From an uncultured Eubacterium sp. (GTDB lineage Bacteria; Bacillota; Clostridia; Oscillospirales; Acutalibacteraceae): 56,361 bases of DNA. The position numbers were made by a program, and so were the translations under genes. The DNA is taken from assembly GCA_905233545.1 (NCBI GenBank), contig CAJOEV010000016.1:1-56361 (forward strand). Direction: 5' to 3'. Under the pieces are notes generated by a model. It was not told the DNA's origin. It did no database searches and was given only the letters and a program-made list of their open reading frames with translations. Of the stretch, positions 1-56,361 are shown piece after piece. Each line of letters starts with the position of its first letter. The stretch's first letter is position 1.

Positions 1-61
1 TTTTCCATCATCTTTCATCACCATAGTTATTATACCATATTTTCCCTCCTCAAACAACAAA

Positions 62-83
62 AGCCCACCCTTTCGAGTGGACT
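62..83. terminator. Bidirectional intrinsic terminator
   Basis: Seven-pair arms (62-68 and 77-83) close an eight-base loop, with one G-U pair when read on the minus strand. T-rich tracts follow on both sides. It ends the minus-strand transcript of the secreted protein at 134-1267 and could also stop plus-strand transcription entering from the left edge. Confidence 0.7.
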
Positions 84-98
84 TTTTCGACAGTCTGA

Positions 99-126
99 AG
101 CGTCGGAAGGATAATCTTCCGACGCT
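99..126 (+). terminator. Intrinsic terminator hairpin, T-tract on plus strand
   Basis: Perfect 11-base arms at 99-109 and 116-126 enclose a six-base loop. TTTTTGTTTT follows only on the plus strand, so it is directed at a transcript entering from the left. It sits directly 3' of the stop codon at 134. Confidence 0.7.
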
Positions 127-133
127 TTTTGTT

Positions 134-1267
134 TTATCTTGTTTTAACTGTTTTGATTTTACTCCAGCCTGAATAATATGTTTTTTTATTTACAACCTTA
201 TATGTTCTCACTCTTACATAATATTTTTGCCTTCTGTTGAGATAAGATACTTTAAGGCGTGTATTTTTCGTTCCTTTAACAGTGAGTGTCTTTTTATTCT
301 TTGAGAATTCTTTATCGGCTGCATACTGAATCTGATAACCCGTTATGCGTTTTGAACGCATTCTGTATTTAACCGAAAAGCCCCTTCTTTGGGCGGTTAA
401 TTTTTGAATAGATGTTTTCTTCGGATTAATATGGAAAGCTTTCGTATATGAGCCTTCGTAATCGTTTTTAAAGGTTATTTTTACTTTCGCCGTTCCGATT
501 ACCTTATTCTGTAAATACTTAACCTTGTAGTTTTTCTTGCTGATTTTTCGTCCTTTGTAGTCTCTTACAGTTACAATCGGACGCTTGTATTTGCCGTTAT
601 ATGTATAGTAAGGATGTGAAAGCGTAATCTTTTTTACACGCGAAATCGATTTTGTTGCCTTGAAATAATCGCAGCCATTCTTGGTGCATGAAACATAGCG
701 GCTTCCCTTACAGCATTTCTTCAAATCCGATTTATTGACATATGAACGCATTTTTCCTTCATGCAGTTCATGGGTATGAGCATTGATTACAACATTTGAA
801 TTATATGTTTTTTTGCCGACATTGATTATTGCAAGATAATAAGCTTTTTCTTTTTCAAGCTTCGTGCACATTGATGGGTTTGAAGTTAATGAAAGCTTTG
901 AATAATCATTTGAACTTCCGTTTGCAATACACATAACATTTGCTTTTGACTTTTCGTTTTTATCAAACACATAGGCAAACAATGTTGCATTATCGCTTGT
1001 ATCAGAAAAATCCGTGTCGAAAACGAATTCAAAATATCCCGTTTTTTGGGGAAGAAATTTTGCACAGTAAAAATCGGTTTCGGATAAATCGTCGACATTG
1101 ATTTTTTTGAGTTTGCTCAGGCTGATTGCTTTTTGAACAACCTGAAAGCTTTCACCCAAAGCAACCTTCGGCGCTTCTTTTTTTGTATGGGCAAAAACAT
1201 TTGATGAAAAAGAAAATGAGCAGATAAATATAACTGCTGATAATATAATTGAAAGTGCTTTTTTCAT
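134..1267 (-). CDS. Secreted protein with C-terminal Fn3-like module
   Basis: This 377-residue protein starts with a clear signal peptide: MKKALS, a hydrophobic core and a likely cleavage after NVFA near residue 26. A middle part holds a small Cys/His cluster (HTHELHEG, then KKCC, C and C around residues 165-200). It is followed by an Ig-like repeat of the clostridial type YTYNGKYKRPIVTVRD (about 220-285). The last 90 residues form a Fn3-like module (ITGYQIQYA, YYVRVRTY, YSGWSKIKTV), closely matching the C-terminus of the 1024-residue LRR protein at 7798-10872. No LPXTG motif or membrane anchor is visible. The start has a GAGGTG ribosome site and a good promoter. It is probably extracellular or wall-associated; its ligand is unknown. 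Confidence 0.75.
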   Translation of the reverse strand: MKKALSIILSAVIFICSFSFSSNVFAHTKKEAPKVALGESFQVVQKAISLSKLKKINVDDLSETDFYCAKFLPQKTGYFEFVFDTDFSDTSDNATLFAYVFDKNEKSKANVMCIANGSSNDYSKLSLTSNPSMCTKLEKEKAYYLAIINVGKKTYNSNVVINAHTHELHEGKMRSYVNKSDLKKCCKGSRYVSCTKNGCDYFKATKSISRVKKITLSHPYYTYNGKYKRPIVTVRDYKGRKISKKNYKVKYLQNKVIGTAKVKITFKNDYEGSYTKAFHINPKKTSIQKLTAQRRGFSVKYRMRSKRITGYQIQYAADKEFSKNKKTLTVKGTKNTRLKVSYLNRRQKYYVRVRTYKVVNKKTYYSGWSKIKTVKTR

Positions 1268-1289
1268 TATTACACCTCACTTTGCAGTC

Positions 1290-1318
1290 ATTATACCACT
1301 TTTTTCCATTTTTTGCAA
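1290..1318 (-). promoter_or_regulatory. Sigma-A promoter of the 134-1267 gene
   Basis: On the minus strand TTGCAA (1318-1313), a 17-base spacer and TATAAT (1295-1290) lie about 23 bases before the start codon. No operator-like repeat is seen. Confidence 0.7.
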
Positions 1319-1422
1319 ATTGACAAACTGACAGACTTTAGAGAAAGGTGCAGAATTTCGTTTTTTGCAAACTTTGCTGTATATAAATACCGCTTGTTCG
1401 TAAAAAACGAAAAACGCTAAAA

Positions 1423-1449
1423 AGCTCGAGAATTCGATGTTCTCGGGCT
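1423..1449. terminator. Bidirectional intrinsic terminator
   Basis: Ten-base arms at 1423-1432 and 1440-1449 (one G-U pair) surround a seven-base loop, with T-tracts in both directions. The gene-free stretch 1268-1580 otherwise holds the promoter at 1290-1318, a CCCTACA hairpin at 1484-1512 and a short hairpin at 1562-1580 directly after the tsaD stop codon. No further gene was seen there. Confidence 0.7.
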
Positions 1450-1483
1450 TTTTCAACAGATAATTCTATATGGTGCTATGCAC

Positions 1484-1512
1484 GCGGAGCGTCGGGGTCG
1501 CCGCTCCCTACA
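1484..1512 (+). repeat. CCCTACA-ended hairpin repeat, copy 1
   Basis: GGAGCG pairs with CGCTCC across a GC-rich loop, and CTACAAAT follows. The same layout recurs at 2654-2682 and 45189-45215, and as an inverted pair at 7626-7735. All copies are intergenic. Confidence 0.65.
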
Positions 1513-1580
1513 AATATTATTTAATACTAATCGGCGGGTTATGCCCTTTGTCTAAAGTCTGAGCGCCGAAAAACGGCGCT

Positions 1581-2594
1581 TTAATAGTTTATTTTATCTA
1601 TGGGCATCGTTGCATATGCGTTCAGACTTTCATCTGCAACAACACCTTTTTTATACTCAAAATATCCCTGAGCTCCAATCATAGCGGCGTTATCCCCACA
1701 GTATTTCAGCTGTGGTATTGAAAGGCTGATTCTATGCTTTTTGCACAGCTTTTCAGCCTCGCTTCTCAGCTTTGAGTTTGCGCTCACACCGCCTGCAATA
1801 ACAACCTGCTTTGCACCTGTGTTTTCAATTGCAAGTTCAAGCTTTTCAAGCAGACAGTCAACAACAGCCTTTTGAAACGATGCCGCAATGTCGGCTTTGT
1901 TTATTTCCCCGCCTTTCTGATTGGCATTGTGAATTATATTAATAACCGCAGTTTTTAGTCCGCTGAAGGAATAGTCATAAAGAGAGTCATTAACCTTTGG
2001 ATGAGTGAATTCAAATGCGTTTTCATTGCCCTCTTTTGAAAGCTTATCAATGCTCACTCCCCCCGGATATTCAAGTCCCATTGCGCGTCCCGCTTTATCA
2101 AGTGCCTCGCCCGCTGCATCATCCCTTGTTTTTCCGATAACTTCAATTTCAGTGTAGTCCTTAACCAGAACTATATGCGAATGTCCTCCGCTTACAACAA
2201 GGCAAAGAAATTCCGGCTCAAGCTCGGTATCAATATAATTTGAAGCGATATGTCCCCTTAAATGGTGCACGGGAACAAGGGGCTTATCTGCGGCAAGCGC
2301 AAGTCCCTTTGCAAAATTAACGCCCACAAGCAGGCTTCCGATGAGTCCGGGAGCATATGTAACGGCAATTGCATCAATATCATCAACAGTGCAGTTTGCC
2401 TGCTCCAGCACTTCAGAAACAACACCGCTTATACTCTCAGCGTGCCTTCTTGAAGCTATTTCGGGAACAACTCCGCCGTAGAGCTTATGCTCTTCAAGCG
2501 AAGTTGCAATAACACTTGATAAAACCTTCCTTCCGTCTTCAACAACGGCAGCCGCCGTTTCATCGCAGGAGCTTTCAATTCCGAGTATTTTCAT
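1581..2594 (-). CDS. tsaD: tRNA N6-threonylcarbamoyladenosine transferase TsaD
   Basis: TsaD transfers threonylcarbamoyl from its adenylate to A37 of ANN-decoding tRNAs, together with TsaB and TsaE. The 337-residue length is normal for the family. The N-terminus ILGIESSCDETAAA is the ASKHA phosphate-binding signature. HHLRGHIASN (about residues 108-117) carries the metal-binding histidines, GGHSHIVLV follows, and the C-terminal GGVSANSKLR and YCGDNAAMIG motifs are intact. It lies downstream of polA and rimI on the same strand; a tsaE-tsaB-rimI-tsaD order is common in Firmicutes, but tsaE and tsaB are not in this window. A 137-base gap holding two repeat elements separates it from rimI. Confidence 0.97.
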   Translation of the reverse strand: MKILGIESSCDETAAAVVEDGRKVLSSVIATSLEEHKLYGGVVPEIASRRHAESISGVVSEVLEQANCTVDDIDAIAVTYAPGLIGSLLVGVNFAKGLALAADKPLVPVHHLRGHIASNYIDTELEPEFLCLVVSGGHSHIVLVKDYTEIEVIGKTRDDAAGEALDKAGRAMGLEYPGGVSIDKLSKEGNENAFEFTHPKVNDSLYDYSFSGLKTAVINIIHNANQKGGEINKADIAASFQKAVVDCLLEKLELAIENTGAKQVVIAGGVSANSKLRSEAEKLCKKHRISLSIPQLKYCGDNAAMIGAQGYFEYKKGVVADESLNAYATMPIDKINY

Positions 2595-2653
2595 TAATCC
2601 AAATCCTTAAAATATATTTCTTTTAAACAAATATGAAAAGGTAAGCCTTCTCA

Positions 2654-2682
2654 GCGGAACGCCGAGGTCGTCGTTCCCTACA
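2654..2682 (+). repeat. CCCTACA-ended hairpin repeat, copy 2
   Basis: GGAACG pairs with CGTTCC and is followed by CTACAATTTATTT. It has the same orientation and ending as the copy at 1484-1512; the loop bases differ but the pairing is kept. Confidence 0.6.
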
Positions 2683-2688
2683 ATTTAT

Positions 2689-2731
2689 TTGTCTGAACGC
2701 AGTGAGTAACCGACAACTCGGAACTTGAAAC
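2689..2731 (-). repeat. Heptamer array plus box, directly after the rimI stop codon
   Basis: Read on the minus strand, the rimI stop TAA is followed at once by GTTTCAA and GTTCCGA, then GTTGTCGGTTACTC and a box complementary to GAACGCAGTGAG. The plus strand closely resembles the minus strand of the array at 37051-37109 (ACTCGG and AACTTGAAACTTA are shared). Confidence 0.65.
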
Positions 2732-3160
2732 TTACAAATACTTAGTCATCAGTAATGCGTCTTCTTCGGGTTCGCGGTAGAATTTTTGCCGAACGCCAAC
2801 AGTTTCAAAACCGAGTTTTGAATAGAGATTGATTGCAGGGATATTGCTTTTGCGAACCTCAAGAGTTAAAAACTCCATTTCATTTTCAAGCGCCTTTTCA
2901 ACAAGCGCCTTCGCAATTCCCTGCTTTCTGTATTCTTTCAGCGTTGCAACATTGGTAACATAGCCTTCACCGCTGAAAACCTGAATACCGATATAACCCA
3001 AAACGAGTTTTCCGTCTTTTGCAAGATAGAAATGCGAACAGGGATTATTCAGCGATTCTTCAATGCTTTTTTCGCTCCAGGGAACAGAAAAGCATTCATC
3101 TTCAATTTTCTTTATATCAGCAACATCATCAAGCGTTGCCCTTACAATTTCATAATTCAT
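2732..3160 (-). CDS. rimI: Ribosomal-protein-alanine N-acetyltransferase RimI (GNAT)
   Basis: RimI acetylates the N-terminal alanine of ribosomal protein S18 using acetyl-CoA. The 142-residue product starts MNYEIVRATLDDV. It has the GNAT acetyl-CoA loop in the stretch VATLKEYRKQGIAKAL (Q-G-I-A, about residues 71-86) and the C-terminal N-I-P-A-I-N-L-Y-S-K-LGF motif. A GTG twelve bases upstream is also open, but it lies inside a TGACCAC heptamer repeat, so I prefer the ATG at 3160; the ribosome site is weak for both. The gene follows polA after a repeat-filled gap of 23 bases and precedes tsaD, as in many Firmicutes. Confidence 0.9.
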   Translation of the reverse strand: MNYEIVRATLDDVADIKKIEDECFSVPWSEKSIEESLNNPCSHFYLAKDGKLVLGYIGIQVFSGEGYVTNVATLKEYRKQGIAKALVEKALENEMEFLTLEVRKSNIPAINLYSKLGFETVGVRQKFYREPEEDALLMTKYL

Positions 3161-3162
3161 AT

Positions 3163-3183
3163 TACTGACCACTGACCACTAAT
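3163..3183 (-). repeat. TGACCAC heptamer array between polA and rimI
   Basis: About two and a half AGTGGTC units on the minus strand begin three bases after the polA stop and run up to the rimI start. The same unit occurs at 7774-7797, 11950-11998 and 42824-42873. Confidence 0.65.
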
Positions 3184-5766
3184 TTAGTGCGCGTCAAACC
3201 ATGTTCTGCCCAAAGAGCCGTCAGCTCTGAGAAGGACTTTCATTTTGCAGGCATTTTCCATTTCTTCGGTTACAATTCTGAGCGCTTTTTCCGCTTCATC
3301 CTCGGGTGCTTCAACAATCAGTTCATCGTGCACCTGGAGAATCAGCTTTGCTTTCATATTTTCCTTTGTTAAGCGCTCGTCGACTTTAATCATAGCGATT
3401 TTGATTATATCCGCAGCTGTTCCCTGAATGGGCATATTCCTTGCAACTCTTTCACCGAAGGATCTGAGCATATGATTTGATGAATTAAGCTCGGGCAGAT
3501 AGCGCCTTCTGTTGAAGAGGGTTTCGCTGTAGCCTTTTTCTTTTGCTAGGTCAATCATATGATTCATATAATTTGCAACTCCGCTGTAGGTTGCAAGATA
3601 GTTGTCGATATACTCCTGCGCTTCTTTCCTTGTTACGCCGATATCCTTTGCAAGCGAAAACGCACCGATACCGTAAACAATTCCGAAGTTAACCGCCTTT
3701 GCGCGTGAACGGAGCTGTTTTGTTATCATTTCAGCAGGCAATCCGAAAACCTGGGATGCGGTTATCGTGTGTATATCGTCGCCCCTGTTGAAAGCGTTTA
3801 TCATATTTTCATCGTTTGAAAGGTCGGCAAGAACACGAAGCTCAATCTGGCTGTAGTCAGCGTCAACAAGCATATTCCCCGTGCCGGCAACAAAGAATTT
3901 TCTCATCTCTCTGCCGAGCTCTGTCCTTATCGGGATATTCTGAAGATTGGGCTCAAGCGAGCTTATTCTTCCCGTTCTTGTTTCAACCTGGTTGAACGAG
4001 GTATGAATTCTTCCGTCCTCGGCAATAACCTTCAATAATCCGTCGCAGTAGGTTGACTTAAGCTTTGTAAGACTTCTGTATTCAAGGATACAGCTGATAA
4101 CGGGATGCTCGTTGATAAGCCCTTCAAGCACCTCCGCATTTGTTGAATAGCCCGTTTTTGTTTTCTTTTTGCAGGGCAGTTGTAAATCCTCAAAAAGTGC
4201 AACGCCGAGCTGTTTTGGCGAATTGATATTGAATTCATAGCCGACGAAATTATAAATCTGTTCTGTCAGCTCGTCTATCCTGATTGAAAGCTTCTTTGAA
4301 AATTCTTCAATTCCGCTTTTATCAACAGAAAAACCGACGATTTCCATTTTTGCAAGAACTCTTGCAAGCGGAAGCTCGATTTCATCTAAAAGCTTGGTCT
4401 GGTTTGCCTCGTCAAGAAGCATATTTGTTTTATCAAAAAGCGGTTTTAAAACCGATGCAAGCGAAACATTTTCGTCCTCACCGCCGAGAGGATTGCTGTA
4501 TTCAGGAACGGCAATATTGTAATCAAGACATAAATGCTCAATATCATAGTTATTATCCGACGGTTTGAGAAGATATGCACTGAGCATCAAATCACCTGCA
4601 ACATTTTTGCAGTCGGTGCCGAGTTTTGCTGCAAGGCGGTGAAGCTGTTTTGAAAAATAGGTATATTTCTTTATAGCTTCATCCTCAAAAAGTTTCTTGA
4701 CAATTGCGCTGAAATCCGGGTTTTCAGAATGAAGAACAAGAATATCATCACCGAAAGCAAAATATATATCGCTAATAGTGTTATCAATAACAACGGGGTA
4801 TAAATAGACCTCGTTTTCTATTTTTTCAAAGAGTTCATTTGCACTGACCGGCTCTGAGCAGGTTATTTCTCTTTCCTTTGTCGGAGCGATAACCTGAGCT
4901 GCGTCATTTGCGTCAAGCTCAAACCTCGGCATAAGCGAATAGAGTTCAAGCCTTGAAAACTCACCTGCCGCAGCCTTTAAATCTTCGGGCTGAACTTTAT
5001 ATGCATTGATATCTGTTTCAATCGGAGCAGCGCAATTAATTTCGCCGAGAGCAAGTGAAAGATAAGCGTTTTCCTTGTCTTTAATCAGCTTCGCGCGAAC
5101 GCCCTCTTTTATATCGAGTGTTTCAATATTTTCATAGATATAATCAATGCTGCCGTATTTAGAAATCAAATCAAGCGCTGTTTTCGGTCCGACTCCCTGA
5201 ACACCGGGAATATTATCCGAGCTGTCACCCTGGAGCGCCTTGACCTGAATAAGCTGAACGGGCGTTACGCCGTATTCATCAATAATTGCTTTTTCATCAT
5301 AAACATCCGTTGCATTTGTTCTTGCAAGAAGCACCTTGACCGTTCCGTGAGCAAGCTGGAGCGAATCTCTGTCACCCGTTGCAATAAAGCACTCGTCCCC
5401 GTTTTCACGGCATTTCAGCGCGAGAGTTCCGAGAATATCGTCCGCTTCCCAGCCTTCGCATTCAACAATTTTGTAGCCCAGAAGCTTAAGCAGATTTTTT
5501 AAAACGGGCATCTGCGCTCTGAGCTCGTCCGGCATACCGTGGCGCCCTGCCTTGTATGCGTCATACATCTTATGCCTGAAAGTCGGCGCATGAACATCAA
5601 AGGCAACCGCAACCGCATCGGGCTGACTCATTTCCTTGAGTCTTAACAGGATATTTAAAAAGCCATAGATAGCATTGGTGTAATCGCCGTTTTTAGTGGT
5701 TAAAAGCTTAATACCGTAAAACGCACGGTTGACAATGCTGTTTCCGTCAATAACAAGTAGTTTCAT
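3184..5766 (-). CDS. polA: DNA polymerase I
   Basis: PolA fills gaps and removes RNA primers in replication and repair. The 860 residues comprise an N-terminal 5'-3' exonuclease (LLVIDGNSIVNRAFYG; EGWEADDILGTL; IQVKALQGDSSDNIPG), a degenerate 3'-5' exonuclease region (about 300-470) and an intact polymerase. In the polymerase, motif A DADYSQIELRVLADLS lies near 635, motif B RSRAKAVNFGIVYG near 690 and motif C VHDELIVE near 814. The exonuclease region lacks the DxE pair, showing VVIDNTISDIYFAF where proofreading enzymes have it, so proofreading is probably lost, as in Bacillus and Thermus enzymes. It is divergent from alr with its own promoter. Confidence 0.97.
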   Translation of the reverse strand: MKLLVIDGNSIVNRAFYGIKLLTTKNGDYTNAIYGFLNILLRLKEMSQPDAVAVAFDVHAPTFRHKMYDAYKAGRHGMPDELRAQMPVLKNLLKLLGYKIVECEGWEADDILGTLALKCRENGDECFIATGDRDSLQLAHGTVKVLLARTNATDVYDEKAIIDEYGVTPVQLIQVKALQGDSSDNIPGVQGVGPKTALDLISKYGSIDYIYENIETLDIKEGVRAKLIKDKENAYLSLALGEINCAAPIETDINAYKVQPEDLKAAAGEFSRLELYSLMPRFELDANDAAQVIAPTKEREITCSEPVSANELFEKIENEVYLYPVVIDNTISDIYFAFGDDILVLHSENPDFSAIVKKLFEDEAIKKYTYFSKQLHRLAAKLGTDCKNVAGDLMLSAYLLKPSDNNYDIEHLCLDYNIAVPEYSNPLGGEDENVSLASVLKPLFDKTNMLLDEANQTKLLDEIELPLARVLAKMEIVGFSVDKSGIEEFSKKLSIRIDELTEQIYNFVGYEFNINSPKQLGVALFEDLQLPCKKKTKTGYSTNAEVLEGLINEHPVISCILEYRSLTKLKSTYCDGLLKVIAEDGRIHTSFNQVETRTGRISSLEPNLQNIPIRTELGREMRKFFVAGTGNMLVDADYSQIELRVLADLSNDENMINAFNRGDDIHTITASQVFGLPAEMITKQLRSRAKAVNFGIVYGIGAFSLAKDIGVTRKEAQEYIDNYLATYSGVANYMNHMIDLAKEKGYSETLFNRRRYLPELNSSNHMLRSFGERVARNMPIQGTAADIIKIAMIKVDERLTKENMKAKLILQVHDELIVEAPEDEAEKALRIVTEEMENACKMKVLLRADGSLGRTWFDAH

Positions 5767-5795
5767 AAGTTCACCTTATAATAAAAATTCGTTTT

Positions 5796-5824
5796 ATTAT
5801 ATCATAATAATACATAATTTACAA
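5796..5824 (-). promoter_or_regulatory. Sigma-A promoter of polA
   Basis: On the minus strand TTGTAA (5824-5819), a 17-base spacer and TATAAT (5801-5796) lie 30 bases before the polA start. It sits back to back with the alr promoter, only five bases apart, so the two start sites share one short divergent region. Confidence 0.7.
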
Positions 5825-5829
5825 TACAC

Positions 5830-5858
5830 TTGAAATTTTAACATAAAAGTTATAAAAT
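5830..5858 (+). promoter_or_regulatory. Sigma-A promoter of alr
   Basis: TTGAAA, a 17-base spacer and TAAAAT lie 30 bases before the alr ATG. A strong GGAGG ribosome site follows at 5876-5880. Confidence 0.75.
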
Positions 5859-5887
5859 ATACGCAATGATACATTGGAGGCAGAAAA

Positions 5888-7012
5888 ATGTATTTCAGAA
5901 CCGAAGCTCAGATAAGCCTTGACGCTGTTGAGTTCAATTATAACAACACAAGAAAAAAACTGCCCGAAAAAACAAAGCTTCTCGGCGTTATCAAAGCCGA
6001 CGCTTACGGTCACGGCGCAGTAGAGATAGGAAAGTTTCTTGATGAAAAATGCGACTTTTTCGGAGTTGCCTGCTTATATGAAGCGCTTGAGCTTATTAAT
6101 GCGGGAATCAAAACCCCGATTTTAATTCTCGGATATGTTTCTCAGGATGAATTTGAAGCGGTTGTTAAAAACGGTATAAGAATTCCTATTTTTCATTTTG
6201 AAGATGCAAAAGCACTTTCGGACGAAGCGAAGAAACAGGGTAAAAATATTCCCTATCATTTTTGCATAGATACGGGAATGAGCCGTATCGGTTTTCAGGT
6301 AAATGAAGAAAGCGCAGATATCTGCAAGGAGATTGCGAAGCTTGATAATATTTATCCCGAAGGACTTTTTTCTCATTTTGCAACCGCCGATGAAACCGAC
6401 TTATCAAAAGCGCTCAGACAGAGGGACAAGTTTGATGAATTCGTAAATCTCCTCAAGGAAAGAGATATTGAAATTCCGATTAAGCATATCAACAACAGCG
6501 CGGGAATAATGAATTTCGACAAGAGCTATGATATGTGCAGAATGGGAATAATTCTCTACGGTCTTTATCCCTCGCACGAGGTTGATGAAAGTCTGCTTGA
6601 TATCAAACCCGTTATGAGATGGATATCCCATATCTCCCACATTAAAACGCTTGAGGCAGGGCGCGAAATCTCCTACGGCGGAACATTTAAAACCGAAAAG
6701 GAAACCTGCGTTGCAACAGTCCCCGTCGGCTATGCGGACGGCTATCCGAGATGCCTTTCAAACAAGGGCAAGGTTCTTATAAACGGCAAAGAAGCAAGGA
6801 TTTTAGGCAGAGTTTGTATGGACCAGTTCATGGTTGATATAAGCGAAATTCCCGAGGCAGAAATCGGAAGCGAGGTCGTTTTGGTAGGCGACGGACTTTC
6901 AATGGAAGAAGTTTCCGAAGCGGCGTATTCCTTCAACTACGAGCTCCCCTGCCGAATAACAAAACGAGTTCCGAGAGTGTTTTATATAAACGGAAAACCA
7001 ATAAGCATTTAG
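5888..7012 (+). CDS. alr: Alanine racemase
   Basis: Alr is a PLP enzyme that converts L-alanine to D-alanine for peptidoglycan stems. The 374-residue length is typical. The PLP lysine is in LLGVIKADAYGHGA (about residue 38), the catalytic tyrosine in REISYGGTFK (about residue 263), and the C-terminal half carries GYADGYPR and GRVCMDQFMVDIS. The start has GGAGG eight bases upstream. The long palindrome immediately after the stop codon could serve as its terminator as well as the operator of the next gene. Confidence 0.97.
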   Translation: MYFRTEAQISLDAVEFNYNNTRKKLPEKTKLLGVIKADAYGHGAVEIGKFLDEKCDFFGVACLYEALELINAGIKTPILILGYVSQDEFEAVVKNGIRIPIFHFEDAKALSDEAKKQGKNIPYHFCIDTGMSRIGFQVNEESADICKEIAKLDNIYPEGLFSHFATADETDLSKALRQRDKFDEFVNLLKERDIEIPIKHINNSAGIMNFDKSYDMCRMGIILYGLYPSHEVDESLLDIKPVMRWISHISHIKTLEAGREISYGGTFKTEKETCVATVPVGYADGYPRCLSNKGKVLINGKEARILGRVCMDQFMVDISEIPEAEIGSEVVLVGDGLSMEEVSEAAYSFNYELPCRITKRVPRVFYINGKPISI

Positions 7013-7015
7013 CTA

Positions 7016-7056
7016 TTGACAAATGCAATCTAATTGCGTACAATTAGATTGCATTT
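7016..7056 (+). promoter_or_regulatory. ohrR promoter embedded in a perfect 36-base palindrome
   Basis: TTGACA (7016-7021), a 17-base spacer and TACAAT (7039-7044) form a near-consensus promoter. Perfect 16-base arms at 7021-7036 and 7041-7056, with a CGTA centre, cover the spacer and the -10. The half-sites (CTAATTG/CAATTAG) resemble the AATT-rich OhrR operator of Bacillus, so negative autoregulation is likely. T-rich sequence after the right arm could also let the hairpin terminate alr. Confidence 0.85.
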
Positions 7057-7086
7057 TTTATTATATCATATGCACAGGTGATGAAA

Positions 7087-7524
7087 ATGGAAAAGGATTA
7101 CAGCGCACTAAAACTTGAAAATCAGCTTTGCTTTCCGCTTTATGCGTGTTCAAAAGAGGTTGTAAAGAAATATAAGCCCTATCTTGATGAGCTTGATTTA
7201 ACATATACTCAGTATATAACAATGATGGTTTTATGGGATAAGAAAACCGTTAATGTTAAGGAGCTCGGCGAGGAATTATACCTTGATTCGGGAACGCTCA
7301 CTCCCCTGCTCAAAAAGCTTGAAAGCAAGGGATATATTGTAAGGGAGCGCTCAAAGAACGACGAAAGAAACGTTCTCGTTTCAATCACCGAAAAGGGCGA
7401 CGCGCTTAAGGATGAAGCAATCGAGGTTCCGTATAAAATGGTGCAGTGCGTTCATCTTACAAAAGAAGAAGCGCAGGAACTCTACAGACTGCTTCATAAA
7501 TTGCTTGACACGGTTGATGATTAA
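7087..7524 (+). CDS. ohrR: OhrR-like MarR-family redox repressor
   Basis: This 145-residue winged-helix repressor closely resembles Bacillus OhrR, which senses organic hydroperoxides through one N-terminal cysteine. KLENQLCFPLYACSKE carries the expected sensing Cys at about residue 15. YLDSGTLTPLLKKLESKGYI is the recognition helix, and RSKNDERNVLVSIT the wing. I take the ATG at 7087 because AGGTG sits at proper spacing and the protein then begins MEKDYSALKLENQLC, like the Bacillus protein; in-frame starts at 7078 (GTG) and 7081 (ATG) also exist. No ohr peroxidase gene lies beside it, so its regulated target may be elsewhere. Confidence 0.88.
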   Translation: MEKDYSALKLENQLCFPLYACSKEVVKKYKPYLDELDLTYTQYITMMVLWDKKTVNVKELGEELYLDSGTLTPLLKKLESKGYIVRERSKNDERNVLVSITEKGDALKDEAIEVPYKMVQCVHLTKEEAQELYRLLHKLLDTVDD

Positions 7525-7578
7525 TAGTTACGAGCTCCGAGCCCCGAGTTCCGAGTTTCCGGTTACTACCGGTCAATT
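7525..7578 (+). repeat. GAGTTCC-type heptamer array after the ohrR stop codon
   Basis: About four 7-base units (GAGCTCC, GAGCCCC, GAGTTCC, GAGTTTC) begin within a few bases of the ohrR stop. They are followed by CGGTTACTACCGGTCAA, which contains a small CCGGT inverted motif. The units match those at 2689-2731 and 37051-37109. Confidence 0.65.
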
Positions 7579-7625
7579 AGTTAAGGATAAATAAAAATGA
7601 ATGGATTATTCCATTTTATTATAAC

Positions 7626-7735
7626 TGTAGGGCGCGACGCCCTCGACGCGCCGCAGAGAAGAGTTCGTTTCATTTATTTGTTATAGTAGCATAAGTGCAG
7701 CTGCAACGGCGCGTCAAGGGGTGTCGCGCCCTACA
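7626..7735. repeat. 110-base inverted-repeat element (MITE-like)
   Basis: The left arm (7626-7653) begins TGTAGGGCGCGACGCC and the right arm (7707-7735) ends GGTGTCGCGCCCTACA. The arms are about 28 bases each and nearly perfectly complementary, and the interior of about 53 bases is unrelated and non-coding. The ends match the CCCTACA ending of the single hairpins at 1484, 2654 and 45189, so this looks like two copies in inverted order. No clear target-site duplication was seen. Confidence 0.6.
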
Positions 7736-7740
7736 AAAAA

Positions 7741-7763
7741 AGCGTGGTATTTTTTACCACGCT
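7741..7763. terminator. Bidirectional intrinsic terminator
   Basis: Nine-base arms AGCGTGGTA and TACCACGCT enclose a T-rich loop, with T-tracts on both strands. It separates the convergent ohrR and LRR-protein genes. Confidence 0.85.
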
Positions 7764-7773
7764 TTTTCTCTGC

Positions 7774-7797
7774 CCACCGGTCGCTGACCACTGACTG
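7774..7797 (-). repeat. Short TGACCAC heptamer array at the LRR-gene stop codon
   Basis: On the minus strand the TAG stop is followed directly by CAGTCAG, TGGTCAG and CGACCGGTGG, in the same 7-base register as other TGACCAC arrays. Confidence 0.55.
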
Positions 7798-10700
7798 CTA
7801 TTTCTTCGTCGTTACCGTTTTCTTCGCGCTCCATGCACTGTATTGTTTCTTGCCGTTAATGGTTTTATATCCTCTGATTCGAACATAATATTTCTTTTTC
7901 GCTGTGAGTTTTGTAACAGCTTTGCTTGTTGATTTATAACCGCTGACAGTAACCGTTTTATTGCCCGATTTAAAGCTGCTGCTTGTTGAATACTGAATCT
8001 GATAGCCGTCAATGCTCTTAACCGAGCCCCATTTTGCAGTAAACTGCTTTTTGCCTGCAGTTACTTTGATGAGTGAGGGCGCGCCGAGCTTTGCAATTTT
8101 CTTCTGTGCAACAGTTACCTTGCCGCAGACATTGCATTTCTTGCCATCGGTTTTTCCTGCTGCCTTAAAGGTTGCAGGCGTTCCCTTAACTACAACCTCC
8201 TTATGACCGGTTGCTTTAACGGTTTTATGGGTGCTTTTTATTATAACACCGCAGTTTTTACAGCGAACAACCTCATCATATGAGCCCTGGGCTGTGCAGG
8301 TTGCAGAAACCTGATTCTCTTTAACAGCTGCTCCTGATATATGGTCGGTCTTTGGAATCGGCTCTGTATATGAATCCTTTTTGCATTCGCATTCATATGT
8401 CATAACGCCTTCCTGAGTGCAGGTGGGTTCGGTTGTTACTCTGGGTACAAATGAATGAGTATGCTCGGGCTCAAATTCAACAGAATATGTTATATCTCCT
8501 GAATCCGAATCCGAATAGTATTTCAAGCAAAGAATATATTCTGTTCCTGCATCAATTTTGCAGACAATTTTAAAGTTATTTTTTTCTCCGCCTTCATCAT
8601 CACCTGTGATAAATGTTAATTTGTCGTTTTGGAGTTTGTATAGATAACCGTAAGTATCTTTATTGCCTGTTGAATAAAAGGTGATTGTTCCGTTAACGCT
8701 CGGTGTGAACGAAAGATAATACTTTTTGCCATCTGATATGCTTACGCTATCCGTTTCATTTCCGTTAGTCTCAGGAATAATGAAGCTTGGGTCCTTACTC
8801 TGGCAGTAGGTGCAAAAGCCGTTTATGAAATTATGATTATTGCTGTCAATCGGGATTTCTTCTCTTTCTTGTTCTATTCCGCAGAAAGTGCAGCTTAATG
8901 CTTTTATGCCTGTTCTGCTGCAGGTGGGTTCTTTAATAACAACGCTTTCATAAGTATGCTCATGCGCCTCGATAACGTATTGTATATCGGCATTTGTTAA
9001 TCCTTCATTGCTATCCTCTATCTCAATTCTCTTCCATTCAATCGGCATACCGCCGTAGTAAACAGTTTCTAAACCAAAGCACCATGTAAATGCGCTCTTG
9101 CCGATTTTTGTTACTGAGGTTGGAATTGAAACGCTCTTTAAATTTCTGCAATTCTGAAAAGCTCTGTCGTTAATAAGGGTTACGGTGGCAGGGATTGAAA
9201 CGCTTTCAAGATTTTCACAATCAACAAACATCTGAATGCCGATTTCTTTCAATCCTGTGCCGAGCGTTACACTTTTAAGCGCAGTGCATTTTTCGAAAAT
9301 AGAATAGCCCATGTTTTCAACGCTGCCCGGAACACTGACTGATGTCAGCTTTTCACATCTGCCAAATGCACATTCTCCGATACTTGTAACAGAACTCGGA
9401 ATTGAAACACTTGTTAAGTTTTTGCAGTCTTCAAACTGGCTGGTGCCAATTGAGGTAATGCCTTCTTCTATAACAACCTCTTTAATTCTTTCATCACCCC
9501 TGAAATACATACCGGGTATATAATTATCATTGGGAAGCGCACCTGTTCCGCTGATAGTCAGCAAGCCTGTTTCTTCGTTGAGTTCATATGAATAAACCCT
9601 TTCAAGATATACTGTTGAATTTTCTTCAAATGTTTCGCTGCAAAGAGTGAAGCTTTTTCCCTTTTCAACATCAAATTCAAGATAAAAATTCTCTCCTTCA
9701 TAGTTGCAGGAATAGTCATAGGTAAGAATGCTGTTGTTTTCATCATAAATCCATCCGTATGTCATTGTGTTTCCTTTAGCGAAAAATCTTACTCTTCCGT
9801 CGATATCCGCAACATAAGTCAGCTCGTTATCCGAATCTGTTTCAATAGCTTTAGATGAATTCGTTGTTATAACATATGAAGGATCTTTTGCGTTGCACAA
9901 AGTGCATTTTCCTTTGCTGAAAGTGTGGTCGTTCAGCTCGCAATAATTGCCTATGGAAACAAACTTCTTTTCATATTGCTCTGCAAAACTGCGTGCTTCA
10001 GAATATTCATATCCATAAATAGTTGCATTATCAGGAATGGTTTCTTTTCTTAAAGCATAATAATTGGTTCCGATTACACAAAACGGATTTTCTATTGTTA
10101 TTTTAGTTAAAGCTGAGCAATCTCTGAAAGCCTGAGTGTTTACAATATTAACACTGGAGGGTATTGTTATTTCGGTCAGCTTTGCGCAACCGCTGAAAGC
10201 GCCGAAGCCAATGCTTGTTACACTTTCGGGTATTTCAACCCTTTCCAATGAAACGGCATCAAAAAAAGCGCTTTGACCTATTTCCTTCACACCATAAGGT
10301 ATGCTAATCTCGCTAAGCTTTACGCATCCTGAAAACATTGATTCTGGAATCTTCGTTAAGTTCTTGGAAAGAGTTACGCTCTCAATACTGCTGCAGGATG
10401 CAAACGCATTATCCCCAACCTCTGTTACGCTGTCGGGCAGAATTAACGATGTTAAACCATAGTCACTATAGAATGCATTGTTTTCAATAGTTGTAACGCT
10501 CCCTGGAATTGTTATGTATTCCAAGGAATAGCAATATGAAATGGCATAACTTCCGATTTTTTCAACAGTTCCTGCGATACTGATTTCTCTCGTCCAGTCG
10601 CAACTTTGAAAAGCACAGTCACCGATTGAGGTTACACCTTCTTCAATAACAATTTTGGAAGGATACATACCTTCAAAAGGTGAGGAAAACCAATTGTAAT

Positions 10701-10872
10701 CCTGCATATCGCCGGTTCCGCTTATGGTCAGCGTATCTGTTGATGAATCATATTCATAAGATAGATTCTCTCCGCACTGTCCGCTTTCGTTGGCAAACGC
10801 CTCAAACGGAATCAGGCTGATTGTTGATATTATCATAATTAATGATAATATGATTGATAAAACCTTTTTCAT
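7798..10872 (-). CDS. Secreted BspA-type leucine-rich repeat protein
   Basis: This 1024-residue protein has a signal peptide (MKKVLSIILSLIMIISTIS, cleavage near AFA, residue 27). Two blocks of BspA/TpLRR repeats follow (about 75-280 and 455-615), with units such as LTSVSIPSSVTSIGECAFGR. Each block is preceded by an LTISGTG motif. Between and after them are CxxC-bearing segments (CTLCNAKDPS; CTYCQSKDPS; CTFCGIEQE; CKNCGV). The last 90 residues are a Fn3-like module (IDGYQIQYS, YYVRIRGYK, YSAWSAKKTV) shared with the protein at 134-1267. No sortase motif is visible. Such proteins are usually surface-exposed and adhesive; the ligand is unknown. An AAGGAG ribosome site supports the start. Confidence 0.88.
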   Translation of the reverse strand: MKKVLSIILSLIMIISTISLIPFEAFANESGQCGENLSYEYDSSTDTLTISGTGDMQDYNWFSSPFEGMYPSKIVIEEGVTSIGDCAFQSCDWTREISIAGTVEKIGSYAISYCYSLEYITIPGSVTTIENNAFYSDYGLTSLILPDSVTEVGDNAFASCSSIESVTLSKNLTKIPESMFSGCVKLSEISIPYGVKEIGQSAFFDAVSLERVEIPESVTSIGFGAFSGCAKLTEITIPSSVNIVNTQAFRDCSALTKITIENPFCVIGTNYYALRKETIPDNATIYGYEYSEARSFAEQYEKKFVSIGNYCELNDHTFSKGKCTLCNAKDPSYVITTNSSKAIETDSDNELTYVADIDGRVRFFAKGNTMTYGWIYDENNSILTYDYSCNYEGENFYLEFDVEKGKSFTLCSETFEENSTVYLERVYSYELNEETGLLTISGTGALPNDNYIPGMYFRGDERIKEVVIEEGITSIGTSQFEDCKNLTSVSIPSSVTSIGECAFGRCEKLTSVSVPGSVENMGYSIFEKCTALKSVTLGTGLKEIGIQMFVDCENLESVSIPATVTLINDRAFQNCRNLKSVSIPTSVTKIGKSAFTWCFGLETVYYGGMPIEWKRIEIEDSNEGLTNADIQYVIEAHEHTYESVVIKEPTCSRTGIKALSCTFCGIEQEREEIPIDSNNHNFINGFCTYCQSKDPSFIIPETNGNETDSVSISDGKKYYLSFTPSVNGTITFYSTGNKDTYGYLYKLQNDKLTFITGDDEGGEKNNFKIVCKIDAGTEYILCLKYYSDSDSGDITYSVEFEPEHTHSFVPRVTTEPTCTQEGVMTYECECKKDSYTEPIPKTDHISGAAVKENQVSATCTAQGSYDEVVRCKNCGVIIKSTHKTVKATGHKEVVVKGTPATFKAAGKTDGKKCNVCGKVTVAQKKIAKLGAPSLIKVTAGKKQFTAKWGSVKSIDGYQIQYSTSSSFKSGNKTVTVSGYKSTSKAVTKLTAKKKYYVRIRGYKTINGKKQYSAWSAKKTVTTKK

Positions 10873-10911
10873 AGCATTTCTCCTTAAAAAATGTATTTTT
10901 ATACAATTTTT

Positions 10912-10940
10912 ATTTTAATATAATTTTATATAGATGTCAA
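10912..10940 (-). promoter_or_regulatory. Sigma-A promoter of the LRR-protein gene
   Basis: On the minus strand a consensus TTGACA (10940-10935), a 17-base spacer and TAAAAT (10917-10912) lie 39 bases before the start codon. The preceding terminator ends only four bases upstream of it. Confidence 0.8.
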
Positions 10941-10944
10941 TAAA

Positions 10945-10984
10945 AACCTTCTGCCTTAATTCAACGCCCTTTAGACAGAAGGTT
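10945..10984. terminator. Bidirectional intrinsic terminator
   Basis: Nine-base arms AACCTTCTG and CAGAAGGTT close a 22-base loop, with T-tracts on both strands. On the minus strand it ends the transcript of the gene at 11035-11481. Confidence 0.75.
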
Positions 10985-11034
10985 TTTTATCTATTAATAT
11001 AGTTATACAGCCGTCAACAAGGGGTTAATCAAGA

Positions 11035-11481
11035 TTATATCATTTCTGCAATGTTTATAACCTTTTTCCCTCTTTCTTCTGCTTTCTTTATTATCTGCTG
11101 TGAAATGTCGTCATCAAATTTTGAATAGGTTATCAGGATTTCGCTGTTTTCTGTTGCGTAGTCATAAAGGGTTTGATATAGCTTGCTGTTTTCAATTTCG
11201 GTTTCAAAAGGGCAGAATGGTAAATATGCGTTGTTGGATTGCCTTAAGCGGTAGTCATTATCTTTTTTGTGGATATCTCTGAGTTCGATTATTTCAATAT
11301 CGGGTTTCAAAAAAGAAACGATACCGCATAGCTTAACATCAAAAAATGTTCTTTTGCAGTGGTAGATTTTTTCTATATTGTTTTCTTCGATAATGCTTTT
11401 AATGATATTGATAAAATTTGTTATATCAACACTTTTGAAATAGTTTTCATCAATGTTTCCGCATAAAAACGCAGTACTCAT
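11035..11481 (-). CDS. Small Rossmann-like protein, possibly SLOG family
   Basis: The 148-residue product starts MSTAFLCGNIDENYFK. Its alternating hydrophobic strands and helices, an early F-x-C-G-N and a C-terminal ILITYSKFDDDIS then AEERGKKVINIAE suggest a Rossmann-like nucleotide-binding fold of the SLOG (YpsA/DUF1273-like) kind. I cannot assign a function. I chose the ATG at 11481 because AGGGGAT lies just upstream. An in-frame ATG at 11535 would translate through a terminator hairpin, giving an unlikely N-terminus. The gene sits among repeats and a Rep-like fragment, which suggests accessory DNA. Two cysteine-containing stretches (YHCKRTFF, LPFCPF) are notable. Confidence 0.6.
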   Translation of the reverse strand: MSTAFLCGNIDENYFKSVDITNFINIIKSIIEENNIEKIYHCKRTFFDVKLCGIVSFLKPDIEIIELRDIHKKDNDYRLRQSNNAYLPFCPFETEIENSKLYQTLYDYATENSEILITYSKFDDDISQQIIKKAEERGKKVINIAEMI

Positions 11482-11502
11482 ATTATCCCCTGAAATAAAA
11501 AA

Positions 11503-11524
11503 GTGCGCAGCCGAAGCCACGCAC
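11503..11524 (-). terminator. UUCG-loop intrinsic terminator inside the leader of the 11035-11481 gene
   Basis: On the minus strand GTGCGTGGC, the tetraloop TTCG and GCTGCGCAC form nine pairs (two G-U), followed by TTTTTTATTT. It lies just 21 bases before the start codon, and the ribosome site AGGGGAT follows directly after the T-tract, so any upstream transcript must read through it to express the gene. That suggests attenuation or a strong boundary. Confidence 0.75.
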
Positions 11525-11547
11525 AAAAAACGCATAGCTCAACTGTC

Positions 11548-11662
11548 GCCAAACAAAATTAAACATAACCTCAAAGAAGTATGCAATTAAGAGCATGCAT
11601 TTTTATCAGGAAGATAAAAAAACATACTTCGATTGAGATTAATCTATTTAATTTTGTTTGGC
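11548..11662. repeat. 115-base nested inverted repeat
   Basis: Perfect 16-base outer arms (GCCAAACAAAATTAAA at 11548-11563, complement at 11647-11662) enclose imperfect arms (CTCAA..GAAGTATG against CATACTTC..TTGAG) and a central TTTTTATC/GATAAAAA hairpin. As RNA on either strand it folds into one long stem. It may be a MITE-like element or the structured part of the leader of the gene at 11035-11481. No coding sequence is seen inside. Confidence 0.7.
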
Positions 11663-11686
11663 ATTTACATTTTAGCATTAATCAAT

Positions 11687-11920
11687 TTACAAGTCAATAA
11701 ATAAAAGCGTATAAAGGGTCATACCCTTTATACCACAAACGCTCACGATTAATAATCTCCCCTGCAATTTCTTATCATTATTGTTATATATTTTATTATA
11801 TATATTATTATTTTGAGAAGATTCTGCGCAGTATGGTAAGCAATTATTGCGCACATAACTGAGCAATTTCTGCTCATCGGCTGCGCAGTTTTTGCTCACG
11901 GGTGCGCAGTTTTTGCTCAA
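11687..11920 (-). pseudogene. Fragment resembling the linker of a phage/plasmid replication protein
   Basis: The open frame reads MSKNCAPVSKNCAADEQKLL and then an Asn-rich run (NNNIYNKIYNNNDKK). Such repeated SKNCA/EQKL motifs followed by poly-Asn/Tyr/Ile linkers are familiar from phage replisome organisers and RepA-type initiators between their winged-helix and C-terminal domains. No winged-helix part precedes it and the frame ends soon after, so it is at best a remnant. It lies inside the 245-base inverted-repeat element. The DNA repeat TGCGCAGTTTTTGCTCA occurs twice (about 11882-11898 and 11903-11919). Function is doubtful. Confidence 0.4.
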
Positions 11921-11946
11921 AGCGTATAAGACCTTATACGCTTTTA
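11702..11946. mobile_element. 245-base element with terminal inverted repeats and hairpin ends
   Basis: TAAAAGCGTATAA at 11702-11714 is matched by its complement ending at 11946, and GGGTC/GACC extends the match. Each end also folds on itself: a GTATAAAGGGT palindrome at 11709-11733, and AAAGCGTATAA with its complement at 11919-11944. The interior holds the Rep-like fragment. No transposase is present. It could be a non-autonomous element or the remnant of a replication module. Confidence 0.5.
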
Positions 11947-11949
11947 AAA

Positions 11950-11998
11950 CGGAACATCAGGAGCGCAGTTCCCCACTGACAACTGACCACCGGTCACA
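11950..11998 (+). repeat. Box plus TGACCAC heptamers
   Basis: CAGGAGCGCAGTTCCCC, resembling the common box, precedes ACTGACA, ACTGACC and ACCGGTC. It ends before the terminator of purB. Together with the elements above, this accounts for the gene-free stretch 11482-12035. Confidence 0.55.
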
Positions 11999-12005
11999 AA
12001 AGGAA

Positions 12006-12031
12006 TAACCGCTGATTTCAATCAGCGGTTA
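12006..12031 (-). terminator. Intrinsic terminator after purB
   Basis: Eleven-base arms (TAACCGCTGAT and its complement) close a four-base loop only four bases after the purB stop. The T-tract is stronger on the plus strand (ATTTTTTAT) than on the minus strand (TTCCTTTT). Confidence 0.7.
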
Positions 12032-12035
12032 TTTT

Positions 12036-13469
12036 TTATACATTTATTTCAACTTCAAGTCCGATTAAGTCTTTGTTTTCTTCAAGTATCGGTTTGATTA
12101 CTTCATTGAGAAAATCGGCGGTTTGCTCGGGGGCTCTGCCGACAAAGTTTTCGGGCTTGAGAATTGCAAGGATTTCTTCCTTCGTTGTCATAAACGCGGG
12201 GTCGGCAGCGATTCTGTCAACCAAATCATTTTTTCCGCCTTCAACCTTAACAACTGCGCCCGCAGCCATTGAATGCTGACGGATTTTTTCGTGGAGCTCC
12301 TGGCGGTCGCCGCCGCGCTTAACGGCATCCATCATAATATTTTCGGTTGCCATAAACGGAAGCTCGCTCATCAGTCTTGCTTCAATAACCTTTGGATAAA
12401 CAACAAGACCGCTTGTTACATTGATATATAAATCAAGAATACCGTCGAGTGCAAGAAACGCCTCTGCAACCGAAACACGCTTGTTTGCGCTGTCGTCAAG
12501 TGTTCTTTCAAACCACTGCGCCGAAGCCGTCCAGGCAGGGTTTAGCGCATCAATCATAACATATCTTGAAAGCGATGCAATTCTTTCGCTTCTCATCGGG
12601 TTGCGCTTATACGCCATTGCGGATGAGCCAATCTGATTCTTTTCAAACGGCTCTTCAATTTCCTTTAGATTCTGAAGAAGTCTTAAATCGTTCGAGAACT
12701 TGCAACAGCTCTGAGCGATTAAAGCAAGGCAGTTGCAAACAATTGTGTCGAGCTTTCTTGCATAGGTCTGACCGCTTACGGGGAAGCAAGCCTTGAAGCC
12801 CATTTTTTCGGCAATAATTCTGTCGAGCGCCTTGCATTTTTCGTGGTCGCCGTCGAAGAGCTCGAGAAAGGACGCCTGAGTTCCCGTTGTTCCCTTTGAG
12901 CCGAGAAGCATAAGGGTGTCGAGAACATGGTCAACCTCGTTCAAATCCATAACTAAATCCATAAGCCAGAGCGTTGCTCTTTTGCCTACGGTTGTAGGCT
13001 GTGCAGGCTGGAAATGGGTGAATCCGAGACAGGGCATATCCTTGTATTCATCTGCAAATTTTGCAACAGAAGCAATTGCATTAACAAGCTTCTTCTTGAT
13101 AAGCAAAAGCGCTTCTCTCATAGTTATAACATCGGTATTGTCCCCAACATAACATGAAGTTGCACCAAGATGAATAATTGCCTTTGCACTCGGACACTGT
13201 TCGCCGTAAGCATGAACATGGCTCATAACATCGTGGCGGAATTTCTTTTCATATTCCCTTGCAACATCATAGTTAATATCATCGGCGTGCGCCTTGAGCT
13301 CATCAATCTGCTCCTGAGTGACATTGAGTCCGAGCTCATTTTCAGCCTCAGCAAGCGCAATCCAAAGCTTTCTCCAGGTTTTAAACTTGAAATCGGGAGA
13401 ATAGATATACTGCATTTCCTTGCTCGCATAGCGTGCATTGAACGGTGAATTATAGGTGTTATTAGCCAT
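12036..13469 (-). CDS. purB: Adenylosuccinate lyase
   Basis: PurB acts twice in purine synthesis, cleaving SAICAR and adenylosuccinate with release of fumarate. The 477-residue length fits the longer clostridial form. The fumarase/lyase signature GSSAMAYKRNPMRSERI (about residues 282-298) is complete. HLGATSCYVGDNTD and GFTHFQPAQPTTVGKR carry active-site histidines. A GAGGAAA ribosome site precedes the ATG. A heptamer array separates it from ddh upstream; the two may share a transcript, since no terminator is seen between them. Confidence 0.97.
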   Translation of the reverse strand: MANNTYNSPFNARYASKEMQYIYSPDFKFKTWRKLWIALAEAENELGLNVTQEQIDELKAHADDINYDVAREYEKKFRHDVMSHVHAYGEQCPSAKAIIHLGATSCYVGDNTDVITMREALLLIKKKLVNAIASVAKFADEYKDMPCLGFTHFQPAQPTTVGKRATLWLMDLVMDLNEVDHVLDTLMLLGSKGTTGTQASFLELFDGDHEKCKALDRIIAEKMGFKACFPVSGQTYARKLDTIVCNCLALIAQSCCKFSNDLRLLQNLKEIEEPFEKNQIGSSAMAYKRNPMRSERIASLSRYVMIDALNPAWTASAQWFERTLDDSANKRVSVAEAFLALDGILDLYINVTSGLVVYPKVIEARLMSELPFMATENIMMDAVKRGGDRQELHEKIRQHSMAAGAVVKVEGGKNDLVDRIAADPAFMTTKEEILAILKPENFVGRAPEQTADFLNEVIKPILEENKDLIGLEVEINV

Positions 13470-13493
13470 AGTTAGTTTCCTCTTTTTACTCTA

Positions 13494-13558
13494 TAATCGG
13501 AGCGAAGCGACCCGAAATTATTCATTCTTCATTCTTCATTCTTCATTTTTCATTGAAA
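13494..13558 (-). repeat. Common box plus ATTCTTC heptamer array after the ddh stop codon
   Basis: On the plus strand ATCGGAGCGAAGCGACCCG is followed by AAATT and about five ATTCTTC-like units, ending against the ddh stop codon at 13559. The first 26 bases are identical to those at 22651-22676. Confidence 0.75.
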
Positions 13559-14545
13559 TCACAGCAGTGATTTCCTGAGTTCCTCGCCGCTCATACTGCT
13601 GAGATATGCAGCGGGGATATCAAATATTGTTTTAGCTCCTGTTACGCCCTCATTATTGAGTTTGTATGCAGCTCTTGCATATGCTGCGATAACCGAGCCT
13701 GTGAATTCGGGGTTTGAATCAAGTTTGAGATTGAATTCAACAATGTGGCTGTTTTCCTTCTCAAAACCTGTGTTACCGCTTCTGATAACAAATCCGCCGT
13801 GAGGAAGTGAAGCGTGATTCTTGTCAAGCTCTTCCTTTGAAATGAAGTGAACGGTTGTATCATAGGGTTCAAAGTAGTTTGGCATTTCCTTGATTTCTTT
13901 TTCAATTCTTGCAAGGTCTGCTCCCTCCTCGGCAACAACAAAGCACTCTCTTGTGTGCTGCTGTCTTGCGGTGAAGGTCGGGTTTTCAGCGTTTCTTACG
14001 CTTTCAACTGCAGCGTCAACGGGAATTGTATACTGTCTTGCGTCAACAACGCCTTCAATTCTTCTTATAGCATCTGAATGACCCTGGCTTACTCCCTTAC
14101 CCCAGAAGGTATAGTTATTGCCCTCGGGAAGAACAGCTGTTGAAACCATTCTTAAAAGTGAGAAAAGTCCCGGGTCCCAACCGATTGAGATAATGCCTAC
14201 TTTGCCTGCTTCTTTAGCAGCCTTGTCAACATTTTCAAAATGCTCGGGAATTCTTGCGTGAGTGTCAAAGCTGTCGATAACATTGAAAAGCTTTGCATAT
14301 TTCGGTGTCTGCTCGGGAAGGTCAGTTGCGCTTCCGCCGCCGAGAACAAGAACATCAATCTTATCCTTGAAGTTCTCAATCTCGTCAACATGGTAAACGC
14401 CGACACCTTCGGTTTTAATCTTAACGCCCTCGGGATTTCTTCTTGTGAATACCGCAACAAGCTCGAGGTCATCATTCTGTCTTATGGCGCTTTCAACGCC
14501 TCTTGAAAGGTTTCCGTAACCTAAAATTCCGATTTTAATACTCAT
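13559..14545 (-). CDS. ddh: meso-Diaminopimelate D-dehydrogenase
   Basis: Ddh makes meso-DAP in one NADPH-dependent step from tetrahydrodipicolinate and ammonia. The 328-residue length is typical. The N-terminal Rossmann motif IGILGYGNLSRGVE, VFTRRNPEG (NADP-binding arginines), LGGGSATDLPEQ, GWDPGLFSLLR and GKGVSQGHSDAIR are all family signatures. The start has GGAGGTAAGG upstream. It lies downstream of dapF, which ends the competing succinylase/acetylase/aminotransferase routes, so this cell seems to have two ways to meso-DAP. Confidence 0.95.
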   Translation of the reverse strand: MSIKIGILGYGNLSRGVESAIRQNDDLELVAVFTRRNPEGVKIKTEGVGVYHVDEIENFKDKIDVLVLGGGSATDLPEQTPKYAKLFNVIDSFDTHARIPEHFENVDKAAKEAGKVGIISIGWDPGLFSLLRMVSTAVLPEGNNYTFWGKGVSQGHSDAIRRIEGVVDARQYTIPVDAAVESVRNAENPTFTARQQHTRECFVVAEEGADLARIEKEIKEMPNYFEPYDTTVHFISKEELDKNHASLPHGGFVIRSGNTGFEKENSHIVEFNLKLDSNPEFTGSVIAAYARAAYKLNNEGVTGAKTIFDIPAAYLSSMSGEELRKSLL

Positions 14546-14572
14546 TTAAACCTTACCTCCATAATGTAGTTA

Positions 14573-14625
14573 TAATCGGGTGTGGGCAGCGCCCACCCTC
14601 AATTCTTCATTCTTAATTCTTCATT
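14573..14625 (-). repeat. Heptamer array directly after the dapF stop codon
   Basis: On the minus strand the stop TAG is followed in register by AATGAAG, AATTAAG, AATGAAG and AATTGAG, then by GGTGGGC and GCCCACA arms of a small hairpin in place of the usual box. Confidence 0.7.
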
Positions 14626-15459
14626 CTAAATTTCACCTTCGAAGACGGTGACAGCCGGACCTGTCATAATAACGCTGTCGGCTTCATTTCCGCTCCAGCT
14701 TATCTGAAGGTCTCCACCTAAAAGATGAACGGTTACATCATTATCACAATAGCCGTTAATGATTGCCGCAACCGCAGTTGCACAGGCTCCTGTTCCGCAG
14801 GCAAGCGTTTCGCCCGAGCCTCTCTCCCAAACACGCATTTCAAGATTTTTTCTGTCGATAACCTTAACAAATTCGGTGTTTGTTCTGTCGGGAAAAACGG
14901 GGTTGTTTTCAAACTTGGGACCGATTTTCTCAAGTTCAATTTCCTTTGGCGATTTTTCAATAAAGATAACCGCATGAGGATTGCCCATTGAAACGCAGGT
15001 CATTTTATATTCCTTACCGTCAACGGTAATGGGCTCATTAACAGCCTTTTCGTTGTCGGAAATAACGGGAATTTTGCCTGATTCAAGAATCGGCTTGCCC
15101 ATATCAACCTTTGCTCCGACAGCCTTGCCGTTTTCAACTTTCAAATCAATGTACTTAATTGCACCCATTGATTCAATTGCAAGAGTTGTTTTATCGGTCA
15201 GCTTATGGTCGAAAACAAATTTTGCAACACATCTGATTCCGTTGCCGCACATTGCTCCGCGAGAGCCGTCGGCATTATACATAACCATTTCAAAATCAGC
15301 GATATCACTCTTCTTTATAAGAATCATTCCGTCGCCGCCGATTCCGAAATGTCTGTCCGAAACTTCGATAGCCGCCCTCTCTTCATTTTCAATAACATTT
15401 TCGGTGCAGTCAATATAAACATAGTCGTTTCCGCAGCCGTGCATTTTTGTGAATTTCAT
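14626..15459 (-). CDS. dapF: Diaminopimelate epimerase
   Basis: DapF converts LL-DAP to meso-DAP for lysine and peptidoglycan without a cofactor. The 277-residue product has both catalytic cysteines, in GAMCGNGIRC (about 73) and ETLACGTGACA (about 217), and the N-terminal KFTKMHGCGNDYVYID. An in-frame extension upstream to 15633 runs through the promoter and is rejected; the ATG at 15459 has AGGTGA at good spacing. It has its own promoter, divergent from glgB, and is followed by ddh and purB. Confidence 0.96.
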   Translation of the reverse strand: MKFTKMHGCGNDYVYIDCTENVIENEERAAIEVSDRHFGIGGDGMILIKKSDIADFEMVMYNADGSRGAMCGNGIRCVAKFVFDHKLTDKTTLAIESMGAIKYIDLKVENGKAVGAKVDMGKPILESGKIPVISDNEKAVNEPITVDGKEYKMTCVSMGNPHAVIFIEKSPKEIELEKIGPKFENNPVFPDRTNTEFVKVIDRKNLEMRVWERGSGETLACGTGACATAVAAIINGYCDNDVTVHLLGGDLQISWSGNEADSVIMTGPAVTVFEGEI

Positions 15460-15514
15460 TACTTCACCTGCCTTATAAAATAGATTCATCCTATAACACT
15501 TTATAACGCTGAAT

Positions 15515-15544
15515 ATTATAACATATTTTATAAATATACGGCAA
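15515..15544 (-). promoter_or_regulatory. Probable promoter of dapF
   Basis: On the minus strand TTGCCG (15544-15539), an 18-base spacer and TATAAT (15520-15515) lie 55 bases before the dapF start. The stretch 15545-15675 between this and the glgB promoter is AT-rich, with no gene or strong repeat seen. Confidence 0.55.
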
Positions 15545-15675
15545 TAGTAAACACCAAGATATTTTAAATAATTTTTTTGCACATTTATGCCAATTTTTTC
15601 TATGTTTTTTACAACAAATTGCACATATTTCAAAAAAAATTCACAAATTCTTGTAACAAAATAAACAAAAACCCC

Positions 15676-15704
15676 TTGTTTTTATCTTTATATAATGGTA
15701 TTAT
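15676..15704 (+). promoter_or_regulatory. Sigma-A promoter of the glycogen operon
   Basis: TTGTTT, a 17-base spacer and TATTAT lie 42 bases before the glgB ATG. AGGAG at 15735-15739 is the ribosome site. Confidence 0.6.
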
Positions 15705-15746
15705 AGTAAAAAAGTAGACTTAATTTTATTATATAGGAGTGATGTT

Positions 15747-17630
15747 ATGACTGATCTTAAAGAAGAATATCAGCTTCCGATATATCTGTTTCATGACGGC
15801 ACGAACTACAAGGCATATGAGTTCTTCGGCGTTCATAAAATAGATAAGACCCGCTATGCTTTCAGGGTGTGGGCGCCGGGCGCTGAAGGAGTCAGTGTTG
15901 TCGGCGATTTCAACAACTGGGACGAAAACGCTCACAGATGTTTTCCGATATCACCGGGAATCTGGGAAGCAATAATTGACAATCTGAATGTATACGACTG
16001 CTATAAATACTCCATTAAGACCAAAGACGGCAGAACTCTTCTCAAAGCCGACCCGTATGCAGTTCACCAGGAAACAAGACCTGCAACAGGCTCAAAGGTA
16101 TATGAGCTGAGCGACTATAAATGGGGCGACAAAAAATGGCAGACAGCTAAAACCAAGGGAAATATTCTTGAAAAGCCCGTTAACATTTATGAAATCCATT
16201 TCGGCTCATGGAAACAGCATGAGGACGGCAATTTCTTAACCTACAGAGAAATGGCAGACGAGCTTGTTCCGTATGTTAAGGAAATGGGATACACGCATAT
16301 TGAAATGCTTCCTATTATGGAATTCCCGTTTGACGGCTCCTGGGGCTATCAGGTTACAGGATATTTTGCCGCAACATCAAGATACGGCATCCCCGAGGAT
16401 TTGATGTATTTCATTGATAAGTGCCACCAGAATAACATCGGCGTTATTCTTGACTGGGTACCCGCTCACTTCCCCAAGGACGCACACGGTCTTTATGAAT
16501 TTGACGGAACCTGCTGCTATGAATATGCCGACCTCAAAAAGGGCGAGCACAAGGAATGGGGCACAAGAGTTTTTGACTACTCCAAAAAAGAGGTTGTCTC
16601 CTTCCTGCTTTCATCGGCAATGTTCTGGGTTGACAAATACCATTTTGACGGACTCAGGGTTGACGCAGTTGCTTCAATGCTCTATCTCGACTACGGAAGA
16701 AAGAACGGCGAATGGACACCGAACAAAAACGGCGGACGCGAAAATCTTGAAGCAGTTGCATTCTTCCAGAATCTTAATTCGGCAATGTTCAAAGAGCATC
16801 CCGATGTTATGATGATTGCAGAAGAATCAACGGCATGGCCGATGATAACAATGCCGACTGATATCGGCGGTCTCGGTTTCAATTTCAAGTGGAATATGGG
16901 CTGGATGAACGATATGCTTCGCTACACATCCATGGACCCGCTGTTCAGAAAGGGCAATCATAACTGCATAACGTTCAGCTTCTTCTATGCATTCTCGGAA
17001 AACTTTGTTCTTCCGATAAGCCACGACGAGGTTGTTCACGGAAAAGCAAGCCTGCTCAACAAAATGCCCGGTGACTATGATATGAAATTCGATGGAATGA
17101 GATTATTCCTTGCATATATGATGGCTCACCCCGGAAAGAAGCTTCTGTTTATGGGAAGCGAATTCGGTCAGTTCATTGAATGGAACTACAAGCAGGGACT
17201 TGACTGGATGCTTCTTGATTATGAAAAGCACAAGAAACTCGCTAATTTCACAAAGGAACTCAACAAGTTCTATAAAGACCACAGCGAGCTCTGGGAGATT
17301 GACTACTCCTGGGAAGGCTTCCAGTGGATTTCAAGCGAGGATAACTGCAACAGCGTTATCGCATTCAGAAGAATCAACAAAAAGGGCGAAGAGATTATTG
17401 CTGTTTTCAACTGGACACCGAACAGCTTTGAAAGCTACAAAATCGGCGTACCCGAAAAAGGCACCTATAAAGTCGTGCTTGATACATCGCTTGCAAAATT
17501 CGGCGGTGACAAAGCAAGACTTTCAGGAACATATAAGTCAGTTAAAGAGCCTATTCACGGCTTCGACAACCACATCAATCTTAAACTGCACGGTCTTTCG
17601 GCAGTTTATCTGAAAAAACAAAAAGATTAA
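15747..17630 (+). CDS. glgB: 1,4-alpha-glucan branching enzyme
   Basis: GlgB makes alpha-1,6 branches in glycogen. The 627-residue protein has an N-terminal CBM48 (AFRVWAPGAEGVSVVGDFNNW, about 35-110), a GH13 catalytic barrel and a C-terminal beta domain. The catalytic Asp is in GLRVDAVASM (about 306), the Glu in MIAEESTAWP (about 359), and the transition-state Asp in PISHDEVVHGK. GSWGYQVTGYFA is another family signature. It is the first gene of the glgB-C-D-A operon, 21 bases before glgC. Confidence 0.97.
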   Translation: MTDLKEEYQLPIYLFHDGTNYKAYEFFGVHKIDKTRYAFRVWAPGAEGVSVVGDFNNWDENAHRCFPISPGIWEAIIDNLNVYDCYKYSIKTKDGRTLLKADPYAVHQETRPATGSKVYELSDYKWGDKKWQTAKTKGNILEKPVNIYEIHFGSWKQHEDGNFLTYREMADELVPYVKEMGYTHIEMLPIMEFPFDGSWGYQVTGYFAATSRYGIPEDLMYFIDKCHQNNIGVILDWVPAHFPKDAHGLYEFDGTCCYEYADLKKGEHKEWGTRVFDYSKKEVVSFLLSSAMFWVDKYHFDGLRVDAVASMLYLDYGRKNGEWTPNKNGGRENLEAVAFFQNLNSAMFKEHPDVMMIAEESTAWPMITMPTDIGGLGFNFKWNMGWMNDMLRYTSMDPLFRKGNHNCITFSFFYAFSENFVLPISHDEVVHGKASLLNKMPGDYDMKFDGMRLFLAYMMAHPGKKLLFMGSEFGQFIEWNYKQGLDWMLLDYEKHKKLANFTKELNKFYKDHSELWEIDYSWEGFQWISSEDNCNSVIAFRRINKKGEEIIAVFNWTPNSFESYKIGVPEKGTYKVVLDTSLAKFGGDKARLSGTYKSVKEPIHGFDNHINLKLHGLSAVYLKKQKD

Positions 17631-17651
17631 AATTCAGGAGGAATTAAGCAT

Positions 17652-18860
17652 ATGAAACACAAATCTGATGTTGTTGCAATGCTGCTTGCAGGAGGTCAGG
17701 GCTCTCGTCTCGGCGTTTTAACAAAAAGCATTGCAAAACCCGCTGTTCCGTACGGAGGAAACTACAGAATTATTGATTTCCCTCTTTCAAATTGCGTTAA
17801 CAGCGGTATCTACACAGTAGGCGTTTTAACCCAGTATCAGCCCCTTGTTCTCAACGACTATCTCGGCAACGGACAGCCCTGGGATCTGGACAGAATCAAC
17901 GGAGGCGTTCATGTTCTTTCTCCCTATGAGGCAATCGGAGGAGCAGAATGGTATAAGGGCACTGCAAACGCTATTTATCAGAACATAACATTCATTGAGA
18001 AATATGACCCGAAATATGTTGTTATCCTTTCGGGCGACCATATCTACAAAATGAATTACGCAAAGATGATTGACTTCCACAAGAAGAACAATGCAGACTG
18101 CACAATCGCCGTTCTCGAGGTTCCGTGGGAAGAAGCATCGCGTTTCGGAATTCTTGCAACCGACGAAAACAATAAGATTTATGAATTTGCAGAGAAACCT
18201 GCTCAGCCGAAATCAAACAAGGCTTCAATGGGCGTTTATGTTTTCTCATGGGACAAACTCAAAAAATATCTTATCCGGGATGAGGCTAATCCCGATTCAT
18301 CAAATGACTTCGGTAAGAACATCATTCCGACAATGCTGAATGACGACCAGAGAATGTTTGCATTCCCGTTCAAGGGATATTGGAAGGATGTCGGAACAAT
18401 TGATTCTCTCTGGGAAGCAAATCTCGACATTATCAATCCAAATGTTGACCTTGATTTAAGCGACACAACCTGGAGAATTTACTCACGCAATCCGATGTCT
18501 CCGCCGCATTACATCGGCAAAGACGCTAAGGTTGAGAATTCATCAATCGGCGAAGGCTGTGAAATCGACGGAACGGTTGATTACTCCGTTGTTTCCCCCG
18601 ATGTTGTCATCGGCAAGGGCGCCGAGGTTAAATATTCGGTTATTATGCCTGGCGCAACAATTAAAGACGGCGCAAAGGTTTATTATTCAATAATTGCCGA
18701 GGATGCAGTTATTGAAGAGGACGCTCAGATTGGCGAAATTCCCGAAAACCTTGAAAACAGCGCTGACTGGGGAGTCGCAGTAATCGGTTCAAAAGCAAAG
18801 ATAACAAAGGGCAAGAAAATTGCTCCGAAAGATATGATAGCATCAGGAGAGGAGGTATAA
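17652..18860 (+). CDS. glgC: Glucose-1-phosphate adenylyltransferase, catalytic subunit
   Basis: GlgC makes ADP-glucose from ATP and glucose-1-phosphate, the committed step of glycogen synthesis. The 402 residues start with an intact nucleotide-binding loop ([14 protein letters not shown]) and [38 protein letters not shown] (substrate Asp) and [10 protein letters not shown] (Lys for glucose-1-P) are present. The C-terminal left-handed beta-helix (about 290-385) shows hexapeptide repeats. AGGAGG precedes the ATG. Confidence 0.97.
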
Positions 18861-18862
18861 CT

Positions 18863-19987
18863 ATGAACGGAAAGAAAGTTCTCGGAATGATTTTTGCAAA
18901 TATTCACGAAGAGGCTCTTGAAGCATTAACAAATATGAGAACCATGGGTTCTGTGCCGTTTTGCTCAAGATACAGACTCATCGACTTCCCGCTTTCAAAT
19001 ATGGTTGACAGCGGTATCACCAAAATCGGTGTTGTTACAAATGCAAACTTCAATTCACTTATGGACCATGTCGGAACAGGTAAACCCTGGGATTTAAGCA
19101 GAAAGAACGACGGTTTGTTCATTCTTCCTCCCTATTCTCTTACTTCAACAGCTATGTGGGGCAACAGAATAGACGCTATCTACGGAAATATGGGATTCCT
19201 CGACCAGTCAAATCAGGAATATGTTTTGATGAGCGACTGCTACAACATTATGAATCTTGATTTTGAAGAGCTCTTTGAAGCTCACGAAAACAGCGGTGCT
19301 GCTGTTACAATCGTTGGCGTTAAGGGCAAAAAGCCGAAGGATATCAGCTCCGTTCTCGTATTAAACGAAGTTGCAGATGACGGAAAGATTATTGAAGCTT
19401 CTCTCGACCCGAACACAGACGAAGATGTTTTCTATTCCTGCAACATTATTCTTATCAAGAAATATCTTCTTCAGACTCTTATTGCAAATGCACATTCAAA
19501 GAATGAGGTTTCCTTCCAGAGAAGCATTCTTATGAACTGCATTAAATCCGAAAAAGCATATGCATACGATGCAACAGACTGCTTTGTTGGAACAATCGAC
19601 AGCATTCAGAGCTATTATGATATCTCAATGAGTCTTCTTGATAAAGAAAACAAGAACAAGCTCTTTGATAAGGACAGACCGATTTACACCAAGGAACGCG
19701 ACGATATGCCAACTCTCTACGGACCTGAGGCAAAAATTGCAAATTCCCTTGTTGCAGACGGATGTGAAATCAAAGGAACAGTTGAAAACTGTATTCTTTT
19801 CAAGGGCGTTAAGATTGAAGCAGGTGCAGTTGTTAAGAATTCAATTCTTATGCAGGATACTGTTATCGGTGAGAATTCCAAGATTAACTGCGTTATTGCA
19901 GACAAGAATGTAAACATTAAATCGGGCGTTGAGCTTTCCGGTGCTGAAAACTATCCCGTTAGTCTTTCAAAAGATACCAGAATCTAA
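18863..19987 (+). CDS. glgD: GlgD, second (regulatory) subunit of ADP-glucose pyrophosphorylase
   Basis: This 374-residue GlgC paralogue starts two bases after the glgC stop, with its ribosome site in the end of glgC. It keeps the fold (YRLIDFPLSNMVDSGI; MSDCYNIMNLDFEELF; beta-helix repeats from about 285). It lacks the GGxGxRL loop, showing MIFANIHEEALEALT instead, so it should be catalytically weak or inactive. In Firmicutes GlgD pairs with GlgC to raise activity. The tight coupling to glgC supports a heteromer. Confidence 0.95.
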   Translation: MNGKKVLGMIFANIHEEALEALTNMRTMGSVPFCSRYRLIDFPLSNMVDSGITKIGVVTNANFNSLMDHVGTGKPWDLSRKNDGLFILPPYSLTSTAMWGNRIDAIYGNMGFLDQSNQEYVLMSDCYNIMNLDFEELFEAHENSGAAVTIVGVKGKKPKDISSVLVLNEVADDGKIIEASLDPNTDEDVFYSCNIILIKKYLLQTLIANAHSKNEVSFQRSILMNCIKSEKAYAYDATDCFVGTIDSIQSYYDISMSLLDKENKNKLFDKDRPIYTKERDDMPTLYGPEAKIANSLVADGCEIKGTVENCILFKGVKIEAGAVVKNSILMQDTVIGENSKINCVIADKNVNIKSGVELSGAENYPVSLSKDTRI

Positions 19988-20077
19988 GGCAGAGCAAGAC
20001 GAATCCGAAATCGCCTGAAATGCAGAATTTAAGCGAACTTCGAATTTTTCGTTCTTGCAATACAAAGGAGATATATT

Positions 20078-21508
20078 ATGAAGGTTTTATACGTTGCTTC
20101 CGAAGCACTTCCCTTTATGGCGTCAGGCGGACTCGGTGATGTTGCCGGTTCACTTCCCGTTGCACTCAGAAAGCGCCTTATCGGATGCAGAGTTGTTATG
20201 CCGTTATATGATTCCATCAAGCAGGAATACAAGGACAAGATGAAGTTCATCACTTCAATATCCGTTCCTGTTTCATGGAGAAGACAGTACTGCGGTATAT
20301 TTGAAGCAAAACACAATGGAGTAATTTACTACTTCCTTGATAATCAGTATTATTTCAAGAGGGACGGAATTTACGGTCATTATGACGATGCCGAAAGATT
20401 TGCTTTCTTTGCAAGAGCAGTTCTTGAGATTATCCCTCATCTTGACTGGAAACCCGACATCATTCATTGCAATGACTGGCAGAGCGCATTAACTCCGCTC
20501 TACTATTCATGCTACTATGCAAATCAGATTGGATATGAAAACATAAAAACAGTTTTCACCATCCACAACATTCAGTATCAGGGCAAATACGGCGACGAGC
20601 TTCTTAACGATGTTCTCGGCATTGCTCCCGAACACAACAATCTCATTCTCTACGACGGACTTGTTAACTTTATGAAGGCAGGTATTGAATGCTCAAATAT
20701 GGTTACAACCGTTTCACCGACATATGCTAAGGAAATCCTTGACCCCTGGTTCAGCCACGGACTCGACCCGATTCTCAATCAGCGTTCATGGAAGCTCTGC
20801 GGTATTCTTAACGGAATTGATGTTGACAACTATAATCCTAAAACAGATAAGAACATAGCTGCAAACTACAGCGCAACCGGAAACTTTATGAAGGCTAAGG
20901 CTGAAAACAAAAAAGCCCTTCAGAAAGAGATGGGCATGGCTGTCAGAGATGATGTTCCGCTTGTAGGAATAGTAAGCCGTCTTGCAGGACACAAGGGCTT
21001 CGACCTCATGAAAGAAGTTCTTGAAAAGAGCCTTTGGGAAAGAGATGTTCAGTATGTTGTTCTCGGTTCGGGCGAATGGCAGTATGAGAGCTTCTTCAGA
21101 GAGCTCCACGACAAATATCCCGATAAAGTCGGCGTTACAATCGGCTTTGTTCCCGAGCTTGCAAGAAAGATTTATGCAGGCGCTGACCTCTTCTTAATGC
21201 CGAGTAAAAGCGAGCCCTGCGGACTTTCACAGATGGTTTCACTCAGATACGGAACAATTCCGATTGTCCGTGAAACAGGCGGTCTTAAAGACTCCATTAC
21301 CGACAGCGGTGACGGTGAAGGCAACGGCTTCACATTCAAGAGCTACGACGCTTATGATATGCTTGGCGCTATCTACAGAGGCGTTGACGCATACGCAAAC
21401 AAGGAAGGCTGGAAGATTCTTGTTAAGAGAGCACTTGAATGCGATATGAGCTGGGGCAAGAGCGCTAACGAATATATTAAGATGTATAAGGGACTTTTAA
21501 AGGACTGA
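20078..21508 (+). CDS. glgA: Glycogen synthase (ADP-glucose, GT5)
   Basis: GlgA extends alpha-1,4 chains from ADP-glucose. The 476 residues start MKVLYVASEALPFMASGGLG; the usual KxGGL donor motif appears as ASGGLGDV, a common clostridial variant. FTIHNIQYQGKY, NGIDVDNYNP, VSRLAGHKGFDL and the C-terminal PSKSEPCGLSQM (catalytic Glu) with RETGGLKDSI are intact. A 90-base gap after glgD holds a weak inverted pair (GCAAGACGAA against TTCGTTCTTGC) and the AAAGGAG ribosome site; it may allow separate control of glgA. Confidence 0.97.
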   Translation: MKVLYVASEALPFMASGGLGDVAGSLPVALRKRLIGCRVVMPLYDSIKQEYKDKMKFITSISVPVSWRRQYCGIFEAKHNGVIYYFLDNQYYFKRDGIYGHYDDAERFAFFARAVLEIIPHLDWKPDIIHCNDWQSALTPLYYSCYYANQIGYENIKTVFTIHNIQYQGKYGDELLNDVLGIAPEHNNLILYDGLVNFMKAGIECSNMVTTVSPTYAKEILDPWFSHGLDPILNQRSWKLCGILNGIDVDNYNPKTDKNIAANYSATGNFMKAKAENKKALQKEMGMAVRDDVPLVGIVSRLAGHKGFDLMKEVLEKSLWERDVQYVVLGSGEWQYESFFRELHDKYPDKVGVTIGFVPELARKIYAGADLFLMPSKSEPCGLSQMVSLRYGTIPIVRETGGLKDSITDSGDGEGNGFTFKSYDAYDMLGAIYRGVDAYANKEGWKILVKRALECDMSWGKSANEYIKMYKGLLKD

Positions 21509-21518
21509 TACAAATAAC

Positions 21519-21547
21519 AAAACGGACTGCACTGTGCAGTCCGTTTT
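21519..21547. terminator. Bidirectional intrinsic terminator after the glycogen operon
   Basis: Arms of at least 11 bases (AACGGACTGCA at 21521-21531, complement at 21535-21545) with a three-base loop and flanking A/T tracts separate convergent glgA and the RibU-like gene, overlapping the latter's last codons. Confidence 0.85.
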
Positions 21548-22247
21548 AATCTTGTCTGTAATGAAAGAAAGGTGAAATGTATTTATATACCACCATTGTA
21601 ACAATTGCAACAATAAGATATTTTATGAATGCCAAAGGCAGGTTAACAAATAATACGCCCTGCCATATTCCTTTGAAATCGGGAATACTCTTTGCTAAGC
21701 TCGGAAAATGATTTCTTAAAAATTCAGTTGAAACCGCATAATTTGCAAGGATATTATCGTAGGTTAATCCTTCATTTGAATAATACTTTTCAAGCTTTGG
21801 ATAAACAAAGAACTCAGTTAAAAAGAACTGAAGAATCAATGCGGGAATTACCGAAATAATCGAACTGAAAAAGATTGCTTTTTCCCTTTCAAAAGGCTTA
21901 ATAACCATGTCCTCGTCCTCGGACATATACATATGCGAGGAATACAGGATTTCCGCAAAAACGATAAAAACAATATCAACTGCAACACTGGCAATATCAG
22001 GTATTAATGCAGTCGGAATAAAAGCTATGTGTATTACAGCTTTTATTAAGCATACAACAATACCCGCAATAGGACCGAACGCAATAGCTGCAAGCAATTC
22101 GGGAAAGACCGAAAAATCAATTCCAAACATTCCTGAAATAAACGGAAGTCTTACCCGCAGAAAAACCAGCAGTATTGCAATAGCGGTGAGAACAGCTATG
22201 GAAACCGTTTTTCTTATTGTTATTTGTTTGTCTATATCAGAAATCAT
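21546..22247 (-). CDS. ECF transporter S component, RibU-like
   Basis: This 233-residue integral membrane protein has about six hydrophobic segments. It carries the S-component pattern of riboflavin-type ECF transporters (RVRLPFISGMFGIDFSVFPE; AFGPIAGIVVCLIKAVIH). Such proteins bind a vitamin and work with a shared ECF ATPase module encoded elsewhere. Riboflavin is the best guess from the sequence pattern, but no FMN riboswitch precedes it. The loop between helices 3 and 4 (SEDEDMVIKPFEREK) and the segment around PKLEKYYSNEGLTYDN are longer than usual. It follows the broken acetyltransferase gene by five bases. Confidence 0.75.
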   Translation of the reverse strand: MISDIDKQITIRKTVSIAVLTAIAILLVFLRVRLPFISGMFGIDFSVFPELLAAIAFGPIAGIVVCLIKAVIHIAFIPTALIPDIASVAVDIVFIVFAEILYSSHMYMSEDEDMVIKPFEREKAIFFSSIISVIPALILQFFLTEFFVYPKLEKYYSNEGLTYDNILANYAVSTEFLRNHFPSLAKSIPDFKGIWQGVLFVNLPLAFIKYLIVAIVTMVVYKYISPFFHYRQD

Positions 22248-22252
22248 AACTT

Positions 22253-22634
22253 TTAAAACAGAGGTTTATGTTTGAAATAAACCAATCTTTCTTCATCATC
22301 GGGAATTGAAAAATCCCCGATTTTTTTATATCCTTTTCTCTCAAAAAAGCTTACCAGATTTTCGTCGCTATTCTTTAATGCAACAATAAACTTGTCGTAC
22401 ATTCTCGCCTGTTCCCGTTCCGCGAAACTCTTCAAAGAGCTTGAAATAGTTTATCATCGGGATTCTTTCAAGGAAAAAGCTGTATTGAATCCAGCCTGCA
22501 AATTCTTCGTTTTCAAATATCAGGTAAACCTGATTATTATCAATCCATTTTTTATATTCGGGAAAGACTATTCCATCGTCAATCTTCTGAACAAGCTCAA
22601 AATCTTCCTCTTTCCCAAACCTAACCTTCATCAT
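22253..22634 (-). pseudogene. GNAT acetyltransferase, frameshifted
   Basis: Two overlapping minus-strand frames make one acetyltransferase. The first (22634 to 22368) starts MMKVRFGKEEDFELVQKIDD and reaches LFEEFRGTG. The second (to 22253) continues QARMYDKFIVALKNSDENLV and FFERKGYKKIGDF. Dropping one A near 22411-22415 in GGGAACAGG restores RGTGQARMYDKF, the acetyl-CoA-binding R-x-x-G-x-A loop. So a one-base insertion splits the gene just at the cofactor site. It could be a real pseudogene or a sequencing error. The repaired protein would be about 126 residues. Confidence 0.75.
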
Positions 22635-22649
22635 AGTAAAATCACCTTA

Positions 22650-22696
22650 AAATCGGAGCGAAGCGACCCGAAATTCTCAATTCTCAACTCTCAACT
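22650..22696 (-). repeat. Common box plus TCAACTC heptamer array after the HAD gene stop codon
   Basis: On the plus strand ATCGGAGCGAAGCGACCCG and AAATT are followed by TCAATTC, TCAACTC, TCAACTC and TAAATTC. On the minus strand the stop TAG continues in register as AGTTGAG, AGTTGAG, AATTGAG. Confidence 0.75.
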
Positions 22697-23554
22697 CTAA
22701 ATTCGCCCGTTTGCAATATCCTCGTCCGCCTTACCGCTCATAATATAGTTAAGCAAATCCGCAACACATCCTTTGTTGCAGTGGCAAGCATGGAATTTGG
22801 ATATCCTTTTAATTGAGCCAGGAGCCTGTCCTGCACAGGCAGGAAGACCGACGGTATGAAGCATATCCCAGTCGTTATAATAATCTCCGATAGCTGCAAC
22901 ATGGCTTTTATCAATATCGAGCATATCCGCAAGCTTCATTATTCCAACGCCCTTATGAGTGTCCTTCTGAAGCATTTCAAGAGTAACCGCTGTTGAAGGC
23001 ATAAAGTTTGCATCGGGATTTTCCATTGTTAAAATCCTGCTCTGCAGACGCATCATCGTTGGAGGAAGCGCCCAAAATATAACCTTCATCCAGCCCTCTT
23101 CGGGAACTTCGTCAACCGATTTGACATATTCAAAATGTGCCTTATCAAAACGCATTGTGCTTTTTGAAAGGAGTCCGCTGTGAACTACATAAACATAATC
23201 ATCAAAATATATTCCGATATCAACACTTTTGAAAAGGTCGTCAAACTCCGTTGAAATGTATTTAACGAATTCCCTTCCCTTTTCGCCGATAGTGTTTCGC
23301 CATATCATCTTTTGCTGATTATAGTCGTACAAGCCCGCACCGTTTAAAACAACTGCAGGCTGATTGGGAGATATTCTGTTGTAATTTCTTCCAAGACTGG
23401 ATTGAGTTCTGCCCGAAGCGAGAGTAAAGTTTCCGCCGAGCTGAGTGAACTTTCTGATTGCTTCAATATTAACAGGAGGAATATATCTCATTTTGTTTTT
23501 GAGAGTTCCGTCAATATCCGAAACAACAAGCCAGTTTTCAAAGGTTCTTTCCAT
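22697..23554 (-). CDS. HAD-superfamily (Cof-type) phosphatase
   Basis: The 285-residue product has the nucleophile motif VVSDIDGTLKNK (Asp pair, residues about 12-14), motif II LASGRTQSS, and the C-terminal acidic motif AIGDYYNDWDML. A large C2 cap lies in between, as in Cof/YidA sugar- or cofactor-phosphate phosphatases. I chose the ATG at 23554 because GGGAGC precedes it; an in-frame TTG 12 bases upstream overlaps that ribosome site. The substrate cannot be told. The tail has a cluster of Cys/His (FHACHCNKGC) near residue 265. Confidence 0.85.
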   Translation of the reverse strand: MERTFENWLVVSDIDGTLKNKMRYIPPVNIEAIRKFTQLGGNFTLASGRTQSSLGRNYNRISPNQPAVVLNGAGLYDYNQQKMIWRNTIGEKGREFVKYISTEFDDLFKSVDIGIYFDDYVYVVHSGLLSKSTMRFDKAHFEYVKSVDEVPEEGWMKVIFWALPPTMMRLQSRILTMENPDANFMPSTAVTLEMLQKDTHKGVGIMKLADMLDIDKSHVAAIGDYYNDWDMLHTVGLPACAGQAPGSIKRISKFHACHCNKGCVADLLNYIMSGKADEDIANGRI

Positions 23555-23586
23555 TTTTGCTCCCAAGAAAAAATAGGTTTTTGCTG

Positions 23587-24501
23587 TTAATTTTTGTTTT
23601 CAAGTTTGCTAAGAAACTTGATAAAATAATCCGGGAGTTCACTTTCAAACTCCATATATTCTTCGGTTTTGGGATGAACAAAACCTATCTGCTTTGCGTG
23701 AAGACACTGACCGCCAAGCTCGGTTATCACCTTTTTTGGTCCGTAAACGCTGTCTCCCGCAACAGGATGTCCGATATAAGCTGCGTGAACTCTTATCTGG
23801 TGAGTTCTTCCCGTTTCAAGCACACATCTTACATGGGTAAAATCACCGTATCTTTTAATAACATAAAAGTGAGTTACTGCAGGCTTTGAATTCTTTAGAG
23901 TTACAGCCATCTTCTTTCTATCCTTAGGATTTCTTCCGATTGGCCGGTTAACTGTTATTTCATCCTCTTTTATATTTCCGTAAACAACTGCCTCATATGC
24001 CCTTGTAAAAGAATGTTCCTTTATCTGCTCGGCAAGACTTAAATGTGAGGCGTCATTTTTTGCAACAATCAGCAGTCCCGAGGTGTCTTTATCAATTCTG
24101 TGAACAATACCCGGACGGATTACTCCGTTGATTCCCGATAAACTGTCCTCACAGTGATAAAGCAGTGCATTAACCAGAGTGCCGTTATAATTTCCGTTTG
24201 CAGGATGAACAACCATTCCCTTGGGCTTGTTTACAACAAGAAGGTCATCATCCTCATAAACAATATCAAGAGGAATGTTTTCACCCTCAACATCAAGAGG
24301 AACGGCGTCGGGAATAACAATTTCAACCTCATCGCCTGATTTGCATTTATAGTTTTTGTTAACGCTCACCCCGTTCACACATACTCCGTCATTTTCAATG
24401 ATTTTCTGTACTGCTGAGCGGGTTATTTCTTCAAGGCTTTCACAGATGAATTTATCTATTCTCTCCCCCGAAACTTCGCAGGTTAAATTAATCTTTTCCA
24501 T
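23587..24501 (-). CDS. rluD: 23S rRNA pseudouridine synthase, RluD-like
   Basis: The 304-residue enzyme has an N-terminal S4 RNA-binding domain (ERIDKFICESLEEITRSAVQ) and the RluA/RluD catalytic motif GIVHRIDKDTSGLLIVAKND with the catalytic Asp (about residue 139). VHPANGNYNGTLVNALL and GRTHQIRVHAAYIGHPVAGD complete the family pattern. It starts inside the end of lspA (14-base overlap), a common Firmicute arrangement implying translational coupling. An upstream in-frame TTG is less likely. Which uridines it modifies is not certain; RluD-type is the closest. Confidence 0.92.
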   Translation of the reverse strand: MEKINLTCEVSGERIDKFICESLEEITRSAVQKIIENDGVCVNGVSVNKNYKCKSGDEVEIVIPDAVPLDVEGENIPLDIVYEDDDLLVVNKPKGMVVHPANGNYNGTLVNALLYHCEDSLSGINGVIRPGIVHRIDKDTSGLLIVAKNDASHLSLAEQIKEHSFTRAYEAVVYGNIKEDEITVNRPIGRNPKDRKKMAVTLKNSKPAVTHFYVIKRYGDFTHVRCVLETGRTHQIRVHAAYIGHPVAGDSVYGPKKVITELGGQCLHAKQIGFVHPKTEEYMEFESELPDYFIKFLSKLENKN

Positions 24502-24961
24502 CTTTTCTAAGTGAATCAATAATCATTTTTACTATCAAAACTGCCGCGCCGCAGGTTACGGCTGAATCGGCAATATTGAAAATCGCAAAATCCACAAAAA
24601 GAGGCTCGATAAAATCAACAACATATCCATATAGCGCTCTGTCTATCAGATTGCCGATACCGCCTGAAATGATGACTCCGATACTCCAATAATACCAGAG
24701 GTCATTGCATCTATCCGAAAACAGATACCAGAGTCCCACAGCGCAGATGACTATTGTTAAACCAACAAATATCCATCTTGCGCCCGAGAACATTGAAAAC
24801 GCCATTCCCGTGTTTTCGGCATATCTGAACTGAACAAAGTTTTTTATGATTGTAACTGCGCCGTTTTGAAGATATTTTGCGGCAAGATATTTTGAGAACT
24901 GGTCAAAAGCCACAATCAAAACTATCATAACAGCGCAGGAAATATGTTTCTTTTTGTGCAT
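24488..24961 (-). CDS. lspA: Lipoprotein signal peptidase (signal peptidase II)
   Basis: LspA is a membrane aspartic protease that removes signal peptides from prolipoproteins. The 157 residues contain four hydrophobic segments. The catalytic Asp residues lie in GGIGNLIDRALYG and FNIADSAVTCG, and the conserved YAENTGMAFS loop is present. It is 27 bases downstream of ileS, the classical ileS-lspA neighbourhood, and overlaps rluD. Confidence 0.96.
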   Translation of the reverse strand: MHKKKHISCAVMIVLIVAFDQFSKYLAAKYLQNGAVTIIKNFVQFRYAENTGMAFSMFSGARWIFVGLTIVICAVGLWYLFSDRCNDLWYYWSIGVIISGGIGNLIDRALYGYVVDFIEPLFVDFAIFNIADSAVTCGAAVLIVKMIIDSLRKDGKD

Positions 24962-24988
24962 TCTTTCACCTTAAATAGTGTTTGTTAA

Positions 24989-27784
24989 TCAGAGGTTTAA
25001 AAGCTCCATTGTCTTAGCGCAGTCAGCGCAAAGAGTCGGATGAGCAGGATCGCTGCCGATATTTCTTGTAAACTTCCAGCAACGCTCGCACTTTTCGCCC
25101 TCAGCTTTTGAAACCGAGATTGAAAGTCCTTCAACATCGCCCTTGATTTCACCTTCGCCGTCTGCTATTTCAACAGCTGAAGTAATGAAGATTTCGGGAA
25201 GTGCTTCCTTAACATCCTCAAGGAATGCCTTAAGTTCACCGTATGCATAAAGAGTTACCTTTGCTTCAAGGGGCTTACCGATAATCTTCTCTCCTCTTGC
25301 AACCTCAAGAGCCTTCTGGGCGTCTGTTCTGATTTCATGGATTCTGTCCCACTTCTCGATGAATGCTGAATCGGTTTCAATGAACTTTTCGTTCGGCATT
25401 TCGTTGAAGAGAGGTGAACGGTTATCCCTTGATGAATCGTGCTTCATTTCCTTCCAGATTTCGTCGCAAGTGAATGCAAGAATCGGAGTGAGAAGAAGGG
25501 TTAATGCATCAAGAACCTTGTATAAAACGGTCTGAGCAGCTCTTCTTGACTTAGAATCGGGAGCCGAGGTATAGAGTCTGTCTTTGAGAACATCAAAATA
25601 GAAGTTACTCATATCAACAACACAGAAATTATGAAGTGCGTGAGCAGTTGTATGGTATTCATAATTATCATAGCCCTGCTTTGCAATTTCAATAACCTCG
25701 TCAAGCTTCATAAGCGCATACTTATCAAGCTCTTCAAGCTCATCATTTGCAACTATGTCCTTATCGGGGTCGAAATCATAGAGATTGCCGAGGCAGTATC
25801 TTGCTGTATTTCTGATTTTTCTGTAGTTATCCGAAATTTGCTTAAGAATTTCGGGGCTGATTCTTATATCTGCGTGGTAGTCAGCGGATGCAACCCATAA
25901 ACGGAGAATATCTGCACCGTATTTGCCGATAACCTCCTGGGGAGCAATACCGTTTCCGAGGGACTTACTCATCTTTCTTCCCTCGCCGTCAACAGTCCAG
26001 CCGTGAGTTATAATCTCTCTGTAAGGAGCGCCCTTGCCTGCTGCAACTGAGGTTAGGAGTGATGACTGGAACCAGCCTCTGTACTGGTCTGCGCCCTCAA
26101 GATATACATCTGCAGGCCATTTGAGGTAGGGTCTGTTTTTGCACACTGCAAAATGCGAAGAACCCGAGTCAAACCAAACGTCCATAATATCTTTTTCTTT
26201 TTCAAAGCCGTCTGATTTTCCGCAGTGGGGGCACTTGAATCCTTCGGGAACAAAGTATTCAGCCTCGTGAGCATACCATGCGTCCGAGCCCTCTTCACCA
26301 AATATATCGGAAACTTTATTCATAACATCGGCATCGATAATCTCTTTGCCGCAGTCCTTACAATAGATAACGGGAATCGGTACACCCCATTTTCTCTGGC
26401 GGGAAATACACCAATCGGCTCTTTCCTGAACCATTGACTGAAGTCTGTCCTTACCCCATTCAGGGAACCATTTTACATCCTCAGCAGCCTTAACTGCATC
26501 CTCTTTAAATGCGTCAACAGAACAGAACCACTGGCTTGTTGCTCTGAAGATAACGGGCTTATGGCATCTCCAGCAGTGAGGATACTGGTGCTTAATCTTC
26601 TTTAATGCAAAGAGTGCGCCCGTTTTGTCAAGATATTCTGCAATGGGTTTGTTTGCGTCCTCTGTAAAGAGACCTGCAAACTGACCTGCTTCTTCAGTTA
26701 AATAGCCCTTATCGTCAACGGGAACAACTATCGGGATTTCGGGATAGTTCTTGCAGACAATAAAGTCGTCAACACCGTGACCGGGAGCTGTATGAACACA
26801 GCCTGTTCCGCTTTCAAGAGTTACATGGTCACCGACAATAACAAGAGATGTTCTGTCGAGGAAGGGGTGCTGAGTTTTCATATACTCAAGCTCGTTTCCG
26901 CGGATGATTCCAACGGTTTCATAATCACTTACGCCTGCGTCCGCCATTGCAACATCAGCAAGGTCGGTTGCCATAACGAAGTATTCACCGTTTGCTTTGA
27001 GAAGTGAATACTCATAGTTAGGACCAACGCAGATTGCAAGGTTTGCAGGAAGTGTCCAGGTTGTTGTTGTCCAGATTACGAAGTAGGTTTTATCAAGGTC
27101 TGCACCGAGAGCAGCAAGCTTGCCCATATCGTCGGTAACTTTGAACTTAACATAGATTGAGTGGCAGGGGTCCTCGCCGTATTCAATCTCTGCCTCTGCA
27201 AGAGCTGTGTTACAGTCGGGACACCAGTAAACAGGCTTCAAGCCTTTATAGATATATCCCTTGTTCGCCATTGAAGCAAAAACCTTAATCTGCTCCTGTT
27301 CAAACTCCTTCTGGAGAGTAATATAGGGATTATCCCACTCACCGATTGCGCCGAGTCTTTTGAAGCTCTCGCGCTGGATGTCAACATAGCCGAGTGCTGT
27401 ATCACGGCAGATTTTTCTGAGCTCAAGATCGCTTATATCAGTTGTTGCGCTGATACCCGCCTTTTTTCTTGCCGCAAGCTCAGTCGGAAGACCGTGGGTG
27501 TCCCAGCCCGGAACATAAGGGGACTGGAAGCCCGTCATATTCTTATAACGAACTATGAAATCCTTAAGTGTTTTATTGAGTGCGTGACCGATATGAATGT
27601 CTCCGTTTGCGTACGGAGGTCCGTCATGAAGGAGAAACATGGGCTTATCTGCATTATGCTTCATAAGCTCTTCATACTGCTTGTTTTCCTCCCATCCCTT
27701 CAAAAACTCAGGCTCTCTCTGGGGGAGAGAAGCTCTCATCGGGAAATCGGTTTTGGGTAAATTCAGTGTTTGATTATAATCCAT
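24989..27784 (-). CDS. ileS: Isoleucyl-tRNA synthetase
   Basis: The 931-residue class I synthetase carries the HIGH motif as GDIHIGHALN (about 63-72) and KMSKS in GEGRKMSKSLGN. The editing domain has the TTTWTLPANLAICVG motif, and the C-terminal zinc finger is CERCWKF...CADC. This is the bacterial (mupirocin-sensitive type) layout. Only 29 bases separate it from divIVA upstream, so there is no room for a T-box leader. Confidence 0.98.
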   Translation of the reverse strand: MDYNQTLNLPKTDFPMRASLPQREPEFLKGWEENKQYEELMKHNADKPMFLLHDGPPYANGDIHIGHALNKTLKDFIVRYKNMTGFQSPYVPGWDTHGLPTELAARKKAGISATTDISDLELRKICRDTALGYVDIQRESFKRLGAIGEWDNPYITLQKEFEQEQIKVFASMANKGYIYKGLKPVYWCPDCNTALAEAEIEYGEDPCHSIYVKFKVTDDMGKLAALGADLDKTYFVIWTTTTWTLPANLAICVGPNYEYSLLKANGEYFVMATDLADVAMADAGVSDYETVGIIRGNELEYMKTQHPFLDRTSLVIVGDHVTLESGTGCVHTAPGHGVDDFIVCKNYPEIPIVVPVDDKGYLTEEAGQFAGLFTEDANKPIAEYLDKTGALFALKKIKHQYPHCWRCHKPVIFRATSQWFCSVDAFKEDAVKAAEDVKWFPEWGKDRLQSMVQERADWCISRQRKWGVPIPVIYCKDCGKEIIDADVMNKVSDIFGEEGSDAWYAHEAEYFVPEGFKCPHCGKSDGFEKEKDIMDVWFDSGSSHFAVCKNRPYLKWPADVYLEGADQYRGWFQSSLLTSVAAGKGAPYREIITHGWTVDGEGRKMSKSLGNGIAPQEVIGKYGADILRLWVASADYHADIRISPEILKQISDNYRKIRNTARYCLGNLYDFDPDKDIVANDELEELDKYALMKLDEVIEIAKQGYDNYEYHTTAHALHNFCVVDMSNFYFDVLKDRLYTSAPDSKSRRAAQTVLYKVLDALTLLLTPILAFTCDEIWKEMKHDSSRDNRSPLFNEMPNEKFIETDSAFIEKWDRIHEIRTDAQKALEVARGEKIIGKPLEAKVTLYAYGELKAFLEDVKEALPEIFITSAVEIADGEGEIKGDVEGLSISVSKAEGEKCERCWKFTRNIGSDPAHPTLCADCAKTMELLNL

Positions 27785-27813
27785 TAATCTGTGCTCCTTA
27801 GATTAGTATGTTC

Positions 27814-29049
27814 TTATTTCTTTTTCTTGAAAAAGCCCTTGAATTTCGGCTGTTCTTCTTCCTCATCATCCTCGGGAGGAACAAGAGAAATTGTCTGGCT
27901 TCTGTCATAGTGTGCGTCGTTATTGTTTATGTTGAAATATGATTCAAACGGGCGTTTTGCGTTTTCATCCTCAAAAAGAGATTCATCCTCTTTTTCCATT
28001 TCTGCCTCTTCACCGATTTCGGGAATATTCATTCCGGATGAATCAATGGGAGTGAATTCATTGTTTGAGAATGCTTCAACAGCCTCCATCGGGTCGGTAT
28101 TTTCTTCCTCGTCCTCTTCAGCTGTTTCTTCATCTTCTTCGTTATTCTCTGAGCTGATATCTTCGAATTCTTCGGCTGCTTCGGGCTCCCGGATTTCTTC
28201 AGTATCCTCTTCAGCTTCTTCGATTTCTTCAATCTCTTCAGCCACATCGTCAAGTTCTTTGTCGATTACAACTTCATCGGGAATTGCGTTTTGAATTTCT
28301 TCAATTTCCGAAACTAAAGAATTAACATCATTGCGGATGTTTTCAACCTCTTCTTCAGCTTCGTCATCGCCTGCTTCAAGGTTTGCGTTCTTCAGAACCT
28401 CAAGCTGTTCGGAATAGAGGTCAACAAGCTTTGAAATAAGAGCTTTAGCGTCGGATTTAACTGTTCTTGATAAAACCTTATATGCTTCTGCCTCAGCTTT
28501 TGACTTTCCGATAAGTTCATCGGAAATCTCTTTTGCCTGGTCAAGAACATTCTGTGCAATAGTTTTTGAAGAATTAATAGCATCATTTGCTTTCTTCTCT
28601 GCAGCAGAGATAGTGTCGCTTGCCTTACGGTTTGCATCAGCAATAATTGCATCAGCCTCTTCATTTTTATCTTTGATTAATTTTGCAGAAAATTCTCTTG
28701 CTTCGCTGATAATGCTCTCGGATTTTTCATTAGCCTCATCAACTGTTTTCTTTGCAGTTGCTTCGCTGTTGCTGATAAGAGTATCCGCTGTTTCCTTTGA
28801 CTCTTTTTCAATCTTATCAGCCATCTTCTGCGCGGTGATAAGAGCATGTTTGATTGAGTCCTCTTCCTCTCTGTACTCCTCGATTCTTTTAGCGAGGATT
28901 TCCATTTTGCGATAAAGCTCTTTGTTTTCGTTGATATAGCCTTCAATTGTGTCGGCTGCATCGTTTAATGCATTTTTAACCTCATCAACATTGTAGCCGT
29001 TTTGCTCGGGTGAAAATGTTAAGTTTCTTAAATCGTTTGAATTAATCAT
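27814..29049 (-). CDS. divIVA: DivIVA-domain protein with long acidic tail
   Basis: DivIVA proteins mark curved membranes and recruit division or growth factors. The 411-residue product begins with the DivIVA domain (LRNLTFSPEQNGYNVDEVKN, about 5-60). A long coiled coil follows (about 60-225) with repeated Ala-rich stretches (ADANRKASDTISAAEKKAND). Then comes a strongly acidic tail rich in Glu (about 235-370), and a C-terminal KFKGFFKKKK patch. The canonical N-terminal membrane-insertion residues are present in altered form. It sits in the sepF-divIVA-ileS-lspA order typical of Firmicutes. GAGGAG supports the start. Confidence 0.9.
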   Translation of the reverse strand: MINSNDLRNLTFSPEQNGYNVDEVKNALNDAADTIEGYINENKELYRKMEILAKRIEEYREEEDSIKHALITAQKMADKIEKESKETADTLISNSEATAKKTVDEANEKSESIISEAREFSAKLIKDKNEEADAIIADANRKASDTISAAEKKANDAINSSKTIAQNVLDQAKEISDELIGKSKAEAEAYKVLSRTVKSDAKALISKLVDLYSEQLEVLKNANLEAGDDEAEEEVENIRNDVNSLVSEIEEIQNAIPDEVVIDKELDDVAEEIEEIEEAEEDTEEIREPEAAEEFEDISSENNEEDEETAEEDEEENTDPMEAVEAFSNNEFTPIDSSGMNIPEIGEEAEMEKEDESLFEDENAKRPFESYFNINNNDAHYDRSQTISLVPPEDDEEEEQPKFKGFFKKKK

Positions 29050-29078
29050 AATATATCTCCTCTGAATAATAATCTTTC

Positions 29079-29570
29079 TTACATAAACATTCCGTTGTTT
29101 TCAAGCTCATCAATCAAATCACCCATAACATCAACATTATACGGTGTTATTATGTATGTTGAGTTTGCAACGCGCTTTATCTGACCGTTATTTGCATATG
29201 CAACTCCTGAAAGGAAATCAAGAAGTCTTCTTGCAATGTCACGGTTTGTGCTTTCAAGATTAAGAACAACCGACCTCTTTGTGTTGAGATGGTCCGCAAT
29301 CTGAGCTGCCTCTTCATATCTTTCGGGTTTTACAAGAACAACCTGGAACTGAGCTGTTGTGTTGATGTTAACAACCTTATCGCTCTTAGCTCTTCTCATT
29401 GTACGCTCAGGTCTTGCTTCTTCCTTTTCATAAGTAGGAGGTGCTTCAACTGTTCTGCTGCTTCTTGAAGCTTTGTTAAAAGAGGATGCTGCATCATCAT
29501 AAAAGTTTTCGAATTCAGCATCATCGTCTTCTTCATTTAAAATATCTTTTACCTTATCAAAAAATCCCAT
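29079..29570 (-). CDS. sepF: Cell division protein SepF
   Basis: SepF binds FtsZ and the membrane and helps septum assembly. The 163 residues start with the amphipathic membrane helix MGFFDKVKDIL, then an acidic, disordered linker (about 12-70). The C-terminal SepF domain follows (VVLVKPERYEEAAQIADHL; RSVVLNLE; RRLLDFLSGVAYA). It lies between yggS and divIVA, as in Bacillus. The ylmG and ylmH genes usually found here are missing. Confidence 0.95.
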   Translation of the reverse strand: MGFFDKVKDILNEEDDDAEFENFYDDAASSFNKASRSSRTVEAPPTYEKEEARPERTMRRAKSDKVVNINTTAQFQVVLVKPERYEEAAQIADHLNTKRSVVLNLESTNRDIARRLLDFLSGVAYANNGQIKRVANSTYIITPYNVDVMGDLIDELENNGMFM

Positions 29571-29588
29571 CTTTTCTACCTCACATTT

Positions 29589-30314
29589 TTAAAAATATTT
29601 TCTTGCTCCGAATATTGCAGAGCCAACTCTTACTATATTTGAACCCTCGAGTACGGCGCTTTCATAATCACCGCTCATACCCATGGAGAGAATGTCCATA
29701 TTTATATTATCTATTCTTTTATCTTTAATGTCAACAAAGGATTGATACATTGATGAAAAATAATTTCTTACCTCTTTTTCATCGCATATCGGCGGAATTG
29801 TCATAAGTCCCTTAACCCTTATGTTATCAAGCTCGGCTATCCGGAACAAAAGCTCCTCAAGCTCTTCAATAAAGATTCCGCTTTTTGATTCCTCCTTGCC
29901 GACATTAACTTCAACAAGCACATTTGTCACAACATCTTTCTTTACCGACTGTCTGCTTATTTCCTTTGCAAGCTTGATTGAATCAACCGACTCAATCATA
30001 TCAACCTCGCCGACAATCTGCTTTGCCTTGTTGCTTTGGAGATGTCCTATAAGATGTTTTTCAACACCGTCCAGATGGAGCTCATCTTTTTTGCCGAGAT
30101 ATTCCTGAACTCTGTTTTCGCCTATCAAATCGGCTCCGATATCAAGCACCGGATTGATATACTCAGCTTCAACGGTTTTTGTAACACACATCAGCCGAAC
30201 ATCATTCGGGTCTCGGTTTGCCTTTATTGCAGCTTCTTCAACATCCGCTTTGACTTTTTTGTAGTTGTCAACCGTTTGCCGAGCGCGCTGTTCATCATAT
30301 GTAGACTTTTCCAT
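29589..30314 (-). CDS. YggS/YlmE family PLP-homeostasis protein
   Basis: This 241-residue single-domain protein with an alanine-racemase-like barrel binds PLP without known catalysis. LMCVTKTVEAEYINPVLD holds the PLP lysine (about residue 46). GENRVQEYLGKK, HLIGHLQSNKAK and LSMGMSGDYESAV are hallmarks. The start overlaps the end of the upstream gene by 20 bases, with AGGAG nine bases ahead, implying coupling. It precedes sepF, as in Bacillus ylmE-sepF. Confidence 0.93.
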   Translation of the reverse strand: MEKSTYDEQRARQTVDNYKKVKADVEEAAIKANRDPNDVRLMCVTKTVEAEYINPVLDIGADLIGENRVQEYLGKKDELHLDGVEKHLIGHLQSNKAKQIVGEVDMIESVDSIKLAKEISRQSVKKDVVTNVLVEVNVGKEESKSGIFIEELEELLFRIAELDNIRVKGLMTIPPICDEKEVRNYFSSMYQSFVDIKDKRIDNINMDILSMGMSGDYESAVLEGSNIVRVGSAIFGARKYF

Positions 30315-31539
30315 CCTCGAGCTCCTTTCCCTGTGTTATTATCTGGTCATACAGCCTTATTCCGTTTGGCATATCGGGATTGAAGGAGAGAATTACATAG
30401 TCATTATCAGAATAAATAACCTCTGCTTCCCTGAATTTCACCTGACTTGAAATAAGAACATATACGCCCTTTTTCTCTTTATTCGTCTTTTTATCCTTTG
30501 AAACATGAAGAGCGGACGCAGGAACCTTTATTCCCTCAAGAGATTTTGTTCTGATTTCTATATCCGCTTTTCTGATTGAAGCAATTTTTGAATCCATATT
30601 GCTGGATTTAAGAATCAGCGCTGTTTTCTTCTGCCCTGTTTTAGGCTGTGCACCGCTGACTATCTGAACATTAAGCACGGTTGAATCATTATCCTTCAGC
30701 GCAACCTGCACCGTCTGTCCGTCATTGAGATTGATAACCTTGTTTGAATCAACAACACATTCAAAATACCATGCATAGCTTGTTACGATTTTTCCGATAT
30801 ATTTTCCGTCGTTAATTCCGCTTGATTCATCAACCTTCTTAAGCGCTTTGGTAATACCGTCAACGCTTGTTTCTTCAGCTTTGCTGTAATCAACAATATC
30901 TTCAAATCCGTCAACATATCCCGAGAAAACTCCCGATTCCTTAGTTGTGATATAACTGTCGGGCTTTGAGGAGGAATAACTCTGCGCCTGTTTTCTTAAA
31001 TTCTGAATTATCGAGAGAAGGTCAACATCCTTTCCGATAATCATCTGACGCCTTAAAATACTGTCATTAAGCTCGGCTGATTTGTTTTCAATATCCTTAC
31101 CGTTTTTGTTTGATGCAGCACGGACATAATTATTGATGTTTTCGCCGATTTCTGCATTGATTGATTCAACGCTTGCCGCCTGGCCAACTGTCTGGGACTG
31201 AAGATTTTCATAATATTTCAAATCTTTTTCAACATCGAGATATTTCGAATAGTTTTCAGCCGCTTCGGCAGATGAAAACGCCATTGCAACATTTCCGCCG
31301 ACATTAATTTTATCACCGTCGGATACGCAGGGCACGGTAACTCCGCTGCTTTTTGCACTGATTGTGTGTTCATCGCGAACAATCAGCGCCGTTGCATCTA
31401 TCTTTTCATAAACGGTTGAAAGCACGGCGGTTTCAGTCTCAAAATCAATATGCATAACCGAATAGCATTGATAAAAGATATATGCAAAAACAAGCACAAC
31501 GGCAATAATTATTGCCAGCGTGTCTTTTTTAATTTTCAC
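30295..31539 (-). CDS. HlyD-like membrane-anchored protein
   Basis: The 414-residue product has one N-terminal transmembrane segment (TLAIIIAVVLVFAYIFYQC) and then an extracellular part. The pattern of a biotinyl/lipoyl-like half (VSDGDKINVGGNVAMAFSS), a coiled coil (about 95-200) and a beta-barrel region with a C-terminal IKVPASALHVSKD is that of HlyD/periplasmic-adaptor proteins. No transporter ATPase or permease is adjacent. It occupies the place upstream of yggS-sepF-divIVA, so a link with division or the envelope is inferred only from context. Function is unknown. Confidence 0.75.
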   Translation of the reverse strand: MKIKKDTLAIIIAVVLVFAYIFYQCYSVMHIDFETETAVLSTVYEKIDATALIVRDEHTISAKSSGVTVPCVSDGDKINVGGNVAMAFSSAEAAENYSKYLDVEKDLKYYENLQSQTVGQAASVESINAEIGENINNYVRAASNKNGKDIENKSAELNDSILRRQMIIGKDVDLLSIIQNLRKQAQSYSSSKPDSYITTKESGVFSGYVDGFEDIVDYSKAEETSVDGITKALKKVDESSGINDGKYIGKIVTSYAWYFECVVDSNKVINLNDGQTVQVALKDNDSTVLNVQIVSGAQPKTGQKKTALILKSSNMDSKIASIRKADIEIRTKSLEGIKVPASALHVSKDKKTNKEKKGVYVLISSQVKFREAEVIYSDNDYVILSFNPDMPNGIRLYDQIITQGKELEDGKVYI

Positions 31540-31560
31540 AATTGAAACCTCCGTTTTTTA

Positions 31561-32478
31561 TTATTTCAAAAAGTCCTGTGCGAGTTTTTCAACCGAGTCA
31601 ATCAGCTCATCGAACTGCATTTCATCCGCATAAAACCATTTGATTTTTTCATTTCTTTTAAACCAGGTTATCTGCCTTTTGGCATAGTGCCTTGTTTCCT
31701 GTTTTATTCTATCGAGCGCTTCATCAAGAGAAACGCTTCCTTCAAAATACGGAATTAATTCTTTGTGTCCGATTGCCTGAGCGGATGTCTTGCCCGAACT
31801 GCCCGGCATTTTCTTTGCTTCGTCGACCAATCCGTTTTCAGCCATTGAATCAACGCGCTTATTAATCCGCTCGTATAACTTATTTCTATCCCTGAAATTA
31901 ATTCCAATATACAGCGCTTCAAACGGGCTTTCTTCATTTTTAGACTCTTCGTTCTGCTTTGTCTTTGAAGTTCCGCCGAAATAAAGTTCAAGCGCTCTTA
32001 TAACTCTTTTTCTGTTGTTCTTATGAATGCCCTCGGCTGCTTCGGCATCGTATTCAACAAGCATTGAATAGAGCTCATCATTTGACTTTTCCTCAAGCTC
32101 GCTTCTGAGTTTTTCATCAACTCCGACATCGCTGAATGAAATGTTGTTTACAAAGCTATCAACAAACAGCCCCGTTCCGCCGGCTATAATCGGGAGCTTG
32201 CCCCTGCTTGCAATATCAAATGCTTTTTCCTTTGCAAGCAAAACAAATTCAGCAACTGAAAACGGTTTGTCCGCTTCAAAGCATTCAACAAGATAATGCG
32301 GTATTCCCTGCATTTCCTCTTTAGTGACTGCTGCCGTTGCAATCGGCATTCCCTTATAAATCTGCATTGAGTCAGCCGAGATTATTTCACCGTCCAGCCT
32401 TTTGGCAAGTTCAACTGAAAGCGCTGTTTTTCCCGAAGCAGTAGGCCCGACAACACATATGATTTTTATTTTTTCCAT
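31561..32478 (-). CDS. miaA: tRNA dimethylallyltransferase
   Basis: MiaA adds a dimethylallyl group to A37 of tRNAs reading U-starting codons; MiaB, encoded nearby, then methylthiolates it. The 305-residue product has the P-loop GPTASGKTALS, ISADSMQIYKGM, the GGTGLFVDSF motif and the C-terminal QTRHYAKRQITWFKRN-like segment. The ATG at 32478 is separated from the mutL stop by one base; an upstream in-frame start inside mutL is less likely. Confidence 0.96.
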   Translation of the reverse strand: MEKIKIICVVGPTASGKTALSVELAKRLDGEIISADSMQIYKGMPIATAAVTKEEMQGIPHYLVECFEADKPFSVAEFVLLAKEKAFDIASRGKLPIIAGGTGLFVDSFVNNISFSDVGVDEKLRSELEEKSNDELYSMLVEYDAEAAEGIHKNNRKRVIRALELYFGGTSKTKQNEESKNEESPFEALYIGINFRDRNKLYERINKRVDSMAENGLVDEAKKMPGSSGKTSAQAIGHKELIPYFEGSVSLDEALDRIKQETRHYAKRQITWFKRNEKIKWFYADEMQFDELIDSVEKLAQDFLK

Positions 32479-32479
32479 A

Positions 32480-34324
32480 CTACGACCTGCCGAAAAGCTT
32501 TTCGATTTCATATTTTGTCATTTTAATCATAACAGGTCTGCCGTGGGGGCAGTATCTTATCTCGGGCATTGAAAGAAGCTTCTTAACAAAAAGCTCTCTT
32601 TCATACGGAGAAGTATAGTCCCCCGCCTTAACAGCTGCTCTGCACGAGGTTGAATGAAAAATCCAATCCATTTTATCGGGCGTTATATCAGTTTTGCCCT
32701 CAAGCAGTTTGCCTGCAGTTTCACAGATAAGCTCTTCAATATCCTCGCCGCTGAGCATTGACGGACATTCGCGGACAATTACCGACGAATCACCAAAGTC
32801 CTCAACTAAGAATCCGCATTTTTTATATAAATCAAGATTTGAGCAAACCGCGCTGTATTCCTCTTTGGTAAGACGAACGGCAACGGGTGACAAAAGCAGC
32901 TGCGAATTTATTTCGGTGCTCTTTTTGAGCTTTTCAAAGTTCATTCTCTCGTGAGCAGCATGTTTATCAATAAAATATAATTCCTTGTCAATTTCAACAA
33001 TTATGTATGTTTTAAACGCTTCACCGATAACTCTGAAATCAGGAACATCAACCTCGGGTTCCTTAGGTTCTTCGGGCGCCTTAGTCTGCTCTTCGTCAAA
33101 TTCAATATTGCTTATTTCATCAAGAGTTTTTTTATATACTCTTTTGCTCTCTTCATCGGGTGCGGCTTTATATTCACTCTTAGGAGCGGCAACATTCCAG
33201 AAGTTTTCGGAGCTCTTCTTCTGTCTGAATTCCATCTGCTGCGGTTTGTCTTCACTCTTTTTAAAGATATCAAGCCTTCCGCTTGCAGTCTGAACAACGG
33301 GCTTTTTATCTTCAAAGATAACCTCTTTTGGAGTGTCCTGTTGTTCAATCGCCGATTTAACTCCGTAGTAGACAAGCTCGAAAACAGGGCGTTCATTAGC
33401 AAAACGAACTTCAATTTTTGCAGGATGAACATTAACATCAACAAATGAACTGTCGCATTCAATATTAAGAACGCATCCGGGGAATTTGCCGACCATAATT
33501 GAGTTCTTATATGCCTGCTCGAGCGCCGCCATAGCCGTCTGACATCTTACAAGACGGGAATTGATAAAGAAGAACTGCATTGCTCTGCTCTTTCTTGAAG
33601 CAGAGGGCTTTGTTACAACTCCGCTGATATGCATATTATTAACACTGTAGTCAACATCAATCAGTGAGGAGGAAAACTCTTTTCCGAAAACGGAATAAAC
33701 TGCGCTTTTAAGCTCCCCGTTACCCGAGGTTATAAGAACTTGCTTGCCGTCGCGAATAAATCTGAACGAAACTTCGGGATGGCTTATTGCCATTCTGTCA
33801 ACAACGCCTGCAACAGAGTTGCCCTCGGTTACATCCTTTTTTAAGAATTTCATTCGCGCAGGAGTGTTGAAGAAAATATCACGGACAACGATTGTTGTTC
33901 CTTCAGGACAGCCCGCATCCGAAAAGTCCTTTTCCTCACCGCCTGCAATCTCATATCTTGAGCCGAGCTTCGAGCCCTTTTCCCTTGTTAAGAGCTCAAC
34001 TCTTGCAACTGCGGCAACGGAAGCCATTGCTTCACCTCTGAAACCGAGCGTTGAAATTGCATCAAGGTCGTCCCCCGTTTTAATCTTGCTTGTTGCATGG
34101 GGAATGAAAACCTTTTTGATTTCGCTTTTTGCAATTCCGCAGCCGTCATCAGTTATTCTGATATAAGTTATTCCGCCGTTTTTAATCTCAACGGTTATGT
34201 TCTTTGCGCCCGCATCAAGCGAGTTTTCAATCATTTCCTTAACAACGGACGAGGGGCGTTCAACACCCTCGCCTGCCGCAATAAGCTGATAGACCTCTTT
34301 GGGAAGTATATTAATCTCAGGCAT
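32480..34324 (-). CDS. mutL: DNA mismatch repair protein MutL
   Basis: MutL couples mismatch recognition to strand incision. The 614-residue protein has the GHKL ATPase motifs (EMIENSLDAGA; DDGCGI; TLGFRGEAMAS) and a C-terminal dimerisation domain. The endonuclease motif DKHAAHERMNFE fits the consensus D-x-H-A-x2-E-x4-E, and CPHGRP is also present, so this is a nicking-type MutL as expected where MutH is absent. The Pro/Lys/Glu-rich linker spans about 345-430. The ATG at 34324 has GAGGGG just upstream. It is followed one base after its stop by miaA. Confidence 0.96.
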   Translation of the reverse strand: MPEINILPKEVYQLIAAGEGVERPSSVVKEMIENSLDAGAKNITVEIKNGGITYIRITDDGCGIAKSEIKKVFIPHATSKIKTGDDLDAISTLGFRGEAMASVAAVARVELLTREKGSKLGSRYEIAGGEEKDFSDAGCPEGTTIVVRDIFFNTPARMKFLKKDVTEGNSVAGVVDRMAISHPEVSFRFIRDGKQVLITSGNGELKSAVYSVFGKEFSSSLIDVDYSVNNMHISGVVTKPSASRKSRAMQFFFINSRLVRCQTAMAALEQAYKNSIMVGKFPGCVLNIECDSSFVDVNVHPAKIEVRFANERPVFELVYYGVKSAIEQQDTPKEVIFEDKKPVVQTASGRLDIFKKSEDKPQQMEFRQKKSSENFWNVAAPKSEYKAAPDEESKRVYKKTLDEISNIEFDEEQTKAPEEPKEPEVDVPDFRVIGEAFKTYIIVEIDKELYFIDKHAAHERMNFEKLKKSTEINSQLLLSPVAVRLTKEEYSAVCSNLDLYKKCGFLVEDFGDSSVIVRECPSMLSGEDIEELICETAGKLLEGKTDITPDKMDWIFHSTSCRAAVKAGDYTSPYERELFVKKLLSMPEIRYCPHGRPVMIKMTKYEIEKLFGRS

Positions 34325-34340
34325 TCCCCTCACCCCCTTT

Positions 34341-34395
34341 TGTTAATTATGAATTCGGAATTATGAATGATGAATTTCGGGTTGCTGCGCTCCGA
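34341..34395 (-). repeat. Common box plus AATTATG heptamers after the mutS stop codon
   Basis: On the minus strand the mutS stop TAA is followed at once by TCGGAGCGCAGCAACCCG and AAATTC, then CATCATTC, ATAATTC, CGAATTC and ATAATTAACAAAAGG. It lies between mutS and mutL. Confidence 0.7.
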
Positions 34396-37029
34396 TTATA
34401 ATTCTTCGACCTTTTTCTTCAAGTTATAAAGAGTCTGCATTGCCTCAATGGGCGTTAATGTATTTATGTCAACCGTTTTGATAAGCTCAAGAATATCTTC
34501 GGTTGAATTGGTTTTGAAATTATATTGAATATCCGTTTCATCCTCTTCAATAAGAGCCTCGTCGGATTTAAACTCAATTTCGATTTTGTTTGATTCAAGT
34601 TCTTTCAGAATCACCTTTGCGCGCTTGATAACGCTTTGGGGCAATCCTGCAAGCTTTGCAACCTCGATACCGAAGCTCTGGTCGGCACCGCCCTTTACTA
34701 TTCTTCGAAGGAAGGTTATATCATCGCCCCTCTTTTTAACGGCAATTGAATAGTTGTTTACTCCGTCGAGCATACCCTCCATTGCAGTAAGCTCATGATA
34801 GTGGGTTGCAAAAAGAGTTTTTGCGCCGAGAGTCTTTTTCTTAACAACAAATTCAAGCACTGCTCTTGCAATACTCATACCGTCGAAGGTTGAAGTTCCT
34901 CTTCCGATTTCGTCAAGAATAATCAGTGAGTTTTCAGTTGCATTTTTAAGTATTGATGAAACCTCATTCATCTCAACCATAAAGGTTGACTGTCCTGTTG
35001 CAAGGTCATCGGACGCGCCGACTCTTGTGAATATCGCATCAACAATTCCTATTCTTGCGCTCTTGGCAGGAACAAACGAGCCAATCTGAGCAAGCAGAGT
35101 AATAAGCGCTGTCTGACGCATATATGTTGACTTACCCGCCATATTCGGACCTGTGATTATCGAACAGAGGTTTTTGTTTTTATCAAGATAGGTGTCGTTG
35201 GGAACGAACACTGCATCCGTCATAAGTGTTTCAACAACGGGATGGCGTCCTTCCTTAATATCAATAACACCGTCGTTTGTTATGCTCGGACAGCAGTAGT
35301 TATTAACATATGCCACCTGAGCCAGAGAAGCAAGCGTGTCGAGCGTTGCAAGCGCCTTTGCGGTTTTCTGAATTCGCATTGCCTCGCCTGCTATCTGATT
35401 TCTTACGGTTACAAAGGTTTCGTATTCAAGAGAAACAAGCCTTTCCTTTGCACCGAGAACCTTTCCCTCAAGCTCTTTAAGCTCCTGGGTTATAAATCTT
35501 TCGCAATTTGTTAAAGTCTGTTTTCTTATGTAGTCCTCGGGAACTAAATCAAGATATGAATTTGTTACCTCGATGAAATATCCGAAAACTTTGTTATATG
35601 AAACTCTGAGCTTCGGTATTCCCGTTCTTTCTTTTTCTCTTGCTTCAATTTCTGCAAGAAGGCTTGTTCCGCCGCCGACAATATCGGCAAGCTCATCAAT
35701 TTCGGCATTGAAGCCCTTTCTGATTATTCCGCCCTCTCTTAAGCTGAACGGAGGTTCATCAACTATCGCACTGTCGATTAAACCTTTGACATCCTCAAGC
35801 AAATCAATGTTCTCAAAGACTGCTTTGAGCATTGCGCTTGAAACCGAGGAAAGCTTATCTTTAATTGTCGGGAAATGCTCGATTGCCGCCGAGAGAGATT
35901 TAAGCTCCTTTGCGTTTGCAGTTGAATATGCAATTCGGGAGAGCAGTCTTTCAATATCGTTTATTCCCGATAAGGATTCGCGGATATCATCCCTTAGATA
36001 CTCATCATCAAAAAGCTCCGCAATTGCGTTCTGCCTTTTTGTTATAAGCGTAATATTAATAAGCGGCTTTTCAAGCCATGAGCGAAGCATTCTTTTGCCC
36101 ATTGCAGTTCTTGTTTTGTCAATAACCCAAAGCAGAGAGTGCTTTTTATCACCGCTCATCATTGACTTTGTCAGCTCAAGATTTCTTCTTGCATTCAAAT
36201 CAAGCGCCATAAAATCGTCTTTATCATAAAAATCGAGCTCGCTTGGCGCTTCAATATTATTTGTTTTCTGAGTGTCTCGAAGATAACAGATAACTGCCCC
36301 GAGAGCGCTTACAGCACATTTGCTGTGACCTATTCCGAGTGAGGATATTTCATCCCTGCTGATAGTTTCAAGAATAACCTCGGTTGAATTGTTGAAATCA
36401 AAATAGCTCTCTTCAAGCTTTTCAAAAGAGGAATTCAACCTTTCCGAAGCGAATTTTGCAACCTTGTCAAAAGCATGGGCGCTTTCATTTACAATAATCT
36501 CCTTGGGAGAATAAATTGAAAGCTGGTTTATGATTTTTTCTTCAATATTATAGCCGTTGACAACAGTTATATGGAATTCACCCGTTGAAACATCAGCAAA
36601 GCACATTCCTGTTTCTTCGCCGCCTGTGCAAATTGAGCAGAGATAGTTATTAACGCCGTCCTCAAGAATATTGCTTTCAATAACCGTTCCGGGAGTTATA
36701 ACTCTTATTACATCTCTTTTAACAATGCCCTTTGCAGCTTTCGGGTCCTCGGTCTGTTCGCAGATAGCAACCTTGTATCCTCGGGATACAAGCTTTGCAA
36801 TATAGCTGTCCGCACTGTGGAACGGAACTCCGCACATCGGAGCTCTTTCATCCTGACCGCAATCCCTTCCCGTTAAAACGAGGTCAAGCTCTTTTGATGC
36901 AGTTTTTGCATCATCAAAAAACATCTCATAGAAATCACCGAGGCGGAAGAATAAAATCACGCCCGGATAATCTTTTTTAATCTGAAAATACTGCTGCATC
37001 ATCGGTGATAATTCGCCGTTTTTTGCCAT
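34396..37029 (-). CDS. mutS: DNA mismatch repair protein MutS
   Basis: MutS binds mismatches and slides as an ATP-bound clamp. The 877 residues include the mismatch-contact motif RLGDFYEMF (about 26-34, Phe-x-Glu), connector and clamp domains, and a C-terminal ATPase. The Walker A is GPNMAGKSTYMRQ, the ABC signature STFMVEMNE, and Walker B LIILDEIGRGTST. GGAGGG precedes the ATG. It sits in the miaB-(ymcA)-mutS-mutL-miaA order known from Bacillus, here without cotE. Confidence 0.98.
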   Translation of the reverse strand: MAKNGELSPMMQQYFQIKKDYPGVILFFRLGDFYEMFFDDAKTASKELDLVLTGRDCGQDERAPMCGVPFHSADSYIAKLVSRGYKVAICEQTEDPKAAKGIVKRDVIRVITPGTVIESNILEDGVNNYLCSICTGGEETGMCFADVSTGEFHITVVNGYNIEEKIINQLSIYSPKEIIVNESAHAFDKVAKFASERLNSSFEKLEESYFDFNNSTEVILETISRDEISSLGIGHSKCAVSALGAVICYLRDTQKTNNIEAPSELDFYDKDDFMALDLNARRNLELTKSMMSGDKKHSLLWVIDKTRTAMGKRMLRSWLEKPLINITLITKRQNAIAELFDDEYLRDDIRESLSGINDIERLLSRIAYSTANAKELKSLSAAIEHFPTIKDKLSSVSSAMLKAVFENIDLLEDVKGLIDSAIVDEPPFSLREGGIIRKGFNAEIDELADIVGGGTSLLAEIEAREKERTGIPKLRVSYNKVFGYFIEVTNSYLDLVPEDYIRKQTLTNCERFITQELKELEGKVLGAKERLVSLEYETFVTVRNQIAGEAMRIQKTAKALATLDTLASLAQVAYVNNYCCPSITNDGVIDIKEGRHPVVETLMTDAVFVPNDTYLDKNKNLCSIITGPNMAGKSTYMRQTALITLLAQIGSFVPAKSARIGIVDAIFTRVGASDDLATGQSTFMVEMNEVSSILKNATENSLIILDEIGRGTSTFDGMSIARAVLEFVVKKKTLGAKTLFATHYHELTAMEGMLDGVNNYSIAVKKRGDDITFLRRIVKGGADQSFGIEVAKLAGLPQSVIKRAKVILKELESNKIEIEFKSDEALIEEDETDIQYNFKTNSTEDILELIKTVDINTLTPIEAMQTLYNLKKKVEEL

Positions 37030-37050
37030 TTATTCTCCCTCCTCTTTTCT

Positions 37051-37109
37051 ATAAGTTTCAAGTTTCGAGCACCGAGTTCCGAGTTTTCGGTAACTCGCTT
37101 CGCTCGAAC
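37051..37109 (+). repeat. AGTTCCG heptamer array plus box upstream of mutS
   Basis: AGTTTCA, AGTTTCG, AGCACCG, AGTTCCG and AGTTTTC are followed by GGTAACTCGCTTCGCTCGAA. The complement matches the array at 2689-2731. It lies between the YmcA-like gene and mutS, 78 bases after the stop of the former. The rest of the 37030-37187 gap shows no gene. Confidence 0.7.
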
Positions 37110-37187
37110 AATAAATTATTTGGATTTTCAGCTTGCAGTGTTGACCTTTGCGGTCGCGCAAGGCTTAAAAATTCAAGTTCGCCAAAA

Positions 37188-37598
37188 TTACTGACAGCCG
37201 CCGCAGGTTGAACAGTCGTGGGTGCAGTCCTGAGGAGGAATCTCACAGGTCTCAGGGTCCTGACCGTCAAAGAAAAGACCAATCATACCGCTGATATACT
37301 GAGCCATCTGTTCCATCTCAGCTGCTGCTGCAGAATAGTTCTTCATATTTTCGGTTTCCATAATGTCGTTATAAACACTCTGGTATTCACCCTGGATTTC
37401 AGTGATTCTTTCGTGGTCAGCTTCTTCGCCCTTCTGCATTTCCTGCTGATACTTTAACGAAATAAGCTGAAGCTCCTGCATTTGCTTCTGGAGTTCTTCG
37501 TCTGCATCATTTGCTGCTGCAGCTGCTTTGAGCGCTGCAAAACGCTCGTCCTTCTGAATTTCTTTTCCAAGTTCTCTGAGTACTGATTCTAAGCTCAT
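37188..37598 (-). CDS. YlbF/YmcA family protein with Cys-rich tail
   Basis: This 136-residue, largely helical protein of the Com_YlbF family has helices about 5-30, 35-65 and 70-115. Its C-terminus carries five cysteines in CEIPPQDCTHDCSTCGGCQ. In Bacillus, YmcA, YlbF and YaaT form a complex that binds iron-sulfur clusters and affects RNA processing and development. The gene lies between miaB and mutS, exactly where ymcA lies in Bacillus, so I infer it is the YmcA counterpart. The tail could hold a metal or Fe-S cluster, which is inference. AAGGAG supports the start. Confidence 0.82.
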   Translation of the reverse strand: MSLESVLRELGKEIQKDERFAALKAAAAANDADEELQKQMQELQLISLKYQQEMQKGEEADHERITEIQGEYQSVYNDIMETENMKNYSAAAAEMEQMAQYISGMIGLFFDGQDPETCEIPPQDCTHDCSTCGGCQ

Positions 37599-37622
37599 AA
37601 TAATTTCTCCTTGTTTGTTATA

Positions 37623-39044
37623 TTATTCTGTTAATTCACCTAAAAGCACATAGGTGAGGGGCTCTGTTACTTTAATATTTCTGAAGGAGCCAATGAGCCC
37701 TTCGTCTCCTTCAAATTCTATAATCAAATTGCCGTCAGTTCTTGCGGCAAGATAATTATCACAGGTTTTGCCGTGTCCGTAGACAAAGCATTTAAAGGTT
37801 TTGCCACCATGCAGAGCCATCTGCTGAGCCGATTTTTTCTCCTGGAGAACAAGCAGTTCTCTGAGCCACTTTGATTTTTCGTCATAGCTTATCGGGTCAT
37901 CGAGCTTTGAAGCAGGAGTTCCGACTCGCGGAGAATAGATGAATGTGAACAGGCTTGTTGCGCCGAGTTCATCAACAAGTGAATAGGTGTCTTTGAATTC
38001 CTCGTATGTTTCGCCCGGGAAGCCGACAATGATATCGCTTGTTATTGAAAGCTCGTCCCCCATTAGCTCTTTGGCATAGTTTATGAGTTCAAGATAGCTC
38101 TCCCTCGTGTAGCATCTGTTCATTGCCTTAAGCACTCGGTTGTTTCCGCTTTGAAACGGCAAGTGAAGATGCTTTGCAACCTTGTCGCAGGATGCCATTG
38201 TTTCAAGAAGCTCCCTGGTGCAATCCTTCGGGTGACTTGTCATAAACCTGATACGAAAATCGCCTTCAACATCATTCAGCATTCTCAGAAGTTCAGCAAA
38301 GCTGACTTTCGGCTGCAAATCCTTTCCGTAGGAATTGACATTCTGACCTAAAAGGGTTATCTCTTTATATCCTTCACTGACAAGCTCTTTGAATTCACTG
38401 ATAACATTTTCGGGTGTTCGGCTTCTTTCGCGTCCTCTTACATACGGAACAACACAGTAGGAACAGAAATTATTGCAACCGTACATTATCGGGAGCCACG
38501 CTTTTTTATCGTTATCCCTTTTAACGGGAAGTCCTTCTGCAATTACTCCGTCGATATCGGGGAGCTCAAAAACTCTTTTTCTCTGAGTCAATGCTTTAAA
38601 GAGCAGTTCGGGAAGCTTGTGAACAACATGCGTTCCGAAAACCAAATCAACAAACTGAAACGATTCTTTGATTTTCTCGGCGATATGCTTTTGCTGCATC
38701 ATACATCCGCAAAGAGCAATTATCACATCGGGATTTGCAAGCTTATATTTTTTCAGCGCTCCGACATTTCCGAAAACTCTGTCCTCGGCATGTTCTCTTA
38801 CAGCGCAGGTGTTGAAAATAACGAGCTTTGCCTCTGTTCTTTTCTCGGTAAAGCCGTAGCCCATAGCGCTGAGCATTCCCTTAATCTTTTCACTGTCCGA
38901 AACATTCTGCTGGCAACCGTAGGTTACAACGCAGGCAAGGGGCTTTTCAGTGTATCGGCTTTCAAGAATACTTGTGATTTTATCAGAAAAATCTTTTTGC
39001 TTTTCGAGTTCTTTTTCATCAACGAGCTTAGTTTTTTCTCTCAT
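37623..39044 (-). CDS. miaB: tRNA-2-methylthio-N6-dimethylallyladenosine synthase
   Basis: MiaB is a radical-SAM enzyme with two [4Fe-4S] clusters. The 473-residue product has the N-terminal cluster cysteines (TYGCQQNVSDS; NTCAVREHAEDR; ALCGCMMQQK), the radical-SAM motif CNNFCSYCVVPYVRGRERSR and a C-terminal TRAM domain. The ATG at 39044 has AGGTGA before it; an in-frame extension to 39122 overlaps the promoter and is rejected. It acts after MiaA, encoded four genes downstream. Confidence 0.96.
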   Translation of the reverse strand: MREKTKLVDEKELEKQKDFSDKITSILESRYTEKPLACVVTYGCQQNVSDSEKIKGMLSAMGYGFTEKRTEAKLVIFNTCAVREHAEDRVFGNVGALKKYKLANPDVIIALCGCMMQQKHIAEKIKESFQFVDLVFGTHVVHKLPELLFKALTQRKRVFELPDIDGVIAEGLPVKRDNDKKAWLPIMYGCNNFCSYCVVPYVRGRERSRTPENVISEFKELVSEGYKEITLLGQNVNSYGKDLQPKVSFAELLRMLNDVEGDFRIRFMTSHPKDCTRELLETMASCDKVAKHLHLPFQSGNNRVLKAMNRCYTRESYLELINYAKELMGDELSITSDIIVGFPGETYEEFKDTYSLVDELGATSLFTFIYSPRVGTPASKLDDPISYDEKSKWLRELLVLQEKKSAQQMALHGGKTFKCFVYGHGKTCDNYLAARTDGNLIIEFEGDEGLIGSFRNIKVTEPLTYVLLGELTE

Positions 39045-39104
39045 AAAATCACCTGCTTTTTTGTTGGTCTTTTTGCCCCTGCTTAGACTAACCCATTCTG
39101 CATT

Positions 39105-39133
39105 ATTATAACAAAACCCCATTTTATATTCAA
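39105..39133 (-). promoter_or_regulatory. Sigma-A promoter of the miaB block
   Basis: On the minus strand TTGAAT (39133-39128), a 17-base spacer and TATAAT (39110-39105) lie 60 bases before the miaB start. No intrinsic terminator was seen in the minus-strand block downstream as far as 22697, though heptamer arrays break it in places. Confidence 0.7.
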
Positions 39134-39198
39134 TATATAAAATATTAAATATTATATATTTTTTATTAGCATATTATATATATTTTGACTAAGAGCGG

Positions 39199-39227
39199 TT
39201 GATTTTTTGTTATTAAAATGTTATCAT
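39199..39227 (+). promoter_or_regulatory. Probable promoter of malQ
   Basis: TTGATT, a 17-base spacer and TATCAT precede the AGGTGA ribosome site by about 20 bases. Confidence 0.5.
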
Positions 39228-39259
39228 TTATGAGTATTTTATAAATCGAGGTGAATATT

Positions 39260-40792
39260 TTGCTTAAACAAAGAGGAGCAGGTGTTCTTTTACATATCAG
39301 TTCAATCCCCTCACCGTACGGAGTCGGGGTTTTTGATGAAAACATCACTCATTTTATCGACAGAATTTCAGATATGGGATTCACATACTGGCAGGTTTTG
39401 CCCTTCAATCCGATTGACGGCGCAAACTCTCCGTACTGCTCACCGAGTGCTTTTGCGGGAAACTATCTTTATATCAACCCCGAAGGACTCAGAGACATGG
39501 GGCTCATTGACGAAAACGATGTCAGAGACAATATCTACGATGGCTCGCCGTACACCGCTCAGTATGAATTTGCAGCTGAAAAAAGGCTTAAAACTTTAAG
39601 AAAAGCCTTCCTCAATATCAACGACGAGATTGCAAAGGAAATCAAGGAGTTTGAGCTTGAAAATGACTGGCTGACCGACTATGCGGTCTATATGGCAGTT
39701 AAGGAACAGGAGAACTTTAAGCCCTGGTGGGAGTGGAGCGAAAACCACGCACGGTATTTTGAATGCATTAAAGATGTTTTCTCATTCGAAAAGGACGCTG
39801 CATTCTGGAAATTCGTTCAGTATATCTTCTTTAAACAGTGGAACAAAATCAAGGCATATGCAAACAAAAAGGGCGTTGCCGTTATCGGCGATATGCCGAT
39901 TTATGTTGCTATGGACAGCGTTGATGTCTGGAGCAATCTTCCGATGTTTTTAATCGACGAAAAAACGCTCAAAGTTGAGAAGGTTGCAGGAGTTCCGCCC
40001 GATTATTTCAGTGAGGACGGACAGCTTTGGGGCAACCCGATTTACGACTGGGAAAATATGAAAAAGGATGGCTATTCCTGGTGGATTTCGCGCATTTCTC
40101 AGGCGTTCAAAACCTATGATATTGTTCGAATTGACCACTTCCGCGCCTTCGCTTCCTACTGGGAAATTCCCGCAGAAAGCAAGACCGCAAAGGTCGGCGA
40201 ATGGATAGACGGTCCGAGGATGGATTTATTCAACAAAATCTTTGAAGTTTTCGGTAAGGATGCACCGATTATTGCCGAGGATTTAGGCGTTTTCGGCGAA
40301 GATGTTATTCAGCTTCTTGAGGACACGGGCTTTATGGGAATGAAGGTTATTCAGTTCGCCTTCGACCCGCATTCCGACTCCTCCCATCTTCCCCACAACG
40401 CAACCCAAAACTCAATCAATTATGTCGGCACCCATGATAACAACACACTGCTCGGCTGGCTTTGGGAGGCAAGCGAGGACGAAAGAAAATTTGCGCTTGA
40501 TTACTGCGGTTTTTCGGGCGGTAACTGGGGCGAGGGCGGATATCATTCGCCCTCCTGCAGAAAGATTACCGAAGCGGTCTGGAAGAGCTCATCCAATGTT
40601 GCAATCATCACTCTCCAGGATATGTGCGGTTTCGGCTCGGACGCAAGAATGAACACCCCAGGTGTTCCCGATAAAAACTGGCGTTTTCGAACAACAAGGG
40701 AAACAATCGACAGCATAGACAGCGATTATTTCAAACATATAAATTCACTTTACAGAAGAATGTATCCCGTTTTTTCTAAAGCCAAAAAATAG
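39260..40792 (+). CDS. malQ: 4-alpha-glucanotransferase (amylomaltase, GH77)
   Basis: MalQ moves alpha-1,4-glucan segments between acceptors in malto-oligosaccharide and glycogen breakdown. The product has about 510 residues. LLHISSIPSPYGVGVFD and WQVLPFNPIDGANSPY are N-terminal family motifs. DIVRIDHFRAFASYW carries the nucleophile Asp, IIAEDLGVFGEDV the catalytic Glu and YVGTHDNNTLLGW the third acid. I take TTG at 39260 because AGGTGA lies five bases before it; the GTG at 39251 overlaps that ribosome site. It is alone between two minus-strand blocks, apart from the glycogen operon. Confidence 0.95.
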   Translation: MLKQRGAGVLLHISSIPSPYGVGVFDENITHFIDRISDMGFTYWQVLPFNPIDGANSPYCSPSAFAGNYLYINPEGLRDMGLIDENDVRDNIYDGSPYTAQYEFAAEKRLKTLRKAFLNINDEIAKEIKEFELENDWLTDYAVYMAVKEQENFKPWWEWSENHARYFECIKDVFSFEKDAAFWKFVQYIFFKQWNKIKAYANKKGVAVIGDMPIYVAMDSVDVWSNLPMFLIDEKTLKVEKVAGVPPDYFSEDGQLWGNPIYDWENMKKDGYSWWISRISQAFKTYDIVRIDHFRAFASYWEIPAESKTAKVGEWIDGPRMDLFNKIFEVFGKDAPIIAEDLGVFGEDVIQLLEDTGFMGMKVIQFAFDPHSDSSHLPHNATQNSINYVGTHDNNTLLGWLWEASEDERKFALDYCGFSGGNWGEGGYHSPSCRKITEAVWKSSSNVAIITLQDMCGFGSDARMNTPGVPDKNWRFRTTRETIDSIDSDYFKHINSLYRRMYPVFSKAKK

Positions 40793-40846
40793 TCTAAATA
40801 AAACATCGCCGTTCTTTCAAGTTCGAAAGAATGGCGGCACCAAGAA

Positions 40847-40887
40847 AGCAACCAAAGGGGAATGAAAAATCTCCGCGCTTGGTTGCT
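40847..40887 (+). terminator. Intrinsic terminator after malQ
   Basis: Nine-base arms AGCAACCAA and TTGGTTGCT enclose a 23-base loop and are followed by TTTTTT. A second hairpin (arms 40807-40818 and 40825-40836, one G-U pair) lies between it and the stop codon. Confidence 0.8.
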
Positions 40888-40982
40888 TTTTTGCATATTG
40901 ATTGTTAATTCCCTTTTATAAGCCACAATTCGTGTCTTAACGCGAGAGAATAAAGTTTTAAATTTACTCTACAAAATAAAAA

Positions 40983-41294
40983 CTACTGTTTTTTCTTTGG
41001 ATTTGGTAAATCATCCGCAATTTGCGGGATTAGTTCATTCATCAGTTCCCTGTTTTCTATATCGGGCAAATACATCTCTTTTGCGCCTTCATAGGGAAGC
41101 TCAAGCGGCGCATCGGGAATTAAAGCTTTCAATGATTTTGTCTGTTTAACAAGGAATCTGTCGTCATATATTCCGCCGATTACCTTGCCCTGATAATAAA
41201 TGATATATTCACCCATCATCGCCCTGTATGTAATACCGTCCATATCGGAAAGCTGTTCAAGAACAAAGTCTAAATATTCCTTATTTGAAGCCAT
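40983..41294 (-). CDS. TfoX N-terminal domain protein
   Basis: This 103-residue protein matches the N-terminal domain of TfoX/Sxy (ITYRAMMGEYIIYYQGKVIG; FLVKQTKSLKALIPDAPLEL; LPDIENRELMNELI). In gamma-proteobacteria full TfoX controls competence. Stand-alone N-terminal domains are common in clostridia and their role is not known. It is 11 bases downstream of the flavoprotein gene at 41306-41782 and probably co-transcribed with it. The gap 40888-40982 holds nothing I can name. Confidence 0.85.
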   Translation of the reverse strand: MASNKEYLDFVLEQLSDMDGITYRAMMGEYIIYYQGKVIGGIYDDRFLVKQTKSLKALIPDAPLELPYEGAKEMYLPDIENRELMNELIPQIADDLPNPKKKQ

Positions 41295-41305
41295 TTTTTC
41301 TCCCT

Positions 41306-41782
41306 TTAAGACTCATTAACAAGCTTGCCCGTCATATGTTCAATCTCTATTTCAAGGCACTGAACATTTTTAAGCGAATGTGTTATTTCATAGTTTAAGT
41401 ATTCTTCATCATCGGTAAATTTTCTGCAAAGCTCGGTGCATATTTCCTTAGCTTTTTCTTCATCTTCGACAAGGCTGATTCTTCCGAAAACAACAACGCT
41501 TTTAACATTCAGCGCCCATTCATTTTCCCTTCGATAACCTTTGTCAAAAACAGTATAGCACACCTTGTTATTCTTCTTAATTGAATCGATTTTGTGCCCT
41601 TCTTTTGCGCCGTGAAAATATATTTTTCCGTCACTTTCCGAGTAAAAATGATTCAGAGGAATTCCATAGGGATAGCCCTCATCTCCGATTATCGAGAGCA
41701 CTCCCCTCTTTTCATTTTTCAGCAATTCAATGCATTCCTGCTCTGAGATTTCCTGCTTAAATCTCCTCATTTTCCTGAACAT
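41306..41782 (-). CDS. Pyridoxamine-phosphate-oxidase-like FMN-binding protein (NimA-like)
   Basis: The 158-residue split-barrel protein has the pattern CIELLKNEKRGVLSIIGDEG, YPYGIPLNHFY, KIYFHGAKEGHKIDSIKKN and CYTVFDKG, typical of the PNPOx-like/NimA group that binds FMN or heme. The substrate is unknown. GAAGG precedes the ATG at 41782; a second ATG four codons later is possible. It heads a two-gene unit with the TfoX-domain gene. Confidence 0.85.
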   Translation of the reverse strand: MFRKMRRFKQEISEQECIELLKNEKRGVLSIIGDEGYPYGIPLNHFYSESDGKIYFHGAKEGHKIDSIKKNNKVCYTVFDKGYRRENEWALNVKSVVVFGRISLVEDEEKAKEICTELCRKFTDDEEYLNYEITHSLKNVQCLEIEIEHMTGKLVNES

Positions 41783-41848
41783 ATTTATACCTTCATATAA
41801 TTGTTTTTTTCATTATATCACAGCATATAAGAAAATGCAAAATTAACA

Positions 41849-41869
41849 GCTCCCTTTTCACAAGGGAGC
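41849..41869. terminator. Intrinsic terminator hairpin
   Basis: Eight-base arms GCTCCCTT and AAGGGAGC close a five-base loop, 14 bases beyond the stop codon at 41883. TTTTTT follows on the plus strand; the minus-strand tract (GTTAATTTT) is weaker. Confidence 0.65.
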
Positions 41870-41882
41870 CGTTTTTTATGCA

Positions 41883-42692
41883 CTATCTTTCATTGTTGCA
41901 GCAGTTATTATTGTTTTCGTCTCTCTCACTCGGGAAGAATTCTTCAACGGGGAAATCAATTCCCTGGAAGGTTGTGCAAGCGTCCTGAGTGTTGCACTGA
42001 CATTCTCTTTCGGGAATGCAATAATCATATGCGGGAATCAACATCTGGCAGTCGCGTTCCATCTGAACTATTGAAAAAAGTCCAAGCGAAACAAGAACTG
42101 CTTTTTCACCCGTCGTAACGGGAACAGGGTCAACAACCTCGTCAAGAATGCTTTGAGGGAAAGTGGTTATAAGCGCAGGGATGTCGGGTGTTGTTGCTTC
42201 AAGAATATCGGTGTCAAGAATAACCGGGTCAACAAGCTGAACTTTTGCATTCGGGCTTGTGTACTGCGGTGACTCGGCGCATTCAAGATTATCTGTTTCA
42301 GCGCTTGAAGCAAAGATTTTAACTCTGCCCTCTGAGCCGTAAAGAATACATTTTTTATTGAAGCTTGTGTATCCCTCGGCAACCTGCGGTGTTGTGCACA
42401 AAGCAGAATAAGTATCAAAACCAACCTTGAAATAGCAGGTTATGTCAACGCTGTAGTATCCTCTGTTAAACGGAACCTCGTCAACATCAACGCTTACCGC
42501 CTCAACGCTTGAATATCTGGTTTTAACGTTAACCGCATTATCGATTAAATCCTGATTGTCATCGAAGAAGGTTACTCTCAACTCTTCAAGACAATCCTTG
42601 CTTACGCAGGAATCAAAAATTCGTTTTGTATCAACACATACGGTTTCATTTAATTTTCTTTCGCTATTATTAATAATAGGAACATCAGGCAT
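41883..42692 (-). CDS. Conserved clostridial Cys-rich protein of unknown function
   Basis: The 269-residue product has no signal peptide or membrane segment. It has a repeated-looking beta-rich core with ETVCVDTKRIFDSCVSKDC, EELRVTFF, VDEVPFNRGYYSVDITCYF and KCILYGSEGRVKIFAS. The tail is Cys/Asn/Asp-rich, ending DENNNNCCNNER. I recall proteins of this pattern as widespread hypotheticals in spore-forming clostridia, which would fit a coat or surface-layer role, but that is inference. It has GAAGGAG, its own promoter and an operator-like palindrome. Confidence 0.65.
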   Translation of the reverse strand: MPDVPIINNSERKLNETVCVDTKRIFDSCVSKDCLEELRVTFFDDNQDLIDNAVNVKTRYSSVEAVSVDVDEVPFNRGYYSVDITCYFKVGFDTYSALCTTPQVAEGYTSFNKKCILYGSEGRVKIFASSAETDNLECAESPQYTSPNAKVQLVDPVILDTDILEATTPDIPALITTFPQSILDEVVDPVPVTTGEKAVLVSLGLFSIVQMERDCQMLIPAYDYCIPERECQCNTQDACTTFQGIDFPVEEFFPSERDENNNNCCNNER

Positions 42693-42715
42693 AAAAATAC
42701 TCCTTCACAAATTAT

Positions 42716-42763
42716 TTGAAGCTAACTTCAATACATTGTATGAAGGAGATACTTTTTTGTTAA
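42716..42763 (-). promoter_or_regulatory. Promoter and palindrome before the 41883-42692 gene
   Basis: On the minus strand TTAACA (42763-42758), a 17-base spacer and TACAAT (42740-42735) form a promoter whose -35 touches the end of a heptamer array. The 16-base palindrome TTGAAGCTAACTTCAA (42716-42731) sits just after the -10, where a repressor could bind. Confidence 0.6.
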
Positions 42764-42823
42764 TTGAGAGTTGAGAGTTGAGAATTGAGAATTGCGGTTA
42801 TTCGCTTCGCTCCGATTGTATAA
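42762..42823 (+). repeat. AGTTGAG heptamer array plus common box
   Basis: AATTGAG, AGTTGAG, AGTTGAG, AATTGAG and AATTGCG are followed by GGTTATTCGCTTCGCTCCG and ATTGTATAAT. The complement gives the box GGAGCGAAGCGA, then ATAACCGC, then the heptamers. Confidence 0.75.
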
Positions 42824-42873
42824 TAGCTATGCGCAGCACCAAAAACTGACCACTGACCACCGACCACTGACCA
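42824..42873 (-). repeat. TGACCAC heptamer array after the pcrA stop codon
   Basis: On the minus strand the pcrA stop TAG is followed directly by TGGTCAG, TGGTCGG, TGGTCAG and TGGTCAG, then TTTTTGGTGCTGCGCATAGC, a shortened version of the box. It abuts the array at 42762-42823, making a composite. Confidence 0.75.
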
Positions 42874-45162
42874 CTATAATTTCTCAAGCTTTGCAAAGTT
42901 TGCCATAAGCTTCTTTGTTCCCGCTTTATCAAATGCAACCTCAAGCAGAACATCGTTGCCCATCGGCTGGGTTGAAAGAATAACGCCCGTTCCGAAGCTC
43001 TTATGGCGAACAGTGTCACCCGTATTATATTTAACATCCGAAGCTGTTTTTGAAGCTCCTGCCTGCCCGAACTGATGAGCTGCTGACGAACTTTGTTTCG
43101 GGTCGCCAATCTGGCGCGAACGGCTGTATTTGTGGTCTTTTTTCGGCGTTCCGAAGGAATAATAATCGTTATCCGTTTTAAAGCCCGACGAAAAGCCGTA
43201 GCTTTTCTGAACATAAGTGCTTCTGTCGTCGGTTACATCCTGCGGAATTTCTTTAACAAATCTTGATATTGTGTTCCTGTTGGTTGTTCCGTAAAGCATT
43301 CTCTGGCGTGCATTAATAAGATACAGCTTTTCCTTTGCTCTTGTTATTCCGACATATGCAAGACGGCGTTCTTCCTCAAGCTCCTCATCGCTGTATAAAC
43401 TCTGGTTGCCGGGGAATATTCCCTCTTCAAGACCGGGGATGAAAACAACGGGGAATTCAAGTCCCTTCGCGGAATGAAGAGTCATCAGAACAACACAATC
43501 GTCATCCTCGTTATAAGAATCAATGTCCGAAACAAGCGCAACATCTTCAAGAAAATCAGTGAGCGAGAAGCTTTCCTCCTCTTCCTCATACTTGATAAGC
43601 ATTGAAGAAAGCTCGCTGACATTGTTCTTTCTGTCGTCCGCTTTTATCGGGTCCTCTTCATCAAGATAATCAAAATATTTTGTTTTTTCAAGAACTTCCT
43701 GAAGCAAATCATTAACGCTCATTCCGTCCTCTAAGCAGGTCTGAAAATGCTTTATCAGCTCACAGAAATCCTTGAGTTTTCCTGCGCTTCTTGCAGTTTT
43801 TGAAAACTCTTCGGCGTGCTCGCACACCTCAAACGCCGTCATATGATTAAGCGTTGCAATTTCAAGGATATAGGAGAACATTGTGTCGCCTATTCCTCTT
43901 TTCGGAGTGTTAATTATTCTCTGCAAACGGACATTGTCGGCAGGATTGCTGATAACTGCAAAATAGGAAATAATATCTTTTATTTCCTTTCTGTCAAAGA
44001 AACGGTTTCCTCCGATTATCTTATAGGATATGCCCGATTTTGCAAGCATGATTTCTATGTTTCTAGACTGGGCGTTCATACGGTATAAAACAGCGTGGTC
44101 GCGGTAGCTTCTGCCGTTTTTAACATTTTCGTTTATCTCATCAACAATGAACTGAGCCTCATCCATTTCGCTGTTTGCAGTGTATAAAACAACCTTTTCG
44201 CCCGCCTGCCCCGTATATGAAAGCAGGTGTTTATCCGCAAGTCGGGTGTTGTTATTTTTGATAACGGAATTGGCAGCATCGAGAATGTTCTGCTTCGAAC
44301 GGTAGTTTTCAGCAAGCTCAAGCTGAATAACTTTCAGCCCCTCATTTTCATAGCGTTCCTTAAAGCGCATAATGTTCTCAATCGTTGCGCCTCTGAAACG
44401 GTATATACTCTGGTCATCATCACCGACAACACAGATATTATGATACTCGCCTGCAAGCAGATAGGTTAAAACATACTGTGCATAGCTTGTATCCTGATAC
44501 TCATCAACAATAACATATTTAAACTGGTGCTGATAGAGCTGAAGAACATCTTCATTTTCTTTAAGAAGACGAACTGTATTGAAAATCATATCGTCGAAAT
44601 CCATCGCGTCCGCTTTGAGAAGTTCTTTCTGGTATTCTTCATAGCACTGAGCAATTTTAGCTTTTCTGAAATCATTTACCGTTGTGGCTTTATATTCTTT
44701 GCAGTCAACAAGGCTGTCCTTTGCATTGCTGATTTCTGCAAGAATTGAACGGTGGTTTAAAAACTTATCCTCAATACCGAGGGACTTCTGAACGCGCTTC
44801 ATTACACGCTTCTGGTCATCGGTATCATATATTGTGAAATGCTGAGAATATCCCAGTCTGTCGGCAAATCTTCTGAGCATTCTTGCACACATTGAATGGA
44901 AGGTCTGAGCCCATATGTCATTTGCCTCATCACCTACTGTGTTAAGCAGTCTTTCTTTGAGCTCACCTGCCGCCTTGTTAGTAAAGGTTATTGCAAGAAC
45001 CTGCCAGGGGAGCGCATAGCCATCATTTAAAATATGCTCGATTCTTTTAACTATTGTTGCGGTTTTGCCCGTTCCTGCTCCTGCTACAACAAGCACTGGA
45101 CCGTCAACTGCTTCAATAACTTTCTGCTGCTGAATATTCGGTTTTACTGCGTCTTTGTTCAT
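42874..45162 (-). CDS. pcrA: ATP-dependent DNA helicase PcrA/UvrD
   Basis: PcrA is a 3'-5' SF1A helicase used in repair, plasmid replication and removal of stalled RNA polymerase. The 762 residues have Walker A VVAGAGTGKTATIVKR, motif II VIVDEYQDTSYAQ, DDDQSIYRFRGA, LAENYRSKQNIL, and motif VI RRLAYVGITRAKEKLYL. The C-terminus (GDTVRHKSFGTGVILS) is the Tudor-like RNA-polymerase-binding domain. It lies 61 bases downstream of oadB, separated by a CCCTACA hairpin. Confidence 0.97.
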   Translation of the reverse strand: MNKDAVKPNIQQQKVIEAVDGPVLVVAGAGTGKTATIVKRIEHILNDGYALPWQVLAITFTNKAAGELKERLLNTVGDEANDIWAQTFHSMCARMLRRFADRLGYSQHFTIYDTDDQKRVMKRVQKSLGIEDKFLNHRSILAEISNAKDSLVDCKEYKATTVNDFRKAKIAQCYEEYQKELLKADAMDFDDMIFNTVRLLKENEDVLQLYQHQFKYVIVDEYQDTSYAQYVLTYLLAGEYHNICVVGDDDQSIYRFRGATIENIMRFKERYENEGLKVIQLELAENYRSKQNILDAANSVIKNNNTRLADKHLLSYTGQAGEKVVLYTANSEMDEAQFIVDEINENVKNGRSYRDHAVLYRMNAQSRNIEIMLAKSGISYKIIGGNRFFDRKEIKDIISYFAVISNPADNVRLQRIINTPKRGIGDTMFSYILEIATLNHMTAFEVCEHAEEFSKTARSAGKLKDFCELIKHFQTCLEDGMSVNDLLQEVLEKTKYFDYLDEEDPIKADDRKNNVSELSSMLIKYEEEEESFSLTDFLEDVALVSDIDSYNEDDDCVVLMTLHSAKGLEFPVVFIPGLEEGIFPGNQSLYSDEELEEERRLAYVGITRAKEKLYLINARQRMLYGTTNRNTISRFVKEIPQDVTDDRSTYVQKSYGFSSGFKTDNDYYSFGTPKKDHKYSRSRQIGDPKQSSSAAHQFGQAGASKTASDVKYNTGDTVRHKSFGTGVILSTQPMGNDVLLEVAFDKAGTKKLMANFAKLEKL

Positions 45163-45188
45163 TGATTAGTTCCTTAACATAATAAATC

Positions 45189-45215
45189 GGGAGGGTGCGG
45201 AGACCCTCCCCTACA
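45189..45215 (+). repeat. CCCTACA-ended hairpin repeat, copy 4
   Basis: GGAGGGT pairs with ACCCTCC and is followed by CCTACAAATTATTT. The stem sequence differs from the copies at 1484 and 2654, but the fold and ending are kept. Confidence 0.6.
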
Positions 45216-45223
45216 AATTATTT

Positions 45224-46438
45224 TTATCCTAAAAGTGTTAACAAAATACCTGCTGCAACAGCGGAACCGATAACGCCTGATACATTTGGTCCCATTGCAT
45301 GCATAAGAAGGAAGTTTGAAGGATTGTTTTCCTGACCGACCTTCTGGGAAACACGGGCTGCCATAGGAACGGCAGAAACACCTGCAGAGCCGATAAGCGG
45401 ATTTACCTTGCCCTTTGTTAAAACATACATAAGTTTGCCGAAAAGAGTTCCGCCGGCTGTTCCGAAAGCAAATGCAATAAGTCCGAGACCGACAATTTTA
45501 ATTGTGTTCCAATTCAAAAATGCCTGGGCAGAGGTTGTTGCACCAACTGATAAACCAAGCAGAATTGTTACAATGTTCATCAGCTCATTCTGCGCCGCTT
45601 TTGCTATTCTTTCCGTTCTTCCGTTTTCTTTAAGAAGATTTCCTAGCATAAGCATACCGACAAGGGTTGCAGCGTCAGGAAGGAAGAGTGAAACAATAAC
45701 AGTTACCATTATCGGGAATAAAATCTTTTCAGTTTTTGAAACGGGGCGAAGGTTTTCCATAACAACGCTTCGCTCTTTTTTTGTTGTCAGCATTCTCATT
45801 ATCGGAGGCTGAATAACGGGGACGAGCGCCATATATGAATATGCCGCTACTGCAATCGGTCCGAGCATATGGGGCGCCAATTTTGATGTAACAAAAATTG
45901 CTGTCGGTCCGTCCGCACCGCCGATAATAGCTATTGAGCCGGCTTCATTGGGGAAGAATTTCAAAACAATTGCAATAATATATGCAACGAAAATTCCAAG
46001 CTGAGCAGCTGCACCGAGAATAAGGGAGCTCGGTCTTGCGATTAGTGATGTAAAATCGGTCATAGCGCCGATTCCGAGGAAAATCAGCGGAGGATAGATT
46101 CCCGCTTTAACTCCGAAGTATAAAAAGTCCATAAGTCCCGGGGTTAAAACCTTACCGTCGGGAGCGGTGAGCCTTCCTGCAACCAAATCAATAAATCCCT
46201 GCAAATCGTGGTACTGAACGGCAAGATTTGCGCCGGGCAGATTTGCAAGCAGCATTCCGAAAGCAATCGGAATCATAAGCAGCGGCTCAAATCCCTTCTT
46301 TATTCCCAGCCAGAGGAAGAAGAATGCAAAAAGGAGCATAACGAGATTCTTCCAGCCCTCTCCTGTGAAGAAAAAAGCATATCCGCTGTTAAACCATATG
46401 CTTTTTATAACTTCAAAAACACCTTGTAAAACTTCCAT
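45224..46438 (-). CDS. oadB: Na+-translocating decarboxylase, beta subunit
   Basis: The beta subunit decarboxylates carboxybiotin and pumps Na+ outward. The 404-residue protein has about nine or ten hydrophobic segments. IIGGADGPTAIFVTS contains the Asp essential for Na+ transport, and GLSVGATTSAQAFLN and HAMGPNVSGVIGSAV match the family. The gene follows oadG by 10 bases. No alpha (carboxyltransferase) or biotin-carrier gene is in the window, so the substrate (oxaloacetate, methylmalonyl-CoA or glutaconyl-CoA) cannot be set. AGGAGA supports the start. Confidence 0.94.
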   Translation of the reverse strand: MEVLQGVFEVIKSIWFNSGYAFFFTGEGWKNLVMLLFAFFFLWLGIKKGFEPLLMIPIAFGMLLANLPGANLAVQYHDLQGFIDLVAGRLTAPDGKVLTPGLMDFLYFGVKAGIYPPLIFLGIGAMTDFTSLIARPSSLILGAAAQLGIFVAYIIAIVLKFFPNEAGSIAIIGGADGPTAIFVTSKLAPHMLGPIAVAAYSYMALVPVIQPPIMRMLTTKKERSVVMENLRPVSKTEKILFPIMVTVIVSLFLPDAATLVGMLMLGNLLKENGRTERIAKAAQNELMNIVTILLGLSVGATTSAQAFLNWNTIKIVGLGLIAFAFGTAGGTLFGKLMYVLTKGKVNPLIGSAGVSAVPMAARVSQKVGQENNPSNFLLMHAMGPNVSGVIGSAVAAGILLTLLG

Positions 46439-46448
46439 ATATGTTCTC

Positions 46449-46892
46449 CTAGAACGGCTTTGTATTCTGCATAATAGCAGCCATAGCCCAAGGATTGCGT
46501 GTGTTTATCGGGTTTTTGCGAATTGATGTTGCAGGTGTTATACTCTTAACAACTGCATTTTCGCCCTCCATCATATAAACAGCCGCAGAAATGGCAGCAA
46601 CAACTTCTTCGCTGATGCCCTGAGTCTGTTCAGCAGGTGCCGAAACAGGCGCAGTGTCTGCGTTGTTAAACGGAGAAACGACCTTTAAATCCTGAGTCAT
46701 AATAGCCTTCTCTTCTTTCTTTTTTCCTTTTTTATTCTGAGTTTTTGAAATTGTTTTCGAGAACAAACTGAAAACAATTATCAGAATAGTTAATATCAAT
46801 AAAACCACTAAAAATCCCGAAACAACAACAGTTGAAGTGAAGCCCGCAGAGGTATCGGGAAGCAGAGTTGTTTTAAGCAAAAATAAATCCAT
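46449..46892 (-). CDS. Na+-translocating decarboxylase, gamma subunit (OadG family)
   Basis: The 147-residue product has one N-terminal membrane segment (STVVVSGFLVVLLILTILII, about 19-42), a charged Lys-rich stretch and a Pro/Ala linker. It ends with an accessory part (EEVVAAISAAVYMMEG and RNPWAMAAIMQNTKPF) typical of clostridial OadG proteins. Gamma anchors the carboxyltransferase and helps assembly. It is the first gene of the pair with oadB and has its own promoter, facing away from the small peptide gene at 47042. Confidence 0.88.
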   Translation of the reverse strand: MDLFLLKTTLLPDTSAGFTSTVVVSGFLVVLLILTILIIVFSLFSKTISKTQNKKGKKKEEKAIMTQDLKVVSPFNNADTAPVSAPAEQTQGISEEVVAAISAAVYMMEGENAVVKSITPATSIRKNPINTRNPWAMAAIMQNTKPF

Positions 46893-46929
46893 ATCAAAAC
46901 TACCCCATTATAATAGAATAATCATCTGT

Positions 46930-46958
46930 ATTATAAATCAACTCTCACTATATTTCAA
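46930..46958 (-). promoter_or_regulatory. Sigma-A promoter of oadG-oadB
   Basis: On the minus strand TTGAAA (46958-46953), a 17-base spacer and a consensus TATAAT (46935-46930) lie 37 bases before the oadG start. Confidence 0.8.
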
Positions 46959-46981
46959 CAAAAAAATTAAACAAATTTCTA

Positions 46982-47010
46982 TTGATTTCTTCTTATAATA
47001 TGTTTATAAT
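46982..47010 (+). promoter_or_regulatory. Sigma-A promoter of the 44-residue membrane peptide gene
   Basis: TTGATT (46982-46987), a 17-base spacer and a consensus TATAAT (47005-47010) lie 31 bases before the ATG. The promoter is 23 bases from the divergent oadG promoter. Confidence 0.8.
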
Positions 47011-47041
47011 ATTAATAAGTTAAAATAAAGGGGGAACAAAA

Positions 47042-47176
47042 ATGAGCAAAGAAGCAATGATTATTGCAATTCTTATTGCGCTGATAATTCTTTGGTTTAC
47101 CGAAACACTCGGTATGCACAAAACCTCCCGTATTCTTTCAGGAGCAATAGATTTAGGTTTTGCCGTTCTACGATAG
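47042..47176 (+). CDS. Small membrane peptide, 44 residues, undescribed
   Basis: A complete small gene: a consensus promoter, AAGGGGG seven bases before the ATG, a 44-codon frame and a strong terminator starting four bases after the stop. The peptide starts MSKEAMIIAILIALIILWFT, a single hydrophobic segment of about 15 residues (5-19). A polar middle (ETLGMHKTSR) and a moderately hydrophobic tail (ILSGAIDLGFAVLR) that may lie along the membrane follow. It has no cysteines and no signal cleavage site. I do not recognise it. It is divergent from oadG-oadB, so a role near the Na+ pump or a membrane regulator or toxin-like peptide are options; none is shown. Confidence 0.8.
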   Translation: MSKEAMIIAILIALIILWFTETLGMHKTSRILSGAIDLGFAVLR

Positions 47177-47179
47177 CAA

Positions 47180-47207
47180 AACCCCTCGGCTTGTCAGCCG
47201 AGGGGTT
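47180..47207. terminator. Strong bidirectional intrinsic terminator
   Basis: Twelve-base arms (AACCCCTCGGCT and its complement) and a four-base loop, followed by TATTTTTTT on the plus strand and TTTTGC on the minus strand. It ends the small peptide gene and the convergent lipid-kinase gene. Confidence 0.9.
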
Positions 47208-47213
47208 ATTTTT

Positions 47214-48173
47214 TTATTTATTTATTACGCAAAGCTTTAATGCTTTTTCTTTAACGGAAAGATTAATCTCGCTGTATTCAAAATTTTCTCCATCGCAATT
47301 GCCAAGAAGATTGGAGCCATCCTCCATCCATATTCTTCCCGACTTGATGTAGCCGTTTTTGAATTCCTTGCTTGTTTTTTCGTTTGCTTCTCCTGCTGAA
47401 TACTTCGGAATCAGCGGAAGCGCTTTAATAAGGGACAGCCCGTTGACTAATGTAAAATCAAGCAGTCCGTCATCAAGTTCGGAATTTGGAGCGGGACAAA
47501 AGCCTCCGCCGTAGTAGCTTGCATTACATATTGCAAAAAGCGCATAATCGCGGTTGTTTTCTTTGAATGAGTATTCCTCGCCCGTTTCCTTGTTCACGCA
47601 GTTAATATCAAAGCTGATTTTATAGTGAATGGGTTTCATAACAGCGGGAATAATTGCCAGAGAATATGCATTGTGACCGAGTTTCGGGTGCTTCTGAGCC
47701 ATTTTTCTTCCGATTGTTTCAACAACAGTATCAAGTCCGAACGACATAACATTTATACCGATTTCACCGTTATAATCGATTAAATCAATATCCTTAACAT
47801 CATATGTCGGGTGACCGTCAAACAAGCCGAGTACAGAAATGATCTTTTCGATGTCGATTTTCGTTGTATTATAGACTTTTTTTGCAAAGTCATTGCCCGT
47901 TCCGAAAGGAAGAAGCATCATCGGAGTTTCACTGAATGCAAGACCTCCTGCAACCTCGTGAACGGTTCCGTCACCTCCGCAGGCTACAACAACGCAGTCT
48001 TTTCCGTATTCCTTTGCATATTTCGATGCAATACTCTTTGCATCGCCCCTTGCCTGTGTTTCTTCAATTATCATTTCGTTTTCGCTTCCCCGAAACGCCG
48101 ATTTTATTCTCGACATAATTCTCGCCTTATCGTCGTTTCCCGCAATGGGGTTGATAATAAATATGTATTTCAC
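47214..48173 (-). CDS. Diacylglycerol/lipid kinase, DgkB/YegS type
   Basis: The 319-residue cytosolic kinase has the N-terminal FIINPIAGNDDKARI, the nucleotide motif VVACGGDGTVHEVAGGL and LLPFGTGNDFAKKV. The C-terminal lipid-binding half contains DDGLLDFTLVNGL. In Firmicutes DgkB recycles diacylglycerol released by lipoteichoic acid synthesis. The start codon is GTG at 48173, with GAGGAG upstream. It is the last gene of the minus-strand block, 84 bases after galK; that gap shows no structure I can name. Confidence 0.88.
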   Translation of the reverse strand: MKYIFIINPIAGNDDKARIMSRIKSAFRGSENEMIIEETQARGDAKSIASKYAKEYGKDCVVVACGGDGTVHEVAGGLAFSETPMMLLPFGTGNDFAKKVYNTTKIDIEKIISVLGLFDGHPTYDVKDIDLIDYNGEIGINVMSFGLDTVVETIGRKMAQKHPKLGHNAYSLAIIPAVMKPIHYKISFDINCVNKETGEEYSFKENNRDYALFAICNASYYGGGFCPAPNSELDDGLLDFTLVNGLSLIKALPLIPKYSAGEANEKTSKEFKNGYIKSGRIWMEDGSNLLGNCDGENFEYSEINLSVKEKALKLCVINK

Positions 48174-48257
48174 CTGTAAATATTCTCCTCGTAGTCCTCT
48201 TTAAATAGCTAAAACGCCAACACCTGCCTTGATAGCGTATATTTCGTTAGCGCCTGA

Positions 48258-49538
48258 TTAGATAACCTGTGTTCCGCCGACAGGACGAATAATCAGAACA
48301 TAACAGTTGCCCTTGCCGAAAATGTCTTCCATAGCTTTTTTATATGTATCAAGAAGAGCATTGGGTACAAAAGCCTGTATCGTTCCTGCAAATCCGCCGC
48401 CGTGAACTCTCCACGCGCCCTTGCCTTTGAGGATTTCCTCGCTTACTGCAAGCGCAAGGGACAGTTTTTGCTCAGTCGGATTTTTCGGTGTGTAAACATT
48501 CTGATTGAGTGTAAATGATGAAATACCCGATTCAATAATTATGCTCTTAAATCCTTCAAAATCGCCGTTTTCAAGGCATTCAACAGCTGCGTCAACTCTT
48601 CTGTTTTCGTTATAGAAATGAATTGCGCGAAGCAATGCCCTGTCATTTACCTTATTCTGAAGTTCGGGGATTGCAGCCATAAAATCTTCATAAGAGATTT
48701 CTCTCAAAACACTTTTGCCCATAGCCTTTGCAACGGATTCCATCTCGTTTCTTACTGCTGCATAATCATCAGTTAAATCAGAGTGGTTTCCGCCTGTGTC
48801 AACAATGCAAAGTGAATGACCCGATTTTGAAAAATCAAAATCAACCTTCTTGATAACAGGCTCGCTTGTTGATTTGAAATCAATTGTAACAAAGGTTCCA
48901 ACCGATGAAGCCATCTGGTCAAGAAGTCCGCAGGGCTTTCCGAAAAATGCATTTTCGGAATACTGAGCAACCTTTGCAATATCAACTTCACTTACCTTAC
49001 CGTCATTATAGAGGTATGAAAGAACAGTTCCGAGAAGCACCTCGAATGCCGCTGAGGAGGAAAGTCCGGAACCGCCCATAACATCGCTTGCAGTGCATGC
49101 ATCAAAGCCCCTGACCTCATAGCCAAGCTCTTTTATTCCTGCTGCAACACCCTGAACAAGGGTTGTTGAATCGCCGAATCTATTCTCGTCGGGAGTTAAA
49201 TTATTAAGGTCAACAACATTCATTTTATGACCCTTTGATTTAACTCTGATGATATTATCTTCGTTCTTACTTACAACTGCAATTGCATCAAGATTAATCG
49301 ATGCTGCAAGAACCTTACCGTTGTTGTGGTCGGTGTGGTTTCCGCAGACCTCGGTTCTTCCGGGTGCGCTCATAATGCAGACATCTCTGTTAAATCCGAA
49401 GAGTTCACCGAAGGTATTAAGCACTTCGATATATCTCGGTTTCTGAGCTTTTACAGCTTCATCAAGAACGTAAACAGCTTTAAGATTCTCATCAAATTTG
49501 TTTTCTTTTATTGCGGTAATTAATTCCTTAACCTTCAT
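48258..49538 (-). CDS. galK: Galactokinase
   Basis: GalK phosphorylates galactose at C1 in the Leloir pathway. The 426 residues (slightly longer than the E. coli enzyme) have the GHMP motifs: APGRTEVCGNHTDHNNG near the N-terminus, DVMGGSGLSSSAAFEVLLG for ATP, and HGGGFAGTIQAFVP at the C-terminus. No galT, galE or transporter is nearby; it instead follows a membrane protein and aromatic genes. A GAGG ribosome site precedes the ATG. Confidence 0.93.
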   Translation of the reverse strand: MKVKELITAIKENKFDENLKAVYVLDEAVKAQKPRYIEVLNTFGELFGFNRDVCIMSAPGRTEVCGNHTDHNNGKVLAASINLDAIAVVSKNEDNIIRVKSKGHKMNVVDLNNLTPDENRFGDSTTLVQGVAAGIKELGYEVRGFDACTASDVMGGSGLSSSAAFEVLLGTVLSYLYNDGKVSEVDIAKVAQYSENAFFGKPCGLLDQMASSVGTFVTIDFKSTSEPVIKKVDFDFSKSGHSLCIVDTGGNHSDLTDDYAAVRNEMESVAKAMGKSVLREISYEDFMAAIPELQNKVNDRALLRAIHFYNENRRVDAAVECLENGDFEGFKSIIIESGISSFTLNQNVYTPKNPTEQKLSLALAVSEEILKGKGAWRVHGGGFAGTIQAFVPNALLDTYKKAMEDIFGKGNCYVLIIRPVGGTQVI

Positions 49539-49549
49539 AATTTATACCT

Positions 49550-50320
49550 CTATAAAACAATTCTATATTTTTCTTTTGTGCTGTAAATTAACAGCGTCTG
49601 ATTCATCTGTCTTGACTTAATACCATAGAAAATATTAAAGAAAAAACTCGTAAATCCGGTAAAACCGACTATTATCATAAGCAACACAATGAACTGTGTT
49701 GAAAATGGATTTGTGAATGCCGCACCGAGCTTTGTGTAAACATACAGTCTCGGAGCATAGCCCAGAAGAGAAAGAAGCGCATAATAAATATAGTCATACT
49801 TCATTGAGCCATAGTACTTTGAAACCATACCAAGCGGGATTACAGGAATAAGCCTTGTGCCCGAGAGGAAATACGGATTACCGTTCCCCTTAAACTGAAT
49901 CCAATCGCGAATGAACTTAATTTTCTTAATATTAAGTATCATTCCTGCCCAGCCGCCGCCAATCCACATTCCTTCAAAGTATTTTACTGTGAAGAAAAAC
50001 AGGCTGAACACAGCGTTAATAAGCAATGCTTTATCAAGCGGAAAAACCAGTCCCGATATTGCACACAAAAAGCTCATCGGAATCGGAAGCTGACACTTTG
50101 CAATATACAGCGCAAAAATGCAGATTAGTATTTCCCTTTCGGTGTCAAGCCTTGCAACCGCCGTGTCTATCTTTGTCAGCAGGCTGATAATTGTGTTAAA
50201 TCTCGTTTCAAGCATGGTATGATTTGCAAGCACAATTGAAAGAAAAATAAGCAATCCAACCGTTATCAGTGCAATTATCATCGATATTAAATTTGTTTGG
50301 TGGCGCTTTGCTCTTTTCAT
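49550..50320 (-). CDS. TVP38/TMEM64 (DedA-like) membrane protein
   Basis: The 256-residue protein has about five or six hydrophobic segments. It carries the VTT-domain pattern: an entry loop with ISGLVFPLDKALLINAVF and the re-entrant motif FLSGTRLIPVIPLGMVSKYYG, with the conserved Arg-x-x-Pro. Such proteins are thought to move or scramble lipids. It lies 26 bases after pheA and 11 bases before galK. GGGAGG supports the start. Confidence 0.82.
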   Translation of the reverse strand: MKRAKRHQTNLISMIIALITVGLLIFLSIVLANHTMLETRFNTIISLLTKIDTAVARLDTEREILICIFALYIAKCQLPIPMSFLCAISGLVFPLDKALLINAVFSLFFFTVKYFEGMWIGGGWAGMILNIKKIKFIRDWIQFKGNGNPYFLSGTRLIPVIPLGMVSKYYGSMKYDYIYYALLSLLGYAPRLYVYTKLGAAFTNPFSTQFIVLLMIIVGFTGFTSFFFNIFYGIKSRQMNQTLLIYSTKEKYRIVL

Positions 50321-50346
50321 ACGCCGTCCCTCCCAAATTCAGTAAA

Positions 50347-51492
50347 TTATTCTGTGCAGATTTCGTGATAGTTTCCGAGGAAGGTGAATTCTTCAAGCTC
50401 GTCATACAGAGCACAGAGCAAATCAATCGTTTCCTCATCGTTAACATTACCGAGAATATCAACATAAAACAAATAGTCAAACTTTCCGTTCGCAACGGGG
50501 CGTGACTCAAGCTTTGTCAGGTTAAGACCCGACATTGAAAATCTTCCGAGAACTCTGTAAAGTGAGCCCGTTGTATGCGGAGCAGAGAAAATAAGCGAAA
50601 TCTTCTGAGCATCCTCATCAATAACAAGTTCCTTAGAAATTACTATGAAACGGGTTGTGTTATTAGTAATATTCTGAATACCTTTTCTCAGAACCTTGAG
50701 CCCGTATTTCTTTGCCGCCTCTTCCGAACAGATTGCGGCAATATTATTCTTATCGCTTTCGGCAACATATTTTGCAGCTGCCGCTGTATTTGAATAGTTT
50801 ATTCCCGTGAAATCAAAATTCTTTATAAACGAACTGCACTGTGAAAGCGCCTGGGGATGAGAATAAACATTTTCGATTTTTTCATATTCGCTTTCGGGCT
50901 TTGCACAAAGGCAGTGTTCAACCTTTAAATTATATGAGCCTACAACATAGAATCGGTATTTCATAATAAGGTCATATGCCTCGTGAACAGAACCCGCTGT
51001 TGAGTTTTCAACAGGAATTACGCCGAATTTTGCCTTTTTCTGATTCACCGCTTCAAAAACATTTTCAAACTGCTTATAAAACTGAATCGGTGAATCGTGA
51101 AAAATTGCTTTTCCTGCGGTTTCACTGTATGCGCCCTCAACACCCTGACATGCAATCGGCGCTCCGTTTGCAGTTATTCTCAGTTTTTTGTTTCTTTCGG
51201 CGTCTTCAACAATTGCTCTGAGCTCGCTTCCGCCGCCGATTATCTTATGCTGAATTGCTCGCGAAGCATCCATTGTTGCACAATAAATTGTTTTAATAGT
51301 ATCCCCGTATTTTCCGCATTTTTCCCCGACTTTGTCGAGAATTTCCTGCTCCCTTGTTGAATTGAGAACGGGGATATTGTTTTTAACCTTGTATTCTGCA
51401 ACATCCTCTGCAACCTTCATGCGCCTGATTAAAAGCGGAATAAGCTGCTCGTCTATTTCATCTATCTCTTTTCTGAGTTCTGATAAATCCAT
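50347..51492 (-). CDS. pheA: Bifunctional chorismate mutase/prephenate dehydratase
   Basis: PheA converts chorismate through prephenate to phenylpyruvate. The 381 residues contain an AroQ-type mutase (LRKEIDEIDEQLIPLLIRRM, about 1-85), a dehydratase domain (GVEGAYSETAGKAIF; IPVENSTAGSVHEAYDLI; NNTTRFIVISKE, about 110-285) and a C-terminal ACT domain with the ESRP motif (LTKLESRPVANGKFDYLF) for phenylalanine feedback. It is the fifth gene of the aromatic operon. Confidence 0.96.
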   Translation of the reverse strand: MDLSELRKEIDEIDEQLIPLLIRRMKVAEDVAEYKVKNNIPVLNSTREQEILDKVGEKCGKYGDTIKTIYCATMDASRAIQHKIIGGGSELRAIVEDAERNKKLRITANGAPIACQGVEGAYSETAGKAIFHDSPIQFYKQFENVFEAVNQKKAKFGVIPVENSTAGSVHEAYDLIMKYRFYVVGSYNLKVEHCLCAKPESEYEKIENVYSHPQALSQCSSFIKNFDFTGINYSNTAAAAKYVAESDKNNIAAICSEEAAKKYGLKVLRKGIQNITNNTTRFIVISKELVIDEDAQKISLIFSAPHTTGSLYRVLGRFSMSGLNLTKLESRPVANGKFDYLFYVDILGNVNDEETIDLLCALYDELEEFTFLGNYHEICTE

Positions 51493-51508
51493 TAAAAATT
51501 GTTTTCCT

Positions 51509-52582
51509 TTAACTAATTAAATCTAAAATTGCAAGCGCTGCGGCTGCTTCAATAACGCTTACCGCTCTTACTGCAACACAGGGGTCGTGACGGCCCTTGA
51601 TAACAAGCTCCTCATTCTCCATTGTTTCAAGATTAACGCTTCTCTGTGGAAGAGCTATTGAAGGAGTGGGCTTCATTGCAACCGAGAAAACTATCGGTGC
51701 ACCGTTTGTCATTCCGCCAAGAACTCCGCCGTTATTGTTTGAAACAAGGCAAACTTTTTTGTCCTTTATTTCATATTCATCGTTAACTGCTTTTCCGTTC
51801 TGACTTGCGAAATCGAATCCGAGACCGAACTGAATACCTTTAACTGCAGGAACTCCGAAAACAAATGAAGATATTCTGCCTTCAACGGTATCGAAAATAT
51901 TTCCGCCGACTCCAACGGGAATGCCGATTACGGCACATTCAATTTCGCCGCCGACACTGTTGCCCTCAAGGCGGTATTTTTCAATTTCTTCCCTCATTTT
52001 TGCTTCAGTGCTTTCATCAATAACCGAAAAGCTCTTTGAAGTCAACGACGAAAGAAGTTCACTGCTGATATTATTAAAATCAAACTGTTCATCACAAACA
52101 GAGCCTATTTTCTTTATATGAGCGCCGACAAAGATTCCCTTTTCGCCAAGAATCTGCTTTGCAACTGCGCCTGCAAAAACAATCGGAGCTGTCAGCCTTG
52201 CACTGAAATGTCCGCCGCCTCTCACATCATTATTACCGCCGAACTTAACATATGCGGGATAATCGCTGTGGCTTGGACGCGGAACCTTCATAATATTTGC
52301 ATAGTCGCCGCTTTTTGTGTTGTTGTTTTCAATAATAACAGCAAGCGGAGCACCCGTTGTCGTCCCGTTTAAAACGCCTGAGATAATTCGGGGTATATCG
52401 TCCTCTTTTCTCGGAGTTGAGGTCCTATCCTTACCCGGAGCGCGCCTTCCCATTTCCTTTTCAATTTTTTCAAAATCAAGCCGGGTTCCTGCAGGAAGTC
52501 CGTCAATAACGCATCCTATTGCGTCACTGTGGCTCTCGCCGAAAACAGAAAGCCTGATATTATTTCCTATTATCGATGACAT
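51509..52582 (-). CDS. aroC: Chorismate synthase
   Basis: AroC makes chorismate from EPSP using reduced FMN. The 357 residues have VFGESHSDAIGCVIDGLPAG, RPSHSDYPAYVKFGGNNDVR, GGGHFSARLTAPIVFAGA and the C-terminal RHDPCVAVRAVSVIEA motif. It overlaps the end of aroA by 23 bases; its AGGAGG lies within aroA, implying translational coupling. Confidence 0.97.
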   Translation of the reverse strand: MSSIIGNNIRLSVFGESHSDAIGCVIDGLPAGTRLDFEKIEKEMGRRAPGKDRTSTPRKEDDIPRIISGVLNGTTTGAPLAVIIENNNTKSGDYANIMKVPRPSHSDYPAYVKFGGNNDVRGGGHFSARLTAPIVFAGAVAKQILGEKGIFVGAHIKKIGSVCDEQFDFNNISSELLSSLTSKSFSVIDESTEAKMREEIEKYRLEGNSVGGEIECAVIGIPVGVGGNIFDTVEGRISSFVFGVPAVKGIQFGLGFDFASQNGKAVNDEYEIKDKKVCLVSNNNGGVLGGMTNGAPIVFSVAMKPTPSIALPQRSVNLETMENEELVIKGRHDPCVAVRAVSVIEAAAALAILDLIS

Positions 52583-53771
52583 TTGCCCTTCCTCCTAAGA
52601 GATTGTAATCTTCAAAAAAGCCCGGGTATGATTTATTGATGCTTTGAGCATCCGTAATTGTTGTTTTTCCTTGAGCAAAAAGCGCAAGAATTGACATAGC
52701 CATAACAATTCTGTGGTCGTTAAAGCCGCACAGCTCAGCTCCTTTGATTTTTGAGCCTTCGATTATTATTTCATTCTCAGTTGCCTGAGCTTTAACTCCC
52801 GCTCTTTTGAGATTTGAAACAATGCTTTGTACTCTGTCAGACTCTTTGAGTCTTAATCTCTGAATGTTTTTTATTACGGTTTTTCCGCTTGCATTTGCCG
52901 CAACAACAGAGAGAGCGGGCACCATATCGGGAATATCCTTTGCGTCAATTTCTGCTGCGTGAAGCTCTGATTTTCTTGCACTGACGGAATTGTTGTTAAC
53001 CTCAACATCAGCACCAAAGCGTTTCAGAATTGAAACTATTTCTTTATCGCCCTGAGTTGAATTTATATCCAGTCTCAAAACCGTTATATCACCGCCGATT
53101 GCGCCTGCAGCAAGGAAAAAAGCCGCCTGTGACCAATCGCCTTCAACAATGTAATCGCGAACTTTATACTTCTGATTGCCTTTAATTAAATAGCCGTTTT
53201 CACTCTCTTCAACCTCCACCCCATAGTCCTTTAAAACCTTTATCGTCATATCAACATAGGGCTTACTCTGAAGAGGTGAAGTTAAAACTATTTCACTGTT
53301 TTCTTTTAAAAGAGGAAGTGCAAGCAAAAGTCCCGTTACATACTGGGAACTTATGTCGCCCCTGAGTTCAAAACGCCCGCCGCGAAGTTTTCCGCTGATT
53401 TTAAGCGGAAGAAAACCGTCTGACTCACATTTAACTCCGTGCGCTTCAAGCAGGGTTATATATTCACCTATCGGTCTTTCGGGAAGTCTGCCCGAGCCGA
53501 CAAAAGTTACGCTTTTTCCAAGTGCAGCAGCAACAGGAATAAGAAATCTCAGCGTTGAGCCCGACTCAATGCAATCAATAACTTCGTTTCCGTTATGCAG
53601 TGCATCAAGCGCTCCTGTTGTTGCTTTCATATCAGCTGAGTCAATAATACCCTCAACATTTCCTCCGCCTGAAAGAAAAGAGCATATAAGCGCTCTGTGA
53701 GCCGCGGACTTTGAAGGCGGAATGCTGATATCGCCGTTTAATATTGAGTTTTCAAGCTCAACAATACTCAT
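52560..53771 (-). CDS. aroA: EPSP synthase (3-phosphoshikimate 1-carboxyvinyltransferase)
   Basis: AroA joins PEP to shikimate-3-phosphate. The 403 residues have PPSKSAAHRALICSFL (N-terminal Lys), ESGSTLRFLIPVAAALG in place of the usual GNAGTAxR loop, SSQYVTGLLLALPLL, RLKESDRVQSI and FNDHRIVMAMSILAL. The SGSTLRF form indicates a class II-like enzyme, generally less sensitive to glyphosate; that is inference. It overlaps aroB by four bases (ATGA). Confidence 0.95.
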   Translation of the reverse strand: MSIVELENSILNGDISIPPSKSAAHRALICSFLSGGGNVEGIIDSADMKATTGALDALHNGNEVIDCIESGSTLRFLIPVAAALGKSVTFVGSGRLPERPIGEYITLLEAHGVKCESDGFLPLKISGKLRGGRFELRGDISSQYVTGLLLALPLLKENSEIVLTSPLQSKPYVDMTIKVLKDYGVEVEESENGYLIKGNQKYKVRDYIVEGDWSQAAFFLAAGAIGGDITVLRLDINSTQGDKEIVSILKRFGADVEVNNNSVSARKSELHAAEIDAKDIPDMVPALSVVAANASGKTVIKNIQRLRLKESDRVQSIVSNLKRAGVKAQATENEIIIEGSKIKGAELCGFNDHRIVMAMSILALFAQGKTTITDAQSINKSYPGFFEDYNLLGGRANVIDNRK

Positions 53772-54817
53772 ACCTTGAAAAATCTTTCTATATCCTTATA
53801 TTCAATCGGATTGATAAATCCGTTTCCTATTTCACTGATAAAAACAAATTTGATTGAACTGCTTGTTCTTTTTTTATCGGCATTCATAGCCTTAACAATA
53901 CTTTCAAGCGAATCCGAAACACCTACAGGCAAATCATACTGCTTTAAAACAGCTTCAATTCTTTCTTTGCTTCCCTTTTCCGTTAAGCCGTGTTTTTCAC
54001 CGAACTCACTAATGATAAGCATTCCTATTCCGACTGCTTCACCGTGCGAGATTCCGCTGAAATTATGGAGCTTTTCAATTGCATGCCCTGCTGTGTGGCC
54101 GAAATTCAAAAGTGCTCTTTCGCCGTGTTCCTTCTCGTCTCTTTCAACAACGCCTGCTTTGAGAGAAACACATTCGAAAATTATCTCTTCCAAGTCTTCG
54201 CTCAGATTATGCCTTTCGATTTTTTCAAAAAGAGAGGCGCTTTTTATGCATCCCATTTTTATTGCCTCCGCCATTCCGTCGGAGAAATAATGGGAAGAGA
54301 GTGTTTTTAATGTTAACGGGTCAATTAAAACCAGTATCGGCTGATGGAATGCACCGCAGAGATTCTTGCCCTGGGGTAAATCAACAGCCGTTTTTCCGCC
54401 GACCGAGGAATCAACCTGAGCAAGAAGCGAAGTCGGAAGCTGAACAAAGTCAATTCCTCTGAGATAAATCGCAGAGGCAAAACCTGCCATATCTCCGCAA
54501 ACTCCTCCTCCAAGCGCAACAACAAGGTCATCCCTTGTCATTTCGTTTTCAGCCATGAACTCCACCATTGAAACAACGGTTTCGGTTGTTTTTGACTCTT
54601 CACCGGCAGTGAAAACATATTTTATAACTTCAAATCCGTTATTTTCAAGCGAATTCTGAACTGTTTTTCCGTAAAGCTTACTTACATTCGTATCGCTTAT
54701 CAGACAGACCTTTTTTGCTTTTTTAACTTTTTTTATGTATGCACCGCATTCGGAAAGTATTCCCTCTTCAATCAGGATTTCATAGCCCTTTCCTGCGTTT
54801 ACTTTTAATGATTTCAT
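53768..54817 (-). CDS. aroB: 3-Dehydroquinate synthase
   Basis: AroB cyclises DAHP to 3-dehydroquinate with NAD and a metal. The 349 residues have LVVALGGGVCGDMAGFAS, QLPTSLLAQVDSSVGGKTAV, NFGHTAGHAIEKL and ISHGEAVGIGMLI, with metal-binding Glu/His in place. Its start overlaps the tyrA stop by one base. The aroQ/aroD, aroE and aroK genes needed between AroB and AroA are not in this window. Confidence 0.96.
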   Translation of the reverse strand: MKSLKVNAGKGYEILIEEGILSECGAYIKKVKKAKKVCLISDTNVSKLYGKTVQNSLENNGFEVIKYVFTAGEESKTTETVVSMVEFMAENEMTRDDLVVALGGGVCGDMAGFASAIYLRGIDFVQLPTSLLAQVDSSVGGKTAVDLPQGKNLCGAFHQPILVLIDPLTLKTLSSHYFSDGMAEAIKMGCIKSASLFEKIERHNLSEDLEEIIFECVSLKAGVVERDEKEHGERALLNFGHTAGHAIEKLHNFSGISHGEAVGIGMLIISEFGEKHGLTEKGSKERIEAVLKQYDLPVGVSDSLESIVKAMNADKKRTSSSIKFVFISEIGNGFINPIEYKDIERFFKV

Positions 54818-55644
54818 TAACCGATTTCTTCCTTAATCTTGTTTCCTTTTTTCATAAGCTCTGTTAAAGCTTCGCCATCTTCGTTAACGATATTGTATTT
54901 AAAACGCATGAGATTTGATACCAAATCGTCTATTTCTCTTACGAGTGGTTCTTTGTTATCAAGAAACAGCTGGGTCCACATATCCGCATTGATTCTTGCA
55001 ACTCTGCTGACATCGCGGTATGAGCCAGCCGAGAAGCCTGCATGCATCGGTGCAAGAGGCGAAAGAACATATGAGCACGCCAGAACATGGGCAATCTGTG
55101 AGGTGAAAGCAATCATCTCGTCGTGGTGTTCGGGAGTGGTTACAACCGTTCTTGCAAATCCCATATCCTGTGCAAGTCCTACAAGAGCGTCGCTTTTATT
55201 TCGGGGAGTGCTCTCATACGGTGTGCAGATAAAACTTGCATTGTCAAAAAGATTATCAAGACTGTTATCATATCCGCCAACCTCGCGTCCTGCCATCGGA
55301 TGAGCGCCAATAAAATAGAAATCAAAATCTTTATCGGCAAGCTCATTGCAGATTTTTGTTTTTATTCCGCAGGAATCGGTTACAATTGAGTCCTTTTTAA
55401 AGGAATTTTTATGTTCGAGAATAAACGGAACAATAGCATCGGGATAGAAATTGATAAAGGTTACATCAGCTTCCTTCATAAGCTCATCAATATCACCGCT
55501 TTTATCTATAACACCGTCCCTGAGCGCCTTTTCGGTTACAGAAAGAGTTCTGTTCCAGCCAAAAACAGTATGATTTGTATTCTTTTTTAAAGCTTTTGCA
55601 AGGCTTGCGCCAATCAATCCGAGACCGCAAATTAAAACATTCAT
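54817..55644 (-). CDS. tyrA: Prephenate dehydrogenase
   Basis: TyrA oxidises prephenate to 4-hydroxyphenylpyruvate on the tyrosine branch. The 275-residue product has the Rossmann start MNVLICGLGLIGASLAKALK, DSCGIKTKICNELADKDF, GAHPMAGREVGGYDNS and FTSQIAHVLACSYVLS. No ACT domain is present. I chose the ATG at 55644, preceded by GGGGC; an ATG 12 bases upstream is in frame but without a ribosome site. It heads the tyrA-aroB-aroA-aroC-pheA operon. Confidence 0.93.
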   Translation of the reverse strand: MNVLICGLGLIGASLAKALKKNTNHTVFGWNRTLSVTEKALRDGVIDKSGDIDELMKEADVTFINFYPDAIVPFILEHKNSFKKDSIVTDSCGIKTKICNELADKDFDFYFIGAHPMAGREVGGYDNSLDNLFDNASFICTPYESTPRNKSDALVGLAQDMGFARTVVTTPEHHDEMIAFTSQIAHVLACSYVLSPLAPMHAGFSAGSYRDVSRVARINADMWTQLFLDNKEPLVREIDDLVSNLMRFKYNIVNEDGEALTELMKKGNKIKEEIG

Positions 55645-55648
55645 TTTT

Positions 55649-55716
55649 TGCCCCATTAGGCATAGTAAAGCGAATCAAAAGCCTGTTTAAAATGGCGGAT
55701 TCACCCTGTTCTGCCT
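55649..55716 (-). promoter_or_regulatory. Structured leader of the aromatic operon (candidate)
   Basis: On the minus strand AGGCA (55716-55712) can pair with TGCCT (55662-55658) around GTGAATC (55704-55698) paired with GATTCGC (55676-55670). Competing pairs are GGCAGA with TCCGCC, and TGCC with GGCA, the last enclosing the GGGG ribosome site of tyrA. No known riboswitch or full T-box was recognised. Confidence 0.4.
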
Positions 55717-55739
55717 ATATCATATAAAAATTCATTATA

Positions 55740-55768
55740 ATAATAATATATAAATTACTATAAGTCAA
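55740..55768 (-). promoter_or_regulatory. Sigma-A promoter of the aromatic operon
   Basis: On the minus strand TTGACT (55768-55763), a 17-base spacer and TATTAT (55745-55740) lie about 95 bases before the tyrA start, leaving a leader of roughly 90 bases. Confidence 0.7.
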
Positions 55769-55811
55769 ATTTATTATTTGTTTTGTTATAAAATTTTAAT
55801 CTAAAACAAAA

Positions 55812-55837
55812 CCGCCCGTTCAACAAAGAACGGGCGG
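55812..55837 (-). terminator. Intrinsic terminator of the 55850-55984 gene
   Basis: Ten-base arms CCGCCCGTTC and GAACGGGCGG with a six-base loop are followed by TTTTGTTTT on the minus strand, 12 bases after the stop codon. Confidence 0.9.
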
Positions 55838-55849
55838 AATGCTTAATTA

Positions 55850-55984
55850 TTAATTATTATTGCCGTATTCATAATCATCAGTATTGTGAAGGTCGCCTCC
55901 TGATTCAGTAGAAGCAGTCAGTACATCTACAGGTGAATACTTTTCAATTTCCATTTGAGGCTTTACATACTTAGATTGTGACAT
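55850..55984 (-). CDS. Small acidic peptide, 44 residues, candidate secreted or modified peptide
   Basis: A complete small gene with a near-consensus promoter, AAAGGAG 12 bases before the ATG, and a strong terminator. The peptide starts MSQSKYVKPQMEIEKYSPVD, continues VLTASTESGGDLHNT and ends DDYEYGNNN. The YVKPxMEIEKY...DVLTAS pattern recalls a widespread group of short clostridial peptides of the form KPxxE...DVITTS with no assigned role. The Gly-Gly at residues 29-30 could be a leader cleavage site. No maturation or export gene is in view on this side. It is not clearly a lasso or lantibiotic precursor: there are no cysteines. Confidence 0.75.
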   Translation of the reverse strand: MSQSKYVKPQMEIEKYSPVDVLTASTESGGDLHNTDDYEYGNNN

Positions 55985-56054
55985 CCTTTTTTGCTCCTTT
56001 CGCAATTACTGCAATAACCCAGCAGTTGCATATTTTCTAAATCATTACAAGATA

Positions 56055-56083
56055 ATATTAATGCTTTTTTTGAAATATGTCAA
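56055..56083 (-). promoter_or_regulatory. Sigma-A promoter of the 55850-55984 peptide gene
   Basis: On the minus strand a consensus TTGACA (56083-56078), a 17-base spacer and TAATAT (56060-56055) lie 70 bases before the start. The leader contains a small CTGC/GCAG hairpin. Confidence 0.75.
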
Positions 56084-56129
56084 GTCAAAAATCATTACTG
56101 TAATAACTTGTAAAAATCAGTACAGAATA

Positions 56130-56360
56130 CTATTCAATAACGGTTGAATCGGTTACATTATCCGAATAAACAACAAATTGATTGCTGCCGTCGGTGTATA
56201 TCATATATGCCTTGTATTTCACGTTGATTGTTGTATTTGTTCCGATAAGCTTTTTTGTACCCACGGATATTACAAACTGATTTCCTATCGTGTGCTGGTT
56301 TGACTTCATTCTTGCTATTCCGTCCACCCCTGCATTTGCAAGCGTTAAGTCTCCCTCAGG
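56130..56360 (-). CDS. C-terminal part of a larger, probably surface protein
   Basis: The frame is open to the window edge, so at least 76 residues of a longer gene are seen, reading in from the right. It contains NAGVDGIARMKSNQHTIGNQ, VKYKAYMIYTDGSNQFVVYS and ends DNVTDSTVIE. The beta-rich pattern, with a Tyr-Thr-Asp-Gly turn and a terminal strand, resembles the ends of clostridial secreted surface proteins, but the family cannot be named from this piece. No terminator was seen between it and the small peptide gene's promoter. Confidence 0.55.
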   Translation of the reverse strand, partial: PEGDLTLANAGVDGIARMKSNQHTIGNQFVISVGTKKLIGTNTTINVKYKAYMIYTDGSNQFVVYSDNVTDSTVIE

Positions 56361-56361
56361 A

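Follow-up and report, generated by a model that had tools for sequence, protein, structure and literature searches.

Seven-base arrays at gene ends of an uncultured Eubacterium sp. as probable arms of repeated elements related to S23 genes

What places tandem arrays of seven-base units at the ends of genes in this stretch of DNA, with units that differ from locus to locus and a period that does not? The window, by which we mean the whole stretch of 56,361 nucleotides analyzed here, belongs to a genome (G000) that we compared with its relatives (G002 and other G numbers). Its period-7 arrays far exceed chance and cluster at stop codons. We consider it probable that the arrays represent arms of repeated, gene-less elements that descend from S23 elements, named for the 23S rRNA intervening sequence protein (S23, PF05635), and that S23 helped to spread them.

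Arrays and elements of the window

In the window, 11 period-7 segments reach a score of at least 9, whereas 50 approximate dinucleotide shuffles gave a mean of 0.54 (maximum 4); at a score of at least 12 the window retains 6 and the shuffles 0. Of the 11, 3 are A/T-rich or of low complexity (39135, 46711, 55843). Other periods yield 0 to 2 segments each (3 to 6 and 8 to 13) or 5 each (14 and 15). A sample of G000 covering 836,108 of 2,231,579 bases, with a second batch of stretches partly picked for holding the core motif, contains 160 period-7 segments, 7 of them intragenic, versus 4 to 53 for periods 5, 6, and 8 to 13. The period of seven described in the first-pass annotation thus dominates both window and sample over the other periods counted.

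Seven of the nine array sites named in that annotation (polA, ohrR, ddh, dapF, the HAD gene, mutS, and pcrA) score at least 9, whereas rimI and the LRR gene show by eye only about two degenerate units. The array scan detected, on the minus strand unless stated, a solo AGTGGTC array in the spacer that separates the stop of polA from the start of rimI (3164..3180); an AGTTCCG-type arm 6 bp past the ohrR stop (7531..7557, plus strand), with its hairpin core (7558..7579, plus strand); an AATGAAG arm 4 bp past the ddh stop (13517..13554), with the hairpin core TTCGGGTCGCTTCGCTCCGATTATA (13492..13516); an AATGAAG/AATTAAG arm containing the dapF stop in the unit AATTTAG (14602..14632), with the hairpin core GAGGGTGGGCGCTGCCCACACCCGATTATAA (14570..14601); an AGTTGAG/AATTGAG arm containing the HAD gene stop (22672..22703), with its hairpin core (22648..22671); and an AGTGGTC arm beginning within the TAG stop of pcrA (42845..42875). 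The pcrA element continues on the same strand with two core halves (42795..42844) and a second, inverted arm of a different heptad, AATTGAG/AGTTGAG (42760..42794). The mutS element (34345..34402, minus strand) lies in reverse orientation, with a core that overlaps the mutS stop (34376-34402) and an arm at 34345-34375, and a GGAACTC-type array, a rotation of AGTTCCG, lies between mutS and the gene upstream of it (37053..37085, minus strand; core 37087-37109). Direct reading, below the array threshold, adds a degenerate arm of about 2.5 heptads (AGTTTCA-AGTTCCG-AGTT) with the core GTCGGTTACTC after the rimI stop (2687..2731) and, past the stop of the LRR gene, a degenerate remnant of AGTGGTC type (7773..7797), both on the minus strand. 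The second pcrA arm and the array upstream of mutS were missing from the earlier list, and its remark that a TAG stop can fit the 7-base register is true for dapF, the HAD gene, and pcrA.

Gene-less elements take two forms: a half of about 60 bp, consisting of one arm and a hairpin core, and an inverted pair of about 110 bp, with two arms head to head, the pairs spanning 100 to 130 bp in 23 of 27 full G000 elements. The arrays had been called variable, a word that does not fit their copy number: among 142 G000 arrays that face a core motif (at least 22 nt with a score of at least 10, shorter ones excluded), 81 measure 31 to 33 nt. Moreover, the order of units is identical at different loci, and among 29 distinct arrays with a single odd unit, that unit stands in third position in 14 (binomial P = 0.0006). 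Arm modules have been copied between loci. Between species, we found both presence/absence and replacement of elements. A pairing of the two arms within gene-less elements was considered and set aside, as they show just a slight excess identity (0.637 versus 0.600, P = 0.03; P = 0.11 in G002). Likewise, TA target duplication as the cause of anchoring at TAA and TAG found no support, since no duplication of 2 to 9 bp was found in 36 full elements, where k = 2-9 performed no better than permuted pairs.

Position relative to stop and start codons

The first-pass annotation suggested measuring the arrays against start codons and against other intergenic repeats, and both comparisons place them closer to stops. 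Of the 90 elements with a neighboring stop, 54 lie within 16 bp of it and 43 within 4 bp or overlapping it, versus 15 of 85 elements with a neighboring start that lie within 16 bp of that start, the genes being called by a simple home-made ORF scorer that leaves starts less certain than stops. The median distance to the stop is 6 bp for heptad elements (n = 90) and 62 bp for the GTAG-tagged REP-like repeats of G000, of which there are only 12 (Mann-Whitney P = 5e-4), so that the refuting outcome set in that annotation did not come about. TAG makes up 9 of the 25 stops overlapped by arrays versus 93 of 695 stops overall (P = 0.003). Anchoring at stops is therefore real, but the earlier description of it as strict goes too far: divergent spacers contain 12 of the 102 element clusters, and others lie at least 100 bp from a stop. 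It had also been thought undescribed, yet nearness to stops has precedents: REPs that lie no more than 15 nt from a stop (PMC12306157), GGGAATC heptamers that overlap stops or come within 50 bp (PMC4692102), and TAACTGA heptamers that overlap them (PMC4679880).

Most of the anchoring would follow from the shortness of operon spacers if 16 to 20 bases before the start are protected. Array-free operon spacers have a median of 25 bp. In residual tandem spacers shorter than 60 bp, 31 of 39 elements lie within 4 bp of the stop, where uniform insertion predicts 27.4 or 31.1 with 16 or 20 bp protected before the start and 19.2 with 10 bp, so that the outcome of this test, from which A/T-only elements were excluded (102 to 99), depends on the protected stretch assumed.

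Insertion aimed at stop codons or at the 3' ends of genes, for example via transcript ends, is a variant of the mechanism hinted at in the first-pass annotation; it would also place arms there and would explain the excess at stops in residual spacers of at least 60 bp (8 of 32 elements versus about 1 expected) and in convergent spacers (10 of 17 versus 4.9 expected), as well as the similar position of S23-bearing elements, for which 18 of 25 stop-facing edges lie no more than 16 bp from the stop. However, we think such targeting unlikely: it is unneeded in short spacers if 16 to 20 bp are protected; another 9 elements in long spacers lie 28 to 51 bp from the stop and none at 15 to 27 bp, a gap expected if terminators are avoided; arrays also occur in divergent spacers; and the bases upstream of arms are merely A/T-rich. 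Given the excess in long and convergent spacers, some preference for stops therefore stays unexplained or reflects terminators.

Distinctly unlikely, in our judgment, is that the elements are conserved regulatory 3' signals, be they terminators, mRNA ends, or hairpins that stall ribosomes as REPs near stops do, with S23 as a regulator that binds the arrays. Their position directly after stops would suit such a role, as would one full element that folds far better than shuffles (z -5.0), and REPs near stops influence translation according to part of PMC12306157. However, the full pcrA element folds no better than shuffles (z 1.7), of 23 array-bearing spacers that are orthologous between G000 and G002, 12 have the array in just one of the two genomes (a few of these spacers hold only A/T-rich segments), and the array sites of G000 are empty in more distant relatives.

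S23 genes framed by heptad arms

Whole-genome searches led to the S23 gene. In a complete S23 element, about 430 to 620 bp long, a single gene encoding an S23/IVP four-helix-bundle protein lies between two arms that share one heptad and are inverted relative to each other. The Avd protein of diversity-generating retroelements is a four-helix-bundle relative of S23. The S23 sequence matches structures 2gsc and 2rld, with 5 chains per entry each; the gene-bearing copy at locus L212 scores 106 bits against a PF05635 cut-off of 33.8, and all listed matches but one lie above the cut-off.

In array-rich congeners, two-sided arrays occur at 26 of 38 S23 loci and a matched heptad at 25 of 38, a count that leaves out the duplicates L324 and L331, compared with 19 and 3 of 633 other G000 genes (S23 versus control, P = 9e-33). 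The 38 loci come from 55 PF05635 matches, split ones included, in 12 array-rich congeners that we selected from 25 with pattern matches. Two-sided arrays at threshold are absent from 12 of the 38, three of which have a weaker matching second arm, and from all 6 loci examined, out of 10 matches, in array-poor genomes. The two arms of one S23 element have an inverted identity of 0.909, compared with 0.606 for arms taken from different S23 elements (n = 27, with one locus counted twice; permutation maximum, 0.679). S23 copies differ from one another in their heptad, and heptad and protein covary (Mantel r = 0.635, P = 0.0005, n = 28), a covariation that could come from common descent alone.

At least two PF05635 matches are present in 12 of 12 array-rich congeners tested versus 1 of 18 array-poor ones, and at least one in 6 of the 18. 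In a class-wide sample, tabulated by hand count, S23 is found in 32 of 54 array-positive versus 80 of 337 array-negative genomes (P = 4e-7), with no PF05635 match in 22 of the 54, including the array-rich G242, G453, and G117. Within G000, 73 of the 142 arrays have the exact heptad found beside one of five G000 S23 genes, 33 more come within one base, and 36 have a heptad without an S23 match in this genome; the ten reference heptads were taken from S23 arms, including the AGTTCCG S23 locus (L289), where one arm reaches only a score of 8. A search for ORFs between the arms of 12 inverted pairs recognized no transposase, and PF05635 matches lie inside four of the pairs (L212, L214, L262, L265).

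The same anatomy is found on cyanobacterial plasmids. Sixteen of 26 plasmid records with a match were taken, 14 of them cyanobacterial; of 14 S23 genes on cyanobacterial plasmids, 11 have two-sided arrays and 10 a matched heptad. Of the 44 CDS on pANA02, the S23 gene alone is framed by matched arms, and in a 50-kb stretch of pNe_5 that excludes its S23 gene none of 40 CDS is framed.

We infer from these patterns that the S23 protein recognizes the arms and helps spread arm-bearing DNA. It might bind in pentameric form to some five heptads, and it would promote spread in trans for gene-less copies, through a host-dependent copying step that would leave no detectable target duplication. Each S23 lineage would have its own heptad, which would give many heptads with one period. 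Because operon spacers are short and the ribosome-binding site would occupy their downstream part, arms would come to sit at stops; insertions would persist at the stop, on either side of a terminator, and the stop codon is sometimes supplied by the arm itself. The pentamer idea is weakened because cyanobacterial arm lengths vary much more, from 17 to 107 nt. The earlier hint that some mechanism seeds repeats at gene ends or extends them there finds no support, because array length is fixed, unit order is common to loci, arrays form inverted pairs around hairpin cores, and elsewhere they frame S23 genes.

Spread of REP/BIME-like elements by a Y1 (RAYT) transposase, with the heptads as flanks, is very unlikely. 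Hairpin cores, inverted pairing, and the absent target duplication do resemble REP/BIME units, and one of two weak Y1 matches in G000 has a TTAGGTG array on one side and, below scan detection, a two-unit TTAGGTG remnant on the other. However, this suggestive locus is not borne out in relatives, where only one of 50 Y1-bearing loci scanned (L127, in the array-bearing G015) has arrays at a score of at least 12; of 60 congeners, 31 have a Y1 match, regardless of whether they are array-rich, and the Y1 genes of G000 contain GTAG-REPs and not heptad cores. Highly improbable, finally, are slippage-born long simple-sequence repeats with a 7-nt step that survive only in spacers near gene ends. In their favor, period 7 dominates here, a few arrays reach greater lengths (L290, 108 nt), and the introductions of PMC4692102 and PMC4679880 describe heptameric repeats as over-represented in many bacterial genomes and mention slippage as a proposed origin. 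A unit order common to many loci and the matched arms around S23 genes largely refute this idea, with the fixed length and the inverted pairing around cores also against it.

Comparison with known systems

Descent of the arrays from S23 elements, the reading we prefer, would join two orphan subjects: the heptamer repeats of bacterial spacers, whose origin is not known, and the S23/IVP proteins, which have no known function according to part of PMC4990558. If S23 also spreads the elements, they would be mobile DNA that lacks a recognizable transposase and comprises a family of proteins each matched to its own word, reshaping the ends of genes and providing them with stop codons. S23 elements could explain the heptamer repeats long known from other bacteria. 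A wider proposal, which we find plausible but would not yet back, is that S23 elements are an unrecognized class of bacterial mobile DNA in Clostridia, cyanobacteria, and perhaps more widely, that works without a transposase: a small, probably pentameric four-helix-bundle protein would read about five 7-base steps per arm, the heptad word evolving with the protein, the heptamer repeats of cyanobacteria, Xanthomonas, and Beggiatoaceae would be gene-less derivatives, and rRNA intervening sequences would be a special niche.

Like MITEs, the gene-less elements are short and repeated, with inverted ends and longer gene-bearing relatives; unlike MITEs, their two arms usually carry different heptads, and neither a target-site duplication nor, among the 12 pairs, a partner transposase with the same ends was found. 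Slippage-type repeats vary in copy number, and the arms here have a length peak. REP/BIME units with RAYT share with the elements short hairpins, inverted pairs, and a place in spacers, in some cases close to stops (PMC12306157, in part), but have no heptad arms and a different protein, and the GTAG-REPs of G000 are located elsewhere.

The heptamers of Xanthomonas and Nostoc (GGGAATC, GGGGA[C/T]T) also resemble the elements: parts of PMC4692102 describe a period of 7, intergenic location, about four units as common, and, in Xanthomonas, frequent inverted pairs, but in those parts of the text neither S23 nor a helix bundle is mentioned. The TAACTGA repeats of Beggiatoaceae, cyanobacteria, and Bacteroidetes are likewise intergenic tandem heptamers, and a mobile binding protein has been speculated on for them; they differ in that the repeats of the BOGUAY genome lie mostly just upstream of starts and use one heptad, and S23 goes unmentioned in the portion of PMC4679880 concerned. 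A further likeness is with the rRNA intervening sequences of Coxiella and Leptospira, in which, as part of PMC4990558 describes, an S23 ORF, whose product is a homopentamer in its structure, lies within a hairpin-forming element termed selfish and is preceded in the 23S rRNA intervening sequence of Coxiella by 2 to 3 tandem heptamers. Whereas intervening sequences lie inside 23S rRNA genes, protein genes border the elements of the window and those S23 loci whose neighbors were called; here S23 has matched arms on both sides, and there are many gene-less copies.

Heptad arrays as copied modules

The window is one complete contig (C16, 56,361 bp) of a genome of 2.23 Mb in 76 contigs, and its Ddh has its nearest relatives, among named genomes, in MAGs that carry the labels Oscillospiraceae, Eubacterium and Ruminococcaceae, several of them of rumen origin. 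It holds 11 period-7 segments versus a mean of 0.54 in shuffles, and an 836-kb genome sample holds 160, compared to 4-53 for periods 5, 6 and 8-13. The first-pass annotation had placed 7-base arrays at nine gene ends; seven exceed the array threshold, while those after rimI and the LRR gene amount to about two degenerate units each. The starts of contigs C16 (window 1-90) and C1 (L002 1-92) have about 85 bases in common, probably a repeat where the assembly broke.

Viewing spacers in gene direction, we derived a common plan in which the stop codon is followed by an array about 4.5 heptads long (many of them fitting A-R-T-K-N-N-G), a short hairpin core and an AT-rich centre, after which full elements have a second, inverted half. 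Full elements span 100-130 bp in 23 of 27 cases in this genome, and 81 of the 142 core-facing arrays are 31-33 nt long, arrays below 22 nt being excluded. The core TCGGGTCGCTTCGCTCCGATTATA has 29 genomic sites at up to three mismatches, six of them exact, against none for the reversed pattern. By eye, core stems differ among elements with pairing kept (GTGC/GCAC, GACC/GGTC, GTCGC/GCGAC), as at window 34325-34395 and many other sites.

The arrays are a copied module, since the order of unit variants, such as AATTGAG AATTGAG AGTTGAG AATTGAG AATT, is common to different loci; of the 29 distinct arrays in which a single unit deviates at its second base, 14 have that unit in third place. In gene-less elements, the paired arms mostly differ in heptad and core (arm identity 0.637 within versus 0.600 between elements, p 0.03), and thus halves have been shuffled.

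Placement and distribution of the elements

A stop neighbours 90 elements; the distance is at most 16 bp for 54, and 43 either overlap it or are at most 4 bp away. For the 12 GTAG-tagged REP-like repeats of this genome, the counts are 2 and 0. Tandem spacers without arrays have a median of 25 bp. In residual spacers shorter than 60 bp, 31 of 39 elements lie at the stop; under uniform insertion, 19.2, 27.4 or 31.1 would be expected if a protected stretch of 10, 16 or 20 bp precedes the start. Of the 32 elements whose residual spacer is 60 bp or longer, 8 lie at the stop versus about 1 expected, and between convergent genes 10 of 17 versus 4.9. No long-spacer element lies 15-27 bp from the stop and nine lie 28-51 bp from it, a gap that fits avoidance of a putative terminator. 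In some genes the stop lies within the arm: TAG accounts for 9 of 25 overlapped stops versus 93 of 695 overall, and the window's DapF ends at least two residues earlier than that of relatives lacking the element.

GTAG-tagged palindromes (TGTAGGG...CG-rich) occur in the window at 1476-1512, 2646-2682, 7625-7735 and 45180-45215, and inside the reading frames of two weak RAYT-like Y1 genes of the genome (L094, L095).

With three and a half A-R-T-K-N-N-G units as a generic pattern, matches occur in 25 of 80 genus genomes searched, with no match in many of these congeners, and in 54 of 391 class genomes sampled. The reversed control finds nothing in the array-rich G002, G242 and G433 but is above zero in other rich genomes (15 and 10 in the window's genome, G000; 56 and 39 in G072), and these counts are therefore rough. 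Prevalent heptads vary: AATTGAG in G000 and G006, AATTACG in G002, AATTATG in G076, and AATTAAG with AATTCGG in G051. A comparison of 53 orthologous spacers between G000 and G002, its nearest relative, in which a few A/T-rich segments are counted, finds 11 occupied in both, 7 in G000 only, 5 in G002 only and 30 in neither. The ddh and dapF 3' spacers carry an element in both, with different heptad and core, and are short and empty in more distant relatives. Where one species has a heptad element, the other often has a palindromic repeat of a different type (L176, L022 and further G002 loci), as after pcrA and the HAD gene.

S23 genes framed by inverted arms

When ORFs were sought between inverted arms, 12 pairs emerged, of which one encloses a called gene that matches PF05635 (S23, the 23S rRNA intervening sequence protein); by later coordinates, three further pairs enclose such matches. 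All 12 chosen array-rich congeners have at least two matches versus 1 of 18 array-poor ones, of which 6 have at least one. In the array-rich congeners, arrays lie on both sides of 26 of 38 S23 loci examined, with the same heptad inverted in 25, or 28 once weaker second arms (score 7-8) are admitted. Such framing is seen at 0 of 6 loci in array-poor congeners and 3 of 8 in other taxa (six loci of other Clostridia, plus Gemmatirosa and Azospirillum). Of 633 non-S23 genes in the window's genome, 19 are two-sided and 3 matched; the counts are 3 and 0 for the 206 no longer than 600 bp. S23-bearing elements are placed like the others, with 18 of 25 stop-facing edges and 9 of 29 start-facing edges within 16 bp.

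Inverted arm identity is 0.909 within an S23 element versus 0.606 between elements, and S23 protein identity covaries with heptad identity (r 0.635, p 0.0005, 28 Clostridia copies; r 0.516, n=39, with non-Clostridia included), a covariation that common descent could also explain. Five S23 loci of the window's genome have arms of TTAGGTG, AGTTCCG, AATGAGG, AATTGAG and AATGCAA, the AATTGAG copy containing an internal stop; of two further loci, one has a single weak side, the other no arms. The 142 arrays match these heptads exactly or as a variant in the same arms in 73 cases and within one base in 33, leaving 36 that do neither. In the class sample, S23 is found in 32 of 54 array-positive versus 80 of 337 array-negative genomes, and in G244 the sole pattern match lies 11 bases from the sole S23 match. 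At L262 16004-16193 (G230), a 190-nt AATGCAG-type array, far exceeding the usual 31-33 nt, adjoins an S23 match.

S23 is abundant in cyanobacteria, which account for 24 of 26 matches in public plasmids. Arrays flank both sides of 11 of the 14 such copies examined and carry a matched heptad in 10; the heptads include AGGTGAC, AGTAGGG, AGGGAAC, AGGGTGT and TCAGGAG. In pANA02 the S23 gene is the only one of 44 CDS framed by arms, and in a pNe_5 stretch excluding its S23 gene, 0 of 40 genes are framed. S23 genes lie within CRISPR operons at L296, L299 and L301 of cyanobacterial plasmids; the flanking genes are cas6 and cas4 in the plasmids of Anabaena sp. 90 and Pseudanabaena, and cas10 and a Cmr3-family gene in that of Picosynechococcus. 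S23 and Avd are related proteins, and an annotated Avd gene of pANA02 adjoins a reverse transcriptase (L332 9043-10539).

A candidate mechanism and known heptamer repeats

We propose that S23 binds the arms, that this binding would spread S23 elements and, in trans, their gene-less derivatives, and that the insertion site would be chosen mostly by survival. S23 relatives of solved structure have five chains per entry, and S23 is described as a homopentamer (PMC4990558); a pentamer would suit a 31-33 nt arm with five A-R-T motifs at seven-base spacing. Arms of S23 elements are 29-34 nt long in 43 of 64 Clostridia cases but only 7 of 24 cyanobacterial ones. Counting against the proposal, PF05635 matches are absent from the array-rich G242, G453 and G117 and from 22 of 54 array-positive class genomes; in array-rich genomes, 12 of the 38 S23 loci lack two-sided arrays at threshold. 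These cases could be due to decayed arms and to S23 genes that were lost, left unassembled or diverged.

In open-licence papers, we found no report that links S23 genes in general to dispersed heptamer repeats. Heptamer repeats and their nearness to stops are already in print, as is the inverted pairing of those in Xanthomonas (PMC4692102, PMC4679880), and in the Coxiella IVS, tandem heptamers have been reported upstream of S23 (PMC4990558).
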